A DNA stretch of 64,000 bases from Phaeodactylibacter xiamenensis (GTDB lineage: Bacteria > Bacteroidota > Bacteroidia > Chitinophagales > Saprospiraceae), in NCBI RefSeq assembly GCF_000759025.1, contig NZ_JPOS01000020.1, forward strand, positions 62,001 to 126,000, written 5' to 3'. The notes beneath the pieces were generated by a model. It had not been told where the DNA came from. It saw only the letters and a list, made by a program, of their open reading frames with translations, and did not search any database. Numbering within the stretch: position 1 is the first letter of the stretch; each line of letters begins with the position of its first letter. Made by a program: the position numbers and the translations under genes. This document shows, piece by piece, positions 1-64,000 of this stretch.

Positions 1-837
1 ATTGAAAGGGTCTGTGCCGGGATCAAGGTGGATCAACTCATCGTTATCGGGAATGAGCTCCATGGTAACAGAGACTTCCGACTGGAAGACCTCATTCATC
101 CGGTTGAGGGCCACAGCATAGGCACTCATGACGTCATCCATGGTACCGCCCTGTCCCTGTGCAAACTCACCCGTACAGACCAGCGCCATGCGGTAGGTAC
201 GCAAGGGTAAAGCCGCACCAGCTGTACTGCGAAAGGACAGTTCTTCTGACTCCCGGGTGCGCTCCTGATGGACTTCGGCCAGCATCTCTTCAGCATGATT
301 GTCAAAACCACACGTAAGCTCGGGCATTTCTTCCAGCTGCTGATGGCGTTTGTAGTAGCTGATAAAGTACCGGTTCTGATGAGAAGCATAAGGCTCCACA
401 TGCACACGGCCCTCAGGGGTATTAATCCCTGCGCTTATCCCTTTGGTCGTTACCTCGAAGCGTGCCGTAACGAGCGGGCGGTCCTTGCTGATGGCGGTAT
501 AGGCCTTGATGTAAGGGTATTTTGCAGCAAGCTCCGGCGCCATAATTCTTGACTCCACAACTTCAAACTTCTCTGTAGTGCCATCCGGAAGCGGGAGTTC
601 AATTTCGGCAGGTGCATTCTGAGCTGCTGCTGTGAAGGCAAGTGGTGCATTGGCAATCTGTTGAACAAAAGGCTCGTATTCCAGCGCCAGGGTACGGTAT
701 TGAGTTGCAGTAATCGCGACTTCAGACTCCACAGGGAGCATGATGCGCTGTTCGCTAACATCTGTCCATAAACCAGACTGTGCCCCGGCAAAGCTGAGGA
801 CAAATAAACTAAGGAGAAAAGTAAAAAGTGATTTCAT
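1..837 (-). CDS. Secreted reprolysin-like zinc metalloprotease, N-terminal part (cut by window edge)
   Basis: The minus-strand frame is open from an ATG at 837 to base 1 (279 codons), with no stop, so the C-terminal half lies outside the window. Residues 1-20 are a signal peptide (MKSLFTFLLSLFVLSFAGAQ). A propeptide-like region of about 190 residues follows. From about residue 210 the sequence turns into the start of a reprolysin/M12B-type catalytic domain, with RTYRMALVCTGEFAQ, then a run of the GGTMDDVMSAYAVALNRMN type, then IPDNDELIHLDP. This is the usual opening of Bacteroidota reprolysin-family proteases, which are normally T9SS cargo. The HExxH zinc site and any sorting domain would be beyond the edge and cannot be checked. 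Family assignment is by motif memory. Confidence 0.8.
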   Translation of the reverse strand, partial: MKSLFTFLLSLFVLSFAGAQSGLWTDVSEQRIMLPVESEVAITATQYRTLALEYEPFVQQIANAPLAFTAAAQNAPAEIELPLPDGTTEKFEVVESRIMAPELAAKYPYIKAYTAISKDRPLVTARFEVTTKGISAGINTPEGRVHVEPYASHQNRYFISYYKRHQQLEEMPELTCGFDNHAEEMLAEVHQERTRESEELSFRSTAGAALPLRTYRMALVCTGEFAQGQGGTMDDVMSAYAVALNRMNEVFQSEVSVTMELIPDNDELIHLDPGTDPFN

Positions 838-1176
838 AATTCTACAGTTGTTCTGTAATGACCTTGATCCATAAATTCAGGGCCCGGCCTGATGATATAA
901 TTGCTGCACTTTTTCTGGCGCAGTTTAGTCTTACTTTCAGTGGGTTGTTTTGAGGGCTTTATTAAAAGAATTCTCCTCATATGCCGGGCTCAACGGAGTA
1001 CGGCTCATCGGAAAAGTCCCGGTTTTAAGCAATAAAGTTTGGCAATCAGCGGGCGGCTTTCTAATGAATAGACACAAATTTACTAGTATTCACCTATTCC
1101 TGTAAAGAAGATACCAATATTGTTTGTCGGGATATGGCGTTCATTGGTAGAAAAAGAGGCGTTTTCAGGTCTTTGC
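838..1176. other. Intergenic region upstream of the protease gene
   Basis: About 340 bases without a convincing gene. It carries the 5' leader of the minus-strand protease and the 3' end of the helicase gene on the other side. A sequence matching the Bacteroidota -7 element (TAAATTTG) is present on the minus strand at 1082-1075, but with no matched -33 box at normal spacing. I see no terminator with a clean stem. Confidence 0.4.
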
Positions 1177-4100
1177 TTACTCCAGTTCCACCCATTGGCC
1201 ACTCAGTGGAAAGTGGATGAGGCAGCGGACCCGGGGCAGCCCAAGTACGGCCTTAATGCCACGCATAGCGAGAAATGCCCAGCCGCCCATTTTGCGCTGT
1301 GCCACAGCACCCAGTTTTCTGCCGTCATTCTGGTCATGCCGAAGGTGTTGTATGATGATGGCCTCATCAGGCTTTACTATTAAATGGTGCAGGTAGTCCT
1401 GAAAAAGCCGGCCTTTATAGAAGAAATGTAAGGGATACTGCCGGTAGTGGTCCCGGGGCTGTAATTGCCGGTCCAGCCCTTTATGCCAGGCATCGGCTTG
1501 TTGCAATATTGTGCGTGCAGGCAGGTGCTCGAGTTCGTAGCGTTGCAGAAAACGGAGTGCAACGCCCGTTCGGCGATCGGTATCGTGGTGCGGCTGATCG
1601 GCGAATAAAAAGGCGGTAACCGCGCGCAGTGCAGCTATACGGTCTTCTCCCTCTGACAACGCCATGGGCGTAGCGTAGGCATAAGCCGGGAGCGGATGCA
1701 CGCGGGCGTCTTCCACCTGATCCTGCGGGAAGAGGTAATCAAAATACTCATGCCTGGACGGACCGGCAGGCTGGCTGAGGAAAGTTATCGCTTCAGCAGC
1801 GTCTGCTCCGGCTGGTTCAAAGCTCCTTTCGTAAGTGAAAATCTCTGCTTCGATATTAATGAATTCATCTGCCCAGCTCCACGGGGTTTCCACGTTGCCG
1901 GGCTCAAGGGTAGGGTGGGCTTCCTCTCCGGCATGCCAGGTGCGGTTGAGCCATTTGGCCGGGCTTTCACGGGTAGGGAAAATCAGGTAGTCCCGGGCCC
2001 GGGTAATGCCCACGTAGAGCAGCCGGGCTTCTTCTGCCAGTGCCTGCTTTCGGGCTCTGATACTGGCCGGGCTACTTTGCAGCTGCTCCTCCCAGTAGGT
2101 ATTTTTGTACTGTTTGTCGTAAGGATTGACCCAGTATCGGAGCCACCGTCCTCCGAGTACGTTGCCGAGGTCCACATGATCAGTCTCTGAGATGATGTCA
2201 ATGCCCCAGGGATCGGCTCTGAGGTTGTTTTCCAGGTCATGGCAGATGACAACAGGCCACTCCAACCCTTTGCTGCGGTGGTAAGTCAGCACATTGACCG
2301 CATCAGGCCCTTCGCCGGAACCCTGCAGGTCCTTGCCATCTTTTTCAAGGGCATTGAGCCAAAGCAGAAATCCACCGGTAGAGGCCGCTGAGTGCATCCG
2401 GTTGCAGGCAGATTCGTACTGTAGCGCGTACTTCCGCAGCACGTCTACATTGCTCAGGCGCTGCCGGGTGTTCCCCCATCGGGCAATGGTACGCCTGATC
2501 TGCAGCCGTTCCATGAGCAAGTCCAGGGTTTCTGCGCTGGATAGCTCCAGCGTATTTTTGCGCAGTAGCTTTAACTGCCGGATGATATCAGCTTCAGACT
2601 CCCAGGGTTGGAGCCCTTTCTCACGGGCTTCCCGGGCCGCGACGTAACTGAGCCGGCTTTCCACTATTGCTTCCAGGTCATGGCTTCCGTAAAGCATTAA
2701 AATCTCTGCTACCGATAAGTCATCATAAGGGTTGATCAGGTATTTCAGGCAGGCCAGAATATAACGCGCCTCCGCTGTACGCAACAGCCCTGCTCTTGAG
2801 ATCGCCGCTTTGAGCCCGGCCTTGTGCAGGGCTTCCGCCATGGCCTGGCAATTGTTGTTAGACCGGCAAAGGATGGCTACATCGCCGGGGCGTACCTGTC
2901 GGGGCGTACCGCCTGATTTAGGCTCGGTGTAGTGCCCTTTTTCCAGCCACTGCCGCAGCGTGTCGGCCAGGCAGTTTTCCATCCAGGGGCGGCCGGGCGC
3001 GCGTTTGCCTTCCTCCTGCATAAAATGCCAGTGTATCAACGGATAACCCAATTCGGCAGGTTCCGGGCCGTCGTTTTTGCAGTCAGGGTTGTTCTTGCCA
3101 TCCCGGCAGCGCTTGGCTTTCAGGGCTACCTGCTCCTGAGGGAGGTCGGGGAAGGCTTTGGTGAACAGGGCGTTGGTCGTATTGACAATCAATTCGCGGG
3201 AGCGCCAGGAGAATTCCTGAATGTCTTTGGGGTCAATACCGCCCTGTTGCTGAATGATGGCTTGCATTAGCTCCGGGTCTGCACCTCTAAAGCCGTAGAT
3301 CGACTGCTTAGGGTCGCCCACCCATACAGAGTAGCGGGCAATGCGGGAAAGTTTTAGGAAAATTTCGAGCTGAATGGGACTGGTGTCCTGAAATTCGTCG
3401 ACCATCAAAAGGTCAATTTCAGCTTTCAGGACTTCTTTGATGGTGGGCTGGTCCAGGAGCTGATTGACCAGCGTCTCCATGTCTGTGTAGTCGATCAGCC
3501 CCCGTTTTTTCTTGTATTGGTCAAACTCTTCAATAGCGGCCTGCGCCAGGTCAAATAGGAGGTAGGTAAAGTTCTGTATGTCACGGTGGAAATCCGGGTG
3601 CTGATAGTGTTGGTAAGCAAATTCGAGAAGGTCTTCAGCATCCTCCCGGCTTTTGGCGCCCACGCCGAGCTTCGATATTTTGGCCCACTCATGCCAAAAC
3701 AGGTGCCCGCGGTTCTCCAGAGTGCGTTGCATACCTTTGAGGGTACTTACAGCCCCCTGGGTCTTCTTGGTATGGTCCTCGTTGTGCTCCAGCCTGGAAA
3801 TGGTAGCCTGAAGCAAGGTGCGCAACCGGTCCTCATAGCTTTCACCCTGCAGCGGTTTGGGGTCGCCAAGGAGTGCAAGGAAAGTCTCTACGGATTTGGC
3901 TTTGCTTTCCGATATAACTGTCACCGGGAAATTATTGGAGCGGATGATCTCGGTGAGCTGTTTGAGCACATGACGCCAGTCGCTGTAGCTTTGGGCAGTC
4001 AGGCCGAGCCGTTCGCTCAGGGCTTCCATCTGGTCTACCCGCTCCTCCGTCAGTACTGTTGCCAGCGATTGATTGAAAAGCTGCTGCTGGTCCTCATCGG

Positions 4101-4401
4101 CGATAATATCTACCTGTGGGGAAACGCCCGCTTCAAAAGCAAACCGTTGCAACAACCGGACGCCCAGGCTGTGGACGGTCCCGATCATGGCATTGCTCAG
4201 CTGATCTGCTTCGGCAGTACGGCCTTTGGCGAGCAGGCTGACGCGTACCCGTTCCTGCAACTCTGCAGCGGCCTTGTTGGTGAAGGTCGTAGCGATGATG
4301 CCACTGGCGCGAACATCTTTTTCCAGAAGTTCTGTCATTTCCTGTGTGAGGCGGTAGGTCTTGCCACTGCCTGCGCCGGCGGAGATAATGCGTAAATTCA
4401 T
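1177..4401 (-). CDS. UvrD/RecB-superfamily ATP-dependent DNA helicase, AddA-like
   Basis: A 1,074-residue superfamily 1 helicase. I start it at the ATG at 4401 because the Walker A follows at once (SAGAGSGKT, residues 7-15); an upstream in-frame ATG at 4443 would add 14 unlikely residues. Visible motifs are motif Ia (TFTNKAAAEL), motif II (VDEFQDTSPIQ, about 330), motif III (VGDPKQSIYGFRG, about 360), motif V (YHRSKGLEWPVV, about 710) and motif VI (LLYVGITRARDYLIF, about 800). Size and layout fit AddA/RecB-type proteins that act in double-strand break repair. The C-terminal part resembles the AddA nuclease fold, but the expected GxxD...DYK residues appear replaced (GRLFQDYL ... AIIIQHLRHD), so it may be nuclease-inactive. 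No addB-like gene is adjacent. The adjacent upstream gene ends in a terminator, so it is probably transcribed alone. Confidence 0.88.
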   Translation of the reverse strand: MNLRIISAGAGSGKTYRLTQEMTELLEKDVRASGIIATTFTNKAAAELQERVRVSLLAKGRTAEADQLSNAMIGTVHSLGVRLLQRFAFEAGVSPQVDIIADEDQQQLFNQSLATVLTEERVDQMEALSERLGLTAQSYSDWRHVLKQLTEIIRSNNFPVTVISESKAKSVETFLALLGDPKPLQGESYEDRLRTLLQATISRLEHNEDHTKKTQGAVSTLKGMQRTLENRGHLFWHEWAKISKLGVGAKSREDAEDLLEFAYQHYQHPDFHRDIQNFTYLLFDLAQAAIEEFDQYKKKRGLIDYTDMETLVNQLLDQPTIKEVLKAEIDLLMVDEFQDTSPIQLEIFLKLSRIARYSVWVGDPKQSIYGFRGADPELMQAIIQQQGGIDPKDIQEFSWRSRELIVNTTNALFTKAFPDLPQEQVALKAKRCRDGKNNPDCKNDGPEPAELGYPLIHWHFMQEEGKRAPGRPWMENCLADTLRQWLEKGHYTEPKSGGTPRQVRPGDVAILCRSNNNCQAMAEALHKAGLKAAISRAGLLRTAEARYILACLKYLINPYDDLSVAEILMLYGSHDLEAIVESRLSYVAAREAREKGLQPWESEADIIRQLKLLRKNTLELSSAETLDLLMERLQIRRTIARWGNTRQRLSNVDVLRKYALQYESACNRMHSAASTGGFLLWLNALEKDGKDLQGSGEGPDAVNVLTYHRSKGLEWPVVICHDLENNLRADPWGIDIISETDHVDLGNVLGGRWLRYWVNPYDKQYKNTYWEEQLQSSPASIRARKQALAEEARLLYVGITRARDYLIFPTRESPAKWLNRTWHAGEEAHPTLEPGNVETPWSWADEFINIEAEIFTYERSFEPAGADAAEAITFLSQPAGPSRHEYFDYLFPQDQVEDARVHPLPAYAYATPMALSEGEDRIAALRAVTAFLFADQPHHDTDRRTGVALRFLQRYELEHLPARTILQQADAWHKGLDRQLQPRDHYRQYPLHFFYKGRLFQDYLHHLIVKPDEAIIIQHLRHDQNDGRKLGAVAQRKMGGWAFLAMRGIKAVLGLPRVRCLIHFPLSGQWVELE

Positions 4402-4470
4402 AAAAATTCGTTTGCCTGCTGCTTTATGCCTGTGCGGGATCAAGATAGCGCGATCGGAGAGAAATTAAAA

Positions 4471-4505
4471 ACCGGGCAGGAAAACATCGTGATTTCCTGC
4501 CCGGT
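4471..4505 (-). terminator. Rho-independent terminator of the delta-60 repeat gene
   Basis: Perfect 13-bp inverted repeat: ACCGGGCAGGAAA at 4471-4483, a 9-base loop, and its complement at 4493-4505. On the minus strand it is followed by TTTTAATTT. It lies 23 bases past the stop of the gene ending at 4528. Confidence 0.85.
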
Positions 4506-4527
4506 AAGCTCGTGATTGGGCTGTGTT

Positions 4528-7275
4528 TTAGTTTCCGGGGTCGGCATCGCCGTTGATGTCCCCCATCTTTATTCCTATGAAGTCCGCATCCGTAACACCG
4601 GTTGAAGGTAATTCATTGACTTCTATAGCAGTTGAGAAATCTTCCAGCCACGGGTTCTGAGGGTCAGGAAAATTGTAGCCAGCCGTTACGAACTTCCAGC
4701 TTGGGCTGTTGCCCAGGGTGCTGACCTGGCCTAGTATTGCCCGCCGAATGCCAATCATATCCAGTATGGTTATCGAGCTGGTGTTGTTGATATCTGCTGC
4801 CAGGTAATCATACGGGTCATCAAAGGGCTGAACCCCCAGTATATGTTGATTGATAAGAATAAGGTCAAAAGTGGACACACCATTGAAGGGGGCTTCATCC
4901 AAGCTGACCGTAACCGTGTAAGGCAGCCCGGCTTCGAGGTGAATAAAGCCAAACTCCCCGTTGTTGTCCGTTATGGTGCTGCCGTTTGCACTGCCGCTTA
5001 GGGTCACAAATGCTCCGACGATGGGTTCGCCGGTCTTCGTGCGGACCTGCCCGCGAATCAGTCCTTCGATGACAATCGGAACACTCACCCGGGCCAGCCC
5101 GTAATGGTTAGGCCGTGCAGCATCTTCCAGCTGGCCGCCGATCAGGAAGGTGTTCTCATCCAGCACCAGGGCAGTGCGGATGCGCTGCGTTTCAAAGCCT
5201 TCCTCATCGAGCGTTTCCAGGAGCAGGCCATTGTTTTCGAGCAGGACCATTTGCGGGATGGGCGTATTCCCGATTGAATCCACAGGGCCAACTGTTAGAA
5301 TGCTTTCATTGGCGAGCAGCCCGACAAAGGCCGGGGCTCCCTCATCTTCTTCGTCAGCTGCGCTAAAGAATCCAGGCAGGTCGAAGGCAGGGTCAAGCTG
5401 ACCATTCGGCAACAGCCGTGTGAGGCAGGAGTCTGGCCCAACCGCAAACTGCCCGGCAAGCAGCAACGCTCCATCGGGCTGCTCTGCAAAGCTGATTTGG
5501 CAATCGCCGGTGCAAACCAGGTTAGCGGGGGCATTGAAAGCAGGATCAGGCTGTAAGTTAGTGCTGAGTTGCAGGAGGGTAGAGGCAGGCCCTCCGTCCA
5601 GGCTGATATTTTCCCCGGCGACCAGAATGCGGCCATCAGCCCGCCGGAATAGCCCACCGGCTTCCCCGCTGATCCGGTCAGAAAAGTTTTCGTTAAGCGT
5701 GCCGTTAAAGTTATACAGGGCAAAATTTTGTGCAACGATACCCGGATCGAATACCGTAAAGTCGCCACCGGTCAGAACTTGTCCGCCGGGCAGCGGTAAG
5801 ATGTGCAGAATGTCGCCCAGGGGGAGTGGGCTGACGGTGAAGGCGGGGTCGATGGCTCCGGTTGAAGTAAGCCGGAGCAGGGGGGATTGCCCCATGCTGT
5901 TGCCTGTGGCATTATTAGTGCCGCCCAGTAGCATACGCCCTTCAGCATCAACTGCTACGGTATTAATGGTATTTCGGTAGCTGATATTCGGGCTGTTAAA
6001 GGCAGGGTCCATACTGCCATTACTCAGCATCAGACGGGCAACGTTGACGCTGTGCAGGTCTCCGACCATCGCAAAATCGCCGCCTATACAGACACGGTTG
6101 TCATCATAGCGGGCGATGGAGTTGATGCGGCCCGGGCGCTCAAGCATGGCGTCAAAAGCGAGGTCCGGAATGCCCTGCTCATCAAAATGTGCCAGGCCCA
6201 GCGTTGGCTGCCCGTTGAATGCGCTGAAGTTGCCACCGATAACGTAGCTGCCATCCTGATAAAAGGCCAACTGCCGTATTACACCATCTGCACCAGCACC
6301 AAAATCGTAGTAGTCTAAACCTGCATTGGGTACATACCGGTGTACGGCATTGGTGTTGTTAAACTCACCGGCCACCATAATGTCGCCATCTGGAGAAAGC
6401 GCGAGAGCCATGGGGATACCGAAGATGTCGCTCCAGTTGTTAATGCTGCCATCCACATTTAAGACTACCACTGCATACCGGACCAGGAAGGTGCTTGAAG
6501 TCAGTACAATGCGCCCCAGGTTGTCCAGGGCGATATCACGGATAGATGTCATGAAATTGTTGACGCCGGGCAGGTTAGAGGAGAAGGTGAAATTGTTAAC
6601 AGGCTGCCCGTTATACGTCCGGTAGCTGATGTACCCTTCCGGTCCGTTGGGGCCACCGATAATCGTGCCGCCAATGGCAAAGCGCCCGTTCACCTGCGTG
6701 ATCAGGTCACTCACGAAAATGGTGGTGCCGGGGTTCAGCGGTATGATCTGGCTAAGGCTGCCGTTCGTGTTCAGGCGTACCAGCCCCTGAGCCTGCATGC
6801 CATCAAAAATCGTAAAGGCACCGCCCACGAGAATGGTGCCATTAAACTCCACTTCAATATCGTTGATGGTGCCAGCTGGTATGGTTCCGGCCTGGAAGCT
6901 CAGGTCCTGGCTGCCATCGGTATTTAACCTTAGGATGTGGAGCCCATCCGTATCGGGGTCTGTATAGGAGCCGCCGATAATGACTTTGCCGTCGGGCTGA
7001 ATCGCCAGGGCTGTAACGGAAAAAGGAATGCCGGACTGAAAGGACTGGTCTAGTGTGCCATCCGGATTGAAACGGGCTACGCTTGACTCTTCAATTCGGT
7101 TAGCCATGGTGAATGAACCGGCAGCAATAAATTTGCCATCGGGAAGGAGCCGAAGCTTCTCTACATCACCAGGCCGCGTGATCAGAGGGGAAAAGTCAGC
7201 GTCAATGATTTGTGCTGCAGCTGAAAATTGCAGCAGAATGCCGGCGAGTGCCAGGCAGAGGATTCGATATACCAT
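4528..7275 (-). CDS. Secreted delta-60 repeat protein with C-terminal dockerin-like module
   Basis: 915 residues with a signal peptide (MVYRILCLALAGILLQFSAAAQ). Residues about 25-720 are a run of delta-60 (YD-like) repeats of the form 'xxPDGKxIxGGxFxxxxxxxxxxLxRLNxDGSxDxxF', probably a beta-propeller or solenoid. From about 738 there is a carboxypeptidase-regulatory-like domain (GQVRTKTGEPIVGAFV). From about 799 comes a dockerin-like module with calcium-loop repeats (GVSTFDLILINQHILG; DINNTSSITILDMIGIRR; final GDINGD). The same two-domain tail is found in the proteins at 14396, 34837 and 39363. Unlike them, this one stops right after the dockerin (GDINGDADPGN) and has no T9SS sorting domain, so how it stays at the surface is open. 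One speculation is attachment through a cohesin. Function is otherwise unknown. Confidence 0.85.
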   Translation of the reverse strand: MVYRILCLALAGILLQFSAAAQIIDADFSPLITRPGDVEKLRLLPDGKFIAAGSFTMANRIEESSVARFNPDGTLDQSFQSGIPFSVTALAIQPDGKVIIGGSYTDPDTDGLHILRLNTDGSQDLSFQAGTIPAGTINDIEVEFNGTILVGGAFTIFDGMQAQGLVRLNTNGSLSQIIPLNPGTTIFVSDLITQVNGRFAIGGTIIGGPNGPEGYISYRTYNGQPVNNFTFSSNLPGVNNFMTSIRDIALDNLGRIVLTSSTFLVRYAVVVLNVDGSINNWSDIFGIPMALALSPDGDIMVAGEFNNTNAVHRYVPNAGLDYYDFGAGADGVIRQLAFYQDGSYVIGGNFSAFNGQPTLGLAHFDEQGIPDLAFDAMLERPGRINSIARYDDNRVCIGGDFAMVGDLHSVNVARLMLSNGSMDPAFNSPNISYRNTINTVAVDAEGRMLLGGTNNATGNSMGQSPLLRLTSTGAIDPAFTVSPLPLGDILHILPLPGGQVLTGGDFTVFDPGIVAQNFALYNFNGTLNENFSDRISGEAGGLFRRADGRILVAGENISLDGGPASTLLQLSTNLQPDPAFNAPANLVCTGDCQISFAEQPDGALLLAGQFAVGPDSCLTRLLPNGQLDPAFDLPGFFSAADEEDEGAPAFVGLLANESILTVGPVDSIGNTPIPQMVLLENNGLLLETLDEEGFETQRIRTALVLDENTFLIGGQLEDAARPNHYGLARVSVPIVIEGLIRGQVRTKTGEPIVGAFVTLSGSANGSTITDNNGEFGFIHLEAGLPYTVTVSLDEAPFNGVSTFDLILINQHILGVQPFDDPYDYLAADINNTSSITILDMIGIRRAILGQVSTLGNSPSWKFVTAGYNFPDPQNPWLEDFSTAIEVNELPSTGVTDADFIGIKMGDINGDADPGN

Positions 7276-7524
7276 TGGGATTATGTTTGTTGTTCACAAT
7301 TATTCATTCATCCCCGAAGGGACAAATGATAGAAAAGGCAGGCAACCAACAGTTGCTTACCGGAATGGGGGGAGGTGTTTTTCGAATCCGATTCTCAAAA
7401 AGGGTGTGCTGAGGCAGTAGCAAACGGTGTGCTGAGGGTATTCAGGGTAGCCGTTATTGTAGAGAAAATTGTACTTAAGGGCCTAAAAATACGAAAACTA
7501 TGAATGTAGTGCTCGCTCTAAGGG
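7276..7524. promoter_or_regulatory. Intergenic leader with a 12-bp direct repeat
   Basis: About 250 bases between two minus-strand genes. It contains the direct repeat GGTGTGCTGAGG at 7402-7413 and again at 7425-7436, 23 bases apart (about two helical turns), upstream of the delta-60 gene. Spacing of this kind can suit a dimeric regulator, but that is inference. Confidence 0.3.
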
Positions 7525-8061
7525 TTAAAACTTGTTGCGCCACATCATGCTTTCAACGGGCTTTTCAGTGCGTTCTGTGTACTTGGCGTTTTCTTTCTTG
7601 TTGTAATAGTTTTGGATGGTGCCTTCCACCTGAAAATAAATCAGTTGCCCGATAGGCATGCCCGCATAGACCCTGACCGGGTGAGTGCAGGAAATTTCGA
7701 GTGTCCAGGTATTGCAAAAGCCAACATCCCCTTTTCCTGCCGTGGCGTGGATGTCAATGCCGAGTCGGCCGACACTGGACTTGCCTTCCAGGAAAGGGAC
7801 GGAGTTGTGCGTCTCGGTGTACTCTTCAGTAACGCCCAGGTAAAGGGTGTTAGGGTGAAGTACAAAGCCGGACTCCGGTATTTCCAGGTACTCAATCCGG
7901 TTGTGCCGCCGTGCATCAAGGATATGATCTTTGTAAATGGCCAGTGTTTTGCCCAGGTGCACATCATAGGAATTGGTGCCCAGGCAATCGGGGCGGAATG
8001 GCTCGATGACAATCTCGCCCTGCTCAATACTCTCCAGAATACTCGTATCAGATAAGATCAT
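7525..8061 (-). CDS. dcd: dCTP deaminase
   Basis: 178 residues, the usual size of Dcd. The enzyme deaminates dCTP to dUTP, feeding dTMP synthesis in the cytosol. The N-terminus (MILSDTSILESIEQGEI), the Asn-Ser-Tyr-Asp-Val strand (TNSYDVHLG) and the active-site block GKSSVGRLGIDIHATAGKG followed by TWTLEIS carry the Ser, Arg and Glu residues known for catalysis in the E. coli enzyme. The C-terminal segment (KYTERTEKPVESMMW) may act as the nucleotide-covering tail. It stands alone and is divergent from the secreted protein at 8291. I see no sign of a fused dUTPase activity, although I cannot exclude a bifunctional form. Confidence 0.93.
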   Translation of the reverse strand: MILSDTSILESIEQGEIVIEPFRPDCLGTNSYDVHLGKTLAIYKDHILDARRHNRIEYLEIPESGFVLHPNTLYLGVTEEYTETHNSVPFLEGKSSVGRLGIDIHATAGKGDVGFCNTWTLEISCTHPVRVYAGMPIGQLIYFQVEGTIQNYYNKKENAKYTERTEKPVESMMWRNKF

Positions 8062-8290
8062 AGCCTGCTGTGGTCTCGATAGTTAGCCCGTAAAGGTATT
8101 GGATTTTTCCGGCATAGGCAGCGGTTCTTTGTATTTATTGAGAAGAGCACCAAAATTAGCAGGACGTATGGAAAAAATATCAATTTATACAATTTGCACT
8201 ATAGCCTGCTGCGTTATGGTACCTCAAAACACGACTTTTTGGAAAACCTAATTGCGTTTTCTTTTCGAACACCCAAAATTTGACGACGCT
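8062..8290. promoter_or_regulatory. Divergent promoter region between dcd and a secreted protein gene
   Basis: About 230 bases between two divergent starts, with an AT-rich stretch (8130-8260). On the dcd side TACCTTTA, seven of eight matches to the Bacteroidota -7 element TAnnTTTG, lies about 30 bases upstream of the start. No partner -33 box is clear. Confidence 0.35.
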
Positions 8291-8800
8291 ATGAAAAAGG
8301 CAGTTTTGCTTTTTACACTTCTCGCAGCATGCCTGCATCTGGCCGCGCAGGTCATTCCCTATCAGGAGCTATCCCGGCCAGAGCAGAAGCCGGGCACAGA
8401 CCTTAAAATTTATTTTGAAACCCCACATGACCTGATTGTTGTCCGCGATGGCTTCATTTCTCATCAGTCCAAAATTTACCACGAAAGCACGCCGGGAGGC
8501 TATAACGCTCAGCCTGTACAGTACAGCGCTCAAACCGTACTTGAAGGCATACCATTGAACGGCAATCAGTTGCTGGCACTCAAGGACCAGATCAAAAATA
8601 CCGGACTGCTGGCCTTGAATGGGAACGCCTTCGGTGCCCCTGGCCATCAAAACGGAGAGGATCATATTATCCGGGTAGAAGTGGATGGACAGAAGCGCAA
8701 TCTGATTTACCGCCGCAACGCAAGTTTCCCCAATGCGCCCGGCCCATTCAATCAGGTCAGCGAGTACCTGTGGTGGCTGGTGACGGAAGTGGAGCAGTAA
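8291..8800 (+). CDS. Small secreted protein of unknown function
   Basis: 169 residues from the ATG at 8291. An upstream in-frame start at 8252 would put 13 charged residues before the signal peptide, so I reject it. Residues 1-20 (MKKAVLLFTLLAACLHLAAQ) are a clear signal peptide. The mature part has no domain that I recognise. It reads as a compact beta-rich fold with IRVEVDGQKRNLIYRRNA near the end and a Trp-Trp pair close to the C-terminus. There is no T9SS sorting domain and no lipobox, so a periplasmic location is likely. It converges with the GH113-like gene 6 bases downstream. Confidence 0.7.
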   Translation: MKKAVLLFTLLAACLHLAAQVIPYQELSRPEQKPGTDLKIYFETPHDLIVVRDGFISHQSKIYHESTPGGYNAQPVQYSAQTVLEGIPLNGNQLLALKDQIKNTGLLALNGNAFGAPGHQNGEDHIIRVEVDGQKRNLIYRRNASFPNAPGPFNQVSEYLWWLVTEVEQ

Positions 8801-8806
8801 ACCGCT

Positions 8807-11083
8807 TTATTCAGGCAGTCGGCCGAAGAGCTCAGGCAACTGCTCTTCGGTTGGTTTGTCGTTCGGTGTGAAACCAGTATGCCCTTCACCGCCGAGGGTA
8901 GGGTAGCTGGGGTATTTCCACCAAAGCACGCCACGGCACCAGTCAGTAGATCTGGCGAGCGCTTGTGTGACGATATGGTAGCACCGGAGCTGGGCTGAAC
9001 CTAAGTAAGCTTCGCCTTCTCCATCAAGGTGAGGCTGCTGCCAGGGGGTTGCTGTGCTTGTGAACCCGATTTCGGTAAGAATCAGAGGGCGCCCAAAGGT
9101 ATTGGAAACCGCCCGGGCCTTTTGAAGCACCTGTTCAAAACGTTCAGATAACTCAGCCTCTGATGGCTGCTTGGCTTCACTCAGCGGGTAGTAGCAATTC
9201 AGGCCGATCAGGTCAAGCTCATCCCAAAAAGCCAGCTCTTCAAACTCAGGCCCCCAGTTGGCGGCATAGGTCAGGCGGCCGCTGTAAACCGCCCGGACGG
9301 TTCTGATGACTTCCCGCCAGGCATCAGGCTCTATGAGCGTTGCCTGTGCAAACTCCACACCGACACAAAAAACGTCAGCATTATAAAGTTCCGCCATTAG
9401 CGCATAGTGTACAATCCAGCGGGTGTAGTGCCTGAAGAAAGCCTCCCAGTCCGCTTTGTTGTCCATCCTTACATCTCCTGGCCAATGGCCACCGCCCATC
9501 CATATTTGTGGCTTAAGGACGGTTTGCAGGCCCAGCCGGCGGGCGTAGACGAGGTCGCGGATGACACTCTCGTCGTTTTCAGTCCCTGCTCGGTTCATGA
9601 TAGACAGGGGCTGGGGCGCGTTGGGGGAGCGCATATACGAATAGGGGACGATCGCCACAGCATTGGCACCGAGGCTGAACTGTTCCTGTAGCATCCCGGC
9701 GGCGAGTTTAGAGCCGTAGCCGTTGTAAATGGCATAACCCTCGTGCGCGAAGTTGAAGCCTTTCAGGTAGGGGACTGTGCCTGCCTCCCGGGGTTCAGGC
9801 ATGATTGCATTTTCCGAAAGGTAGCTCTGCCACTGAGGCTCCATGGAAAGGAGTGCCGCCACATCGGGCGCCCAATTGGCATAGTTTTCCAGAAAAGCGG
9901 CTTTTCCCCAGTGCCGGAGCAGGAAGTCGCAAAAGGCCGCTGCGGCGAGCTGCCTGAGAAAAGGCGACTGGTATTCGTCGGCCCAGAATGCTTCCAGGTC
10001 AGCCAGCCCGGGCAATAGCCCGGTATGGGCCAAACGGTCTTTCCAGTATGATAGCCCGTGTTTCTGCCAGCTTGGATTAAAAGTAAGCGCAAGCCCTGCT
10101 TCAAGCAATGGGAACCGGGGAGCTCCCAATATTCTCCGAAGTAGAAATTGATTTTGGGGCCCCAGCCATGAGGTACTGTAAACCGAATTGGCAATAGCAT
10201 CTATTCTGTTGGCCTGAATACTGAATTGTAAGGGGGACGTGTTGTTTAGGGCAAGCCCTTTGGCTTCCATATCCGGGAAGCCGTGAACCGGAATTGAAGC
10301 CTCATGCCAAATCGTGTCACAAAATGCCAGAACAGCAGCTGCCTGCTGATCGCATGCCATCACAAACGACCGAAAATCAGACCTATTCGTGCTGTCGCCA
10401 TGCCAGTGGTATTCAAAACAGGCAGCGGAAGGTGGTGCTACCACAGTTGAAGCGGCCTGAAACTGTCGTTCAGCCAACAGTGTCCAGTCTGTAGGGTGGT
10501 ACTTTCCACACCGGATGCGGTAAGGCCCCTGGTAGACCTCATACTGCCAGCCCCCCCAGCCAAAAGCCGAAAAGCCTTCTCTCATTCGTCGGGCGAGAGC
10601 CTCCCTGAGCTGCCTTTCGTCATTTGCAGTGGCCAGGAATAGCGGAAAGTAAGGCGCGTGCGGGTTGGGGTAAAAAGAGAGGAAGGCTACAGCGTCTTCC
10701 GGGATAATCTGGCTATTGAGCAGTATGGATGGAGGCTGAAAGTGAATCGCCGGGCGGAGGGGTGTGTTACAAATCCAGGGGTTATTTTCCGGGGTGCCGA
10801 TCAGAAAAAGGCTGCCTTTCAGGTCTTCCGGTTGTGCTTGTTCCGCACTTATCATGCGGACTTTAAAAGGGTGCAGTGCGGTGGAAAGTGATTTCAGGGT
10901 AGAATCCATGGAAGCCGGGTAGACTACCGTGATCGCTCTGGACTGCCACAAATGCTGCCTGAGGGTATCCAGGTGTGGCAGGTTGGCAACGGAAGCTTTT
11001 GCCGCCATTTGCTTATGATCGGAGCAATGCAAGCATAGAGCTATGATAAGGCTACAGTACGCCAGGGCACTAAGTCGTTTCAT
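8807..11083 (-). CDS. Exported two-domain protein with GH113-like glycoside hydrolase domain
   Basis: 758 residues. The N-terminus (MKRLSALAYCSLIIALCLHC, then SDHKQ) is an export signal, possibly a lipoprotein signal, although the lipobox is not canonical. Residues about 430-750 resemble the GH113 TIM barrel: FCVGVEFAQA carries a candidate acid/base Glu, GRLTYAANWG is a typical GH113 strand, LIGLNCYYPL follows, and RPLILTEIGFTS carries a candidate nucleophile Glu. GH113 enzymes act on beta-mannans. Residues about 50-400 look like a gluzincin-type (peptidase MA-like) layout: the LLEAGLALTF element and the SPFLRQLAAAAFCDFLLRHWG helix match that fold, but I find no HExxH, so this part is probably not a protease. 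The start overlaps the stop of the WD40 gene by 4 bases (ATGA), implying coupled translation. Confidence 0.72.
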   Translation of the reverse strand: MKRLSALAYCSLIIALCLHCSDHKQMAAKASVANLPHLDTLRQHLWQSRAITVVYPASMDSTLKSLSTALHPFKVRMISAEQAQPEDLKGSLFLIGTPENNPWICNTPLRPAIHFQPPSILLNSQIIPEDAVAFLSFYPNPHAPYFPLFLATANDERQLREALARRMREGFSAFGWGGWQYEVYQGPYRIRCGKYHPTDWTLLAERQFQAASTVVAPPSAACFEYHWHGDSTNRSDFRSFVMACDQQAAAVLAFCDTIWHEASIPVHGFPDMEAKGLALNNTSPLQFSIQANRIDAIANSVYSTSWLGPQNQFLLRRILGAPRFPLLEAGLALTFNPSWQKHGLSYWKDRLAHTGLLPGLADLEAFWADEYQSPFLRQLAAAAFCDFLLRHWGKAAFLENYANWAPDVAALLSMEPQWQSYLSENAIMPEPREAGTVPYLKGFNFAHEGYAIYNGYGSKLAAGMLQEQFSLGANAVAIVPYSYMRSPNAPQPLSIMNRAGTENDESVIRDLVYARRLGLQTVLKPQIWMGGGHWPGDVRMDNKADWEAFFRHYTRWIVHYALMAELYNADVFCVGVEFAQATLIEPDAWREVIRTVRAVYSGRLTYAANWGPEFEELAFWDELDLIGLNCYYPLSEAKQPSEAELSERFEQVLQKARAVSNTFGRPLILTEIGFTSTATPWQQPHLDGEGEAYLGSAQLRCYHIVTQALARSTDWCRGVLWWKYPSYPTLGGEGHTGFTPNDKPTEEQLPELFGRLPE

Positions 11084-12012
11084 ACGTTGGTGTCGTTAGC
11101 AGGGCTGACCTTCCATATAATCAGGCTACGATCATCACTCGCAGAAATCAGGTAGTTTTGATAAGGTGTCCAGAACAGCCGGTTGACGGAATTGAGGTGC
11201 CCCTTGTCCCTAATGGTCTCCAGTACTTTGAGCAGCTCGAAAGATTCGGCATCCCAGATTTTCAGAGTTTTGTCCCGGCTGCCGGTTGCGAACCAACGGC
11301 CACAGGGGCTGAACACGATGCTGTTGATTGTAAACCAATGGGCAGGCTTTTCCTCCACACATTTGGGTACATCCGTTAACTGCCAGACCTTCAGGTGGGC
11401 ATCGCGGCCACCGCTGAGGAGATAGGCGCCGTCAGGCCGGTAGGCCAGCGCAAACACAGAGTTGCTATGGGCATTTTTGATACGGTGGCGGATGGACAGG
11501 GTCTGAGCATCTAAAAGATAAATACTATTATCGCTGGACCCTACTGCGATTTCTTTTTGATTAGGGGAGACCGCAAGACTCCTGAGACTCTGATTGGAGA
11601 GTTGTAAGCTTTCCAGGGCCTTACCCGTAGCCCGGTCCCATTTGGTCAGCATACCCTGTCCGCCTGCGGTGAGGATGTGGTCTCCAAGGGCTTCAATAGC
11701 GAAAACACCCTTTTGGTGGTGAGCGATATTCCGGGTTTTTTCTGGATTTTCAAGGTCTACCCAATGTACGCCCCCGTTCATATTGCCTGCAATCAGCATA
11801 TTGCGTTCCGGAAGATGGAGAATAGAGAAGACCTGCGTTTCCACCTTTGCGATAAGCCTGCCATTTTCCGGCTCGTCTAAATTCCAGCGCACGATCCATC
11901 CGTCGCCGGCTCCAGACAGGAAGGTATTTGGCGATTGGTCCTCGCCAAGGGCAAAAACAGAAGCATTGTGACCAGTGAGTTGAGCAATTTTTGCAACTTT
12001 AAGACGAGGCAT
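11080..12012 (-). CDS. WD40 beta-propeller protein
   Basis: 310 residues with seven WD40-type blades. Clear examples are SGAGDGWIVRWNL, TAGGQGMLTKWDRATG, VGSSDNSIYLLDAQT, LSGGRDAHLKVWQLTD, ATGSRDKTLKIWDAES and SASDDRSLIIWKV, each preceded by a conserved His-Ser/Ala-Val-Phe-like turn. No signal peptide or membrane segment is present, so it is cytosolic and probably a protein-interaction platform. It is the first gene of a two-gene unit with the exported GH113-like protein (ATGA overlap). That is odd given their different compartments. It is divergent from the phosphopantetheinyl transferase, with 84 bases between the starts. Confidence 0.85.
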   Translation of the reverse strand: MPRLKVAKIAQLTGHNASVFALGEDQSPNTFLSGAGDGWIVRWNLDEPENGRLIAKVETQVFSILHLPERNMLIAGNMNGGVHWVDLENPEKTRNIAHHQKGVFAIEALGDHILTAGGQGMLTKWDRATGKALESLQLSNQSLRSLAVSPNQKEIAVGSSDNSIYLLDAQTLSIRHRIKNAHSNSVFALAYRPDGAYLLSGGRDAHLKVWQLTDVPKCVEEKPAHWFTINSIVFSPCGRWFATGSRDKTLKIWDAESFELLKVLETIRDKGHLNSVNRLFWTPYQNYLISASDDRSLIIWKVSPANDTNV

Positions 12013-12096
12013 AGATCAGCTGGGTTTTGAATAAAAAAAACAGAATACGTACTTTTTTTGTTGCTGTAAAGTTGATAAAGCACAGTTTATTAAAAT

Positions 12097-12765
12097 ATGC
12101 CCCTAAGTTTGCATCATGCTATCGAGCCGGTTGGTGAGATCGGAATCTGGGATATTGAAGAACCCGAAGATTGGTTTCTTGGGCGCCTTGATTTGCGTGC
12201 TCCGGAAGCAGCTCAGTTTAAGAATTTAAAAGGGCGCAGAAGGCTGGAATGGCTGGCCGCCCGGCAATTGGTCCATCAGATGTCGGGCAGGGATAAACGG
12301 GCACTATTCCAAAAAGATGAACACGGCAAACCTTATTTAGAAGATTCGCCTTTTCAAATCTCCATCAGCCATTCTCATGACAAAGCTGCCGCAATTGCAG
12401 CCCCAGAGGTGGTAGGGATAGATATACAACATTGGGTGCCCAAGATAGAACGCTTGGCCAAGCGTTTCTTGAATGCCTCTGAATTAGACCACCTTGCCAC
12501 AGACCCTGAGGAGCGCTTGTTTCAGTTGCACGTACTTTGGGGGGCTAAGGAGTCTTTGTACAAGGCTTATGGCCGCCGGCAGCTTGACTTCTGCCAGCAT
12601 ATGGCGATTGGGCCTATAGATGGCGAAGGCCGGGAAGGAAAGGTAAGGGGGCAGGTCAGCAAAGCGGCATATCAGCGGCAGTTTTCCATTACTTACCAGT
12701 CTGTTGGTTCGTATATTTTGGTTTATGCCATTGCCGAGCCACGAACAAGCCATTCAAAACCCTGA
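12097..12765 (+). CDS. 4'-phosphopantetheinyl transferase, Sfp/HetI type
   Basis: 222 residues. It transfers phosphopantetheine from CoA to a serine of acyl or peptidyl carrier proteins in the cytosol. Family motifs are all visible: ISISHSHDKAAAIA (P1/P2 region), VGIDIQ (the magnesium-binding Asp motif, usually GIDIE) and LWGAKESLYKAYG (W..KES..K). The length is typical of the Sfp-like group rather than the short AcpS group. No carrier-protein or synthase gene is nearby, so it may serve fatty acid synthesis or a remote cluster. Confidence 0.9.
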   Translation: MPLSLHHAIEPVGEIGIWDIEEPEDWFLGRLDLRAPEAAQFKNLKGRRRLEWLAARQLVHQMSGRDKRALFQKDEHGKPYLEDSPFQISISHSHDKAAAIAAPEVVGIDIQHWVPKIERLAKRFLNASELDHLATDPEERLFQLHVLWGAKESLYKAYGRRQLDFCQHMAIGPIDGEGREGKVRGQVSKAAYQRQFSITYQSVGSYILVYAIAEPRTSHSKP

Positions 12766-12932
12766 CAGAAGGAAGGCACTGGCGTAATGTCGGCAAAAAA
12801 GGGGCTTGCTACCGTGCGTTTTCGCCTTAACCACTGCTGGCTCACTTGGTAAGCCCTCACCCCTAAGCGGCCGCTTTTCCCCACAGGTATCTCAAAAATA
12901 AGCTGTTCACCCTCGGGTATCAATGACACCAC
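12723..12932 (-). pseudogene. Possible short ORF or gene remnant overlapping the PPTase 3' end
   Basis: A minus-strand frame of 69 codons from a GTG. The composition reads as protein-like (VVSLIPEGEQLIFEIPVG, SGRLGVRAYQVSQQWLRRK). The same frame stays open back to about 13003 but has no ATG there. An ATG in the neighbouring frame at about 13000 gives a few codons and then a stop, which would fit a decayed or frameshifted gene. It overlaps the last 43 bases of the plus-strand PPTase. Weakly supported. Confidence 0.25.
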
Positions 12933-13195
12933 GTCCTGGCTGCTTCCACTGAAGTCAGGGCTGAGGACTTGGAAAAACTTGTATTTTTGCGTACATTTAT
13001 TTCACATCTGCCTTTTATAAACATTTTCGACAGCCTGTTTATAAGCCCCCCTTTGAGTAATCTCGATAAACAAGAGCTACCCGCAGCACTTGAATGTGCG
13101 AAGTTGTTGCGGTGTTAGCGTTGTAAAATTTCCCATGAACAGCGAGTTTGAAAAGGGCCTAATGCCCGCTTCAGGCTCTAAAAAAAAATGCTATT
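12933..13195. other. Intergenic region before the response regulator
   Basis: About 260 bases. It contains the -7-like octamer TATTTTTG at 12982-12989 on the plus strand, without a matched -33 box at standard spacing. The A-rich tract just before the ATG at 13196 (AAAAAAAATGCTATT) is a typical Bacteroidota translation leader without a Shine-Dalgarno sequence. Nothing else stands out. Confidence 0.3.
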
Positions 13196-13864
13196 ATGAG
13201 TATTAAGACACTCATAGCCGATGACCATCCTATCTTTCTGGAAGGCTTAAAGTGCCTACTTCGGCAAGAGGCATTTAGCTTTCTTGAAGTCGTTGATGTA
13301 GCGACCAATGGAGTTGAGGCCTATCAAAAAGTAAAGCAGCAAAATCCTGACCTGTTACTCATAGACATGAACATGCCGGAGATGGATGGTCCGGACGTGA
13401 TCAAACGGCTGAGAAAAGAAGGCACGGAGATACAAATTTTAGTCCTGAGCATGTATGATCAGCCCAGATTGGTCCGAACCGCATTCAAAGCCGGCGCAGA
13501 TGCCTACCTGCTTAAAAACCGGGCACCGGGAGAGTTAAAAAAAGCCATTTCAGCGCTCCGGAAAAAAGAAACTTATTTTGGAAGCGGCGTATTCCTCAAT
13601 GAGACTGGCCGGCGCAAACGGTTTAAAACGGCAGGGGCTTCTTATGAACGCTCAGATCAGTTTGTCAGCCAGCATATGCTCACCAAAAGAGAGCTTGAAA
13701 TTCTAAACCTGATCGCAGAAGCACTCAGCAATAAAGAAATCGGTAAACGGCTGTTCATTAGTGACCAAACGGTAGGTGTGCACAGAAAAAATATTATGCG
13801 CAAATTAGGAGTGACAAACACTGCCGGGTTAATCAAGGCTGCACATGATCATGCATTGATTTGA
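13196..13864 (+). CDS. NarL/FixJ-family response regulator
   Basis: 222 residues. The receiver domain (1-125) has the acidic pair in IADDHP, the phospho-acceptor Asp in LLLIDMNMPEMDG, the Ser/Thr switch in ILVLSMYD and the conserved Lys in AYLLKNRAPGEL. A C-terminal LuxR-type helix-turn-helix (about 160-222) contains LTKRELEILNLIAEALSNKE and IGKRLFISDQTVGVHRKNI. It should be a cytosolic DNA-binding regulator driven by a histidine kinase, and no kinase gene is next to it. It lies directly upstream, on the same strand, of the very large surface protein at 14396. Whether it controls that gene cannot be told from sequence. Confidence 0.92.
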   Translation: MSIKTLIADDHPIFLEGLKCLLRQEAFSFLEVVDVATNGVEAYQKVKQQNPDLLLIDMNMPEMDGPDVIKRLRKEGTEIQILVLSMYDQPRLVRTAFKAGADAYLLKNRAPGELKKAISALRKKETYFGSGVFLNETGRRKRFKTAGASYERSDQFVSQHMLTKRELEILNLIAEALSNKEIGKRLFISDQTVGVHRKNIMRKLGVTNTAGLIKAAHDHALI

Positions 13865-14395
13865 GATTTACCCTGTTTAGGGTATAAAAGTTTCTGGTCA
13901 AAGCTTTATATTTGTACCGTATTAAGCCATATTTAGAAAGAAAGACAAAAGACTAATCGGATATTTTACATTTTAAAAGAGTGTGGTATTTAGTTTGGTT
14001 TTCTGTTTTGTCTTTTTACATTTGCCTAATAATATAAGAATCCCATGAATCAAGAGTATATCGGTAATTCTACTGGTTTCCCTCTTTATGTTTCATGCCC
14101 AAACGAAAAGACAATTAATCTTACGAAACATCTGACATTCTAGATGTTATTAAATATTGAACGACGCTTATGCCCTAATCAGTTCCGGGCGATAAGCTTT
14201 GTTTGTTTAAAGATGATTCCGCGGTGGTTTTATCCGCGTTTCAATATTCAAGATACGACGACCCCGTTTTTAAAAACAGACCTAAGCATTTGATGATGCC
14301 TGCCAAGTGTACAACGGTGCACTGCTGCAAGTGTCGCACAATAATTTTTAACGACCTTTTTTTTAACCTAATTTTTTCAAACAAATCGTGATCTT
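13865..14395 (+). promoter_or_regulatory. Long AT-rich leader of the 2,476-aa surface protein gene
   Basis: 530 bases without a convincing gene. A -7-like octamer TATATTTG lies at 13907-13914 on the plus strand, which would give an mRNA leader of about 480 bases. No good -33 box is seen. Small inverted repeats occur around 14219-14240 (CGCGG ... CCGCG). The bases just before the ATG are T- and A-rich with no Shine-Dalgarno. A 62-codon frame at 14203-14391 has no protein-like features and I do not annotate it. Confidence 0.4.
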
Positions 14396-17300
14396 ATGGA
14401 AAAAACGAAGTTTACATTCGTTTCTCCATCTCAGCTAGCAGGCGCATTTGCATTCGCGCTGTTGACTTTCCTGGGCCTTCCACAGGCTTTTGCGCAGGAT
14501 TGTCCAACACCGTCGAACGTAGATGTGAGCTATAACTGTGATGGAGTCGTTGTACTGGACTGGGACATTACGGACCCAAGCGGCCTGGTACAATCTTACA
14601 CCGTTGACATCGAGAATGGCAACCAGCCGGTTGTCGACTTTGTCAACATGACTTCCACTGAGCTGACTATTGTTGCAGGTACCCTGACACCAGGCACGAC
14701 CTACAACTACGCAATTACTGCGAACTGTGCAGCTTCTAATGTTTCATCTGCAACTGGCCAAATCGATGGCGCGGACATTCAGAACCGTCAGCCAACGATT
14801 TCTATCACCAACGTGAACAACCCAGTTTGCCCAGGCGACGAGTTCTCCGGCAGCTTTGATGTTACGGTGAATGATGATGGTTGTAGCGCTTCCTACAATA
14901 TCTCTGTAGGCGGGACCACTTTCTTCAACGTGCCAGCGGGCAATACCATAACCTTCGGTGGGCTGAACGCCGCAGTAGGTGGTACAGTCTACACGGTGAA
15001 CCTTTCCTTGGCTTCAGCAGGCGGCTGCCAGTTTAACACAGACCAGACGGGCTGTGTTTCTTCTGTTTCAGCAACTCAGACGCTGACGCCATCCGACAGC
15101 CAGGCACCAGGTATGGACGTGACTGCAGCCGGTGGTGTTGATCTGGGCTCAGGCGCGACGCTTACGTACACTCCGCCAGAGGGCGAGTGCGGCGTACAGC
15201 TGCTTTGGTCTGTGTTCCCATTCGACAACTGCGGTGGGCCATCTGATATTGACTTCACAGCGAGTGTGACCAATGACAACCCTAGCGTATTCCCAACGGC
15301 TTCAGTAACTCAGGATGCAGTAGACGTGGCTTATGCTGTGAATATCTTCGCTGCAGTGGGCACGAACGTTGTTACGCTTAGCGCAACCGATGAGAATGGC
15401 AACAACACGACCCTGACTTTCACTATCGAAGTACTTGACGTACTTGCACCTGAAATTTACGGCCCAGGCAATATCAGCGTGGAAATTCCTGCTTGTCAGG
15501 ATGGCGGCGTTCCGGTAAACTGGACTGTTTCTGCTGTTGACGATTGTGACCTTGACGTAGACCTGGTTATCGATGCTGGAAACACAGATCCTGCTATCAC
15601 AGGTAGCGGTGGTGTACTCGGTGTGGGTAGCTATGACGTAGCTTACACAGCTACTGACGACTACGGCAACAGCTCTAACTACAGCTTTGTAGTAGATGTA
15701 ACTCAGGCTGCCAGCCCTGCTCCAATTGTAGACATTTCTGGCAATGGGCAGTTCTCAGTACCTGCTTGTGCTGATGATGTGTTGGCTACTTTCTCTGGTA
15801 ACATCTATGATTGCGATATTGTGCCAGGTGGTCTAACACTTGGAGATATTCAAATTAATGCAGTTGGTCTGACCGCTGATGCTCAGGCTGATCTCTTCGT
15901 GACTTATGTTGAGGCAGAGGAAGATTTCGCTTACTTTGAGGTAGCGGGTGTGATGACTCCTGGTGATTATTTCGTTGTATTCTCTTACCGCGATGTATCT
16001 GTTGATCATTCTGTATCTGTTGTACAGGATGCCAACCAGCCTGCAGAAATCACAATGCCTGGTAACCTGAGCTTCCTGGAGCCTGCATGTACTGCTGGTG
16101 CTGATTTGAGCTTCCAGGTGCAGATCACAGATGATTGTGACTTTGACCTTTCCGGTGCTACATTCACGCTGAACGGTGCGACTGCTCCAGCAATCGATGC
16201 AGGTGCATCTGATCCGGAAGCAGGTCTGTATGTATGGAACCTGTCTGGTATCCCAGCGGGCTCTTACACATTGGTTGCTACATTTGAAGATAGCAACGGT
16301 GCAGTATCAGAAGGCACTGCTACCTTCACGGTAACAGACCAGCCTGACAACTCTGCTCCAATTATCGTATACCCATCTCAGAATATCAATATTGCACTGG
16401 ACCCATGTGTTGAGAACGCAGTAGCTTCTCAGGTTTTCCAGATCACAGCGATTGACAACTGCGATGGCGATCTTGCCCCGACTGTAACTGTTTCTTCAGG
16501 TACAGGTTCTGTGGCTACAATCCCAGGCGGCTATGTATTCATGGGCGGCCCTGGCGTGCACACAATTACAATTACAGCGACTGATGCAGCTGGCAACAGC
16601 CGCACGGAGTCCTTCGCTATCAACGTAACTCAGGCGCCTGCACCACAGGAGAACCTGGCTTGCAACGATGATATTAACGTTACGCTTGACGACAACTGCT
16701 CACGCGTAATCACTGCGGATATGGTACTGGAAGGCAACTTCGGCTGCTTTGAGGAGTCTGACTTTACGGTTACCATCGTAAACGACGACAACCCTGCGAA
16801 CGGCAATATCCTGGACGGCCACGGCCAGTTCATTTATGAGATTGCACTTGCTGACCAGGCTCAGCCAACGATTGGCTTCACTGGTGATTTTGCGCCAGGC
16901 AATTGGGACCTGATTGTTAACGATCCTGCGATGACTGTTGGCTTCAACGGTGATGTACTTGAGCTTGGTTCTCCTGGCGACCCCGTTACTACCAGTGTAG
17001 CTAATGCAGCTATCGCCATGCCAGAGTCAGGGACTGTATCCTTCGACTGGACGTTCTTCACAAATGAGTTCCCAGGGGGTGCACTGTTTGAGCTGTTTGG
17101 TTACGTAATTGATGCAAACGGTAATATTACTGAGACTATCTTAGCTAGCGATGGTACTGTTGGTACTGTTGGCCCAGATGGTACAGCAGAAGGTTCAGAA
17201 TCTTTCGACCTGAATGCGGGTGACGTACTTGTCTTCATCCTGCAGGTTGATGGCTTATTCCCTCTTGGGGCAGAAGCAACAGTTTCTAACTTCACTTTTG

Positions 17301-20300
17301 AGCCGTCAACACAACCAGTAGCAGGCTTCGAGCCATGCTGGGGCTTTGTTACCGGCGAAGACAAGACAGCACCAGTTGTTGAGTGCCCGGACGACACAGA
17401 CGTAGCGACTGTCAGTGTGCCTGTACAAACGATCGACGGCGAGCTGACAGCGTCTGACCCACAGATCGAGCTGGCGGACTACTCTTGCTTCCTCGACTAC
17501 CTGTTTAACATCTTCGGCCCTATAACCACGCCACTGGCGGGCCCACAGTACTACGACCTGATCGAATTCCAGGTTAGTGAAGAGGATGTATATACAATTT
17601 ACCTGACTGCGCCAGCCGGCTGGAACGGCGGAGCAGCGACAGCGGTATTCCAGGGCGGCTTCAACCCTGACAGCCCATGTGAGAATATCCTCACGGCGTC
17701 AACAGCGGACCTGAACAGCGCGAACCTCGGCCCTGTGGGCGGCGGTATCAACCCGACAATCCGTATGACGCTGCCACTGCGCCCATACGAGACTTACACT
17801 GTACTGGTATCTTCAGTAGATGCGGAGCAGGTAGGCCCTTACACGCACACGATCTTCAGCGACGGCAACGGCCTTGTAGGCTCGTGGAACTTCACGCAGA
17901 CGACACTGCCAGACTGGACGACCCAGTTTGACACGACGTTCTCTGCCCTGCCATCGACTACCGAGCAGCTGGTACTGCCATTGTTCTGCAATGACTTCGG
18001 CCAGATCTACGGCGGCGACGCAGGTTCTGTAGCACAGGAGACTGCATTCATCAGCGGTACTTACCAGTGGGTAGGCGCGCCAAGTGCGACGGACAACTGC
18101 GACAACAACGTAGGCATCACAGCGACGGACAGCTTCACAGCTTCCGGCGACTGCGGCGACGTAGTAATCACGCGCTCCTTCACGGCTACTGACGACCAGG
18201 GCCTGACAGACGAGTGCCAGCAGCAGATCACTTTCCGCAAGCCAACGCTTGCTGACGTGACGAACCCGCCGATCACGGTAGTGGTAGAGTGCGACGAGGA
18301 CTACCCAGCGCTGGCGAACGGCAACCCGGCTCCAGAGCTGACGGGCTATCCGTTCATCTTCACAGCGTTCGGCATCTTTGACATTGCTCCGAATTACTGC
18401 AACATCGGCGCTTCTTACGAAGACCTGCCAACAGTAGACGAGTGCGAAGGCCGCTTCAAGTTCCGCCGTGAGTGGACCGTATTTGACTGGTGCGACCCAG
18501 GCAGCACAGTGATCATCGACCAGCTGATCAAAGTTGGCGACTACACTGCTCCTACGGTAACCTGCCCTTCAGGCACACCAATTGCTTACTCTACAAGCCC
18601 ATTCTCTTGCGGTGCGTCTTTCGAGGTGCCAATGCCAGGCGTGAGCGACAACTGCTCTAACGTAACGGTATACACTGAGATCGTGACGACAACAGAGGAA
18701 GAGGTGATCAACCAGTACGGCCTGCCAACCGGACAGTTTGTGATCGACACCGTAGTGGTGCGCACAATCCAGCCTGGCGCGAACCGTTTCGTATCCTCTA
18801 TCCCATTCGGCGACCACTTCTTCCGCTATGTGGCAGAAGACGACTGCGGCAATGAGACAGAGCTTTACTGCCCATTCTCAGTGATCGACCAGATCGAGCC
18901 AGTGGCAGTATGCGACGACCAGCTGAACGTAAGCATCGGCGGCGGCAACATCGTGCCTGGCCAGCCAGCGCTTGCACGGGTGTTCGCATCTGACGTGGAC
19001 GAAGGCTCATGGGACAACTGCGGTGATGTATCTATCGCGATCTTCCGCAACAACTTCAACCCGATCACTTACACTTGCGGCACGCAGAACAGCGTAACCG
19101 GCGATTTCGTCGACTTCTTCTGCTGTGACGTAGGCGTTACATCTGATATCACACTGGTTGTAACCGACCAGTACGGCAACCAGAACTCCTGCTGGCTGAG
19201 CGTTACGCCAGAGGACAAGATCAACCCATTCTGTGACGCGCCAGACAACGTAGTTGTGGATTGCGACGACCTGCCATACGGCTTCGACGCATCTGACGCA
19301 GGCCAGCTGGAAGACCTGTTCGGCATGGCGACGGGCGCAGACAACTGCGGCGTAGCATCTGTACAGCAGGTAGCATCGAACGCTGACCTGGAGTGCGGCT
19401 ACGGCTCCATCACTCGTATCTTCCGCGTCACTGACGTGAACGGCCTGAGCAGCACGAACAGCTGTGTGCAGGTGATCACGATCAATGAGGTGCACAACTA
19501 CGAGATCTACTTCCCAGAGGACGCTGAGGCGAACTGTGGCACGCCAACGCCAGACACCGTTGAGTACAACGAGCTTGGCTGCGACCTGCTTGCAGTGACA
19601 AGCAACGACGAGCAGTTCTCTGCATCCGGCGACGAGTGCTACAAGATCTTCCGTACGTGGAAGGTGATCAACTGGTGCCAGTACGACGGCGAGAGCGACC
19701 CTTACATCGTGGGCCGCGACGAGGACTGCAACGGTGTTCCAGGCGATGGCGACCGTATTGCGAACAACGGCAACGGCTTCTGGCTGCTTGCACGCCCGAA
19801 CGGCAAGATCTACTTCGACCAGGACACAGACGAGACACCTGACAACAACGTACCAGGCATCAACTTCTGTGGCGTATCGAACGACTACTACAGCTTCGAG
19901 TATGACGAGACTGGCTACTACCAGTACACTCAGATCATCAAGGTATACGACGACACCGCTCCTGAGATCAGCTTCACGCAGGCAGACGCATTCTGCTCAC
20001 TGGACAACGTGAACTGTGATGCGAACGTGACTTATCCGTTCAGCATCGATGAGGACTGTACGCCAGACGACCTGACGATCAAGGTGTTCCTTGACCCATT
20101 CCTGAGCGGCGACCTTGTGGAGCTGACAGGCGTGGTATCTGGTTCTTACCCAGACTACACGATCACAGTGAACGACCTGCCAATCGGCAGCCACGCGTTC
20201 GAAGTGCACGTACTGGACGGCTGTGGCAACTCAGACCTTGCGATCCTGCCATTCGACATCATCGACTGCAAGGCGCCAGCGCCATTCTGCCTGAACGGCA

Positions 20301-21826
20301 TTGCGATCGAGCTGATGCCAGTAGACGAGGACGGCGACAACCTGCCGGACCCGGGTGCAGGCATGGCTGAGATCTGGGCGAGCGACTTCATCGCTTCTCC
20401 GATCACTGACTGCTCTGAGCCGATCAAGTACTCTATCAACCGTGTAGGCGAGCCTAACGACCCTGACCAGGCCGGCCTTGTGCTGACTTGCGACGACGAA
20501 GGCACGCTGGTGATCGAGATCTGGGCGTACGACGCAGCTGGCAACAGCGACTTCTGCGAGACTTACATCCTGGTACAGGACAACATGGGCGTATGCGGTG
20601 CAGCAGCACCAATGGCAGCCGGTGCGGTCAATACCGAGGACAACGAGCCGGTAGAAGATGTACAGGTCAGCCTTTCCGGCCAGGCATCTGATGAGATGAC
20701 AACAGAGAACGACGGCGCTTACGTATTCACGAACCTGACAGCAGGCCTTGACTACACGATCACGCCACAGCGCGACGGCGACTACCTCAACGGTGTGTCT
20801 ACGTTCGACCTGGTACTGATCAGCAAGCACATCCTGGGCGTTGGCCCGCTGAGCACGCCATACCAGCGTATCGCAGCGGACGTTAACAACTCTGGCTCTA
20901 TCACAACTCTGGACCTGATCCAGCTGCGCAAGCTGATCCTGTCTATCGATACAGAGTTCTCTAACAACACCAGCTGGCGCTTTGTAGAGGAAGCTTACGT
21001 CTTCCCAGACCCATCTAACCCATGGGCAGAGCAGTTCCCTGAAGTGATCAACATCAACGACCTGCCTGCGACAAGCATCATGGATGCGGACTTCGTAGCC
21101 GTGAAGATTGGTGATGTGAACGGTGATGCGGCAGCAAACAGCTTTGCAGTAGTTGACGAGCGCAGCTACGAAGGCACCTTTGCACTGCAGACAGACGAGC
21201 AGGAGCTGAAGGCGGGCAATGAGTACCGCGTAAGCTTCACAGCTGCTGAGCTGGCACGCATCGAGGGCTACCAGGCGACGCTGACGCTGAGCAACGGCGT
21301 AGAGCTGGTAGACATCGTAAGCGGTGTAGCTACTGAAGACAACTTCGGCCTGTCTTACCTGGGCGAAGGCATGATCACGACAAGCTGGAACGGCGAAGCA
21401 TCTGATGCAGAGCTGTTCACACTGGTATTGCGCGCAAACAGCGACGTGATGCTGAGCGAAGTACTGGGCGTAAGCTCAGCAGTTACGAAGGCAGAAGCTT
21501 ACGGCAAAGACGGCAGCTTCCAGGACGTAGCGATCGAGTTCAGCACCGGTACTGTGGCGGGCGCAGGCTTCGAGCTGTACCAGAACCAGCCGAACCCATT
21601 CAAGGGCGAGACTGTGATCGGCTTCAACCTGCCAGAGGCAGCACAGGTGACGATCACCATCAGCGACGTAACCGGCAAGTTACTGAAACTGTACCGCCAG
21701 GACGGCTCTAAGGGCTACAACCACATCACGGTTAAGTCTTCTGAGCTGGCGGCGACAGGCGTAGTATCTTACACTGTTGAAACTGGTGACTACACAGCAA
21801 CGAAGAAGATGGTAATCATCAAGTAA
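14396..21826 (+). CDS. Giant T9SS surface protein with Ig/HYR-like repeats, dockerin-like and cohesin-like modules
   Basis: 2,476 residues with a signal peptide ending in LPQAFAQ. An Fn3-like domain (about 35-125) is followed by many Ig/HYR-like repeats, recognisable by Cys pairs, DNC motifs and 'TAPxVxCP...' starts. Then come a conserved Cys-rich block (about 1960-2070), a carboxypeptidase-regulatory-like domain (about 2075-2132), a dockerin-like module (about 2130-2240; GVSTFDLVLISKHILG, then DVNNSGSITTLDLIQLRK, ending GDVNGD) and a cohesin-like domain (about 2258-2388). It ends in a type A T9SS sorting domain (ELYQNQPNPF ... TKKMVIIK). It should be exported and anchored at the outer surface. 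Codon choice is strikingly restricted (CTG for Leu, CCA for Pro, GAC, AAC, ATC), especially after about 17300. This suggests very high expression. Confidence 0.9.
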   Translation: MEKTKFTFVSPSQLAGAFAFALLTFLGLPQAFAQDCPTPSNVDVSYNCDGVVVLDWDITDPSGLVQSYTVDIENGNQPVVDFVNMTSTELTIVAGTLTPGTTYNYAITANCAASNVSSATGQIDGADIQNRQPTISITNVNNPVCPGDEFSGSFDVTVNDDGCSASYNISVGGTTFFNVPAGNTITFGGLNAAVGGTVYTVNLSLASAGGCQFNTDQTGCVSSVSATQTLTPSDSQAPGMDVTAAGGVDLGSGATLTYTPPEGECGVQLLWSVFPFDNCGGPSDIDFTASVTNDNPSVFPTASVTQDAVDVAYAVNIFAAVGTNVVTLSATDENGNNTTLTFTIEVLDVLAPEIYGPGNISVEIPACQDGGVPVNWTVSAVDDCDLDVDLVIDAGNTDPAITGSGGVLGVGSYDVAYTATDDYGNSSNYSFVVDVTQAASPAPIVDISGNGQFSVPACADDVLATFSGNIYDCDIVPGGLTLGDIQINAVGLTADAQADLFVTYVEAEEDFAYFEVAGVMTPGDYFVVFSYRDVSVDHSVSVVQDANQPAEITMPGNLSFLEPACTAGADLSFQVQITDDCDFDLSGATFTLNGATAPAIDAGASDPEAGLYVWNLSGIPAGSYTLVATFEDSNGAVSEGTATFTVTDQPDNSAPIIVYPSQNINIALDPCVENAVASQVFQITAIDNCDGDLAPTVTVSSGTGSVATIPGGYVFMGGPGVHTITITATDAAGNSRTESFAINVTQAPAPQENLACNDDINVTLDDNCSRVITADMVLEGNFGCFEESDFTVTIVNDDNPANGNILDGHGQFIYEIALADQAQPTIGFTGDFAPGNWDLIVNDPAMTVGFNGDVLELGSPGDPVTTSVANAAIAMPESGTVSFDWTFFTNEFPGGALFELFGYVIDANGNITETILASDGTVGTVGPDGTAEGSESFDLNAGDVLVFILQVDGLFPLGAEATVSNFTFEPSTQPVAGFEPCWGFVTGEDKTAPVVECPDDTDVATVSVPVQTIDGELTASDPQIELADYSCFLDYLFNIFGPITTPLAGPQYYDLIEFQVSEEDVYTIYLTAPAGWNGGAATAVFQGGFNPDSPCENILTASTADLNSANLGPVGGGINPTIRMTLPLRPYETYTVLVSSVDAEQVGPYTHTIFSDGNGLVGSWNFTQTTLPDWTTQFDTTFSALPSTTEQLVLPLFCNDFGQIYGGDAGSVAQETAFISGTYQWVGAPSATDNCDNNVGITATDSFTASGDCGDVVITRSFTATDDQGLTDECQQQITFRKPTLADVTNPPITVVVECDEDYPALANGNPAPELTGYPFIFTAFGIFDIAPNYCNIGASYEDLPTVDECEGRFKFRREWTVFDWCDPGSTVIIDQLIKVGDYTAPTVTCPSGTPIAYSTSPFSCGASFEVPMPGVSDNCSNVTVYTEIVTTTEEEVINQYGLPTGQFVIDTVVVRTIQPGANRFVSSIPFGDHFFRYVAEDDCGNETELYCPFSVIDQIEPVAVCDDQLNVSIGGGNIVPGQPALARVFASDVDEGSWDNCGDVSIAIFRNNFNPITYTCGTQNSVTGDFVDFFCCDVGVTSDITLVVTDQYGNQNSCWLSVTPEDKINPFCDAPDNVVVDCDDLPYGFDASDAGQLEDLFGMATGADNCGVASVQQVASNADLECGYGSITRIFRVTDVNGLSSTNSCVQVITINEVHNYEIYFPEDAEANCGTPTPDTVEYNELGCDLLAVTSNDEQFSASGDECYKIFRTWKVINWCQYDGESDPYIVGRDEDCNGVPGDGDRIANNGNGFWLLARPNGKIYFDQDTDETPDNNVPGINFCGVSNDYYSFEYDETGYYQYTQIIKVYDDTAPEISFTQADAFCSLDNVNCDANVTYPFSIDEDCTPDDLTIKVFLDPFLSGDLVELTGVVSGSYPDYTITVNDLPIGSHAFEVHVLDGCGNSDLAILPFDIIDCKAPAPFCLNGIAIELMPVDEDGDNLPDPGAGMAEIWASDFIASPITDCSEPIKYSINRVGEPNDPDQAGLVLTCDDEGTLVIEIWAYDAAGNSDFCETYILVQDNMGVCGAAAPMAAGAVNTEDNEPVEDVQVSLSGQASDEMTTENDGAYVFTNLTAGLDYTITPQRDGDYLNGVSTFDLVLISKHILGVGPLSTPYQRIAADVNNSGSITTLDLIQLRKLILSIDTEFSNNTSWRFVEEAYVFPDPSNPWAEQFPEVININDLPATSIMDADFVAVKIGDVNGDAAANSFAVVDERSYEGTFALQTDEQELKAGNEYRVSFTAAELARIEGYQATLTLSNGVELVDIVSGVATEDNFGLSYLGEGMITTSWNGEASDAELFTLVLRANSDVMLSEVLGVSSAVTKAEAYGKDGSFQDVAIEFSTGTVAGAGFELYQNQPNPFKGETVIGFNLPEAAQVTITISDVTGKLLKLYRQDGSKGYNHITVKSSELAATGVVSYTVETGDYTATKKMVIIK

Positions 21827-21849
21827 CCATCTCTTTGAGATATAGCCCG

Positions 21850-21924
21850 GCGGGCGCTGCTTAGGCGGCGCCCGCAGTGGGCAGACCGGGAGGCCGGGCA
21901 TCCGAAAGGGCGCCCGGCCTTTCT
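21850..21924 (+). terminator. Double hairpin terminator after the giant surface protein
   Basis: Two GC-rich hairpins follow the stop. The first pairs GCGGGCGC (21850-21857) with GCGCCCGC (21868-21875). The second pairs AGGCCGGGC (21891-21899) with GCCCGGCCT (21912-21920) and runs into TTTCTGGTTTT. This fits a strong intrinsic terminator. Confidence 0.8.
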
Positions 21925-22041
21925 GGTTTTAGTGAAACCTTTTTGAGATTTAATCCGTACAAACTAAATACTTAAAGGTGTCACTTTCCTTTGTACTTAA
22001 AAATTGCTACCTTGCACTGGAATTAATAATCTCATGATCCC

Positions 22042-22836
22042 ATGACAAAAACAATACCTCCTGTAAGGACCCTCCTTGCGGTTCCTTTCCTCTTACTCCT
22101 GCCATTCTGTGTGTCTGCACAAGTAGCTGTTTATGCTACCAGCCACACGGTAACTCCTGATGAAGAATTTACTGTTGAAATAAAAGTGCAGAACTTCGAT
22201 TCAGTCGTAGGTTGTCAGTTCAGTGTTAACTGGGACACCAAGCTGTTTAGAATCAAAGGAGATAGTGCTGTGCTGGGCGCAGAACTGACAAGTTCTATAG
22301 AAAACTTCAGCTATGCCCAGGTCGATAGTGGCTATCTGGGCTTTTTGTGGTTCGACCCGGCTATTCAGCCCGTCTCACTTGAGGATGATGCCACCTTGTT
22401 TTCCATAGAGCTTGAAGTGGTTGAAGAAGAATCAACTATTGATTCTATTCGTTTTTCCGGATTTCCAGTGATCGTGGAATTTGCCAATGCAGAGGAAGAG
22501 CAGCTCGAAGTCGACTTCATCTCAGGGGCAATAAGCATCGAAGGTATTTCGGACTTGCTGGACCGGAAAGGAAGAGAAACCGTAGCAATTACCTGTGCTC
22601 CTAATCCTTTTGAAAAGCAAACTCAGGTTAGCCTGGACTTTAAGCAGCGCGTAGATCGCGGTACTCTGCGTATCATCAATGCACAGGGGCAGGTGGTCAT
22701 GCAGCGCGAGCAGTCCTTTGACCCGGGCTTACACACGCTTGATCTGGACCGAACAGTTTTTGGCCAGTCAGGCAATTACTACCTTGAAATTAAGTCAACC
22801 GATTTTTTAGTTACCTATAAACTGATTGTCCTCTAG
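22042..22836 (+). CDS. Secreted single-cohesin protein with T9SS sorting domain
   Basis: 264 residues with a signal peptide ending in CVSAQ. Residues about 25-165 match the cohesin pattern: VTPDEEFTVEIKVQNFD, then GCQFSVNWD, then YLGFLWFDPA, DDATLFSIELEV and a closing SGAISI strand. From about 178 a type A T9SS sorting domain follows (APNPFEKQTQVSLDF, INAQGQVVM, ending TYKLIVL). This is the smallest possible surface cohesin: one domain plus an anchor. It precedes the multi-cohesin scaffold by 63 bases on the same strand, and a T-rich run with weak pairing lies between, so the two may be cotranscribed. The cohesin call is by pattern; binding to the dockerin-like modules nearby is inference. 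Confidence 0.82.
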   Translation: MTKTIPPVRTLLAVPFLLLLPFCVSAQVAVYATSHTVTPDEEFTVEIKVQNFDSVVGCQFSVNWDTKLFRIKGDSAVLGAELTSSIENFSYAQVDSGYLGFLWFDPAIQPVSLEDDATLFSIELEVVEEESTIDSIRFSGFPVIVEFANAEEEQLEVDFISGAISIEGISDLLDRKGRETVAITCAPNPFEKQTQVSLDFKQRVDRGTLRIINAQGQVVMQREQSFDPGLHTLDLDRTVFGQSGNYYLEIKSTDFLVTYKLIVL

Positions 22837-22899
22837 TTTTTTTGAAGTTGGCGTAAAACCGATTCGCCATTTTCCTAACATCCCAAATTCCGAGCACCG

Positions 22900-24429
22900 A
22901 TGGACAAAGTATTTACCAGCCTTCTGGCGGGCTTATTATTCTGTGTAGTGTCAATGTCTGCACAGCAGCCTACCTTTACAATCTCACCAACCTCTAATGA
23001 TGTACAACCGGATGATATTTTTGAAGTAGACATTACCGTGTCAGACTTCACAAACATCCTGAGCATGCAGTACGGCGTTACCTGGGACTCTACAATTATT
23101 GAGTTCCAACAGGTGAAAAATGTCAACTCCACAATCCCGGGATTTACCCTGGCTGCGGCATTTAGTACACCAAACCCCGGTGGCTCCAGCAACGTACCTG
23201 CTAATGGTATGGGCGTTTCCTGGTTCCATCCTTCTTTTATAACCCTTGACCTTCCCGATGGGACGGTTTTGTTTACCCTCGAATTTCAGGCAGTGGGCTG
23301 TGGTACTTCAGATATACAGTTTTCCGGCCCACCGACCCCAGGTATTGAATTACTTAACGGGAGCTTTACAAATGTTAGCCTCAACCCCGAAAATGCGACC
23401 GTCACCGTTAGCGGCGGCAACTGCGGCACTGTTACACCTGAAACAACCTTTAGCATTAATAACATAACGTTAGACGTTGGCGAAACAGGTTGCCTGGAAG
23501 TAGAAGTACAGGATTTCGAAAATATCACAGATGTTGCATTCAGCATTACCTACAACGCAAGCTTACTGAATTTTAGCTCGGTCGGTGGCTTTAGCCTGGC
23601 AGGTTTGGATGCAAGTGATTTTACTACCACTACTCCCGGAGTGATTACCCTTGACTGGTCCAACGCCACTGGTATTTCCCTGATCGATGGAGCAGCCATA
23701 TTCGAATTATGCTTCACTGGTGTACAGGCGGGAACAGCAAACCTTGCTTTTTCTGACAACCCCGTAGCTATTGCTGTTACAAATGGAGATGGGGAAAATG
23801 TTGATTTCATAGGACAAAACGGCGCGGTTGTGGTGCAGGACGTTCAGGTGACACTGGATTTGACCAACACCACAGTCAATGTAGGCCAGACAGGTTGCGT
23901 GGATGTCCGCGTATCTGACTTCGAAAACATCGGTGCCCTGCAACTAACCATTAATTATAATGATGCACGGCTGGACTTCGGCTCAATCACCGGAATCAAT
24001 CTTCCGGGCTTGCAGGCATCAGACTTCAATACGTCTACGCCTGGTGTGATCACACTAAGTTGGTCAAACGGAACGGGCGTAACAGAGCCTGATGGCACGA
24101 CAATATTTGAACTCTGCTTTACCGGCACCGCTGCCGGCACTGCCAGCCTATCCTTTGGTGGCGCTTCAAGTGCCCAAACGGCAAACGGTACCGCTATCGA
24201 CTTCAATGGACAGGGAGGGACGATCAACGTTAACTCGGTAAATACGGACCTTACCCTGACAGTCGAGGACGCGACCGTCAACCAGGGCGACAACGTATGC
24301 CTTGCACTGGAGATCGATAACTTTGAGGACCTCATTGGAATGTCCTTTACCGTGAGCTACAACGCATCACAGTTGAGCTATACCGGCGTGAGCAACCTGA
24401 ACACTTCCGGGCTTCAGTGTGGCAGGTAA
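22900..24429 (+). CDS. Multi-cohesin scaffold, N-terminal fragment (frameshifted)
   Basis: 509 codons, with a signal peptide (MDKVFTSLLAGLLFCVVSMSAQ), three complete cohesin-like domains (22965-23420, 23435-23830, 23845-24235) and the first part of a fourth. Typical elements are GETGCLEVEVQDFENI, FSITYNASLL, TPGVITLDWSN and IFELCFTG. Reading then shifts: relative to the next two repeat copies, five bases are missing just after 24402, so the frame runs NTSGLQCGR and stops at 24429. The original protein clearly continues in the frame that gives the ORF from 24419. The full gene is therefore 22900-31075, about 2,725 residues. It is either truly broken, switched off by a repairable lesion, or an assembly error in a repeat. 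Confidence 0.88.
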   Translation: MDKVFTSLLAGLLFCVVSMSAQQPTFTISPTSNDVQPDDIFEVDITVSDFTNILSMQYGVTWDSTIIEFQQVKNVNSTIPGFTLAAAFSTPNPGGSSNVPANGMGVSWFHPSFITLDLPDGTVLFTLEFQAVGCGTSDIQFSGPPTPGIELLNGSFTNVSLNPENATVTVSGGNCGTVTPETTFSINNITLDVGETGCLEVEVQDFENITDVAFSITYNASLLNFSSVGGFSLAGLDASDFTTTTPGVITLDWSNATGISLIDGAAIFELCFTGVQAGTANLAFSDNPVAIAVTNGDGENVDFIGQNGAVVVQDVQVTLDLTNTTVNVGQTGCVDVRVSDFENIGALQLTINYNDARLDFGSITGINLPGLQASDFNTSTPGVITLSWSNGTGVTEPDGTTIFELCFTGTAAGTASLSFGGASSAQTANGTAIDFNGQGGTINVNSVNTDLTLTVEDATVNQGDNVCLALEIDNFEDLIGMSFTVSYNASQLSYTGVSNLNTSGLQCGR

Positions 24430-25546
24430 TATTGCGAACCCAAGCCCTGGTTTTGTCACCATCAACTGGTTCGAGAACAGCCTGACGCCCATCACCCTGC
24501 CTAATGGAAGTGTGTTACTGGAAGTATGCTTTGACGCGATTGGCTCTGGTACAACTGATGTGGAGATTACCTCAGATGTAGCGGCGATCGAGTTTTCCGA
24601 TATCAATGAGAATGTGATCCCGCTGGTTTCAAACGATGGCACCGTGACGATCAACGGCGGGCCGCCTCCAACCGGTGACCTCACCCTGACAGTCGAGGAC
24701 GCGACCGTCAACCAGGGCGACAACGTATGCCTTGCACTGGAGATCGATAACTTTGAGGATCTCATTGGGATGTCCTTCACCGTGAGCTACAACGCATCAC
24801 AGTTGAGCTATACCGGCGTGAGCAACCTGAACAGCAACCTTCCGGGCTTCAGTGTGGCAGGTAATATTGCGAACCCAAGCCCTGGTTTTGTCACCATCAA
24901 CTGGTTCGAGAACAGCCTGACGCCCATCACCCTGCCCAATGGAAGTGTGTTGCTGGAAGTATGCTTTGACGCGATTGGCTCTGGTACAACTGATGTGGAG
25001 ATTACTTCAGATGTAGCGGCGATCGAGTTTTCCGATATCAATGAGAATGTGATCCCGCTGGTTTCAAACGATGGCACCGTGACGATCAACGGTGGGCCGC
25101 CTCCAACCGGTGACCTCACCCTGACAGTCGAGGACGCGACCGTCAACCAGGGCGACAACGTATGCCTTGCACTGGAGATCGATAACTTTGAGGATCTCAT
25201 TGGGATGTCCTTCACCGTGAGCTACAACGCATCACAGCTGAGCTATACCGGCGTGAGCAACCTGAACAGCAACCTTCCGGGCTTCAGTGTGGCAGGTAAT
25301 ATTGCGAACCCAAGCCCTGGTTTTGTCACCATCAACTGGTTCGAGAACAGCCTGACGCCCATCACCCTGCCCAATGGCAGTGTGTTGCTGGAAGTATGCT
25401 TTGACGCGATTGGCTCTGGTACAACTGATGTGGAGATTACTTCAGATGTAGCGGCGATCGAGTTTTCCGATATCAATGAGAATGTGATCCCGCTGGTTTC
25501 AAACGATGGCACCGTGACGATCAACGGCGGGGCGCCTCCAACCGGC
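24247..25546 (+). repeat. Three tandem, nearly identical cohesin-coding repeats (435 bp unit)
   Basis: Units begin at 24247, 24677 and 25112, each at the codons for Asp-Leu-Thr-Leu-Thr-Val-Glu-Asp. The second and third are 435 bases (145 codons) and differ by only a few third-position changes. The first is 430 bases because of the 5-base deletion. A fourth unit from 25547 has the same start but has diverged. Such identity implies recent duplication or gene conversion. Confidence 0.95.
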
Positions 25547-28500
25547 GACCTCACCCTGACAGTTGGTAATGCTTCTGCCAATCAAGGCCAAACAGTATGC
25601 GTGCCTGTTACAGTAGACAACTTCACAGATCTGGTCGGTATGTCCTTCACCGTAAGCTATGATGAGTCACTGCTGACCTACACGAATGTCCAAAACCTGA
25701 CTGGTAACCTTCCAGGCTTTAGCGTAGCTGGTAATATTGGCAACCCCGGGCCCGGGCAAGTCACGGTCAATTGGTTTGAGAATAGCCTCACGCCTACTTC
25801 ATTGCCAAATGGGACAGTGCTCTTCGAAGTGTGCTTTGAAGCATTGGGCGGTGGTTCAGCTGCAGTGGATATCACTTCTGAAGTCGCTGCCATTGAGTTT
25901 TCAGATGCCGATGAAAATGTAATTCCTCCGGTTATTGACAACGGGACCATTACTATTTCAGGTGACCCTGCACCAACGGGGCTATTCCTGACAATTGACG
26001 ATCAAACCGTTGACCCCGGCGATCAGTTTTGTACTTCCGTGAAGGCGTTCAATTTTGAAGATGTGGTCGGTATGTCCTTTACGATCAGTTACAACCCCAA
26101 TGTACTGGCGTTGGACGATATTACCAGCCTCACTTCTAATTTGCCCGGCTTCACAGAAGCGGCCAACATAGGTACGCCAAGTGCCGGGTTTATCACAGTC
26201 AACTGGTTTGAGAACAGCCTGACTCCCACGGACCTTCCGGACGGGGAAGTACTTTTTGATATTTGCTTCACCGCAACCGGTAGCGGCATTACTTCTGATA
26301 TTGAGTTTACTTCAGATGTAGCCGCTATCGAGTTCTCGGATGCGAACGAAGATATTATTCCTTTTGGCAGTGACCCTGGTACCATCACCTTTACGGGTGT
26401 AACAACGGACCTGACGCTCACCGCAGGTAGCATTGATGTAGGGCCTGCTGAGTCTTTCTGCGTTCCGGTTACGGTCCAGAATTTCGAGGACATCGTCGGT
26501 ATGTCTTTCACACTCAATTATGATGAGACGCACTTGTCTTTTGATCAGGTCACTAACCTGACCACCAATCTGACTGGTTTTACGACTGCCGGCAACATCG
26601 GTAATCCAAGCGCTGGCTTCATTACCGTCAACTGGTTTGAGAATAGCTTGATCCCCACTTCCCTCCCCGACAACGAAGTACTCTTTGAGGTTTGCTTCAC
26701 AGCACTTGGAGTAGACGGGTCGTGTTCGGACCTGGAATTCACCTCGGATGTTGCAGCTATTGAGTTTTCTGACGCTGACGAGAATGTCATTCCTGCTTTC
26801 TTCGAAGATGGCACCGTTTGCATCGAGGATGGTGTGCCAGGACAAGTGCAGGTTGAAGTTGGAGACGCCTCCGTAGATCTTGATGCCGCCGTTTGTGTCC
26901 CGGTTTCAGTGGATGCCTTTACGGATATTACAGATTTTGGCTTCACACTGGAGTATGATGCAAACGAGCTGCAGTTCGATAACCTCAATGCCATTACCTC
27001 CATGCTGCCTAACTTCACAGCAGCCAATATCAACACGTCAACACCTGGTGTCATTTCAATATCCTGGAGTGGTGCTGCTGCTACATTAGCCAATGGCACT
27101 GTACTCTTCGATTTGTGCTTCACGGCAATTGGCACAGAAGATACTTGCTCAGACGTCGTCATAACAGGCTCGGCCGAGCCTATCAACTTTACCAGCAGTA
27201 CGCTGGGTAGCCTCAGCTTTAGTGGGGAAGAGGGCACGATTTGTATCAACTCTGCCTTTGATGGTTTCCGGCTTTCTATCCCGGATCAGACCGTACAGCC
27301 CGGCGATCAGGTATGCGTGCCGGTCAACGTGCTGAATTTCCTGGATGTGGTTGGTTTTGCCTTTACGATCAACTACGATCAAACCCAGCTGAGTTTCCAA
27401 AACATAAGCAACCTTAACCCCTCAATTCCGGATTTCTCACTGGCGGGCAACTTCGGTACGCCCACCCAAATCGGAGCAGGCAATATCTCGGTGAACTGGT
27501 TTAGCCAGTCTATCACACCGGTCAACCTGCCAAATGGCGCGGCACTGTTTGAAATCTGTTTCACCGCTATTGGCGATGACGGCGATATGTCCGACATTAC
27601 ATTCTCCAGTAGCGTGACCCCCATTGAGATATCAGACAGCAACGGCGATGTCATCCCATTCAACAGCCTGCCTGGTACGATTACGATATCTGCCGTGCAA
27701 CCTCCAAGTATTGCACAGGTGAATATTACTGATGTAGACTGTTTCGGAGAGAACACAGGTGCCATTGCGCTGACCGTTAATGGTGGTACAGGCGGCCCCT
27801 ACAGCTACAATTGGAATAACAACGCCACAACAGCTACAATTAACAACCTTGCTGCCGGTAATTACACAGTTACTGTTACCGATATGGGCAGCGGAGGCTT
27901 GACAACAACTGCTACCTACACGGTAGATGGTCCATCCAGCGCGGTTTCCTTGAGCGGCGGTGTTACCGCACCCACTTGTTTAAATGGAACTAATGGTGCG
28001 ATTAACCTGAATATTTCCGGTGGCAACCCGGGCTACACCATCTCATGGGATAGCGGCATTCAATCCGGGCAGACCAATCCAAGTAACCTTCCGGGCGGCA
28101 CCTACTGTGTTACCGTTACCGATGAGAATGGCTGTACTGCTGAAAATTGCTACAACGTGCCTAACGGCACAGGTCAGGGCGGCACCATAAACTCAACTGT
28201 GGAGGACGAGAGCTGTGCCGGCGAAAATGATGGCTCTATTGCACTTTCTGTCAGTGGTGCGGTAGGCACAGCTAACTACTTCTGGAGCACGGCACCTGGT
28301 GTTCCGGGGGCTTCAACCCTGAACAACCTCTCTCCCGGCACTTACTCCGTAACGGTACTAGATGACGCGAGCTGCCAGAGTACAGCCAGCTTTCAGATAG
28401 ACGACGCCAGCCCTATCAACTTGCTTGAAGGAGTAACCGATGTAAGCTGCGCAGGAGAAGCAACAGGTGTGATTAACCTGGCTGTTTCCGGCGGCAACGG

Positions 28501-31075
28501 TGGGTTCAGCTATAGCTGGTCCGGGCCCAACAACTTCTCCAGCAACCAAAGCCTGGTGGCCAACCTGGTCGCAGGCCAATACACGGTTGTTGTCACAGAT
28601 GTGAATAACTGTACCGCATCGGAAGTATATACCATAGATGAACCGAACGCTGCGCTCGCCGTCCAGAATATTGATGCAACACCGATTGATCAGGGACTGG
28701 ATGGTGCGGTAAACCTGCAGGTAAATGGCGGTACTATGCCGTACACTTACAGCTGGACAGGCCCGGGCAACTTCAACTCTTCCGCTTCCAGCCTTGTCAA
28801 CCTCAATGAGCAGGGCGAGTACTGCGTCACCATCACAGATGCGAACGATTGTACGACAACTGCTTGTGTTGCGGTTGAACAAGTGCTTCGGATCAACAGC
28901 AACATTACCGATGCCTGCTTTGGTGAAGCTACAGGTGCAATTGAGCTGAACGCAGACGGAGGGGTGCCTCCGTATACCTATGCCTGGACGGGCACAACGG
29001 CAACCGGAGCAACGGCAACCGGGCTTACTGCAGGTAGCTATTCCGTTACTGTAACGGACAGCAATAACGAAACGGCGAGTATGACCTTCATCGTGGACGA
29101 GTCGCCTGAGATCAACTTCAACCCAACTCTGATCCCGGTCACTGGCTCATCAACCAATACCAATGGTTCCATAACACTGAATGCCACTGGCGGTACAAGC
29201 CCGCTGACATACCAATGGAGCGGCCCCAACGGCTTTAGCGCAAACGACCCCAGTATTACAAACCTGGGAACTGGTGAGTACTGCGTGACAATCACCGATA
29301 ATAACTTCAACAATATTTGTAGCAAGGATACCTGCTTCAATGTGTACTTCGCTGATCCAATGGGAGCGCCAGAGATAACTGCGGTAGGCACGACCTGTTC
29401 TAACACAGAGGACGGTTCGCTGGAGATCCAGATCAATGGTGGCGTACCAAACTATACGATTGAAATCACGGATTCAGAAGGGCAGGTGACGCCCTACACT
29501 GCCACTGATAATACCTTTACCGTCAATGATCTGCCTCCGGGGTCTACCATGATTGTGATTACTGATTTGCTGGGCAGTGAAACGACTACAACGATTTCGA
29601 TTCCGAGCCCGGCACCGCTTCAGGTTCAGGCACCAGACTACCGGCATGCAACAGAGGGGAACTGTAATGGACAGATTTCCGTAAGCATCTCCGGTGGTAC
29701 ACCTCAGTATACAGTCAACTGGAACAACGGCAGCATAGGGGCAAGTATTGGCGGGCTTTGTGCTGATCAGTGGTACGTGCCAACAGTGACCGATGCCAAT
29801 GGCTGTATTATCGAAGTGGATTCTATATTCATCAACAACTTTGACGTGCAGGTTGGCGACGTAGAATTTACAAGCTGTCCGGATGACACCAACGGCGCTA
29901 TTGACATAGACGTAGTTGGTGGTGATCCGAACTATACTTTTGTCTGGAATGATGCCAACGGTAATCAGGTTTCTAACATGGAGGACCCAACAGGGCTCAT
30001 CGCAGGGACCTATACATTGATCATCACCGAGGCATCAGGTAATATGCTGACCCGTCAGGTAGTCATCGAGACAGAGTCTGCTCTGGCCGTGGCGATCACT
30101 TCTGAGGAGAACTACAATGGTTTTGATGTTAGCTGTCCGGATGCTGCGGACGGAGCACTAAGTGCTACAGCCACAGGCAGCAGCGGCTATTTGTACGAGT
30201 GGACCAATGTGGAAACCAGTATGCTGGTCGGTACCGGACAAAATATTGAAGACCTGCCTGCAGGTACTTACCAGCTGATGGTACAAGATGAAGTAGGCTG
30301 TACATCAACCAATCAGATCGAGCTCACTGCACCCGATACTATTGAGGTAGAAGCCTTCATTCAGGATGTGCTTTGCCACGACGGCAGAAACGGTGCTATT
30401 ACGGCAAATGTCGATGGCGGTATTGAGCCACTGGATTACTTCTGGAGCAATGGTGGTTTTGGAAACCGCATTACTCAACTGGAGCCGGCCGCCTACTCCG
30501 TGACCGTACTCGACGGCAATAATTGCCAGCAGACCGCTACTTTCGAGGTCGAAAATCCGGAACCGATCACTGTAACCTTTGAGACGGAACCCGCGACAGA
30601 GGGCTGTAACGGTTCCGTGGAGGCTATCGTGGACGGCGGTACTGGCCCTTACACTTTCAACTGGGGACAGTCTGACCTACAGGATGCACAGCTGCTTGAT
30701 CTTTGCTTCGGCGAGTATTTCCTTCAGGTGCGCGACCGTAATGGCTGCCTCTCTGAGAATACCTCTGTTCGGGTGGAAGACCGGCGCTTCCCATGTTTCT
30801 CAGACCGCATTATCCTTACACCAGACAATGACGGTGCCAACGAAGAGTTCATCATCCTCTGTGTCAATGAATTCCCGGATAACCACCTGCAGATTTTCAA
30901 CCGCTGGGGACAGTTGGTATTTGAAGCGAATAACTACGACAACACCTGGAACGGTGTCACTCAGGATGGTGCACCACTGCCGGAAGGGCCGTACTACTAC
31001 GTACTGGACTATACCGACCCGGAAGGCAACCCTCGTCAGCAGCGAGGTTCACTGACTATTCTTCGTGAAGATTAA
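24419..31075 (+). CDS. Multi-cohesin scaffold, main part: cohesin-like and SprB-like repeats with T9SS type B C-terminus
   Basis: 2,218 codons in the frame restored after the 5-base deletion. The listed start (GTG at 24419) is only the first start-like codon, not a true start. It completes cohesin-like domain 4 and adds domains 5-11, up to about 27695 (motifs FTVSYN, VTINWFENSLTP, LPNGSVLLEVCF, IEFSD). From about 27715 to 30790 comes a long series of SprB-like repeats (DVDCFGENTGAIALTVNGG, YSYNW, AGNYTVTVTD). The last 95 residues are a gliding-motility-associated type B C-terminal domain (IILTPDNDGANEEF, LQIFNRWGQLVFE, YYYVLDYTD). It should sit on the cell surface, held by the PorP/SprF-like protein encoded next. 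Eleven cohesin-like domains make it a candidate scaffold for dockerin-bearing neighbours. Confidence 0.9.
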   Translation: MAGNIANPSPGFVTINWFENSLTPITLPNGSVLLEVCFDAIGSGTTDVEITSDVAAIEFSDINENVIPLVSNDGTVTINGGPPPTGDLTLTVEDATVNQGDNVCLALEIDNFEDLIGMSFTVSYNASQLSYTGVSNLNSNLPGFSVAGNIANPSPGFVTINWFENSLTPITLPNGSVLLEVCFDAIGSGTTDVEITSDVAAIEFSDINENVIPLVSNDGTVTINGGPPPTGDLTLTVEDATVNQGDNVCLALEIDNFEDLIGMSFTVSYNASQLSYTGVSNLNSNLPGFSVAGNIANPSPGFVTINWFENSLTPITLPNGSVLLEVCFDAIGSGTTDVEITSDVAAIEFSDINENVIPLVSNDGTVTINGGAPPTGDLTLTVGNASANQGQTVCVPVTVDNFTDLVGMSFTVSYDESLLTYTNVQNLTGNLPGFSVAGNIGNPGPGQVTVNWFENSLTPTSLPNGTVLFEVCFEALGGGSAAVDITSEVAAIEFSDADENVIPPVIDNGTITISGDPAPTGLFLTIDDQTVDPGDQFCTSVKAFNFEDVVGMSFTISYNPNVLALDDITSLTSNLPGFTEAANIGTPSAGFITVNWFENSLTPTDLPDGEVLFDICFTATGSGITSDIEFTSDVAAIEFSDANEDIIPFGSDPGTITFTGVTTDLTLTAGSIDVGPAESFCVPVTVQNFEDIVGMSFTLNYDETHLSFDQVTNLTTNLTGFTTAGNIGNPSAGFITVNWFENSLIPTSLPDNEVLFEVCFTALGVDGSCSDLEFTSDVAAIEFSDADENVIPAFFEDGTVCIEDGVPGQVQVEVGDASVDLDAAVCVPVSVDAFTDITDFGFTLEYDANELQFDNLNAITSMLPNFTAANINTSTPGVISISWSGAAATLANGTVLFDLCFTAIGTEDTCSDVVITGSAEPINFTSSTLGSLSFSGEEGTICINSAFDGFRLSIPDQTVQPGDQVCVPVNVLNFLDVVGFAFTINYDQTQLSFQNISNLNPSIPDFSLAGNFGTPTQIGAGNISVNWFSQSITPVNLPNGAALFEICFTAIGDDGDMSDITFSSSVTPIEISDSNGDVIPFNSLPGTITISAVQPPSIAQVNITDVDCFGENTGAIALTVNGGTGGPYSYNWNNNATTATINNLAAGNYTVTVTDMGSGGLTTTATYTVDGPSSAVSLSGGVTAPTCLNGTNGAINLNISGGNPGYTISWDSGIQSGQTNPSNLPGGTYCVTVTDENGCTAENCYNVPNGTGQGGTINSTVEDESCAGENDGSIALSVSGAVGTANYFWSTAPGVPGASTLNNLSPGTYSVTVLDDASCQSTASFQIDDASPINLLEGVTDVSCAGEATGVINLAVSGGNGGFSYSWSGPNNFSSNQSLVANLVAGQYTVVVTDVNNCTASEVYTIDEPNAALAVQNIDATPIDQGLDGAVNLQVNGGTMPYTYSWTGPGNFNSSASSLVNLNEQGEYCVTITDANDCTTTACVAVEQVLRINSNITDACFGEATGAIELNADGGVPPYTYAWTGTTATGATATGLTAGSYSVTVTDSNNETASMTFIVDESPEINFNPTLIPVTGSSTNTNGSITLNATGGTSPLTYQWSGPNGFSANDPSITNLGTGEYCVTITDNNFNNICSKDTCFNVYFADPMGAPEITAVGTTCSNTEDGSLEIQINGGVPNYTIEITDSEGQVTPYTATDNTFTVNDLPPGSTMIVITDLLGSETTTTISIPSPAPLQVQAPDYRHATEGNCNGQISVSISGGTPQYTVNWNNGSIGASIGGLCADQWYVPTVTDANGCIIEVDSIFINNFDVQVGDVEFTSCPDDTNGAIDIDVVGGDPNYTFVWNDANGNQVSNMEDPTGLIAGTYTLIITEASGNMLTRQVVIETESALAVAITSEENYNGFDVSCPDAADGALSATATGSSGYLYEWTNVETSMLVGTGQNIEDLPAGTYQLMVQDEVGCTSTNQIELTAPDTIEVEAFIQDVLCHDGRNGAITANVDGGIEPLDYFWSNGGFGNRITQLEPAAYSVTVLDGNNCQQTATFEVENPEPITVTFETEPATEGCNGSVEAIVDGGTGPYTFNWGQSDLQDAQLLDLCFGEYFLQVRDRNGCLSENTSVRVEDRRFPCFSDRIILTPDNDGANEEFIILCVNEFPDNHLQIFNRWGQLVFEANNYDNTWNGVTQDGAPLPEGPYYYVLDYTDPEGNPRQQRGSLTILRED

Positions 31076-31140
31076 TAAGATATACGGAGCAGGTGGCTTC
31101 CTGCCCCTGCTCCATTCTTCAACCCTCAACCGATTTGACG

Positions 31141-32067
31141 ATGAAAAGTAAATTTCTACTCCTCCTTTTTTGCTGCCTGGCGACCTGGCAGTTGGCAACG
31201 GCTCAGGATGAAGCCATTTTCGGGCATTACAACCTGACGCCGGTTTTGATCAACCCCAGTGCAGTAGGTTTCGACAATTCCTACCAGCTGCAGCTGAACG
31301 CCCGGGCACAGTGGTCGGGTTTTTCAGATGCCCCTACCACCTATGCAGCGCAGTACAATGGTCCGCTGGGAGATAACTTTGGCCTGGGTGTAGGCGTCCT
31401 AACCGAGTCTGCTGCGCAATTGCAGCGCCTGCGTGCACACCTGAACTATGCCTTCCGGTTTGATATCAGCGATAATATCAAACTGGCAGCTGGATTCCAG
31501 GCAGAATACCAGCAAATGACGCTTGACAACAGCGTTATGACCAACAACTTTGTTGATTTTAACGATCAGCTGGTACAAGACTTTATGAATGGCGAAGGCG
31601 AGTTCGACGCCGCCTTAGGGTTCTTCAGCTCGTTTGGTGAAAACACACGGGTAGGGCTCTCTTTCACTAATCTGGTCCGGTCCCGCATTTCTCAGGGCAC
31701 AGACGAGTCTATTCTGGAGTATTACACCTTCTTTGCCAGCCACAGGATGGAGGTGGAAGATCTGGATTTCTCCTTTGAGCCATCTGTTATGCTGCGGAAC
31801 GTTCGGGACGTGCCTTCCCAAATTGATATCAATCTGATGGCCCGGTTCATGGACAATCAGCTGACAACAGGTCTGTCTTACCGTTCGCTAGGTGCATTGG
31901 GTATTCTTCTGGGCACTCAGCTATCTATGGGGGAGACCAGCAACATTCAGATTTACTACAGCTACGACGTCTTCTTTCAGCAGTTTCAGAGCTACAATAA
32001 CGGCTCCCACGAAATCAGCCTGATCCTCGGTTTTGAGCGGGATAACAAGAAGCGCCGCCGTTACTAA
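31141..32067 (+). CDS. PorP/SprF-family outer-membrane protein
   Basis: 308 residues from the ATG at 31141, chosen because the signal peptide (MKSKFLLLLFCCLATWQLATAQ) starts there; the upstream in-frame start at 31093 adds 16 unsupported residues. The mature N-terminus shows the family hallmark FGHYNLTPVLINPSAVG, and the rest alternates amphipathic strands ending in LILGFERDNKKRRRY, consistent with a beta-barrel. In this family each member typically works with a partner that carries a type B T9SS C-terminus, attaching it to the surface (the SprB/SprF model). The partner is the scaffold encoded 65 bases upstream, so the two are probably one operon. Confidence 0.9.
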   Translation: MKSKFLLLLFCCLATWQLATAQDEAIFGHYNLTPVLINPSAVGFDNSYQLQLNARAQWSGFSDAPTTYAAQYNGPLGDNFGLGVGVLTESAAQLQRLRAHLNYAFRFDISDNIKLAAGFQAEYQQMTLDNSVMTNNFVDFNDQLVQDFMNGEGEFDAALGFFSSFGENTRVGLSFTNLVRSRISQGTDESILEYYTFFASHRMEVEDLDFSFEPSVMLRNVRDVPSQIDINLMARFMDNQLTTGLSYRSLGALGILLGTQLSMGETSNIQIYYSYDVFFQQFQSYNNGSHEISLILGFERDNKKRRRY

Positions 32068-32320
32068 TGGCATTTACTGCTGAGGGTTGAATGTTTGGCA
32101 AGGTGTTTGCTATACAATCACTGAATAGGTTAAGATCGCCCCGGTCATTGGGCTGTGGCTCCGTCTTGCTACTACATCTTAATTCGGTGATATTAGTGAA
32201 ACACTTCAAAAAGACAGGCCGTGTAACATGTTATGCTGCCGGGCAAATGATTGCCTAAAACGAATTTTGATGTAGTTATTTATTCGCCTGCGTGCGGGCT
32301 AAGCCTTCTGCTTCCCGCAT

Positions 32321-32366
32321 CCTCCCCCGTCCGGAATCTTCCGTGGAATATCCGGGCCGGGGGAGG
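32321..32366 (+). terminator. GC-rich hairpin downstream of the PorP/SprF-like gene
   Basis: CCTCCCCCG (32321-32329) pairs with CGGGGGAGG (32358-32366), with an inner CCGG/CCGG pairing, giving a 13-bp stem with small bulges. The T tail is weak (AAGTAGGTTTTCGG), so it may be a processing or stabilising hairpin rather than a terminator. It lies about 250 bases past the stop at 32067. A smaller hairpin is at 32242-32255 (GGCAA/TTGCC). Confidence 0.55.
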
Positions 32367-32543
32367 AAGTAGGTTTTCGGAAATCAGGGAAACTTTTCCT
32401 GAAACAAATTGAAACTTTTAAAATTTGATTCCGTAAACCTATATACGCAGCGCATAATCAGCTGCAAAGATTTAGGCGATTGGATTGTATGTGATTCACA
32501 AGAACCGTTTTTCAAGTTTATACTTAAATCGGTTTTTGGGATG

Positions 32544-32577
32544 GCCTCTCTTCTAACATTAGAAGGGGGGCTTTTTT
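32544..32577 (+). terminator. Intrinsic terminator far downstream of any gene
   Basis: GCCTCTCTTCT (32544-32554) pairs fully, counting two G-U pairs, with AGAAGGGGGGC (32561-32571) and is followed by TTTTTT. It is 480 bases after the PorP/SprF-like stop. It therefore ends either a long 3' tail or a separate short transcript starting around 32380-32460. Confidence 0.7.
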
Positions 32578-32699
32578 CTTTGCACCTCCTCTTTTCTACT
32601 TTCTCTCGGTTTTCTCTTCTTTTTTCTTCCATTTTTGATTTTTGGCACGCTTTTCGCAGTTATAGGTTTGAGTCAGTAGCCTTCAAACAGGCAAAACAA

Positions 32700-34800
32700 A
32701 ATTAGAGACGGCATACGTTTAGGTATGCTTGTGCTTTGTAAAGCAGGAAAGGACAGGTACTCTTAGAGGCTGTAAGGCTTCGGAGCGGCTGTCTGCCCGG
32801 TGTGATTCGGTAAAGTGCATGTTGCCCCTGGTCAGTCAGGGACGCATCTGGTGCATTCCCTGATACTCCGTTTTTCCATACTGTACAAAGTGCTATGGTA
32901 CAACGATTCTATTGCGGGCTGCCTTTGCGGGCAGCAACAGTGCATCAGTTGTTTGGTAACCCGGTAGAGACGCCCGAATGCTTACGTCATTCCGGTACCT
33001 GATCCAGGCCCCGACAGCTCCTCGTCCGTAGATGAAGAGGGTGCATGCAGCAATAGTGGAGTTGTGCCTACTCCTATAGTTTGACAGTTGGGCGGATTGC
33101 CTGCCTGTCACAAAGCGCTATGGAGTAGTCCGGTATCCGGAGATTGGAACTTCCATAATCCGGGTATCAGCAAAGGTCTCAGGTGTCTGGGAAAGGCTGA
33201 CTGCATCCATCCATCATGGCGTCAGCTTCAAAGCCCGGATACTGTAGAGACAGTGCCTGGGCTTTTGTCGTTTGTCCCGATTTGTTTTGCCAGTTCATGC
33301 CATGTAGGGATACATGCATCAAAGGGGCTGTAGCAGATGAAGTGCTATTTGAGGTCAACAAGAGTAAATATGCAAAACCTTCAAACATTGTTTTTCAGGT
33401 CAGGGCAGGCTTGTGCCTGCCCGCTGGCCTCGCTTTGGCATCCACCGGACAAGTTGATTCGAGTACGAATGTTCCGTAAAAGAATAGCCCCGGATCCACC
33501 TGTGAAGAAGACCAGGCATATTCCAAATGGGAATTTTTATGGATTCTGCCTTCGACTGGTGGGCAGGTTTTTTGAATCGGGCCGCGCAGGTACTGCTGTG
33601 CCGTACCTGCCTGATAGGAGCTCAGGTTCAGTAACTGTGGGTTATTGAAAATGACGTAGTAGGCCCGTGGATGTTTGGACAGGTTCACACCTTGTCCCGT
33701 AGCAGGCGAAAAGCCACAGCGCATACGCGGCAACCCAGGGATAACGGGCGTAGCCTGCATTTGCCTGAGCTGCATAATCCTGCAGGCTGGCGTAATGCTA
33801 AAGCCCCTATTGATACAGGTAAAACAAAACAGCAGTCAATAGGAGAGCACTGTGCTAGAATGGCTGTTAATGCCTGGTAGTCTGGGATTGCGCACCAGTG
33901 AAGGTTCTGGTATGAAATTGCTGTAAGGCCCTTTGGTCTGCAGTCAATACATGGCCTGACTGCAAGTAAAATTTGGCAGGCTTAGTAAGCAACTTAAACA
34001 AGGTGTCAGCCCCCCGTCACCTGAAAACAGGCACCCCACGCTATCAACTGTAACGGGCACCTGAATAAATTGTGATGCCATGAAAAAGGAAAGCCAATGC
34101 GAATGGCCGGCGGTGGGCTATCTCCATGCGAAGCTGCAGAAAGCAGAGCGCTGGCAGTCTGTCCAGTTGTGTTGGTCTGCCCGCATCGGGACTGTAGTGG
34201 CTTTTTAAGCATCGGTTGGAGTACGTTGAGAAGTATGCGGTGCGAGCATATCCTTCCTGTCCGGGAAGCAGATGCGGTCCAGGTTTCAAAAGGACTGGAC
34301 AGGCAAAACGTTTTTTCCGGTCGATGAGACGGAGGGAGAAAAATGCAAAACGATCAATCAATACGGTTATTGGTGATGCCGGCTCTGCATGGGGCCGGCC
34401 ACTTTTACCCCAAATCAGGATAATATGGCACATTGATAAGAAGACAAGACGGGCTTTGGAGAAGTATACCTTCAGTTGGGCAGGCTTCCCTTCAAAGGGC
34501 TGAGTAGTAAAGGCGCATGCAGCGTACCTTCTGCACGCAACCCGCAGCGGGGCCAGGTTGCCTCTGAATGCCACTTCTGCAAAGAGATAGCTGAACGAAT
34601 GAGAACGGGCTTACGGTAGCCGTTTGTAACCCTTCCTAACTTCTGTGAGCAGGAGCTTTCGTTGGATGCGCTACCGTACCAACCGGGGCATCCAAAATCA
34701 AGCCGTCTTTTTACGTGCCCGGCATGAGCCGGAGCCCCCTAATAGTTAGTCAGCGGCATAAGCTGCCATAATGCAGCCTGGCAGTGCTATGCCCCAAAAC
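32700..34800 (+). ncRNA. Candidate large structured non-coding RNA region (hairpin-dense, no genes)
   Basis: No reading frame here has protein-like features, yet inverted repeats follow each other every 50-150 bases. By eye: 32711/32723 (6 bp), 32732/32741 (5), 32836/32857 (7), 32918/32930 (6), 33082/33105 (6), 33230/33259 (7, with an inner 4-bp stem), 33397-33430 (14 bp with a 2-base bulge), 33586/33603 (8), 33627/33641 (9, one G-U), 33677-33697 (8, one bulge), 33939/33957 (8), 34378/34394 (6), 34604-34624 (7, one bulge), 34662/34688 (8) and 34755-34793 (6+6). Four perfect 8-bp stems with loops of 20 bases or less compare with roughly 0.5 expected by chance (my hand estimate). Strand and ends are unknown; plus strand is a guess from its neighbours. 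Confidence 0.4.
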
Positions 34801-34836
34801 AAAGTATTTCAGTATCACTCATAAACTACATCAAAA

Positions 34837-37800
34837 ATGAAACACTTATTAAAAAGCAACCAACATTCGGGCTGGCCACGCGCCACATACGCCCGAATAC
34901 TGCAAACCATCGGTATGTTGGCTTTTACCTTATTCACAGGCCCGGCTTTGTACGCTCAGTGTGACCTGGCCTGCAACGGAGGCAACCCCAACTTCCCCTT
35001 AAACATCCCGGTTAATGGCGATTGCAATGTCGAGCTTGCCCCGGAGGATGTGCTAGAAGTTCCGATCATCTGCCCCGGAGATAAAATCCTCACCATACGG
35101 GATACGATGAACAGCATCATCGTGTCTGGTACCAACCTCGTCCTATTTGACCCGGCGCCCTACGAAGGGCAGGTGCTGTCGGTAACGGTAACCGATGCCA
35201 CAACCGGAATTTTCTGCAACAGCTTCATACGTGCAGTAGACATCAGCCCCCCGGTAATTAGCTGTGTAAACGATACCATCAGTTGTATTGCGGATACTTC
35301 GGCGGTGGTCCTCGGTGCACCTGCCGTGAGCGATAACTGCTCAGACGATATTTCCCTGTCTTACTTCGACAACTTCACCAACTTTACCTGTGCTAACGAC
35401 AACAAAGCAATACTGGAACGGGTCTGGAGTGCTGCCGACGAACAGGGCAACACCTCTTCCTGCTCCCAGTTTATCCTGCTGGAGCGGCCAGACCTCAATA
35501 CGGATATTGAATTCCCACTGGATACTCTGCTCAGTTGCGAGGTGGGGGACCCAACCCTGAATATGACCGGGCAGCCGGAACTGTTTGGTATCATCATTGA
35601 GAACACCAATGAGTGCGACCTCAATGTGACCTTCAATGACGACACCCTCAACCTTTGCGGTAATATCGAATACCAGATACAGCGTACCTGGACGGTGACC
35701 GAGTCCTGTTCAGGCACTATGGCCACCGATCTGCAGCTAATAACAGTGGTGGATACCGTGGCGCCGGACATTACCTGTCCCGGGCCCATCACCGTATCCA
35801 CAAATACAGGCGCTTGCTGGGCTACGGTTACCCTCCCGCCGCCTACGGTAGTGGATAACTGCGACCCTGATGCTACCTTCTTTGTCAGTACCTCCTTCGG
35901 TGCTGTAGGCGTAGGGCCACATAATTTTGTGCCGGTAGGTACCCACACGATTCAGTACTCTTCCATCGATTTTTGTGGCAATTCCCAGAGTTGCACCACT
36001 ACACTGAATGTGGTAGACCAGGAACCGCCCACAGCGGTATGCGAAGAAACCACCGTTGTCAGCGTGTCCAACAACGGACAGGGGACGGTATTCGCCGCTA
36101 CCTTTAACGACGGGAGCAATGACAACTGCGCGCAGCAGCTTTTCTTCAAAGCCCGGCGTATGACGACCGGAAGCTGTAACGGGCTCAATGGTGATGATTC
36201 GAACATACCAGGCTATCAGGAATGGTTTGATGATAATGTCAGCTTCTGTTGTGAGGAGATTGACTCCACTGATATCAGAGTCATTCTGCGGGTCTACGAA
36301 ATTGACCCTGGTATTGGCCCTGTTGAGCCCACCCGGGAGCTACCTGGTGGTGACCTCTTTGGGCATTTTACAGAGTGCATGGTCAATGTGGAAGTACAGG
36401 ATAAGATCGCTCCGGTGGTCGTCTGCCCGCAAAATCAGACGATAGACTGTACCGACGACTACAGTGACCTGAGCATTTTTGGGAACGCTACGGTCATGGA
36501 CAACTGCTCTGCCGAGACGACTCTGGAAGAAACCGTTGATGTGGATAATTGCGGAGAGGGGACAATCACCCGGACCTTCTCCGCTGTGGACCCTTCCGGT
36601 AATATAGGAGGCTGTATTCAAACCATACAAGTGGTGAATCAAAATCCACTCACCCTGGGCCTTATCGATTTCCCGGATGATTACACCATCACCATTTGCG
36701 GTGCGCCTACTGACCCGGACGACCTGCCGCCCGGTTTTGATGAGCCTGTGGTTATGGACCCTGGTTGTTCAATGATTGGAATCAACCATACGGATGAGTT
36801 CTACGATGTGTCCTTCCCGGCCTGCTACAAAATACTTAGGGAGTGGGTAGTGCTGGACTGGTGTCAGTACGATCCGGAAAATCCATCAGCTGGGGGGCGC
36901 TTCTCAGACGTGCAGGTTATTAAAGTGGAGGATCTTAATCCTCCGGTTATGGTTTGCCCGGATGATGTGACTGTCGCGATGGGCTCCATGTGCGGGCAGG
37001 GCCCGGTGGTGCTTCCTGATGTGACTGCAGATGATTGCAGTACCAATATTCTTATTACCAATGACTCCCCCTATGCAGATGTGGGTGGCGCGAATGGCAG
37101 CGGCATTTACCCGGAGGGCACAACCGTTGTAAATTTCTATGCTAACGACCGCTGTGGCAATGTATCGACCTGCTCCGTGGAAGTAACGGTGGAAGATCAG
37201 ACCGCCCCACAGCCCGTCTGTATTGTCGGTCTGTCCATCAATCTGGCTATGATGAATGGAGAGCCTATGGCGATGATCAACGCTGGTGCCTTTGATGGCA
37301 GTACCATAGACAATTGTACCCCCGCCAATGAAATCGACCTTACCATCCGCCGCGCAGGCACCGGGCAGCCTACCACACCACAGCTGACGTTCACCTGCGA
37401 AGATGTGGGCAATCAGATGATTGAATTCTGGGCAGAGGATGCTTCCGGCAACAGTGCGCATTGCCTCACGGTCATTGCGGTACAAGATAACAACGGCGTA
37501 TGCCCGCAGGCCGCCAGCGGTATGATTGCAGGGGAAGTCACTACGGAGTCAGGACAGTATGTGGAAGGGGTCATGGTAGAAGTCATGAGCAGCGACCCGA
37601 TGATGGCATACACCACTAACGATGGTTTCTTCGAGCTGCTGGGCGTGCCCTTTGGCGGTAGCTACACGGTCCGCCCCGAGCGGAATGCTGACCCTCTGAA
37701 TGGCGTTTCCACACTAGACCTGATGTTTATCAGCCGTCATATACTGGGTGTGCAGCCTTTGAATACGCCCTACAAAATGATTGCTGCGGATGTTAACCGT

Positions 37801-38781
37801 TCCGGTTCCATTTCCACACTGGATATCATTGCCCTGCGCAAAATGATCCTGGGCCTGGAAAGCGAGCTGCCCAACGGCAACACCTCCTGGCGGTTTGTAG
37901 ATGCCAACCATATCTTCCTAAACCCGAACAACCCCTTCGCCACCCCGATTCCCGAAGTGGTCAATATCAATGGTTTTGACCAGGACCATATGGATGCCAA
38001 CTTCGTAGCGATTAAGGTAGGCGATGTAGACCTTTCGGCTGCACCCAACGACCTTAGCGGAGTTGAAGAACGTGACCCGGAAGGCAGCATGATGGTCCAT
38101 ATACCGGATGTGAGCGTCAACGAAGGGCAGGAATTTACCATTCCATTCACCACCACGGGGCTACATGCTGTACTGGGCTATCAGTTTACTCTGCGCTTCA
38201 ATACCGAAGCCCTAGAGTACATGGAGCTCGTGGCTGGCCCGGTTCCCGGTATGTCAGGGTCCAATTTCAACCTGCAGAAAACGAACGACGGCTGGATCAC
38301 CACAAGCTGGAACCAAACCAGTACCCTTCCTGGGGAAGGGCAGTCAGAACTCTTCGCGATTACCTTCCGCGCCCGGCAGCCCATTGAGTCGCTGGAAGAG
38401 CTGGTCAGCTTCACGAGCGTGCCGACTTCAAAGGAAGCCTACGATATGGAAGGCAATATTATGGATGTGGGGCTCAACTTTGGTGAAGCCATTTCCTCCT
38501 CAGGCAGTGTCCGGGTGGAAGGCTATGAATTGTACCAAAACCGCCCCAACCCCTTCAGCACCAAAACGGTGATTGGCTTCAGGTTGCCGATTGCAGGTGA
38601 AGCAAAAGTGACGGTATACGATATGGCAGGCAAGGTACTCTTTCATCAGGAAGGCTATTACGATGCCGGGGCTCACGAGCTCATCATCAGAGGCACCGAA
38701 CTGGGGGCCTCAGGGTTACTTTACTATCAGTTGCAAACCGCTGACTATGCCGCTACCAGGAAAATGATTCTTATGAATTAA
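34837..38781 (+). CDS. T9SS surface protein with HYR-like repeats, dockerin-like and cohesin-like modules
   Basis: 1,314 residues. A long N-region signal peptide ends near GPALYAQ. Residues about 45-880 are HYR/Ig-like repeats (VAPDITCPGPITVS, PPVMVCPDDVTVA, DNCS motifs). The conserved tail shared with the proteins at 14396 and 39363 follows: a Cys block ending VQDNNGVCP, a carboxypeptidase-regulatory-like domain (about 895-950), a dockerin-like module (about 951-1068; GVSTLDLMFISRHILG, DVNRSGSISTLDIIALRK) and a cohesin-like domain (about 1085-1224; IPDVSVNEGQEFTIPFTT). It ends with a type A T9SS sorting domain (ELYQNRPNPFSTKTVIGF ... ATRKMILMN). Exported and surface-anchored. Codon use is ordinary, unlike its 2,476-aa relative. 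Confidence 0.9.
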   Translation: MKHLLKSNQHSGWPRATYARILQTIGMLAFTLFTGPALYAQCDLACNGGNPNFPLNIPVNGDCNVELAPEDVLEVPIICPGDKILTIRDTMNSIIVSGTNLVLFDPAPYEGQVLSVTVTDATTGIFCNSFIRAVDISPPVISCVNDTISCIADTSAVVLGAPAVSDNCSDDISLSYFDNFTNFTCANDNKAILERVWSAADEQGNTSSCSQFILLERPDLNTDIEFPLDTLLSCEVGDPTLNMTGQPELFGIIIENTNECDLNVTFNDDTLNLCGNIEYQIQRTWTVTESCSGTMATDLQLITVVDTVAPDITCPGPITVSTNTGACWATVTLPPPTVVDNCDPDATFFVSTSFGAVGVGPHNFVPVGTHTIQYSSIDFCGNSQSCTTTLNVVDQEPPTAVCEETTVVSVSNNGQGTVFAATFNDGSNDNCAQQLFFKARRMTTGSCNGLNGDDSNIPGYQEWFDDNVSFCCEEIDSTDIRVILRVYEIDPGIGPVEPTRELPGGDLFGHFTECMVNVEVQDKIAPVVVCPQNQTIDCTDDYSDLSIFGNATVMDNCSAETTLEETVDVDNCGEGTITRTFSAVDPSGNIGGCIQTIQVVNQNPLTLGLIDFPDDYTITICGAPTDPDDLPPGFDEPVVMDPGCSMIGINHTDEFYDVSFPACYKILREWVVLDWCQYDPENPSAGGRFSDVQVIKVEDLNPPVMVCPDDVTVAMGSMCGQGPVVLPDVTADDCSTNILITNDSPYADVGGANGSGIYPEGTTVVNFYANDRCGNVSTCSVEVTVEDQTAPQPVCIVGLSINLAMMNGEPMAMINAGAFDGSTIDNCTPANEIDLTIRRAGTGQPTTPQLTFTCEDVGNQMIEFWAEDASGNSAHCLTVIAVQDNNGVCPQAASGMIAGEVTTESGQYVEGVMVEVMSSDPMMAYTTNDGFFELLGVPFGGSYTVRPERNADPLNGVSTLDLMFISRHILGVQPLNTPYKMIAADVNRSGSISTLDIIALRKMILGLESELPNGNTSWRFVDANHIFLNPNNPFATPIPEVVNINGFDQDHMDANFVAIKVGDVDLSAAPNDLSGVEERDPEGSMMVHIPDVSVNEGQEFTIPFTTTGLHAVLGYQFTLRFNTEALEYMELVAGPVPGMSGSNFNLQKTNDGWITTSWNQTSTLPGEGQSELFAITFRARQPIESLEELVSFTSVPTSKEAYDMEGNIMDVGLNFGEAISSSGSVRVEGYELYQNRPNPFSTKTVIGFRLPIAGEAKVTVYDMAGKVLFHQEGYYDAGAHELIIRGTELGASGLLYYQLQTADYAATRKMILMN

Positions 38782-38906
38782 TAATTCCGGCAAAACACCC
38801 TTTGTGCAACCGCCCAAACGCCAGACTTCCCAACTGGTACGGCGGGTGCACAAACGGGCTGTTCTACCGGATCCGTTTGACAACATTCCCAAAATGTTCC
38901 CAATTC

Positions 38907-38939
38907 GCCCCCGTTTTCCCAGCGGGGGCAATTTTTTTT
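38907..38939 (+). terminator. Intrinsic terminator after the 1,314-aa surface protein
   Basis: GCCCCCG (38907-38913) pairs with CGGGGGC (38923-38929), extended by AATT/AATT around one bulged C, and is followed by eight T residues (38932-38939). Confidence 0.9.
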
Positions 38940-39362
38940 GCAAGGCTTAGCATTAATTCATATATTGTGATCGAAAATTCATCCCCCCGTATTTTCTGTT
39001 TATTTCGGAGAAACGATGAATGCAGTTCCCCCCCCGCAGTATTCAATTTCTCCACGAGCTTTGAGAGGCTAGGTTACAGCTTAACCAAGCCAAAAACAAG
39101 GAAGATGGCAGTTCGCTGCCGTCTTCCTATTTCTTCCCGCATCCATACCTGAGGAAATCGCCTCAAAAACGTGCAAACGCTACTTTTTAGCGTCCGCTTA
39201 GGTCGTCTACCCGGGCTTTACAATGCCTTCCCCTTACGATTAACTTAACTTAGAATACGCTTCGCGGTTGCTGATAACACATAGGTTGCCTCCCCCCACC
39301 ATGCTGCTATCGGATGGCCGCTTAGGACTACTTGATTTACCTGTTCACAATCATAAACCCAT
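38940..39362. other. Intergenic leader of the 890-aa surface protein gene
   Basis: About 420 bases with no convincing gene. It holds the strong hairpin listed at 39099-39128. The remainder shows no promoter that I can match with confidence. Confidence 0.4.
39099..39128 (+). terminator. Strong hairpin with TTCG loop upstream of the 890-aa surface protein gene
   Basis: A 13-bp stem (one G-U) joins AGGAAGATGGCAG (39099-39111) and CTGCCGTCTTCCT (39116-39128) around a TTCG tetraloop, with ATTTCTT after it. It sits 160 bases beyond the terminator of the previous gene and 235 bases before the next start. That suggests a short separate transcript or an attenuator in the leader. Confidence 0.7.
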
Positions 39363-42035
39363 ATGAAACTTAAAAACCGAACCCTGTTTTTTTTGTGCGT
39401 ACTTCTTTCCTGGGGGCACTCCATGTTTGCACTACCTGATACCCATTCCTCCGACGATCCCATCGCTCCTACTGCAATTTGCGATGACGAGGTTAACGTA
39501 TCCCTGACGGGGAATGGGGAGGCTATTGTTTTCGCCGGCACTTTTGATGAGGGTAGCAACGATAACGTTTGCTTTGCCGGTGTGAAGGTCCGGCGTATGG
39601 GGCAGAGTTATGCCGCTTTCGGCCCCTTCGTTACTTTTGATTGTGCCGATATAGGGCAAACAGTTATGGTGGAATTGCTGGCCATCGACTGCGCTGGCAA
39701 TTCCAACAGCTGTTGGTCCGCAGTAACGGTGGAGGATAAACTGACCCCAAGCCTGCATTGCCCGCCTACACAATCTGTAGCCTGCCATCAGTCGGCGGAT
39801 TGGGATTACGTCGGAACGCCTAATGCCTTTGACAATTGCGGTGTTGCCAATCTGGTATTCAACGATCAGGAAAGCACAAATTCCTGTGGTTCCGGTCAGA
39901 TCGTCCGCATTTGGACCGCAACGGACAACTACGGTAATACCAGCACTTGTACACAGACGATTTATCTCTACGATAATACCCCAATTGAAGTCCACTTCCC
40001 ACCCGATTACGTTACCTATGATTGCACTACAGTAGACGACCTGGCACCGGAAAACCTTCCCGCGCCCTTTGCCCGTCCGGAAATCCTATACGAAGATTGC
40101 GAGCTGATCGCTACCAACTACGAGGATTGGGTCTTTACCGCTGCTTCCGAATCCTGTGTTAAAATCCTCCGCGAATGGCGGGTAATTGATTGGTGTACCT
40201 ACGAATACGGCGGCAGCACCGGGATCTGGAGCGAAACTCAAATCCTGAAAATCCAGGATACACTTCCACCGGTTTTTACCTGCCCGGACGATCTGCTTGT
40301 TCCCACCTCTTTTACAACTTGCACCGCGAGCTTTACATTGCCCCAGCCAACAGACATTCAGGACTGCCTGCCGGGCGTGGAGGTGAGTGCATTTGGTGAC
40401 CTTGGCAGCGGCTTCCAGTATTCCGGCGTGCCCGTTGGCGTTTATGAAATGAAGTACGTACTGAAGGACGGTTGCAACAACACCAGCAGTTGCGAAATCA
40501 CTGTTACCGTAGAGGACGGCACCGCACCCACTCCGGTCTGCCTCGAAGGGGTGTCCATAACCCTGATGCAGGGCGGGATGAATGAACTTTCTGCATCCGC
40601 CATCGAAATAGGCAGCAGCTATGACAACTGTACTGATTACGAAAACCTCGAACTGCGCCTTGGCTTCGAGCCTGGCCCGGGGCAAACCACACCACCTGCA
40701 ACCGATGCTCTGACCTTTACCTGCGACAACCTCGGTATGAATGTGATTGCTCTCTGGGTGGGCGATAAATCAGGGAACTGGGGCTATTGCCTGACGAGCG
40801 CTGTGGTGCAGGACAACGTCGGCGTTTGCGATCCTGATACCACTTCTACTGATCCAATGGCGGCAATCGCCGGGCATGTTTATGATTTTCAGGGCGACAA
40901 AATACCGGATACAGAAGTACGGCTGAATGATCTGGATATGGCAATGACGGATATCCTGGGCGATTATCGGTTTAGCGGAATGCCCATGGGCGGCAGTTAC
41001 GAAATCACGGCTCAAAAATCGGATGACCCAAGAGCAGGCATTACTACCGGCGATTTGCTGGCCATCGCCCGTTACCTGATGGGCGTAGACACCATCACCA
41101 GCCCTTACCAACTGGCCGCTGCAGATGTGGACCAGTCCGGAACCCTGGATTCAGACGATATTATGATGCTCCACTTCATCCTGCTGGGGGTTCAGCCCGA
41201 TCTGGCTGAAGGCTTAGGGTGGCGGTTCATCCCGGAGTCCTTTGTTTTTCCCAATGATACTTTGGTGACGGTGGGCTATCCTGAAGCCATCCTGATTGAT
41301 ACCCTTGGGGCAGACTTCATGAATGGGCACTTCGTCGGCATCAAGCTGGGGGATGTCAATGGCAGCTCGATGGAGGATACGTCTTCCACATTCCAATCCC
41401 TGGAGAACCGGAGCATTAAAACCGCTGACATCGTCATTCGGGACGAAGTGCTTCAGCCGGGTCAGGAATACCAGCTGTCAGTTTCCATTAGCGCCCATCT
41501 GACTGGGGGAGTATTACAGCTTTCGCATCCGGATTTGGAAGTGATTGGCGCGGAAGCCGCTTCCGTTGAGGCTGTATTCCTTCACGCTGCTCCCGATGGT
41601 TCCACCACACTAAGCTGGTTGGGAGATGCCGGGCAAGGACAGCCGGCTTTCACGCTTAGTGTCAGGGCAAAGCAAACGGTCCCGGTAAGCCAGGCTTTAT
41701 CGTTGTCTGCCCAAAGCCGCGCCATGAAAAATGCGGAAGACTACGGGCTTGCTCTGGGTTTTGGAGCACCCGCTTTCGACACACAGGTTAAGGTGCAGCC
41801 TAACCCCTTCCGGGAAACATTATTGCTGCAGTATACACTGCCCGCCTCAGAAGAAGTAAAACTTCAAATCTGGAATGCGAAAGGTCAAGTCGTACTGACA
41901 CAATTCCGGCCGGGCTTCAGAGGTGTCAACCAATGGAACCTCCCCGCTTACCAGCTGCAGGTACCCGGCACCTACTTCTACCGGTTGTCTTCAGAAAGCC
42001 TGCAGCATCAGGGGCGTTTGGTCCGGATGCCGTAG
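39363..42035 (+). CDS. T9SS surface protein, smaller paralogue with dockerin-like and cohesin-like modules
   Basis: 890 residues with a signal peptide (MKLKNRTLFFLCVLLSWGHS region). Residues about 35-490 are HYR/Ig-like repeats (APTAICDDEVNVSLTG, LHCPPTQSVACH, DNCGVANLVF). Then come a carboxypeptidase-regulatory-like domain (about 500-556), a dockerin-like module (about 556-670; GITTGDLLAIARYLMG, DVDQSGTLDSDDIMMLHF), a weaker cohesin-like domain (about 683-806) and a type A sorting domain (VQPNPFRETLLLQYTL ... LQHQGRLVRMP). It is built like the C-terminal halves of the proteins at 14396 and 34837, so the three are paralogues with different numbers of repeats. It is likely exported and exposed at the cell surface. 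Confidence 0.88.
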   Translation: MKLKNRTLFFLCVLLSWGHSMFALPDTHSSDDPIAPTAICDDEVNVSLTGNGEAIVFAGTFDEGSNDNVCFAGVKVRRMGQSYAAFGPFVTFDCADIGQTVMVELLAIDCAGNSNSCWSAVTVEDKLTPSLHCPPTQSVACHQSADWDYVGTPNAFDNCGVANLVFNDQESTNSCGSGQIVRIWTATDNYGNTSTCTQTIYLYDNTPIEVHFPPDYVTYDCTTVDDLAPENLPAPFARPEILYEDCELIATNYEDWVFTAASESCVKILREWRVIDWCTYEYGGSTGIWSETQILKIQDTLPPVFTCPDDLLVPTSFTTCTASFTLPQPTDIQDCLPGVEVSAFGDLGSGFQYSGVPVGVYEMKYVLKDGCNNTSSCEITVTVEDGTAPTPVCLEGVSITLMQGGMNELSASAIEIGSSYDNCTDYENLELRLGFEPGPGQTTPPATDALTFTCDNLGMNVIALWVGDKSGNWGYCLTSAVVQDNVGVCDPDTTSTDPMAAIAGHVYDFQGDKIPDTEVRLNDLDMAMTDILGDYRFSGMPMGGSYEITAQKSDDPRAGITTGDLLAIARYLMGVDTITSPYQLAAADVDQSGTLDSDDIMMLHFILLGVQPDLAEGLGWRFIPESFVFPNDTLVTVGYPEAILIDTLGADFMNGHFVGIKLGDVNGSSMEDTSSTFQSLENRSIKTADIVIRDEVLQPGQEYQLSVSISAHLTGGVLQLSHPDLEVIGAEAASVEAVFLHAAPDGSTTLSWLGDAGQGQPAFTLSVRAKQTVPVSQALSLSAQSRAMKNAEDYGLALGFGAPAFDTQVKVQPNPFRETLLLQYTLPASEEVKLQIWNAKGQVVLTQFRPGFRGVNQWNLPAYQLQVPGTYFYRLSSESLQHQGRLVRMP

Positions 42036-42067
42036 CAAGAATTCGTTTTATTGTTTAAGTGTAATGC

Positions 42068-42102
42068 AGAGGGCCGGGCCGCGAGGTTTTGCCCTCTTTT
42101 TC
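42068..42102 (+). terminator. Intrinsic terminator after the 890-aa surface protein
   Basis: AGAGGGC (42068-42074) pairs with GCCCTCT (42091-42097), followed by a T run (TTTTT). Confidence 0.8.
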
Positions 42103-42134
42103 GTACCTGATCCCACGCTTTTGAGCTGCCAAAA

Positions 42135-43523
42135 ATGTATATTTGGAGGATGACTACGGAAGCACAACTTGCAGAATGGAAACGTGCCTGGCGCCACTTA
42201 CTGAGCGAAAGCCTGGGCAGGGTCTTCGATGCGATTGAAGAGCGCTTGCCAGCAGGCAGCGAAAAGGCAGACGAGTTGCTCTTGCTGAAAGCCCAGCTTA
42301 ATGAGGCCAACCGGGCTAAAGTCATGGGCGTCAAATCCAGTGAAGACCTGCAACTGGACTACAACCGCATCCGTTTGCACTTGCTGGAATGGATTGACGG
42401 ATTAGAAATTACAGATTTTAATGCCGCTGCATCCGGGCTAAAGCCCAAAGGAAGAGGTGTGCTGCTGCACAAAATCCCCCGGCAGATGGAAGTAGGCAGG
42501 GAAGAAGTCTGTGTCATTCGCCTGGCCTACGACCGCGCCGTCATCGCGGATAATCTGGAGCTGACAGAAGCCGTAGAGGTTAAGGAAGTAACTGTTTCGG
42601 AAGTCATGGAAGCGGAGCTGATTGATGCCAACAGCGAACCAGCGTTCCGCATCCGCACCTATCACGATGAGCGGCAGTTTCTGGAGGTAGGGGCCTACAC
42701 GGAGTGGAAGTTTTATGTGGAGCCCATACGGGAAGGCACCTTTCGGCTGTTGCTCAAACTGACCGTCATCGAAGAAGTAATGGGCGCCCGCGAACGCCGA
42801 AATATCACTTGGGAAGAACAGGTACAGATCGTCACAGAATCTGATATAACGGAACCGGCTACATTCCGTGCTGCCGGAGTCGCCTTATCTGCACCCAGCG
42901 TACCTCCGCTCAGCCCCACAATGACAGGCGGCGGTGCATTTCCCGGAGCACCCTCCGCGCCCCGGCGTACCGACCCGTTTTCCCCGGCTGCAAAAGAAGA
43001 GCAGACAACCCGGCCTTCAGCAGGGACAGGCACACCAAAACGGAGTACGGCGCAACAACAGCAGCAGCCACAACCAGCTCCTGCAAATGCTAAAGGGCGA
43101 AGCCTGGTCCGCCGGCTCTCCATCGCGGCCAGTGTAGTGCTGATTGTTGGCTTTGGCGGGCTGTACCTGCTCTCCACCGGCGAGAAAAGCGCTGCAGAGG
43201 AACAGTATCCGGCTAATGAGGTACCCGGCAAAGTGGTGGAACCTACTGAGCGCCCCGTTGCTTTACCATCAGGTGTGAGGTGGTCTGCCGCCTTAAGCAA
43301 CCGGAGGATCCTCCGGTCGGACCCACTGCCGGCAAGGCCTGCTGCACCTGTGGTGTTCGAAGTCTGCGTGGCCGCATCCGGTGAAGTAGTGAAAGTAATG
43401 CCGGTTCCGCAGAGTGCCGCTGACCGGCAATGGGTAGCACAGGTAGCCCGCAGCCTGAATTCCTGGGCTTTTGAGCCTGCCGTCGGAGAGACTTGCGGTA
43501 CCTTCACTTATCTACCTGAATAA
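42135..43523 (+). CDS. EAD11-like / transmembrane / TonB-C-like protein
   Basis: 462 residues. Residues about 10-95 resemble effector-associated domain 11, a small helical adaptor of bacterial conflict-type systems, with the typical LLLLKAQLNEANRAKVMG and YNRIRLHLLEWIDGL elements. Residues about 105-245 form a beta-rich region (CVIRLAYDRAVIADNL, EWKFYVEPIREGTFRLLLKL). A Pro/Gln-rich linker follows, then one membrane helix (about 335-353; IAASVVLIVGFGGLYLL). The C-terminal 75 residues resemble a TonB-type C-terminal fold (VVFEVCVAASGEVVKVMPV ... WAFEPAVG). The N-terminal part would be cytosolic and the C-terminal part periplasmic. A second start at 42150 is possible; TATATTTG, a -7-like octamer, lies at 42138-42145 and would suit it. 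Function is unknown. Confidence 0.68.
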   Translation: MYIWRMTTEAQLAEWKRAWRHLLSESLGRVFDAIEERLPAGSEKADELLLLKAQLNEANRAKVMGVKSSEDLQLDYNRIRLHLLEWIDGLEITDFNAAASGLKPKGRGVLLHKIPRQMEVGREEVCVIRLAYDRAVIADNLELTEAVEVKEVTVSEVMEAELIDANSEPAFRIRTYHDERQFLEVGAYTEWKFYVEPIREGTFRLLLKLTVIEEVMGARERRNITWEEQVQIVTESDITEPATFRAAGVALSAPSVPPLSPTMTGGGAFPGAPSAPRRTDPFSPAAKEEQTTRPSAGTGTPKRSTAQQQQQPQPAPANAKGRSLVRRLSIAASVVLIVGFGGLYLLSTGEKSAAEEQYPANEVPGKVVEPTERPVALPSGVRWSAALSNRRILRSDPLPARPAAPVVFEVCVAASGEVVKVMPVPQSAADRQWVAQVARSLNSWAFEPAVGETCGTFTYLPE

Positions 43524-43608
43524 TCCGAATTCTTTGGAAACTGGTCGATCAAAATTGCCCATCTTTGAATTTCTGTGTTTTTTCACCCTCAAAACCAAAA
43601 AGGCTTAA

Positions 43609-46212
43609 ATGACCTACGATAATTTCACGACAAAATCCCAGGAAGCCATTCAGAAAGCCCAGCAAATCGCCGGTAGTTTAGACCAGCAACAGGTCGGCAC
43701 CGCCCACCTCGTCCGGGGGATTCTGGAAATAGAAGAAGATGTTGCCACTTTTCTCTTCAGCAAATGCGGTGTGAGCATGACCACCCTGCGCAAGGGGCTG
43801 GAAAAATCCATCGTGGCTACCCCGAAGGTGAAAGGTACCGAAAAGCAATTTCTAACCAAGCCTGCCAATAAAGCACTCAGCCGTGCAAAAAAACTCCTGC
43901 CTGATTTTGGTGATGAGTATATCTCTATTGAGCTCATGCTTATGGGCATCGCCCTTGGTGATGATGAAACGGGTAAATTGTTGCAGGCAGAGGGCGCTAC
44001 GGAGGAAGCCCTTAGCGCCGCCATCGAAGAGCTGCGCAAGGGGCGAAAAGTCACTGACCAAAGCGCAGAAAGTGGCTACAATTCTCTAAAGAAATTCGCC
44101 ATCAACCTCAACGAGCGGGCAGAATCCGGCAAGCTCGACCCCATCATCGGGCGGGATGAGGAAATCCGCCGCGTACTCCATATCCTGAGCCGACGTAAGA
44201 AAAACAACCCTATCCTGATCGGCGAAGCAGGCGTAGGGAAAACCGCCATCGTGGAAGGCATTGCCTGGCGGATCGTACAGGGCGATGTGCCCGAAAACCT
44301 CCGCGAAAAGAAAATCCTGACCCTCGATATCGCTGCCCTGATCGCGGGTGCGAAATACAAGGGGGAGTTCGAAGAACGCCTGAAAGCAGTGATTAAGGAA
44401 GTCGCGGACTCCAATGGCGAAGTCATCCTGTTTGTAGATGAGATCCATACGCTTATCGGAGCAGGCGGGGGCAATGGTGCTATGGATGCGGCCAATATCC
44501 TAAAGCCTGCCCTGGCGCGGGGAGAGCTGCGGACCATTGGCGCGACTACTTTGGACGAATACCAAAAGTACTTTGAGAAAGACAAAGCCCTGGTGCGCCG
44601 CTTCCAAACCGTCCTAATCGAAGAGCCTAGCGTGGAGGATACCATCTCCATCCTCCGCGGGCTGCAGGAGAGGTATGAGGTCTATCACAAAATCGAGATA
44701 CTGGACAGTGCGCTTATCGCCGCTGCGGAGTTGTCCCACCGGTACATCGCCGACCGCCACTTGCCGGATAAAGCCATTGACCTGATTGATGAGGCGGCTG
44801 CTAAACTCCGTCTTGAACTGGACTCCGTACCGGAAGAAATAGACGAGTGGGACCGACGGGTGCGTCAGCTGGAAATTGAGCGGGAAGCCCTCAAGCGGGA
44901 AGGCAACGACCGCAAAGTGGAAGCCATCAATGAGCAAATTGCCAATGCACGGGAAAAACGGGATGGCATCCGCGCCACCTGGAAGAACGAAAAGGAAATC
45001 GTGGACACCATTCAGGGCATTAAAAAGCGCCTGGAGGAACTGGAAACGGAAGCCGCTAAAGCCGAACGCAACAGTGATTTTGAGCTGGTGGCCAAAATCC
45101 GCTACGGCCAGATGCAGGAACAGGAAGCCATGCTCAAAGCAGCTGAGGAAAAGTTGGGCGAGCTCTCCGAAGAGAAGCGCTTCACCAACGACGAGGTTTC
45201 CGGCGATGATATTGCCGAGATTGTCTCCCGCTGGACGGGCATTCCCGTGACCAAGATGCTGCAAAGTGAAAAGGACAAACTCCTGCGCCTCGAGGATGAG
45301 CTGCATAAGCGCCTGATCGGTCAGGATGAAGCGGTACGCGCAGTAGCCGATGCAGTGCGCCGCAGCCGGGCTGGATTACAGGATGTGGACCGCCCGATTG
45401 GCTCCTTTATCTTCCTCGGGCCCACCGGCGTGGGCAAAACCGAACTCGCCAAGGCTCTTGCTGAAGTCCTGTTTAATGACGAAAAGGCCATCACCCGTAT
45501 CGATATGAGCGAGTATCAGGAGCGGCATGCGGTTTCCCGCCTTGTGGGTGCGCCTCCGGGCTACGTGGGCTACGATGAAGGCGGGCAACTGACTGAAGCG
45601 GTGCGCCGCCGGCCCTATTCCATTGTACTGCTGGATGAGATCGAAAAGGCACACCCCGATACCTTTAATGTCCTGCTGCAAGTCCTTGATGATGGCCGCC
45701 TGACAGATAATAAGGGGCGGGTAGCTAATTTCCGGAATACCCTCATCATCATGACTTCCAACATGGGCGCCGAGGTTATCCTGGAAAATTTTGAGGATCT
45801 GATCGAGTTGCCTGAAGACAAACAGCCGGAAGTGCTGGATGCTACCAAAGATGAAGTTTTCGACTTGCTGGAAGAAGAGCTGCGCCCGGAATTTCTGAAC
45901 CGCATTGATGAGCGCATCATGTTCCTGCCGTTAACCCGGGAGGAAATCAAGCAGATTCTCCACTTGCTACTACGAAAGGTGAAAAAAATGCTTGGCGATC
46001 AGGGTATGTCCATCGAACTGACACCGGCTGCCGAAGACCTGCTGGCCGAGATGGGCTACGACCCGCAGTTTGGTGCCCGGCCCATGAAGCGGGTCCTTCA
46101 AAAGGAGGTGGTCAATGAGCTGTCCAAGCATGTACTGGCGGGCACTTTTGTTGCGGGCGACACCATCGTGGTAGCTGAAAAGGATGACGAACTGACGTTC
46201 GAAAAGAAATAG
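43609..46212 (+). CDS. clpB: ATP-dependent chaperone ClpB
   Basis: 867 residues, the normal ClpB length. It is a cytosolic hexameric disaggregase that rescues aggregated proteins with DnaK. The N-terminal Clp repeat domain ([20 protein letters not shown]) is followed by the first AAA+ domain (Walker A GEAGVGKT at about 205; Walker [16 protein letters not shown]). Then come a coiled-coil middle domain (about 400-520; [20 protein letters not shown]), the second AAA+ domain (GPTGVGKT at about 604; [12 protein letters not shown]) and the small C-terminal domain ([14 protein letters not shown]). The middle domain and the absence of a ClpP-binding tripeptide loop separate it from ClpA/ClpC. It converges with the TrpF-like gene 9 bases away. 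Confidence 0.96.
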
Positions 46213-46221
46213 GTACGTCTG

Positions 46222-46881
46222 TCAGGCAACTGCATGGAAAAAAGCCGCCAACTTCGCCTCGTCAAGTTGGCCATCGGTGCGGACTCCGCTGCACAGGTCA
46301 ATGCCAAATGGCTGTACTGCCTCAATGGCCTGCCGGACGTTTTGAGCATTCAGGCCGCCGGCGAGAAAAACCGGAGCCCGGGCTTGTTCCACAATCCGGC
46401 GGCTAAGTGACCAGTCGTGCGTACGCCCGGTGCCCCCCAGTTCCTTGATTTTGAGGCTAGGGTTGCCGCTGTCGAGCAGCAGTGCATCCACCGATTCCGA
46501 TACCCGGACCGCTTCCTCAACGGAGCCCTCATCAAGAACATGAATAACCTGAACGAGCTTAACCGCCGGCAGTGCCGCCCGGATGTCCGCGTAGGTGCCT
46601 TCAGACAGGGCATCAACCAATTGCAGCGTATTGGTGTGGACCTTTTTGTGGTGGGCGATGATCGCTTCCGCTCTGGTCTCGCTGGTCAGCAGAAAACTAG
46701 CAACTGGTGGAGGTATGTCAAGTACAATTTGAGCAATGGCATTGTTCGTTAGCGTACCCGGGCCGCTTGGCATAGGACCTACCAGGCCGAGTGCATCGGC
46801 TCCGTACTGTACGGCGAGTTGAGCCTCCTGGACATTGCTGATGCAACAGATTTTCACCCTTGGAGATACTGATTTATACAT
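46222..46881 (-). CDS. Phosphoribosylanthranilate isomerase-like protein (TrpF family)
   Basis: 219 residues from the ATG at 46881; an in-frame ATG at 46935 adds 18 residues before the natural first strand. TrpF isomerises phosphoribosylanthranilate in tryptophan synthesis. Family elements are present: VKICCISNVQEA (normally KICGI; the catalytic Cys is kept and the next Gly is Cys), YGADALGLVG, the general acid Asp in ALLLDS, GGTGRTHDW, VFLAGGLNAQNV and IDLCSGVRTDG. No other trp gene is nearby, and the sequence is more divergent than a typical operon TrpF. It could therefore be a second copy or have a related substrate. It converges on clpB with almost no spacer. Confidence 0.78.
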   Translation of the reverse strand: MYKSVSPRVKICCISNVQEAQLAVQYGADALGLVGPMPSGPGTLTNNAIAQIVLDIPPPVASFLLTSETRAEAIIAHHKKVHTNTLQLVDALSEGTYADIRAALPAVKLVQVIHVLDEGSVEEAVRVSESVDALLLDSGNPSLKIKELGGTGRTHDWSLSRRIVEQARAPVFLAGGLNAQNVRQAIEAVQPFGIDLCSGVRTDGQLDEAKLAAFFHAVA

Positions 46882-46961
46882 AGACCCCTGTTTTATACCG
46901 ATGATTAAGCGGTATACCCTGGGGTAGCACACCACTTCGTAATGCGTATAGCTTCGCTGCT

Positions 46962-49169
46962 TCAGATACTAACCCGCCTTGCTATTGGTTTGACCCTGAC
47001 AATAGCAACGCTGCAGTGTGCCCGTTCGGTCAGTTGGGTCGTGAAATTGCCCACTACCATACGTTGCAGAAAGCCTACTTTAGTAGTGCCCACGATCAGG
47101 ATGTCAAATTCACCCGACTTTTCCACCAGCGTATCAATGGGGTTGTCAGAAGCCATGACCTGCGTGTTGTACAGCGCCCGTGCGGAGTGCCGCTGAATGG
47201 CTTCGATGAAAATCTTGCCGGACTCTGCCTGTTGTGCAGCGGTAAAGTCCTTTGGCAGAATATTGAGAAAAGTAACCGTTCCCCCAAACTGCGTGGCTAA
47301 TGCTCCGGCCAGTCGCACCATCAGGTTGAGGTTCAGCCGACTACCCAGGGAGACCGCGATGCGCTTGGGCTGGAAGGCAGTTCCCGAACCCTGCAGGCGG
47401 AAGAAAATGAAGTCCGTAGGCGCTTTATTGAGTACTTGTTCGAGTAGGTTGAGGGTAGCGGGTTTGGCAGACTTGCCCGCGTAGCCCATGACCGTAATAT
47501 CGCAATTTTCCTCTTCAGCCGCATGCACGATGCCCATGCCCAGCTTATGGGAAGCACGGATAACGGGTTTGACTTTTACGCCTTTCGCAGTAGGCCAGAG
47601 CGCAGTGCGTTCGAGGAGTTCCAGCGACTGATCGGATTCAGAAAGTGCCGTGCGAAAGTCGACCTGCTCCGGCGTATTTACTACGTGCAGGGCTATAATT
47701 TCCCCGCCTTTGGTGGCCAGTAAGGCATGGCAGAGCTCAAAAATACTTTGCTGGGTGTTGGGGTTCGCTACCGGCATGAGAATCCGCTCGGTACTGCGTA
47801 AGTGAATCCGCCGCCCTTCATCCGCAAGCGTTAGCTGAAAGCCGGTCTCCTGCCGGAACACCCGCTTGCGTGCGTAGAAAAAGTATACCCCTGCGCCAAT
47901 CAGGGTGAGCTGCAGCCCAAAGAACAGGGACAACCAGTCGAGCGTAAACAGGAGGCCCAGGTTGGCGATAAAAGTGAGTTCCGGCAGTATGCGTTTCCAT
48001 AGAGCCTTTGGGCGCCGCTCCGGTTGCGTGCGGTAAATTTGCCGTAAGGCCAGCGATACGGGCAACAGGGAGACCAGCAGGCAGAAGTTGGCGGCTTTGG
48101 CGATAAAAGCAAGGTCGAAGAGCAGCAAAAAAACAAGAATCAGGATACCTCCGGCCAGAATTGCTGCTCTGGGTGTCTTCGCCCCTTCGTGCACTTTGCC
48201 CAGGAGGTCCGGCACAAACCGGTCTCGTCCCATCGCGTAAATCTGCCTGCCCTGAGAGAGCAAAGTGCTGTTTAGCGCTCCCGCAGCCGCCAGAATACCA
48301 CCCAGTGAAATCAGCAGCCATCCAAAGCCTCCAAAAACGGCTGTGGCCACGTCTGCCAGAGGAGCACTGCTTTTCGCCAGCTCCTGCCAGGGCACGACCA
48401 TAATACTGACCACGGCCACCAAAAGATAAAAGATGAATGCAATTCCCATGGAAAGCTTCATCGCCTTGGGGATGGTTACAGTAGGGTCCCGGATTTCATC
48501 CGCATTATTGGCAATTAACTGATAACCGAAGAAAGAAATGTAGATGATGCCGATGGCGCTAAAAGTGCCGCTGTAACCGGTTTGGAAGGTAGGTACAGCC
48601 AGCTCGGGCTGCAGGAACAGTGCGGCCCCCAGCAGTAAAATGATTAGGATTGCCAGGTTACCCCAGGTCAGCAGGTTTTGAATGCGGTCAGCCCCTTCTG
48701 TACCTTTGGCATTGAGGTAGGAAGAGAGCAGGACCAGCCCTCCGGCAGTAGCTTTAACCCCAAACGCAGGCACCTGATAGCCAAAGAGCGCAGTGAAGTA
48801 TTCCGCAAAACCAATGGCATATAGACTACAGGCAAAGATGCTACCAAGGGCAAGGAACCAGCCCGTCACAAAGCCGCCCAGACTACCCAGTGACTGATAG
48901 GCATAGGCGTATCCGCCTCCCGAAATGGGGACGAGCTTTGCCATCTCCGCAAACAGCAGGGTGGTCAAAAAAGCAAGCCCTCCGCACAGGATATAGGATA
49001 TCCAGACCGAAGGGCCTGCTACGCCCGCTGCCAGGCCAATGAGCACATAAACCCCGGCGCCCATTAGTGCGCCCACGCCAATCGTAGTAGCTCCAAACAG
49101 GCCCACCGTCCGCTCAAAGGTGACCGGGATGAGTTTCTTGTGAAAGATGTCGCGCAAACTGTTCGCCAT
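46962..49169 (-). CDS. APC-family amino acid permease fused to two universal stress (Usp) domains
   Basis: 735 residues. Residues about 20-430 form the amino acid/polyamine/organocation transporter fold with about 12 membrane segments. GVGALMGAGVYVLIG is the helix 1 motif and FAEMAKLVPISGGGYAYA the helix 2-3 motif; ADEIRDPTVTIPKAM is also typical. The cytosolic C-terminus (about 460-725) carries two UspA-like domains (ERILMPVANPNT ... DITVMGYAGKS; KRIAVSLGSRLN ... DILIVGTTKVGFLQRMVVG). Fusions of this type are known in many bacteria, and the Usp part is thought to sense nucleotides. The substrate cannot be told from sequence. It lies between the TrpF-like gene and the LCIB-like gene on the same strand, 57 bases from the latter. 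Confidence 0.9.
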   Translation of the reverse strand: MANSLRDIFHKKLIPVTFERTVGLFGATTIGVGALMGAGVYVLIGLAAGVAGPSVWISYILCGGLAFLTTLLFAEMAKLVPISGGGYAYAYQSLGSLGGFVTGWFLALGSIFACSLYAIGFAEYFTALFGYQVPAFGVKATAGGLVLLSSYLNAKGTEGADRIQNLLTWGNLAILIILLLGAALFLQPELAVPTFQTGYSGTFSAIGIIYISFFGYQLIANNADEIRDPTVTIPKAMKLSMGIAFIFYLLVAVVSIMVVPWQELAKSSAPLADVATAVFGGFGWLLISLGGILAAAGALNSTLLSQGRQIYAMGRDRFVPDLLGKVHEGAKTPRAAILAGGILILVFLLLFDLAFIAKAANFCLLVSLLPVSLALRQIYRTQPERRPKALWKRILPELTFIANLGLLFTLDWLSLFFGLQLTLIGAGVYFFYARKRVFRQETGFQLTLADEGRRIHLRSTERILMPVANPNTQQSIFELCHALLATKGGEIIALHVVNTPEQVDFRTALSESDQSLELLERTALWPTAKGVKVKPVIRASHKLGMGIVHAAEEENCDITVMGYAGKSAKPATLNLLEQVLNKAPTDFIFFRLQGSGTAFQPKRIAVSLGSRLNLNLMVRLAGALATQFGGTVTFLNILPKDFTAAQQAESGKIFIEAIQRHSARALYNTQVMASDNPIDTLVEKSGEFDILIVGTTKVGFLQRMVVGNFTTQLTERAHCSVAIVRVKPIARRVSI

Positions 49170-49226
49170 AGTGCTGTTGGTTTTGGGTATGCCTCAATCC
49201 AATAACAACACCATCGCAGATTTTGC

Positions 49227-49943
49227 CTACAATTCTTTCAGGTTTATGACCTCAAAATTCCGAACGGCAAAGTAGTCATCAAGCCCGTAGTCTGTATTGA
49301 TAATAATACCGCCCAGCAGCGCAACGTGGTCGCCGTGGAACTCCTTTTTGGTGTCGTTGATGTACTGATGGATCTTCTGGTCAATAATTTTGTAGGTGGC
49401 TTCGGTAATAGCGACCTCCTGATTGTCAGCCGCCAGTATTTCCTCCCGGTAGGGCAGCAGGCTTTTCTCCAGCGTCATCTGCTGATAGTCATCGTCGTGT
49501 ACCTGTGGGCTGTAGTTGTCATTCTTCCGGAACCGGTCCAGCGCCAGCATAAGTGCACCACAGGAGTTACCCGGGTTATCCTGACGTGGCCGGTACATTC
49601 TACCCGTTTCGCCCTCCAGGGTTATTCCAATGTGCGGGCCATAAAAAATAAAGGCAGAGCCATCGTCCGGAATATGATGGGCGAATGCGGTCATACCGGT
49701 TTGCCCGGCAAAGGGGATGCCGCCCAGCCCGCCCATGATGAAGGGGCCAAACAGGACGTTGAAAAAGGTGGTGGAGGGAACGTTGATGTCATCCGAACAA
49801 AGCGAAGTGGCCATGAGGACTTTAGACACATCCAGGCCGTATTCGTCTTGCATCCGGCCCATATAGCGGACGGAAGTGTCTTTGGCGTCAGTAGCGTTAG
49901 GGAAAACAGCCTTTACAATTTGGTCAAATTTTCGTTGCAGCAT
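49227..49943 (-). CDS. LCIB/C-type carbonic anhydrase-like protein
   Basis: 238 residues from the ATG at 49943 (MLQRKFDQIVKAVFP); an in-frame ATG at 50018 adds 25 residues without family similarity. The sequence matches the limiting-CO2-inducible B/C family, zinc carbonic anhydrases related to the beta class. It has SLCSDDIN (first zinc Cys), FIMGGLGGIPFAGQTG, FAHHIPDDGSAFIFYGPHIG (zinc His) and GNSCGALMLAL (second zinc Cys). All three expected zinc ligands are present, so it is probably active in interconverting CO2 and bicarbonate in the cytosol. It may form a unit with the permease gene 57 bases downstream; the gene upstream of it ends in a terminator. Recognised from motif pattern only. 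Confidence 0.82.
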   Translation of the reverse strand: MLQRKFDQIVKAVFPNATDAKDTSVRYMGRMQDEYGLDVSKVLMATSLCSDDINVPSTTFFNVLFGPFIMGGLGGIPFAGQTGMTAFAHHIPDDGSAFIFYGPHIGITLEGETGRMYRPRQDNPGNSCGALMLALDRFRKNDNYSPQVHDDDYQQMTLEKSLLPYREEILAADNQEVAITEATYKIIDQKIHQYINDTKKEFHGDHVALLGGIIINTDYGLDDYFAVRNFEVINLKEL

Positions 49944-50046
49944 GTCAGTAGTAGTTGGTGAATGAAATTGGCTTTCAGTATAGGCATTACCGGGCAGGCA
50001 AGTTAGCGGTAACTTCATGCGGCTTCAGTAATGTTGCTCACTAAAT

Positions 50047-50102
50047 AAAATAGTGGCCTTTCCCTAAAGATAAAGTTACCTTGGGAAAAGCCACTATTTT
50101 TT
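50047..50102. terminator. Bidirectional terminator
   Basis: AAAATAGTGGC (50047-50057) pairs with GCCACTATTTT (50090-50100), with an inner TTTCCC/GGGAAA helix. T runs follow on both strands. It ends the M28 peptidase gene on the minus strand. Confidence 0.88.
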
Positions 50103-50148
50103 GGCCTAAATGCCTATTAATTTGGTAGGATAATAAGCTGCGCTAAGC

Positions 50149-51726
50149 TTATTCTTCGCTTTTAGCCTCTTCGAGGTCCAAAGGCTTACGAGGCAGCAGT
50201 TCATCGCGCATGGCCGTGTGCATTACAAAGGAAGCAATGATAGTAGCGGCTTGCTTGAGGTCGTCTTCCACCAGGTGGTCCAGATTATCCATATTACTGT
50301 GGTGGGTGCGAGTGAAGTACGCCATGGGATCCTGAATAAACTGGAAACCCGGAATGCCTACGGCATCAAATGCCAGGTGATCGGTACCACCGGTATTGGA
50401 TAGCGTGAGAGTGCCTGCTTCAAGGTCCTTGAAAGGCTCCAGCCAGGAACGGAAGATAGGGCTAACGGCCTGATTGCCCTGCAGATAAACGCCGCGGATC
50501 TTGCCGGTGCCATTGTCAAGATTGTAGTAAGCAGATACTTTTTCCTGAGCCGGTTTGATCGACTGCGGATTGTAGGTGCCTTCCGGAAATTCCGCATAAT
50601 GCTCGCCCACATAGCCCCGGCTGCCGTACAGTCCCTGCTCCTCGCCGGTCCATAGTGCCAGGCGCAGCGTACGGCGGGGCTTAACGCCGGTTTCTTTGAT
50701 GACTTCCTGCAGGATGCGTGCGGCTTCCATCATAACCGTGGAGCCTGCGCCGTTATCCGTAGCGCCGGTGGCCGCATGCCAGCTGTCGAAGTGGGCACCA
50801 AAAATGACCACTTCGTCCTTGAGGTCTGTACCGGGGATCTCGGCAATGATATTGCGCTCCATGCCATCGTCCGGGTTGTAATAGCGGGCCTTCAGGTCGA
50901 GGCTGAGCTTCACAGGGATACCTTGCTGCAACAGTCGGAAAATGCGGTTGTAGTGCTCCACGGCCAGTGTGATCTGAGGGACAACCTTAGTGCCTTCCTC
51001 CCGGTAGCTGCCCCACTCGCCGGTGCGCGCACCCGATACGAACACCGTACCCAGATCGCCTTTGTAGCTGCGGTCAAGCACTGCGATCGGGTCTTCTTCT
51101 GCCAGGGTTTCCCACAGGTATTTGTTGAAGGAAAATCCGCCAGTCGTGTTGTAGTTCCGGCGCGGGCGCGGGGTCGGCATATCGGCATTGGCCATATCGA
51201 GCAGGTCATCGCTTTCGTACCGGCGGGCCGGCGCATCAAACCACTCCTCAATGGAGCGCAGCGTATCCACCAGCACAATTTTGCCCTTCAGCTTGCCTTT
51301 GTAGGCATCAAGTTCTTCCTTAGTGTTGGCTTCCAGGTAGATGACCTCGGCTTCATCGGCTTTAACAGAAGGCGACCAGGCTTTGGGTACACCAATAACG
51401 GACCAGTAGGTTGGGGTGTGGGCATGCATCTCAAAGTGCTGTAGTTCCCAGCTGCGGCCAAAGGGGCCCCATTCTTCAGTGTGCACATTTTCCAGGCCCC
51501 ATTCTTCCAGCTGACTGACAGCCCATTCAGTTGCTTTTTCCAGCATGGGAGAACCAGTCAGGCGTGGGCCGTAGACATCCATCATCAGCTGGGCAGTCTT
51601 CATGGCCTGGCTTTGATCGAGGCCGTGCTTGCGGATGGCCTCTACGAGCTCTTCATTGACCGGTTCCTGTGCCCAAAGCCCAGATGTTAGTATCAGGCAG
51701 GATAAAATAAATAACAGTTTTTTCAT
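50149..51726 (-). CDS. Secreted M28-family aminopeptidase
   Basis: 525 residues with a signal peptide (MKKLLFILSCLILTSGLWAQ). It is a zinc exopeptidase with a PA-like insert (about 120-270). Metal-binding and catalytic segments of the M28 fold are visible: GAHFDSWHAATGATDNGAG (His and bridging Asp), WTGEEQGLYGS (catalytic and zinc Glu), NLDNGTGKIRG (Asp) and THHSNMDNLDH (final His). This fits glutamate carboxypeptidase / aminopeptidase relatives. It has no T9SS sorting domain, so it is probably periplasmic or released. It is divergent from the acetyltransferase gene, with 134 bases between starts. The C-terminus is acidic and short. Confidence 0.92.
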   Translation of the reverse strand: MKKLLFILSCLILTSGLWAQEPVNEELVEAIRKHGLDQSQAMKTAQLMMDVYGPRLTGSPMLEKATEWAVSQLEEWGLENVHTEEWGPFGRSWELQHFEMHAHTPTYWSVIGVPKAWSPSVKADEAEVIYLEANTKEELDAYKGKLKGKIVLVDTLRSIEEWFDAPARRYESDDLLDMANADMPTPRPRRNYNTTGGFSFNKYLWETLAEEDPIAVLDRSYKGDLGTVFVSGARTGEWGSYREEGTKVVPQITLAVEHYNRIFRLLQQGIPVKLSLDLKARYYNPDDGMERNIIAEIPGTDLKDEVVIFGAHFDSWHAATGATDNGAGSTVMMEAARILQEVIKETGVKPRRTLRLALWTGEEQGLYGSRGYVGEHYAEFPEGTYNPQSIKPAQEKVSAYYNLDNGTGKIRGVYLQGNQAVSPIFRSWLEPFKDLEAGTLTLSNTGGTDHLAFDAVGIPGFQFIQDPMAYFTRTHHSNMDNLDHLVEDDLKQAATIIASFVMHTAMRDELLPRKPLDLEEAKSEE

Positions 51727-51860
51727 ACGAGTATTTCATTTTTGATGTTCAAACAATCGTCGCTAAGTTAATAAATGCGAGGGGGCTATTCCTGCGAATT
51801 TTGGTCAGCAGCCCGCCTGAGCATTGGCTGAAAAGCTGTACCTTTCGGAAAAACAGCACT

Positions 51861-52439
51861 ATGCAGGCGCGTTTGCTCCATATTGATACTGCCCTTCTTA
51901 GCCAGCATGTCCTCGTCCGCCGCTTTCAGGAAGGGGATGGGGCTACGCTTTACGAACTGGTGGAGGATAATTACAGCTTGCTGTACGATGCTTTCCCAAG
52001 GACACTACGGGAAATCAGTGACCCTGAGCATGCTGAGTTTTTTGTACGGCGCAGGCTGTCGGACTGGCATCTGCAGAAAGGCTATTGCTTTGGCATTTGG
52101 CACAACCAAACCACTGAGCTGATTGGGCTGGTCCGCCTGTTTCATATCGATTGGGAAACACCAAAGGGGGAAGTCGGCTATTTTATTGACCGGGAATACA
52201 TGGGGCAGGGGCTGATGACCGAGGCGCTGCGGATCGTGCAGCAGTTCGCTTTCAGGCAATTGGTACTGGAAAAGCTGCTGTTGCGTACGGCTATGGAAAA
52301 TGTAGCGAGCCAGCGGCTGGCACGAAAGTGTGGCTTTCGCCGGGAGGGAGACCTTCGGGGTGACTTCCGAAAGCTCAGTGGTGAGCTGATCGATACTATG
52401 CTCTTCGGGCTGACCCGTTCTGAATATTTAGGCATCTAA
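51861..52439 (+). CDS. GNAT N-acetyltransferase, RimJ/RimL-like
   Basis: 192 residues from the ATG at 51861. A frame extension to 51801 has a non-conserved leader, so I prefer the later start. The fold runs from LVRRFQEGDGATLYELV through ELIGLVRLFHID and GEVGYFIDREYMGQGLMTEA (the acetyl-CoA pyrophosphate loop, here Gln-Gly-Leu-Met) to ENVASQRLARKCGFRREGDL. This layout is that of the RimJ/RimL group, which acetylates ribosomal protein N-termini or small molecules. The actual substrate is unknown. It lies 43 bases before the helical repeat protein gene on the same strand, so the two may be cotranscribed. Confidence 0.88.
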   Translation: MQARLLHIDTALLSQHVLVRRFQEGDGATLYELVEDNYSLLYDAFPRTLREISDPEHAEFFVRRRLSDWHLQKGYCFGIWHNQTTELIGLVRLFHIDWETPKGEVGYFIDREYMGQGLMTEALRIVQQFAFRQLVLEKLLLRTAMENVASQRLARKCGFRREGDLRGDFRKLSGELIDTMLFGLTRSEYLGI

Positions 52440-52482
52440 TCACGGTTGCAATTACCAATTATTACCAAAAAAACAACCCCAA

Positions 52483-55400
52483 ATGCCCATTTTCACACCC
52501 ACTCTGGCCGCTGAGGCTGTCCTTTTTGCGATTAATTCGGCCATCAAACTCAGCCGTAATGTGCAGCGGGCTTACGCACAAAGCCTGCAGGGGCGTATTC
52601 TGGTCCTTCCACTGCCCGATTTTGATACAAATATCGACCTGGCTACCATGATCGCCTACTTCGAATGGTCGCCGGAGCTCCTGGACAATTTTGATGACCT
52701 CAAACGCCTGCACCAGCAGGCGATGCAGGACTTACAGCTCCCGGGACAAGACCTAAAGCGTTACCGGCAGTACTATCTGGGCTTCAAACAGGTAGGCGAA
52801 GGCAAGGTACTGGAGTTGCAGTCGCAGGACCTGTGGAACCTTTTTCGGGTCCGGCAGTGGCAGGAGGGCTACCTGGAACGCGACAGTGCGCTGAAGCTCG
52901 TGGTTGGCAGCCTGGTGGAAATTGGGATTGACTATTTTCTGGATGTGCCCGGCGCATTGAATCAGCACTCTTCCAAAGGGCGCATTCTCCGCCACTTCCT
53001 TAGCGCGTTTGATGATATCCAATTTGCGGAAGGGCAGCCTTTGTACGAGCAGTTCAATGCCATGTTGCTGCCCCGGCTTTTTGCCGCTGCTGCGGAAACG
53101 GTCGGCGAGCTGGCACCTGAAGTCAGTGAGGATGAGAAAGTGCAGCTGTTCATTCGCACCACCACCCGGCATATTGCTGAGGATCTTTATCAACGCTCGG
53201 TCGAACTGAGCTTTGAGGATCAGGAAGCGCTCATCAACTGGGGTCAGCTGCTGCTGCGTAGTAGTATCCGGCATGCAGGGGAATTCGTAGCGGCCAATCC
53301 GGAATTACTGTTCAACACCAACTACCCGAGTAGCCGGATCATTGAGCGGAGCACGGGTGTTCTGTTGCGTGCTATCCTTGATGACGATCCGGGCCGGGTG
53401 AGCCTGCGGGAAGCACTAAGCGTAAAAACGCTCGATGAGCTGGTACAGGTGACGCTGCAGGTAGTTGCTGCCCATCCGAGTCTGATTAGCGGGGAGCGTA
53501 AACTGGAAGACCTAATTGCTCAAACCGTTCTTGCCCTACAGGAGACGAACCTAAATCAACCCGGTCTTTTGCCGGAGATCCTCCGCATCATATTAGAGCA
53601 GTCCGCCGGGCATTTGCCTGCACTTTGGCCCACAGTTGAAGGCACTGCTAAGCACCTGTTGGTCAGTGCCCTTCGTCAGATCCTCACGGTGATTGCCGGG
53701 AATGCGAAGCAAAACGGCTGGGAGACCGCGCTCACCCGTTCAGATTGGCGGGATCTTCTGGAATTCCTGCTGGCAGAAGTAGTAGCTAATCCGGCCTGGA
53801 TCAATGAAGAGGTAAGGGGTCGCCCTGTCCTTGCAGAAGTGGTGGATGTGGTTTTTCGCGCACTACGGCATTTGCCGGAAGGCGAACGCTTGTCTCCTGA
53901 CGTCTTGCACTACATCATTCGTCTTAGCCTGCGCACTGCCCTGACTAGCGAATCCGTCCTTGATACCCTGCCCTGGAGTACAGACGAGCGGGAAACCATC
54001 ATCCTTGAGCAGGCGCTACAGCTCATTTTCGTGGTCGCTTATGATAAGAAAACCCCAAAGCTCAGCCGCCTGGAACTGCTGGAAGAACTGCTGGAATACG
54101 TACTCGAAACCATCATCGCAGAACACCCCAATCGTGCTGGTCTGGTCCTCACAGAGCTGGTCTTATTTGAAAGTGGTATAGTCTACGCCCAAGGCTTCAA
54201 TGCTGACCTTGCCGATGACCTGATCGATGCGGCTCTTTTGGCCTTCGCGAACTATCCCGAGCTGGTCACGCAAAATGAAGGGATGCAGCATTTGGTCCGC
54301 AGCCTGGCCCGCGCGGTGGACAGTGCCGGTTTGCGGCAACCGGGGTTGCTGCCTTTTCTGCTACGGCTGGTCCTGGAAAAAACGGGCGAACATGCGCATG
54401 TCCTCATCGATGCCGATACCGGAAGCCCCCGTCACTTATTAGTCCTGGCTACCCGGGAAATATTAGCTGCACTGACCCGCCGGGAGGACCGGGAAGGGCG
54501 TTGGCGGCCGGGGCTGAGCCCGGATCAGGGGCTCTACATTCTGGAGTTACTGCTGGAAGAAGTCGTGCGCTATCCTGACTGGATCACCAAAGCAACGGAG
54601 GAAGATACGGTACTGCGGGCCGTACTGGATACCGTATTTGATGTACTGGAAACGGTGCCGACTGGTAGCCGGTTGTCAACGGGGACACTGGAAATGGTTA
54701 TTCAGGGCAGCCTGTATGCGGCGGTTCGGAGCCCAAAGGTACTGAGTGCACTACGTTTTGCTACCGATAGCTTGGAGCGCAGCATTCTGGAGCATGCGCT
54801 GCGCATGGTGTTCAGCTTCACCTTCCCCACCAAAAAAGATACGCCTGCTCACCGCCTGCACCTTTTGGAAGAAATCTTATCCTACATACTGGACGGTTTA
54901 CTGTTGCGCTATCCAAACGAACGCGGCCTCATTCTGATCGATCTGGTACTATTTGGCCAGAACGGCATCAATTTCAATGAAGGGTTTGATGAGGCACAAG
55001 CCGAACAGCTGGTGGAGTCCGCGCTCATGGCGCTGGATCAGTATCCGGAACTCGTTGGCCGGGACCGGGTCTTACAGTTGCTGGTATCCGATGTTGCTGG
55101 TGCCCTGCTCGACAGTGGGATAGGGCAGCCTGCCCTGTTGCCGGAGCTGCTGCGGCTGACCATTGAAAGTACTGCCCACCACCTTCACCTGGTACTGGAT
55201 TTGGATGAAGAAGAGCCGGTCAACCTGCTCGTCATCGCCCTGGAGCAAACCCTCAAAGCTATTGCGGAGCCGCCCCGTTCGGGCCGCTGGAAGCCCCATC
55301 TGAGCCGGGAGCAAATCCTGGATATGCTGGAGGTGGTTTATGAAGCCTTACAGGACCACCCTCAATGGGTAGGGCAGGAGCCTTTGATTTACGATATGCT

Positions 55401-55812
55401 GGAAGCGTTGTTCCGTGCCCTGGAAGCGGTTCCGCCCCGTCAGCCTTTGCCTTATTTGATGGTGCGCATGTTACTGCAGGCGCTTTTGGAAGCTGCCCGG
55501 CGGGACTGGCGCTTTATGGTGAAAGCACAAGCCACAGAGTACGGGCACTATCACATTTTAATGCGCTTTGCGCTGGAAGACCTTTTCATTTTACTGTACG
55601 ATTCGGAACAGAACGAAGCAACACGCTGGCACTTGTCGCAGCGACCGGTCATTGAAGCCTTGTTGGAGTACTTCCTGTTACTGGTCTCAGCAGAAGGGGG
55701 GGATTTGGAAGCCGTAGCTCGAGCTAAAGCCCGTTTAGAGGAAGTGATCGCCATCTGGCAGCAAGACTTCCGCCGGACTTTGGAGGAAGTGCTGGAGCAG
55801 TTGGGGGCGTAA
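52483..55812 (+). CDS. Large helical repeat protein of unknown function
   Basis: 1,109 residues that I do not recognise. There is no signal peptide or obvious membrane helix, so it is probably cytosolic. It appears almost wholly alpha-helical and rich in Leu, Glu and Arg. From about residue 330 it has a long internal repeat of about 260 residues, seen three times: HPSLISGERKLEDL (nt 53473), YPELVTQNEGMQHLV (54253) and YPELVGRDRVLQLLV (55042). Each is followed by a xQPxLLPxxLRLxxE motif, then HLLVxAxxxxL, and later a VLFxxGIxxxxGF element. The N-terminal 250 residues are distinct (PLPDFDTNIDLATMIAYFEW). Possibly a HEAT-like solenoid. It follows the GNAT gene closely. No catalytic motif is apparent. 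Confidence 0.75.
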   Translation: MPIFTPTLAAEAVLFAINSAIKLSRNVQRAYAQSLQGRILVLPLPDFDTNIDLATMIAYFEWSPELLDNFDDLKRLHQQAMQDLQLPGQDLKRYRQYYLGFKQVGEGKVLELQSQDLWNLFRVRQWQEGYLERDSALKLVVGSLVEIGIDYFLDVPGALNQHSSKGRILRHFLSAFDDIQFAEGQPLYEQFNAMLLPRLFAAAAETVGELAPEVSEDEKVQLFIRTTTRHIAEDLYQRSVELSFEDQEALINWGQLLLRSSIRHAGEFVAANPELLFNTNYPSSRIIERSTGVLLRAILDDDPGRVSLREALSVKTLDELVQVTLQVVAAHPSLISGERKLEDLIAQTVLALQETNLNQPGLLPEILRIILEQSAGHLPALWPTVEGTAKHLLVSALRQILTVIAGNAKQNGWETALTRSDWRDLLEFLLAEVVANPAWINEEVRGRPVLAEVVDVVFRALRHLPEGERLSPDVLHYIIRLSLRTALTSESVLDTLPWSTDERETIILEQALQLIFVVAYDKKTPKLSRLELLEELLEYVLETIIAEHPNRAGLVLTELVLFESGIVYAQGFNADLADDLIDAALLAFANYPELVTQNEGMQHLVRSLARAVDSAGLRQPGLLPFLLRLVLEKTGEHAHVLIDADTGSPRHLLVLATREILAALTRREDREGRWRPGLSPDQGLYILELLLEEVVRYPDWITKATEEDTVLRAVLDTVFDVLETVPTGSRLSTGTLEMVIQGSLYAAVRSPKVLSALRFATDSLERSILEHALRMVFSFTFPTKKDTPAHRLHLLEEILSYILDGLLLRYPNERGLILIDLVLFGQNGINFNEGFDEAQAEQLVESALMALDQYPELVGRDRVLQLLVSDVAGALLDSGIGQPALLPELLRLTIESTAHHLHLVLDLDEEEPVNLLVIALEQTLKAIAEPPRSGRWKPHLSREQILDMLEVVYEALQDHPQWVGQEPLIYDMLEALFRALEAVPPRQPLPYLMVRMLLQALLEAARRDWRFMVKAQATEYGHYHILMRFALEDLFILLYDSEQNEATRWHLSQRPVIEALLEYFLLLVSAEGGDLEAVARAKARLEEVIAIWQQDFRRTLEEVLEQLGA

Positions 55813-55855
55813 AGTTGGCCTTCGCGCCCTTTGTATGGGCTTCTGAGGGTTGTTT

Positions 55856-55949
55856 TTCACGCAGAGGTCGCGAAGGGGCTCGCAAAGATCGGAAAGTTGG
55901 GGGCTGGGCTTAGTGCCCTTAGCGTTTGCCTTTGTGTCCTTTGCGTGAA
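55856..55949. repeat. Imperfect palindromic intergenic repeat of the TTTGCGTGAA type
   Basis: TTCACGCAGAGG (55856-55867) and CCTTTGCGTGAA (55938-55949) pair at 11 of 12 positions. Between them are degenerate 11-13-base units (GCGTTTGCC, TTTGTGTCC, TTTGCGTG). I have seen this vocabulary in intergenic DNA of many unrelated bacterial genomes. It lies between convergent genes. Confidence 0.55.
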
Positions 55950-55966
55950 CTTCTCCTATGAACTCC

Positions 55967-56968
55967 CTACCCCCCAATCGTAGACATCGACTCCTGTACC
56001 GGTAAACCAAACGACCGGTTGCGCTCTGCCTCCCAGCCATCTTTGGCGCGGTTGCCCAGAGCCTCCCGGAAGGTGGACTTGAGTTGCGCATCCGTAGCAC
56101 CCTGTCGCATAATATCCCGGATGTTGAAAACGCCATCGTCGTAGAGGCAGGTTTTGAGCATGCCCTTCGGGGTGATGCGGATCCGGTTGCAAGTGCCGCA
56201 GAACGTCCGGCTATAGGCGGCGATAATGCCCACTGAGCCTTTGTGCCCGGGGATTTGGTAGTTGTAGGAAGTGGAGTAGGGCGGGTCCGGCAGCTTCTCC
56301 ATATCAGGAAAGCTGGCCTGAAGGTGCTTCAGAATTTGGCGGTGGTTCCAGGCCAGGGTCTCGTAGTGGGCGCCTTCCCCGTTGAAGGGCATTTCCTCGA
56401 TAAAGCGAACGCTGACCGGATCTTTTTGGGTAAGCATGGCCATTGGGATGATATCCTCAATATTTTTGCCATCCATGACCACCGCGTTGATTTTGGTGGG
56501 CATGTTGTGTTCCAGCAAGGCCCGGTAGGTAGCCATCACTTTATCGTAGGCATCGCGCCGGGTAATTTCAAAAAAGCGGTCTTTGTCCAGCGCATCAAGG
56601 CTGAGGTTGACGGAGTTGATGCCAATGGATTTAAGTTCCGGTACCAGGTCCTCGGTCAGCGTACCGTTGGTGGTGATATTCACTTTTTTGATGCCCTCAA
56701 TAGCACAGAGCTGCCGCAGGAAGTAGATCATGTCGCGGCGCACAAAGGGTTCTCCACCGGTAATTCGCACCTTTTCAATGCCCATGTCCGCAAGCAGGTG
56801 CATGAGGCGCAGCATCTCTTCGTAAGACAGAAGGGCTTCCTTGGAAACGTATTTGATGCCCTCCTCCGGCATACAGTAAAAGCAACGGAGGTTGCAGCGG
56901 TCCGTAACGGCCAGGCGCACGTAGTTGATGTGGCGTCCGTGGTTGTCGTAGAGTTTGGTTAAGGCCAT
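55967..56968 (-). CDS. moaA: GTP 3',8-cyclase MoaA (molybdenum cofactor synthesis)
   Basis: 333 residues, the normal MoaA length. This radical SAM enzyme cyclises GTP in the first step of molybdopterin synthesis. The radical SAM cluster motif is TDRCNLRCFYCMP (Cys-x3-Cys-x2-Cys). The second, C-terminal cluster is seen as FCGTCNRIRITPKGMLKTC. The GTP-binding Arg residues lie in that segment, and the protein ends in the required Gly-Gly (STIGG). It is the last gene of a minus-strand group that includes the molybdopterin oxidoreductase at 57964. This fits supply of cofactor to that enzyme. No other moa or moe gene is in the window. Confidence 0.95.
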   Translation of the reverse strand: MALTKLYDNHGRHINYVRLAVTDRCNLRCFYCMPEEGIKYVSKEALLSYEEMLRLMHLLADMGIEKVRITGGEPFVRRDMIYFLRQLCAIEGIKKVNITTNGTLTEDLVPELKSIGINSVNLSLDALDKDRFFEITRRDAYDKVMATYRALLEHNMPTKINAVVMDGKNIEDIIPMAMLTQKDPVSVRFIEEMPFNGEGAHYETLAWNHRQILKHLQASFPDMEKLPDPPYSTSYNYQIPGHKGSVGIIAAYSRTFCGTCNRIRITPKGMLKTCLYDDGVFNIRDIMRQGATDAQLKSTFREALGNRAKDGWEAERNRSFGLPVQESMSTIGG

Positions 56969-57045
56969 TGGAGTAAATGGATTGCGTTTGAAAAATCAGG
57001 CAGCACAGCGCAGCCCTTTCGTTTCGCTTTTGCGGACCGGGGTAC

Positions 57046-57387
57046 TTATGCTTTGGCAAAGCCGGTATGAGCTCTTCTATATGGCGCATAGAAAGCGAGG
57101 ACAATGTCTTCTTTGGGTATCCCGATCTCCATAAGCTCATTAGCGATGCCTACTTCAGTTCGGTCTTCTTGAATCCAGACTTTATTGTTTTTAATATCGA
57201 TATGGACTACGCAGTGGTGTGTGCGCTCCAGTTCTTTCCAGCCAACCCGAAGTAACTGAAAATGTAAGTTATCTCGATCAATAATGACTTGGTTCTCATA
57301 TTCCACCCAGTCGCCAATGGGACGAAAAGCCTCATGCTGCTGTAAGACTTGTATGATCTTTTCCGTGTAGGAATCTATTTTACCCAT
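57046..57387 (-). CDS. xisI: XisI-like protein
   Basis: 113 residues matching the XisI family, named for its role in excision of the fdxN element in heterocyst-forming cyanobacteria. Motifs are YTEKIIQVLQQH, VIIDRDNLHFQLLRVGW, HCVVHIDIKNNKVWIQEDRT and VLAFYAPYRRAHTGFA, the last being the most characteristic. It follows xisH with a 13-base overlap, the usual pair arrangement. The start is the ATG at 57387. xisI itself looks intact while its partner is broken, so it is either free-standing or on the way to loss. The true function of xisH/xisI pairs outside cyanobacteria is not established. Confidence 0.92.
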   Translation of the reverse strand: MGKIDSYTEKIIQVLQQHEAFRPIGDWVEYENQVIIDRDNLHFQLLRVGWKELERTHHCVVHIDIKNNKVWIQEDRTEVGIANELMEIGIPKEDIVLAFYAPYRRAHTGFAKA

Positions 57388-57949
57388 AAGTCTATGCTTT
57401 TTGTCTTGACATTAACAACCAAAATTTTTAAACCTAGTTCCGAAATAGCGTCTTTTACCATCTCTTGGTCTTGAAAAAATGATTGATACACATCAGATGT
57501 TATAGCTAAAAAAGTGTTCTCAACTCTTGGTTACGCTTTAATGCCATTTTATAAATTACAAACTGCCCGATAGCCTGGTGAAAATCATATACCCTTGATG
57601 TACCAAGAAAGCTCTTAATCTCCACTGCTATTTTTTCAGTGCCTTTTTCAGCTGCTATAGTTCTCCAAGGCAGGATTTGTGCAAAGTTGACGCAGGTATT
57701 TTTTTCGCTCGCAAGGCGAAAAACGCAGGCATCCGTACGGACGGCGAGGCTTTTCAACGCAGCGAGCGGAAAAAAGAGCAAGTCAAAATGCATTAATCTC
57801 GCCTTGGAGAACTATAACATTCTTTCAGCCCCTAAATCTACCTCTACAGCGCTTACACCATACGTTAAAATCAGAGGGTCGTGGGTAATTGTCCAGCCAT
57901 CCCCCTTCAGAGCGGTTACCACTATATCATGATAGATATCCCTTGCCAT
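57375..57949 (-). pseudogene. xisH: xisH, interrupted by a MITE and a one-base frameshift
   Basis: XisH is a PD-(D/E)XK-like nuclease-fold protein paired with XisI. The frame starts at the ATG at 57949 (MARDIYHDIVVTALKGDGW, then ITHDPLIL) and hits a stop at the inserted element (57658-57814). After removal of the element and one TA, reading runs on without a gap through VDLGAERMLAAEKGTEKIAV and the EIKSF motif. A second lesion follows: the run of six T at 57513-57508 (minus strand) gives TLF and a stop, while seven T would restore TLFLAITSDVYQ and the normal end DLWVK at 57375. Corrected length is 138 residues, the usual XisH size. The start is only 14 bases after the stop of the oxidoreductase gene. 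Confidence 0.93.
57658..57814. mobile_element. 157-bp MITE inserted at a TA in xisH
   Basis: Perfect 16-bp inverted ends including the target TA: TATAGTTCTCCAAGGC at 57656-57671 and its complement at 57801-57816. Taking TA as the duplicated target, the element is TAGTTCTCC...GGAGAACTA. It has no coding capacity. Its exact centre is the palindrome CCGTACGG (57733-57740), and the arms pair over much of their length, so it folds back on itself. TA duplication suggests mobilisation by an IS630/Tc1-mariner-type transposase, none of which is in the window. Confidence 0.9.
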
Positions 57950-57963
57950 AACATTTGTTTTAT

Positions 57964-60318
57964 TTACTCATGCATCCGAATCTGTACCGCCACCCACTTC
58001 GATTCCGGTGTTTTGCTGCCTTTTGCGTAAGCATCGATGGGGACCAGCACATTGGCTTCCGGGAAGTAAGTGGCTATACAACGGCGGGGAATATCGTAGG
58101 GGACAACAATAAACTTCCGGGCGGTGCGTACCTGTCCTTTGTATTGGCCGATCAGGTCAACGACCTGCCCGCTTTTCAGCCCCGCCTGTACAATATCCTC
58201 CTGATTCATCATAACCACCCGGCGCTCATTGTAGATGCCGCGGTAGCGGTCGTTCAGCCCGTAAATCGTGGTGTTGAACTGATCGTGGCTGCGCACCGTC
58301 ATCATGATAAATTCCCCATCACCAACCTGCTTGTTGGGGACCGCTGTTACTGAAAAAATAGCTTTGCCGGAAGGCGTATTGAATTTCTGCTCCCGGGCTC
58401 CGTTTGGCAGATAGAACCCTCCTGGCTCGCGCACTCTTTGATTGTAATCTTCAAACCCGGGTACCACTTGTTCAATAGCGTCCCGGATGTGGTCATAGTT
58501 TTGGATCATTTTGTCCCAGTCTACCTTACTGTCTGCACCAAGGGTGGCTTTGGCTACCCCCGCAATAATGGCAGGCTCACTCTTCAGCTTATCAGATGGA
58601 GGAGTCAGGACGCCCTGAGAGGTATGTACCACGCCCATTGAGTTTTCTACACTGACAAACTGTTGTCCGCCTTCCTGCATATCCTGATCTGTGCGGCCCA
58701 GGCAGGGGAGAATGAGTGCACGCTTGCCATGAATCAGGTGGCTACGGTTGAGTTTGGTCGAAACCTGAACGGTCAGGTTGCATCGTTGCAGCGCTTCGGC
58801 AGTGTATTCGGTATCCGGGGTAGCGGAGAGGAAATTGCCTCCCAGGGCAAAGAAGACAGATGCCTCCCCCTCATGCATCGCTTTAATAGCGTCCACTACG
58901 GCAAAGCCATGTTTGCGGGGCGGCTCGAACCCAAACGTTTCCTTCAGCTTATCGAGGAAAGCAGGTTTCGGGGCTTCCCAGATACCTACCGTGCGATCGC
59001 CTTGTACATTGCTATGCCCTCTTACCGGACAGGTCCCTGCTCCCGGCTTGCCAATACTACCCTTTAACAGGAGCAAATTGACCACCTCCCTGATATTGTC
59101 TACACCATTTTCATGTTGCGTCAGCCCCATCGCCCAGCAGATGATAATCTTTTTGGATTTTTTCAGCATCTGCGCGGCTTCCTTGATCTGTTCCCGGGAA
59201 ACTCCGGAAGCTTTCACAAGGTCCTCAAAGTCGTGTTGTTTCAGGGATTCGATAAAGGCTTCATACCCATCTGTCTTCTCTTGTATGAAGTCCCAGTCAA
59301 AAACGGTCCCTGGGTTTTTCCGTTCCTCATGCAAAAGCTGAAGCATAATCGCTTTCAGCAGCGCGATATCGCCATTGATCTTTACCTGAAGGAAGAGGTC
59401 GGTTAGCTTAGTGCCGCCCGTGAGCATTTTCCCTGGGCGCTGCGGATTAATAAATTTCTGAAGCCCGGCTTCGGGCAAGGGGTTTACAGTGATGATCTTG
59501 CCTCCATTTTCCTTGCACCGCTCGAGGGCCGAAAGCATTCGTGGGTGGTTGGTGCCAGGATTTTGACCGATTACCATGACCACTTCGGCCTCATACAGGT
59601 CAGTCAGCGTTACAGAACCTTTGCCAATGCCGACGGTTTGTGATAGCCCCTGCCCGCTTGATTCATGGCACATGTTGGAACAATCTGGCAGGTTGTTGGT
59701 GCCGTATTCCCTCACGAAGAGCTGATAGAGGAAAGCGGCTTCGTTGCTTGCCCGGCCGGAAGTATAAAAAACAGCCCGGTCAGGAGTGTCCAAGCCGCGC
59801 AATTCTTCACCGATCATCTTGAAGGCTTCTTCCCAACTGATGGGTTCGTAGTGCGTACTGCCTTCCCGAAGCACCAAGGGTTCTGATAAGCGGCCTTTCT
59901 TCCCGATTTCGTAGTCGCTCCACTCACGCATTTCTGCAATGGAGTTATGGGCGAAAAATACCCGGTCAATTGTTTTCTTTTGAGCTTCTTCAGCAATCGC
60001 CTTCATCCCGTTTTCACAGTATTCGCCCAGTTTGGACCGTTCGTCATCGGGGTCGGGCCAAGCGCATCCCGGACAATCGAAGCCGCCCTTTTGATTGAGC
60101 TTGAACATCGTTTTGAAGGCCTTGCCCGGAGCCATATACTTAGAGGCATGGCCAAGAGCGGTAGTCACTCCTTTAACGCCTGCAGCCTTATCTTGTATTT
60201 TGCCCACCTTCAATCCTGTAAAGGTTTCGGGAGGTTGTGCTCCGGATACCCGGCGGCTATCCATTACCACTATATTATGCCCTTTTTCTTCTACGGAGGT
60301 ATTATTTTTCTTTTCCAT
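57964..60318 (-). CDS. FdhF/YdeP-family molybdopterin oxidoreductase
   Basis: 784 residues from the ATG at 60318 (MEKKNNTSVEEKG); an upstream in-frame start at 60396 would add 26 residues lacking family features. It belongs to the formate dehydrogenase alpha-like group that includes E. coli YdeP. Features are GGFDCPGCAWPDPDD near residue 100, YTSGRASNEAAFLYQLF, NMCHESSGQGL (no selenocysteine; Ser-Gly at the metal site region), VIGQNPGTNHPRM and the C-terminal molydopterin dinucleotide binding domain (SHDQFNTTIYGLNDRYRG). There is no Tat signal, so it is cytosolic. Neighbouring moaA, fdhD and an oxalate/formate-type transporter support a role in formate or related acid metabolism, but the substrate is inferred. 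Confidence 0.9.
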   Translation of the reverse strand: MEKKNNTSVEEKGHNIVVMDSRRVSGAQPPETFTGLKVGKIQDKAAGVKGVTTALGHASKYMAPGKAFKTMFKLNQKGGFDCPGCAWPDPDDERSKLGEYCENGMKAIAEEAQKKTIDRVFFAHNSIAEMREWSDYEIGKKGRLSEPLVLREGSTHYEPISWEEAFKMIGEELRGLDTPDRAVFYTSGRASNEAAFLYQLFVREYGTNNLPDCSNMCHESSGQGLSQTVGIGKGSVTLTDLYEAEVVMVIGQNPGTNHPRMLSALERCKENGGKIITVNPLPEAGLQKFINPQRPGKMLTGGTKLTDLFLQVKINGDIALLKAIMLQLLHEERKNPGTVFDWDFIQEKTDGYEAFIESLKQHDFEDLVKASGVSREQIKEAAQMLKKSKKIIICWAMGLTQHENGVDNIREVVNLLLLKGSIGKPGAGTCPVRGHSNVQGDRTVGIWEAPKPAFLDKLKETFGFEPPRKHGFAVVDAIKAMHEGEASVFFALGGNFLSATPDTEYTAEALQRCNLTVQVSTKLNRSHLIHGKRALILPCLGRTDQDMQEGGQQFVSVENSMGVVHTSQGVLTPPSDKLKSEPAIIAGVAKATLGADSKVDWDKMIQNYDHIRDAIEQVVPGFEDYNQRVREPGGFYLPNGAREQKFNTPSGKAIFSVTAVPNKQVGDGEFIMMTVRSHDQFNTTIYGLNDRYRGIYNERRVVMMNQEDIVQAGLKSGQVVDLIGQYKGQVRTARKFIVVPYDIPRRCIATYFPEANVLVPIDAYAKGSKTPESKWVAVQIRMHE

Positions 60319-60428
60319 GGTCAATTCAGTCAGTTCTTTCCAAACAAATATTAAAAAGAGAGTATTTGAGCTTAATAATGTTTCGAGATGATGCAAAAAT
60401 AGATGGAATCATTTCGAAGTTGTGACTC

Positions 60429-60464
60429 TATTTTATCAAAACATCCCAGCGTTTTGATAAAATA
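60429..60464. promoter_or_regulatory. Perfect 14-bp inverted repeat, candidate operator
   Basis: TATTTTATCAAAAC at 60429-60442, spacer of 8, complement at 60451-60464. It lies 111 bases upstream of the oxidoreductase start in the divergent, AT-rich region. It is not followed by a T run in the manner of a normal terminator, and no gene ends here. Confidence 0.55.
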
Positions 60465-60614
60465 ATGATATTTTAAAATTTGGCAAGGTGTTTTTTTTGC
60501 AAGTATAAATTTTGTAAAAAACTATTTTTATTGCAATAGTCCGGGGCGATTTTAGCATTTTTCAAAAACTGACAATCAGCACTTTATGAGGATGAAATGG
60601 CAAGTGAGATCAAA

Positions 60615-60651
60615 TAAATGTATGTCTGGGGTGAATTCAGACATACATTTA
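60615..60651. promoter_or_regulatory. Second perfect 14-bp inverted repeat, candidate operator
   Basis: TAAATGTATGTCTG at 60615-60628, spacer of 9, complement at 60638-60651. It lies 162 bases upstream of the transporter start. Same geometry as the repeat at 60429 but different sequence. Confidence 0.55.
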
Positions 60652-60812
60652 ATAAAAGAAACACTTCATTACTACTATGTCATTTTTATAAAATACTCAT
60701 TGTCAACTATTTAATTTTTGTCTGCTACTGCAATTTCTTGTAATTGACATTCTGGTGTCAGAATCACCCCGGAGTATTGTTTATTGAACACCGTTATAAA
60801 AAACTAAAAGGT

Positions 60813-62255
60813 ATGGCACTTTTTTCCTTTTTGGACCGGGAGCACTCGGTTGCTAAGCCTGGCTATAACCGTTGGCTGGCGCCACCGGCTGCATTGGCGA
60901 TACATTTATGCATTGGGCAGATTTATGCCTATAGTGTATTTAACAAACCCATGACCCGGATTATCGGTATTACAGAGTCAGGTCCGCAAGACTGGGAGTT
61001 GACGACCCTGGGGTGGATTTTTTCTATTGCCTTATTTACTCTAGGGGCATCAGCAGCTATTTTCGGCAAATGGCTCGAACGTGTAGGTCCCAGAATGGCT
61101 ATGTTTGCCTCCGCGCTCTGTTTTTCCGGAGGTTTCTTTATTGCCGCACTGGGCATTCACTTCCATCAAATATGGTTGGTGTACCTTGGTCATGGAGTCG
61201 TGGGGGGTATAGGTCTTGGATTGGGCTATATTTCACCAGTTTCCACACTCATTAAATGGTTTCCGGACCGGCCGGGTATGGCTACGGGTATGGCCATCAT
61301 GGGGTTTGGTGGTGGCGCAATGATAGCTTCCCCTATGTCGGTGGCCTTGATGGATACGTTCAAATCAGCGACATCCACAGGGGTCGCCCAAACCTTTCTG
61401 GTAATGGGAGCTTTGTATTTTCTGTTTATGATGTTTGGTGTATTTACCGTACGTGTCCCACGAAAAGGCTGGAAACCTGAAGGATGGGTGCCTAAGGCTG
61501 CAAGTAAGCGTCACTTTGTTGCCAAAGGGCATGTGGATGCCGATGTGGCTATCCGGACACCACAATTCTATCTGCTCTTTGCCGTATTGATGTTGAACGT
61601 TACTGCCGGGATTGGCGTACTGGGACAGGCTTCCGTTATGATTCAGGAGATGTTCTCTGCGGCTTCAGTAGGGGAGAAAGCGGCAGTAAGTGCTGCAGCT
61701 GCCGGCGGTTTTGTAGGGCTTTTGAGCCTTTTCAATATGGCGGGGCGGTTCTTTTGGTCCTCATTATCTGATCGTATTGGGCGAAAGAATACCTATAACG
61801 TCTTTTTCCTGCTGGGCGCTGTATTGTACTTTGCTATTCCGACCATCGGTAATATGGGAAGTATTGTAATGTTTGTCTTTTGTTTTGGTATTATTATGAG
61901 TATGTACGGAGGCGGCTTTGCGACCATCCCGGCTTATTTAAGGGATATGTTTGGAACGATGCAGGTAGGTGCCATCCACGGGCGGTTGCTGTTAGCATGG
62001 TCTGCCGCTGCCATCCTCGGGCCGGTTTTGGTAAACTATATCCGGGCATACCAAATCGAAACCCTGCAATTGCCTGCGGCACAAGCCTACTCCATTACGA
62101 TGTACATTATGGCTGGGCTGCTTATTGTGGGCTTCATCTGCAATATGATGGTTAAAGCTGTTGATGATAAATATATGATGATAATAGAGGAGGGGCAGGC
62201 AGGGTCTGGTGCAACGGAAGAAAATAAAACGGAGGCTCCTTCCGGGGTAAATTAA
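60813..62255 (+). CDS. MFS transporter, oxalate/formate antiporter (OFA) family
   Basis: 480 residues from the ATG at 60813; an in-frame start at 60744 would add 23 hydrophilic residues. Twelve membrane segments are apparent. OFA-type signatures include IGQIYAYSVFNKPM in helix 1, GGIGLGLGYISPVSTLIKWFPDRPG in the helix 4-5 region (only its core quoted here from a longer stretch), GFGGGAMIASP and FWSSLSDRIGRKN (MFS loop 8-9 motif). Members move oxalate, formate or other small carboxylates. It is divergent from the molybdopterin oxidoreductase and followed by a 39-residue membrane protein, an arrangement I know from other OFA transporters. The substrate is not shown by sequence. Confidence 0.9.
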   Translation: MALFSFLDREHSVAKPGYNRWLAPPAALAIHLCIGQIYAYSVFNKPMTRIIGITESGPQDWELTTLGWIFSIALFTLGASAAIFGKWLERVGPRMAMFASALCFSGGFFIAALGIHFHQIWLVYLGHGVVGGIGLGLGYISPVSTLIKWFPDRPGMATGMAIMGFGGGAMIASPMSVALMDTFKSATSTGVAQTFLVMGALYFLFMMFGVFTVRVPRKGWKPEGWVPKAASKRHFVAKGHVDADVAIRTPQFYLLFAVLMLNVTAGIGVLGQASVMIQEMFSAASVGEKAAVSAAAAGGFVGLLSLFNMAGRFFWSSLSDRIGRKNTYNVFFLLGAVLYFAIPTIGNMGSIVMFVFCFGIIMSMYGGGFATIPAYLRDMFGTMQVGAIHGRLLLAWSAAAILGPVLVNYIRAYQIETLQLPAAQAYSITMYIMAGLLIVGFICNMMVKAVDDKYMMIIEEGQAGSGATEENKTEAPSGVN

Positions 62256-62306
62256 ATCCTGCTAACAGGGTTGTTATAAGATTATTAATTGTTTAATTTT
62301 AGATTT

Positions 62307-62426
62307 ATGGAAAAGAATCAAAAAGGACTGACTCCTCAGGTGGCAATGGCTTGGCTCTTTGTTGGGTTGCCCTTGATATGGGGCGTCTCACAAACGATCA
62401 TAAAGTCGTTTGCCTTATTCAATTAA
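62307..62426 (+). CDS. 39-residue MFS transporter partner (small membrane protein)
   Basis: A short frame, ATG at 62307 to TAA at 62424-62426, encodes MEKNQKGLTPQVAMAWLFVG followed by LPLIWGVSQTIIKSFALFN. It has one hydrophobic helix with an internal Pro-Leu-x-Trp-Gly turn. This matches the small protein often found just after OFA-family transporters (called MFS transporter small subunit in some annotations). It lies 51 bases after the transporter stop and ahead of a terminator, so it is very probably in the same transcript. Its role, perhaps in transporter stability or assembly, is inference. Confidence 0.85.
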   Translation: MEKNQKGLTPQVAMAWLFVGLPLIWGVSQTIIKSFALFN

Positions 62427-62437
62427 TACCAGGAAAA

Positions 62438-62473
62438 AAGAAGGGAAGGTGCTTGCGGGACCTCCCCTTCTTC
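62438..62473 (+). terminator. Hairpin after the transporter unit
   Basis: AAGAAGGGAAGGT (62438-62450) pairs with ACCTCCCCTTCTT (62460-62472) apart from one mismatch. The T tail is short (CTT CTT CTCC), so termination may be partial and some transcripts could reach the regulator gene. Confidence 0.6.
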
Positions 62474-62491
62474 TCCTAATTCCCGAAACTC

Positions 62492-63880
62492 ATGCCTCAT
62501 CGTGTAGAACAGTATTTCCAGCAGTTAAGCAATAGTTTGCAACAGGCTTTTCATATCTATCAACAGCAGTTGCAGCAGCTCGTACAGCAAGGGAAACTTT
62601 CTGAAGAAGAGGCAAATAGCATGGCCCAATCTTATGTGGCCCAATTGGAAAATGAGGCTGTGCCCGTGGAATGGACGGGCAGGTCCGTTGAACTTGACCG
62701 TGACTGGCTTCGGGAGGCTAGAACAGTGGTCAAAGAGGTACTATGGAAATATGAACTTTATGCGGGCGAGGCTACTAATGATCAGAGAGCTCAGTTAATG
62801 GCCGTCTCCTTTCATCGGCGGTGCCGCCAAATCCAAAAGGAAGTGAATGAGGCTTTTGCTTTCGCCCGTCAGCGCTTTGAGCAGGAGGGGCGTATTCAGC
62901 TTAAGCTAGGTGAGCCACTCCGTATGACCGCCATCAACCAAATTACCCACGAGCGTCTAAAAGTCAAAATCCCGAAGTGGTACCTCGGACGGCGCATGGT
63001 GCAATATAGTACTGAAATTGTCGATCAAATCAGTAAGCGGACTCAATGTAAAGCCACGATTTTTCAGCGTATCCCTCAGGGCTTTTTACGTATAGCTACA
63101 AATATTGAAACCCTGGAAGGTGATCGGGCGGTAGGAACATTCATCCCTAATGAATCCCCGGTTATACAGTCTATTTTAAAAGGAAAAGCATACCGGGGCA
63201 GTGCTTTTGTGCTAAATAACTGGTACGCTTCCGTTTATGAGCCTTTTGAAGTAGATGGGAAGATCGAAGGGGTCTTGTATATCGGGATCAAGGAGGAACT
63301 GGGGCAGGCTGAGCAGTATTACCTCGATCAGCCAAAAATCAAAGCTGTTTTGGACAGCCTTTTTGATTGGCACAGTAATACGGACACCAAAAATGATGCT
63401 CCGCTTGGTAAAATCATTGATTATTTCACCCGCCGGGAACAACAAAGTGCATTGAGTGCTCACCCGCTCCTGGAGATGGGGCTCAAGGAAATGGCGGTGC
63501 TTTTGATGCAGGAAAAAGAACGGCGGGAACTTCAGGATCAGGAGCGTGAAGCACAGCAGGTGCAGCTCTTGCGAAACTACGTTCAGCAAAACATGGCTAA
63601 TGACATCTCCGTTGAAGCGCTTGCCCGTTTAGCATGCATGAGTCAGGCTTCTCTTTATCGCTACTTTCGTGATTTCCTGGGGCTCACTCCCGTGGAGTTT
63701 GTTAACAAGGAACGTCTTAAACAAGCGGCAAGGTTACTGGAGGAGGATCCCAATGCCAGCGTACAAAGCATCTGCCTGGATACGGGGTTCAAAAACTGTT
63801 CTTACTTTATAAAGCTTTTCAGAAAACAGTATGGGCTGACCCCTAAGCAGTACCGGGCCGCATTGCAGGCCGTAGCGTAG
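62492..63880 (+). CDS. Cache-domain AraC-family transcriptional regulator
   Basis: 462 residues with no membrane helix or signal peptide. Residues about 1-60 are Gln-rich helices (YQQQLQQLVQQGKLSEEEA). Residues about 140-290 resemble a Cache-type sensor fold (TQCKATIFQRIPQGFLRIAT, GKAYRGSAFVLNNWYASVYE, GKIEGVLYIG). Cache domains are usually extracellular, so a soluble one is unusual but known. A coiled coil (about 325-360) leads to a C-terminal AraC double helix-turn-helix (ISVEALARLACMSQASLYRY; VQSICLDTGFKNCSYFIKLF, then RKQYGLTPKQYRAAL). It probably binds a small carboxylate or similar ligand and controls the adjoining transporter and oxidoreductase, perhaps through the inverted repeats at 60429-60651. 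The regulatory link is inference. Confidence 0.88.
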   Translation: MPHRVEQYFQQLSNSLQQAFHIYQQQLQQLVQQGKLSEEEANSMAQSYVAQLENEAVPVEWTGRSVELDRDWLREARTVVKEVLWKYELYAGEATNDQRAQLMAVSFHRRCRQIQKEVNEAFAFARQRFEQEGRIQLKLGEPLRMTAINQITHERLKVKIPKWYLGRRMVQYSTEIVDQISKRTQCKATIFQRIPQGFLRIATNIETLEGDRAVGTFIPNESPVIQSILKGKAYRGSAFVLNNWYASVYEPFEVDGKIEGVLYIGIKEELGQAEQYYLDQPKIKAVLDSLFDWHSNTDTKNDAPLGKIIDYFTRREQQSALSAHPLLEMGLKEMAVLLMQEKERRELQDQEREAQQVQLLRNYVQQNMANDISVEALARLACMSQASLYRYFRDFLGLTPVEFVNKERLKQAARLLEEDPNASVQSICLDTGFKNCSYFIKLFRKQYGLTPKQYRAALQAVA

Positions 63881-63884
63881 TTGA

Positions 63885-64000
63885 TTACAGCTTTACCCTT
63901 TCCTGCCCGCAGTATACATTAAACCGCTTTCCTCTTAGAAATCCAATTAGCGTCATACCATGGGATTCTGCCAGCTCTACGGCAAGGCTGGACGGTGCGC
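63885..64000 (-). CDS. fdhD: FdhD, C-terminal end (cut by window edge)
   Basis: The last 37 codons of a minus-strand gene running off the right edge, with the stop at 63887-63885. The readable sequence, [20 protein letters not shown] followed by [17 protein letters not shown], is the well-conserved end of FdhD, the sulfurtransferase that sulfurates the molybdenum cofactor for formate dehydrogenases. It lies 5 bases from the convergent regulator gene. It supports the view that 56-64 kb is a formate/molybdenum island. The rest of the gene, including its catalytic Cys pair, is outside the window. Confidence 0.9.

Follow-up and report, generated by a model that had tools for sequence, protein, structure and literature searches.

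Cohesin and dockerin modules at a T9SS-associated locus of a probable Saprospirales bacterium: composite units and a polycohesin-SprB scaffold

What are cohesins and dockerins for when they lie together in a locus rich in T9SS sorting domains? The pairing of these two modules is known above all from the assembly of enzyme complexes. The window analysed here is a stretch of 64,000 nucleotides (G000:C20:62001-126000) from a genome of 7.87 Mb in 164 contigs, probably that of a Phaeodactylibacter-like member of the Saprospirales. A preliminary description had read it as encoding a scaffold of 11 cohesins, a separate one-cohesin protein and large HYR proteins whose dockerins serve as free plugs for the scaffold. 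Our analysis points to a two-tier, T9SS-exported arrangement, to which we assign a probability of about 0.5: HYR composite units with the dockerin engaged in cis, and a PorP-anchored scaffold that would recruit a different set of proteins carrying free dockerins. The features concerned are collected in Table 1.

Table 1. Features of the cohesin-dockerin locus, in window coordinates (CPDR, CarboxypepD_reg-like)
Feature	Content	Position	Strand	Basis
P0007, 915 aa	delta-60/DUF5122 propeller; terminal free CPDR-dockerin-extension unit (4531-5058)	4528..7275	-	profiles
P0001, 2476 aa	HYR/Ig-like repeats, composite CPDR-dockerin-extension-cohesin module, T9SS type A tail	14396..21826	+	profiles
Composite module of P0001	without sorting tail	20615..21547	+	profile/alignment
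P0002, 264 aa	one cohesin (~22138-22539) and T9SS type A tail	22042..22836	+	profiles
P0003	cohesins 1-3 and first part of cohesin 4; frame stops at break	22900..24429	+	profiles
Frame break	5-bp deletion and frame change within cohesin 4	24404..24429	+	repeat spacing
P0004	remainder of cohesin 4, cohesins 5-11 (to ~27700), SprB repeats, type B CHU_C (30812-31060)	24419..31075	+	profiles
P0008	PorP/SprF family outer-membrane partner	31093..32067	+	profiles
P0005, 1314 aa	HYR repeats, composite module, T9SS type A tail	34837..38781	+	profiles
Composite module of P0005	dockerin ~37681-37872, cohesin ~38080-38487; AlphaFold2-folded region	37525..38487	+	profiles, model
P0006, 890 aa	HYR repeats, composite module (40866-41768), T9SS type A tail	39363..42035	+	profiles, alignment

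Domains were assigned with cut-offs of 24.1 bits for the Pfam cohesin family (PF00963), 22.9 bits for Dockerin_1 (PF00404) and 23 bits for the NCBIfam T9SS type A tail (TIGR04183). Cohesins were found in P0002, P0003 and P0004 (E-values 3e-12, 2e-20 and 3.3e-59), and P0002, which ends in a type A tail, is the separate one-cohesin protein that had been described. Dockerin_1 scored 26.1, 27.1 and 23.5 bits in P0001, P0005 and P0006, bearing out the claim of dockerin modules on three large proteins, all of which also matched HYR. P0004 contains SprB in 13 stretches and a CHU_C domain (3.5e-23), and P0008 matched PorP_SprF (6.7e-47). Type A tails exceeded the cut-off in P0001, P0002, P0005 and P0006, as did a type B domain in P0004; signal peptides were judged by eye. 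Every family that the preliminary description had named (Cohesin, Dockerin_1, HYR, SprB, the type A tail and CHU_C) was thus matched within the locus. Its fourth dockerin protein, P0007, scored 11.0 bits with Dockerin_1, below the cut-off, but was recovered at 6.6e-23 with a dockerin profile built without P0007. Neither a cohesin nor a T9SS tail was found in P0007 with the Pfam and NCBIfam profiles.

Profiles built from the locus proteins matched solved cohesins and dockerins (best E-values 1.1e-6 and 3.7e-7), and the resemblance therefore reflects homology and not chance. The fold of the P0005 module agreed, all 50 listed Foldseek matches being titled cohesins, cohesin-dockerin complexes or scaffoldins; the list for the P0005 model with its sorting tail also included antibody chains and PorU. 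The scaffold cohesins were assigned by profile, and the cohesin of the P0005 module by fold as well. Among the fold matches were 2jh2, 2w1n and 2xdh, solved non-cellulosomal cohesins of Clostridium perfringens glycosidases and Archaeoglobus fulgidus. In both of these organisms the two modules also occur on one protein.

The composite architecture was delimited by searching the source genome with a profile of four modules from the window. The order CPDR, dockerin, extension, cohesin, T9SS tail was found in 15 proteins, including P0001, P0005 and P0006; the part from CPDR to cohesin is a module of about 320 residues, and its extension carries SWRF and GDVNG motifs. The cohesin directly 3' of the dockerin in P0005 scored 32.1 bits against the Pfam cut-off of 24.1, and the corresponding segments of P0001 and P0006, the latter belonging to the most divergent of the three modules, were identified by alignment only, without a Pfam report. 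The three proteins are thus dockerin carriers as described, but the cohesin that follows each dockerin had been missed. We know of no example of this complete order, from CPDR to T9SS tail, from C. perfringens or A. fulgidus. A short form that ends straight after the extension was present in six proteins of the source genome (P0007, L025:5269-6534, L035, L033, L015 and L039). Dockerin places were listed for 20 of the 23 scored matches, 15 being composite and five short; two further proteins (L034 and L043), in which the dockerin unit is incomplete and some 250 residues follow, were left unclassified. Complete composites made up 130 of 141 dockerin-bearing frames among fetched loci, but these loci were picked for matching, so this is not a frequency and the 15 of 20 in the source genome is the fairer share. 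Among the best 80 of at least 565 relatives, the top matches with a name to the composite module were MAGs under the label Phaeodactylibacter (64, 52 and 49% identity), and most of the remaining 77 loci go under Saprospiraceae or another Bacteroidota name.

Is the dockerin of a composite free to bind elsewhere? AlphaFold2 modelled P0005 residues 897-1314, including the tail, from 83 sequences with a pLDDT of 92.8 and a pTM of 0.74, the one weak stretch lying at the sorting-tail linker. Without the tail, the module reached a pLDDT of 95.7 and a pTM of 0.90, with zero segments below pLDDT 50. By our estimate, two halves of about 176 and 135 residues that moved freely would reach a pTM of no more than about 0.6. 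The prediction is therefore of a cohesin in a fixed position against the dockerin unit, with the P0005 module behaving as one rigid unit. The distance from D167 to cohesin position 187 is 20-22 residues in 206 of 237 modules, and an arginine in this linker is kept in 191 of 237. Because the composite is predicted as one rigid unit, engagement of the dockerin in cis is more likely than a free plug, and the dockerins of the HYR proteins are probably occupied by their own cohesin and not available to the scaffold. These HYR/Ig-rich proteins would then carry, ahead of the type A tail, a dockerin built into the fold, and the outcome may be a calcium-stabilised stalk or latch.

Two nearly identical paralogues of P0001 are encoded at full length in the genome (L028:1361-8764 and L026:1994-9376), and contig ends cut three further near-identical copies (L027, L029 and L030). 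The full-length paralogues are mostly 88-100% identical per 100-column block, and central blocks vary sharply, down to 39-53%, a mosaic of the kind that might arise as from gene conversion.

The cohesin array of the scaffold was examined at the level of its repeats, which start at 22972, 23443, 23842, 24244, 24674, 25109, 25544, 25976, 26405, 26840 and 27260. Repeat spacing falls from 435 to 430 bp at about 24404, corresponding to a 5-bp deletion within cohesin 4 that splits the frame, so P0003 and P0004 were rejected as one intact gene. Eleven units can be counted as had been claimed, but they are divided between two frames. At the DNA level, identity among the repeats around units 4-6 is 96-99%. 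In six uncut relative loci (L126, L128, L129, L130, L131 and L133) the scaffold is a single frame of 1964-2349 aa, in which 4-8 cohesins were found, and two contigs of the same genus (L124 and L125) start within the array, indicating that it is hard to assemble. The break may be an assembly error, a lesion of this strain or repeat-mediated variation, and the count of 11 is soft.

Gene order was compared in 20 relative loci that were fetched because they matched. A polycohesin-SprB gene is followed by a PorP gene in 12 of these, and in two more (L127 and L132) the contig ends inside the scaffold. A one-cohesin gene lies upstream of the scaffold in eight loci (L126-L133, from seven genera). The earlier pairing of SprB-like repeats with a PorP/SprF partner is thereby upheld, with the order conserved across genera. 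According to two reports (PMC9143113, PMC12618676), type B cargo binds or needs PorP/SprF-like partners, and the export route and anchor of the scaffold follow this known rule. The pairs of SprB with SprF, or of a type B CTD with a PorP-like protein, described there share SprB repeats, the type B domain and an adjacent PorP/SprF gene, all of which are present at the locus; what differs here is the cohesins in the N-terminal part of the P0003/P0004 scaffold. We suggest that this SprB-type protein with its free cohesins, together with P0008 and its one-cohesin companion P0002, would constitute a display scaffold anchored in the outer membrane and presumably exposed at the cell surface.

The gap between P0008 and P0005 (32068-34836) contains a non-coding element of about 105 bp (window 32473-32577) with two hairpins, the second terminator-like before a T run (fold z -4.75). 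In the same gap it is 83-93% identical in G001, G005, G006 and G019 and 100% identical in G004; full-length matches occur in eight of 39 genomes searched and matches to the terminator half in others, and both-side changes were seen in only two of 37 pairs. Rfam gave zero matches in the window at the gathering threshold, the sub-threshold match in the gap being PyrR (28.3 versus 54 bits). The element looks like a small RNA. Also near the locus are a protein with a GH113 glycoside hydrolase domain (8807-11083, minus strand), without a reported dockerin or cohesin, and, just downstream of P0006 (42135-46212, plus strand), a protein with the effector-associated domain EAD11 and, after it, a ClpB-like AAA protein.

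The distribution of the modules bears on whether the dockerins of P0001, P0005 and P0006 might instead plug in trans into the polycohesin scaffold and so form a coat of HYR proteins. The tail-less dockerin unit was found in 32 of 149 sampled genomes of the order, comprising 26 of the 27 listed family genomes and six others, and cohesin in 34, including all 32; no genome had the dockerin only, and two (G033 and G116) had cohesin only. G010 and G011 are family genomes with neither. In some genomes, absence was judged from only the 23 or 27 top candidates. A Fisher test of co-occurrence gave 1.5e-30 for the 149 genomes, and 6.9e-9 for 122 genomes outside the family, a group to which unlisted genomes without matches are assumed to belong. 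Several genomes have at least 23 dockerin units, 23 being the most that were scored in any one genome. A count of 34 of 39 genomes positive for the composite was discarded, since the query had included the T9SS tail and weak matches may be tails. Outside the family, both composite and free forms are present: six of 10 dockerin places run directly into a cohesin, three are free and C-terminal, and one could not be assigned. With fusion in six of 10 places, co-occurrence mainly reflects joining in one frame and relatedness, and we rejected it as independent proof of pairing in trans. The plug reading retains the shared locus and the HYR or other composite gene that follows PorP in six of the 20 fetched loci (L125, L126, L128, where a contig end cuts it, L130, L133 and L134); against it stand the predicted rigid unit of dockerin and own cohesin and a co-occurrence that is largely accounted for by fusion and relatedness. 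We regard it as unlikely.

The integration of the dockerin into its module was also evident from mean-field couplings, computed from 237 modules, of which 232 had fewer than 20% gaps and 230 were unique rows (effective number 204). Couplings connect the extension with the CPDR sheet (V13-A162 and T48-V125) and the valine of GDVNG with the dockerin core (I69-V168, V61-V168 and I101-V168), so that CPDR, dockerin and extension seem to form a single, integrated fold, in contrast to the dockerin of cellulosomes, which stands alone. The strongest pair between dockerin and cohesin, R105-N263, ranked 23rd with a value of 1.39 against a maximum of 1.15 in 20 random re-pairings; it rests on few residue combinations (R/N in 133 and Q/Y in 9 of 230) with kinship ignored. 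Dockerin-cohesin pairs account for two of the top 50 couplings, below their share of all pairs. Judged by type I complexes, the face that binds the dockerin would include the conserved positions G218, Q220, W262-N263 and E304-Y306 of the cohesin. Among the 237 modules, the ligands of dockerin loop 2 are canonical (D89 and D100 in all 237, N91 in 209, S93 in 197) and loop 1 is irregular (D54 in 130, N54 in 81, D56 in 129, D65 in all 237). A structural stalk that involves no cohesin-dockerin recognition, in which EF-hand and beta-sandwich units are kept for stability before the sorting tail, would account for the integrated dockerin, the non-canonical loop 1 and the weak dockerin-cohesin couplings. 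It fits poorly with the conserved loop 2 ligands and with the existence of free dockerin units without a cohesin, one kind of which adjoins polycohesin genes, and we consider it quite improbable.

In the preferred two-tier reading, these free units belong to the second tier, together with the scaffold. Besides P0007, five more proteins of the genome end in a free C-terminal dockerin and lack a T9SS tail. The cargo preceding the terminal unit includes the delta-60 propeller of P0007, a sortilin/BNR propeller (L035, with a start that is lipoprotein-like as judged by eye) and a redoxin (L033); the unit is also carried by a P-domain protein (L246) of another family. Contig C3 has a pair of neighbouring genes (L039:3205-7730), the first for a polycohesin and the second for a protein of about 200 aa with a signal peptide, CPDR and dockerin. 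The same neighbour pair is found in G003, G004 and G019 (L304, L306 and L309) and is absent in G005, making four of five loci; loci of the C3 kind were chosen by judgement from length and domain order, and comprise L039 and four of 10 fetched loci. This pair is the best genomic evidence for a partnership in trans, and the tail-less C-terminal dockerins, P0007 among them, are the best candidates for docking in trans on free cohesins. We know of no route by which dockerin proteins without a tail would cross the outer membrane.

Related gene arrangements were also recorded. L018:2199-2822 in the source genome is a frame of 208 residues with a lipoprotein-like start and a single C-terminal cohesin, and matches from other genomes include cohesin frames of similar size. 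Directly downstream of a giant HYR composite gene lie one or two genes for free dockerins, in the source genome at L025:5269-6534 (minus strand) and in G004 at L310:3597-6180 (minus strand).

Comparison with cellulosomes was made at the level of domains and cargo. The scaffoldins of Clostridia and their relatives share with the locus the cohesin fold, the EF repeats of the dockerin and tandem cohesins on a non-catalytic scaffold; the locus differs in T9SS export, in dockerins embedded with their own cohesin and in their cargo. No carbohydrate-active family scored above the Pfam cut-off in the nine dockerin proteins scanned, namely P0001, P0005, P0006, P0007 and five other free-dockerin proteins of the genome; 12 further composite proteins are encoded outside the window. 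A cellulosome reading was rejected because the dockerin proteins of the window gave no such family above the cut-off. The earlier statement that the dockerins are on HYR proteins and not on enzymes holds for P0001, P0005 and P0006, but P0007 is a DUF5122/delta-60 propeller.

A close counterpart is in the Cloacimonadota, where Ca. Stygibacter is reported to have a scaffoldin-like protein with tandem cohesins and a T9SS-type CTD, and dockerin-bearing enzymes (PMC8542988). Common to both are a tandem-cohesin scaffold with a surface-attachment CTD and proteins with C-terminal dockerins; that report places dockerins on hydrolases and peptidases and CBMs on the scaffold, whereas the present locus has HYR composites together with SprB repeats and a gene for PorP/SprF. 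Dockerins and cohesins of Bacteroidetes MAGs were interpreted as cellulosome parts in another study (PMC8547425), and HycP of Clostridium cellulolyticum is a published case of HYR repeats next to a cellulosome (PMC3723904). Among the matches listed from the literature searched, with most subscription papers outside coverage, there was no published description of this Saprospirales cohesin-dockerin system.

Two readings would let the composites bind one another. In the first, successive composites would be joined head to tail by domain swap, dockerin to cohesin, giving HYR fibres or a lattice; both domains do lie on one polypeptide in 15 proteins of the genome, and members in other families have cohesins on both sides of the dockerin, but the short, conserved linker favours closure in cis, and, with a single-chain prediction blind to closed versus swapped forms, we find this polymer very doubtful. 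Just as doubtful is a latch under calcium control that would remain shut in cis while the T9SS exports the protein, then open at the surface and swap partners with neighbours and the PorP-anchored polycohesin scaffold. Many HYR proteins, along with dockerin cargoes that have no tail, would in this way self-assemble into a surface lattice, non-cellulosomal and typical of the whole family.

In the two-tier reading, which we prefer, the composite units would stiffen or latch the HYR proteins in cis and the scaffold would recruit tail-less cargo, possibly with a role in a coat or in adhesion. That cohesin and dockerin are often neighbours within a single protein points to a surface layer of structural kind and not to a digestive machine. 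The fused module raises the question of whether the cohesin-dockerin pair acts here as an intramolecular latch or as a joint between proteins, and the C3 polycohesin with its neighbouring minimal dockerin offers a clean pair for biochemistry. The same modules that are known from cellulosomes appear to make up a family-wide, apparently structural surface system in Gram-negative bacteria, tied to the SprB/PorP branch of T9SS.
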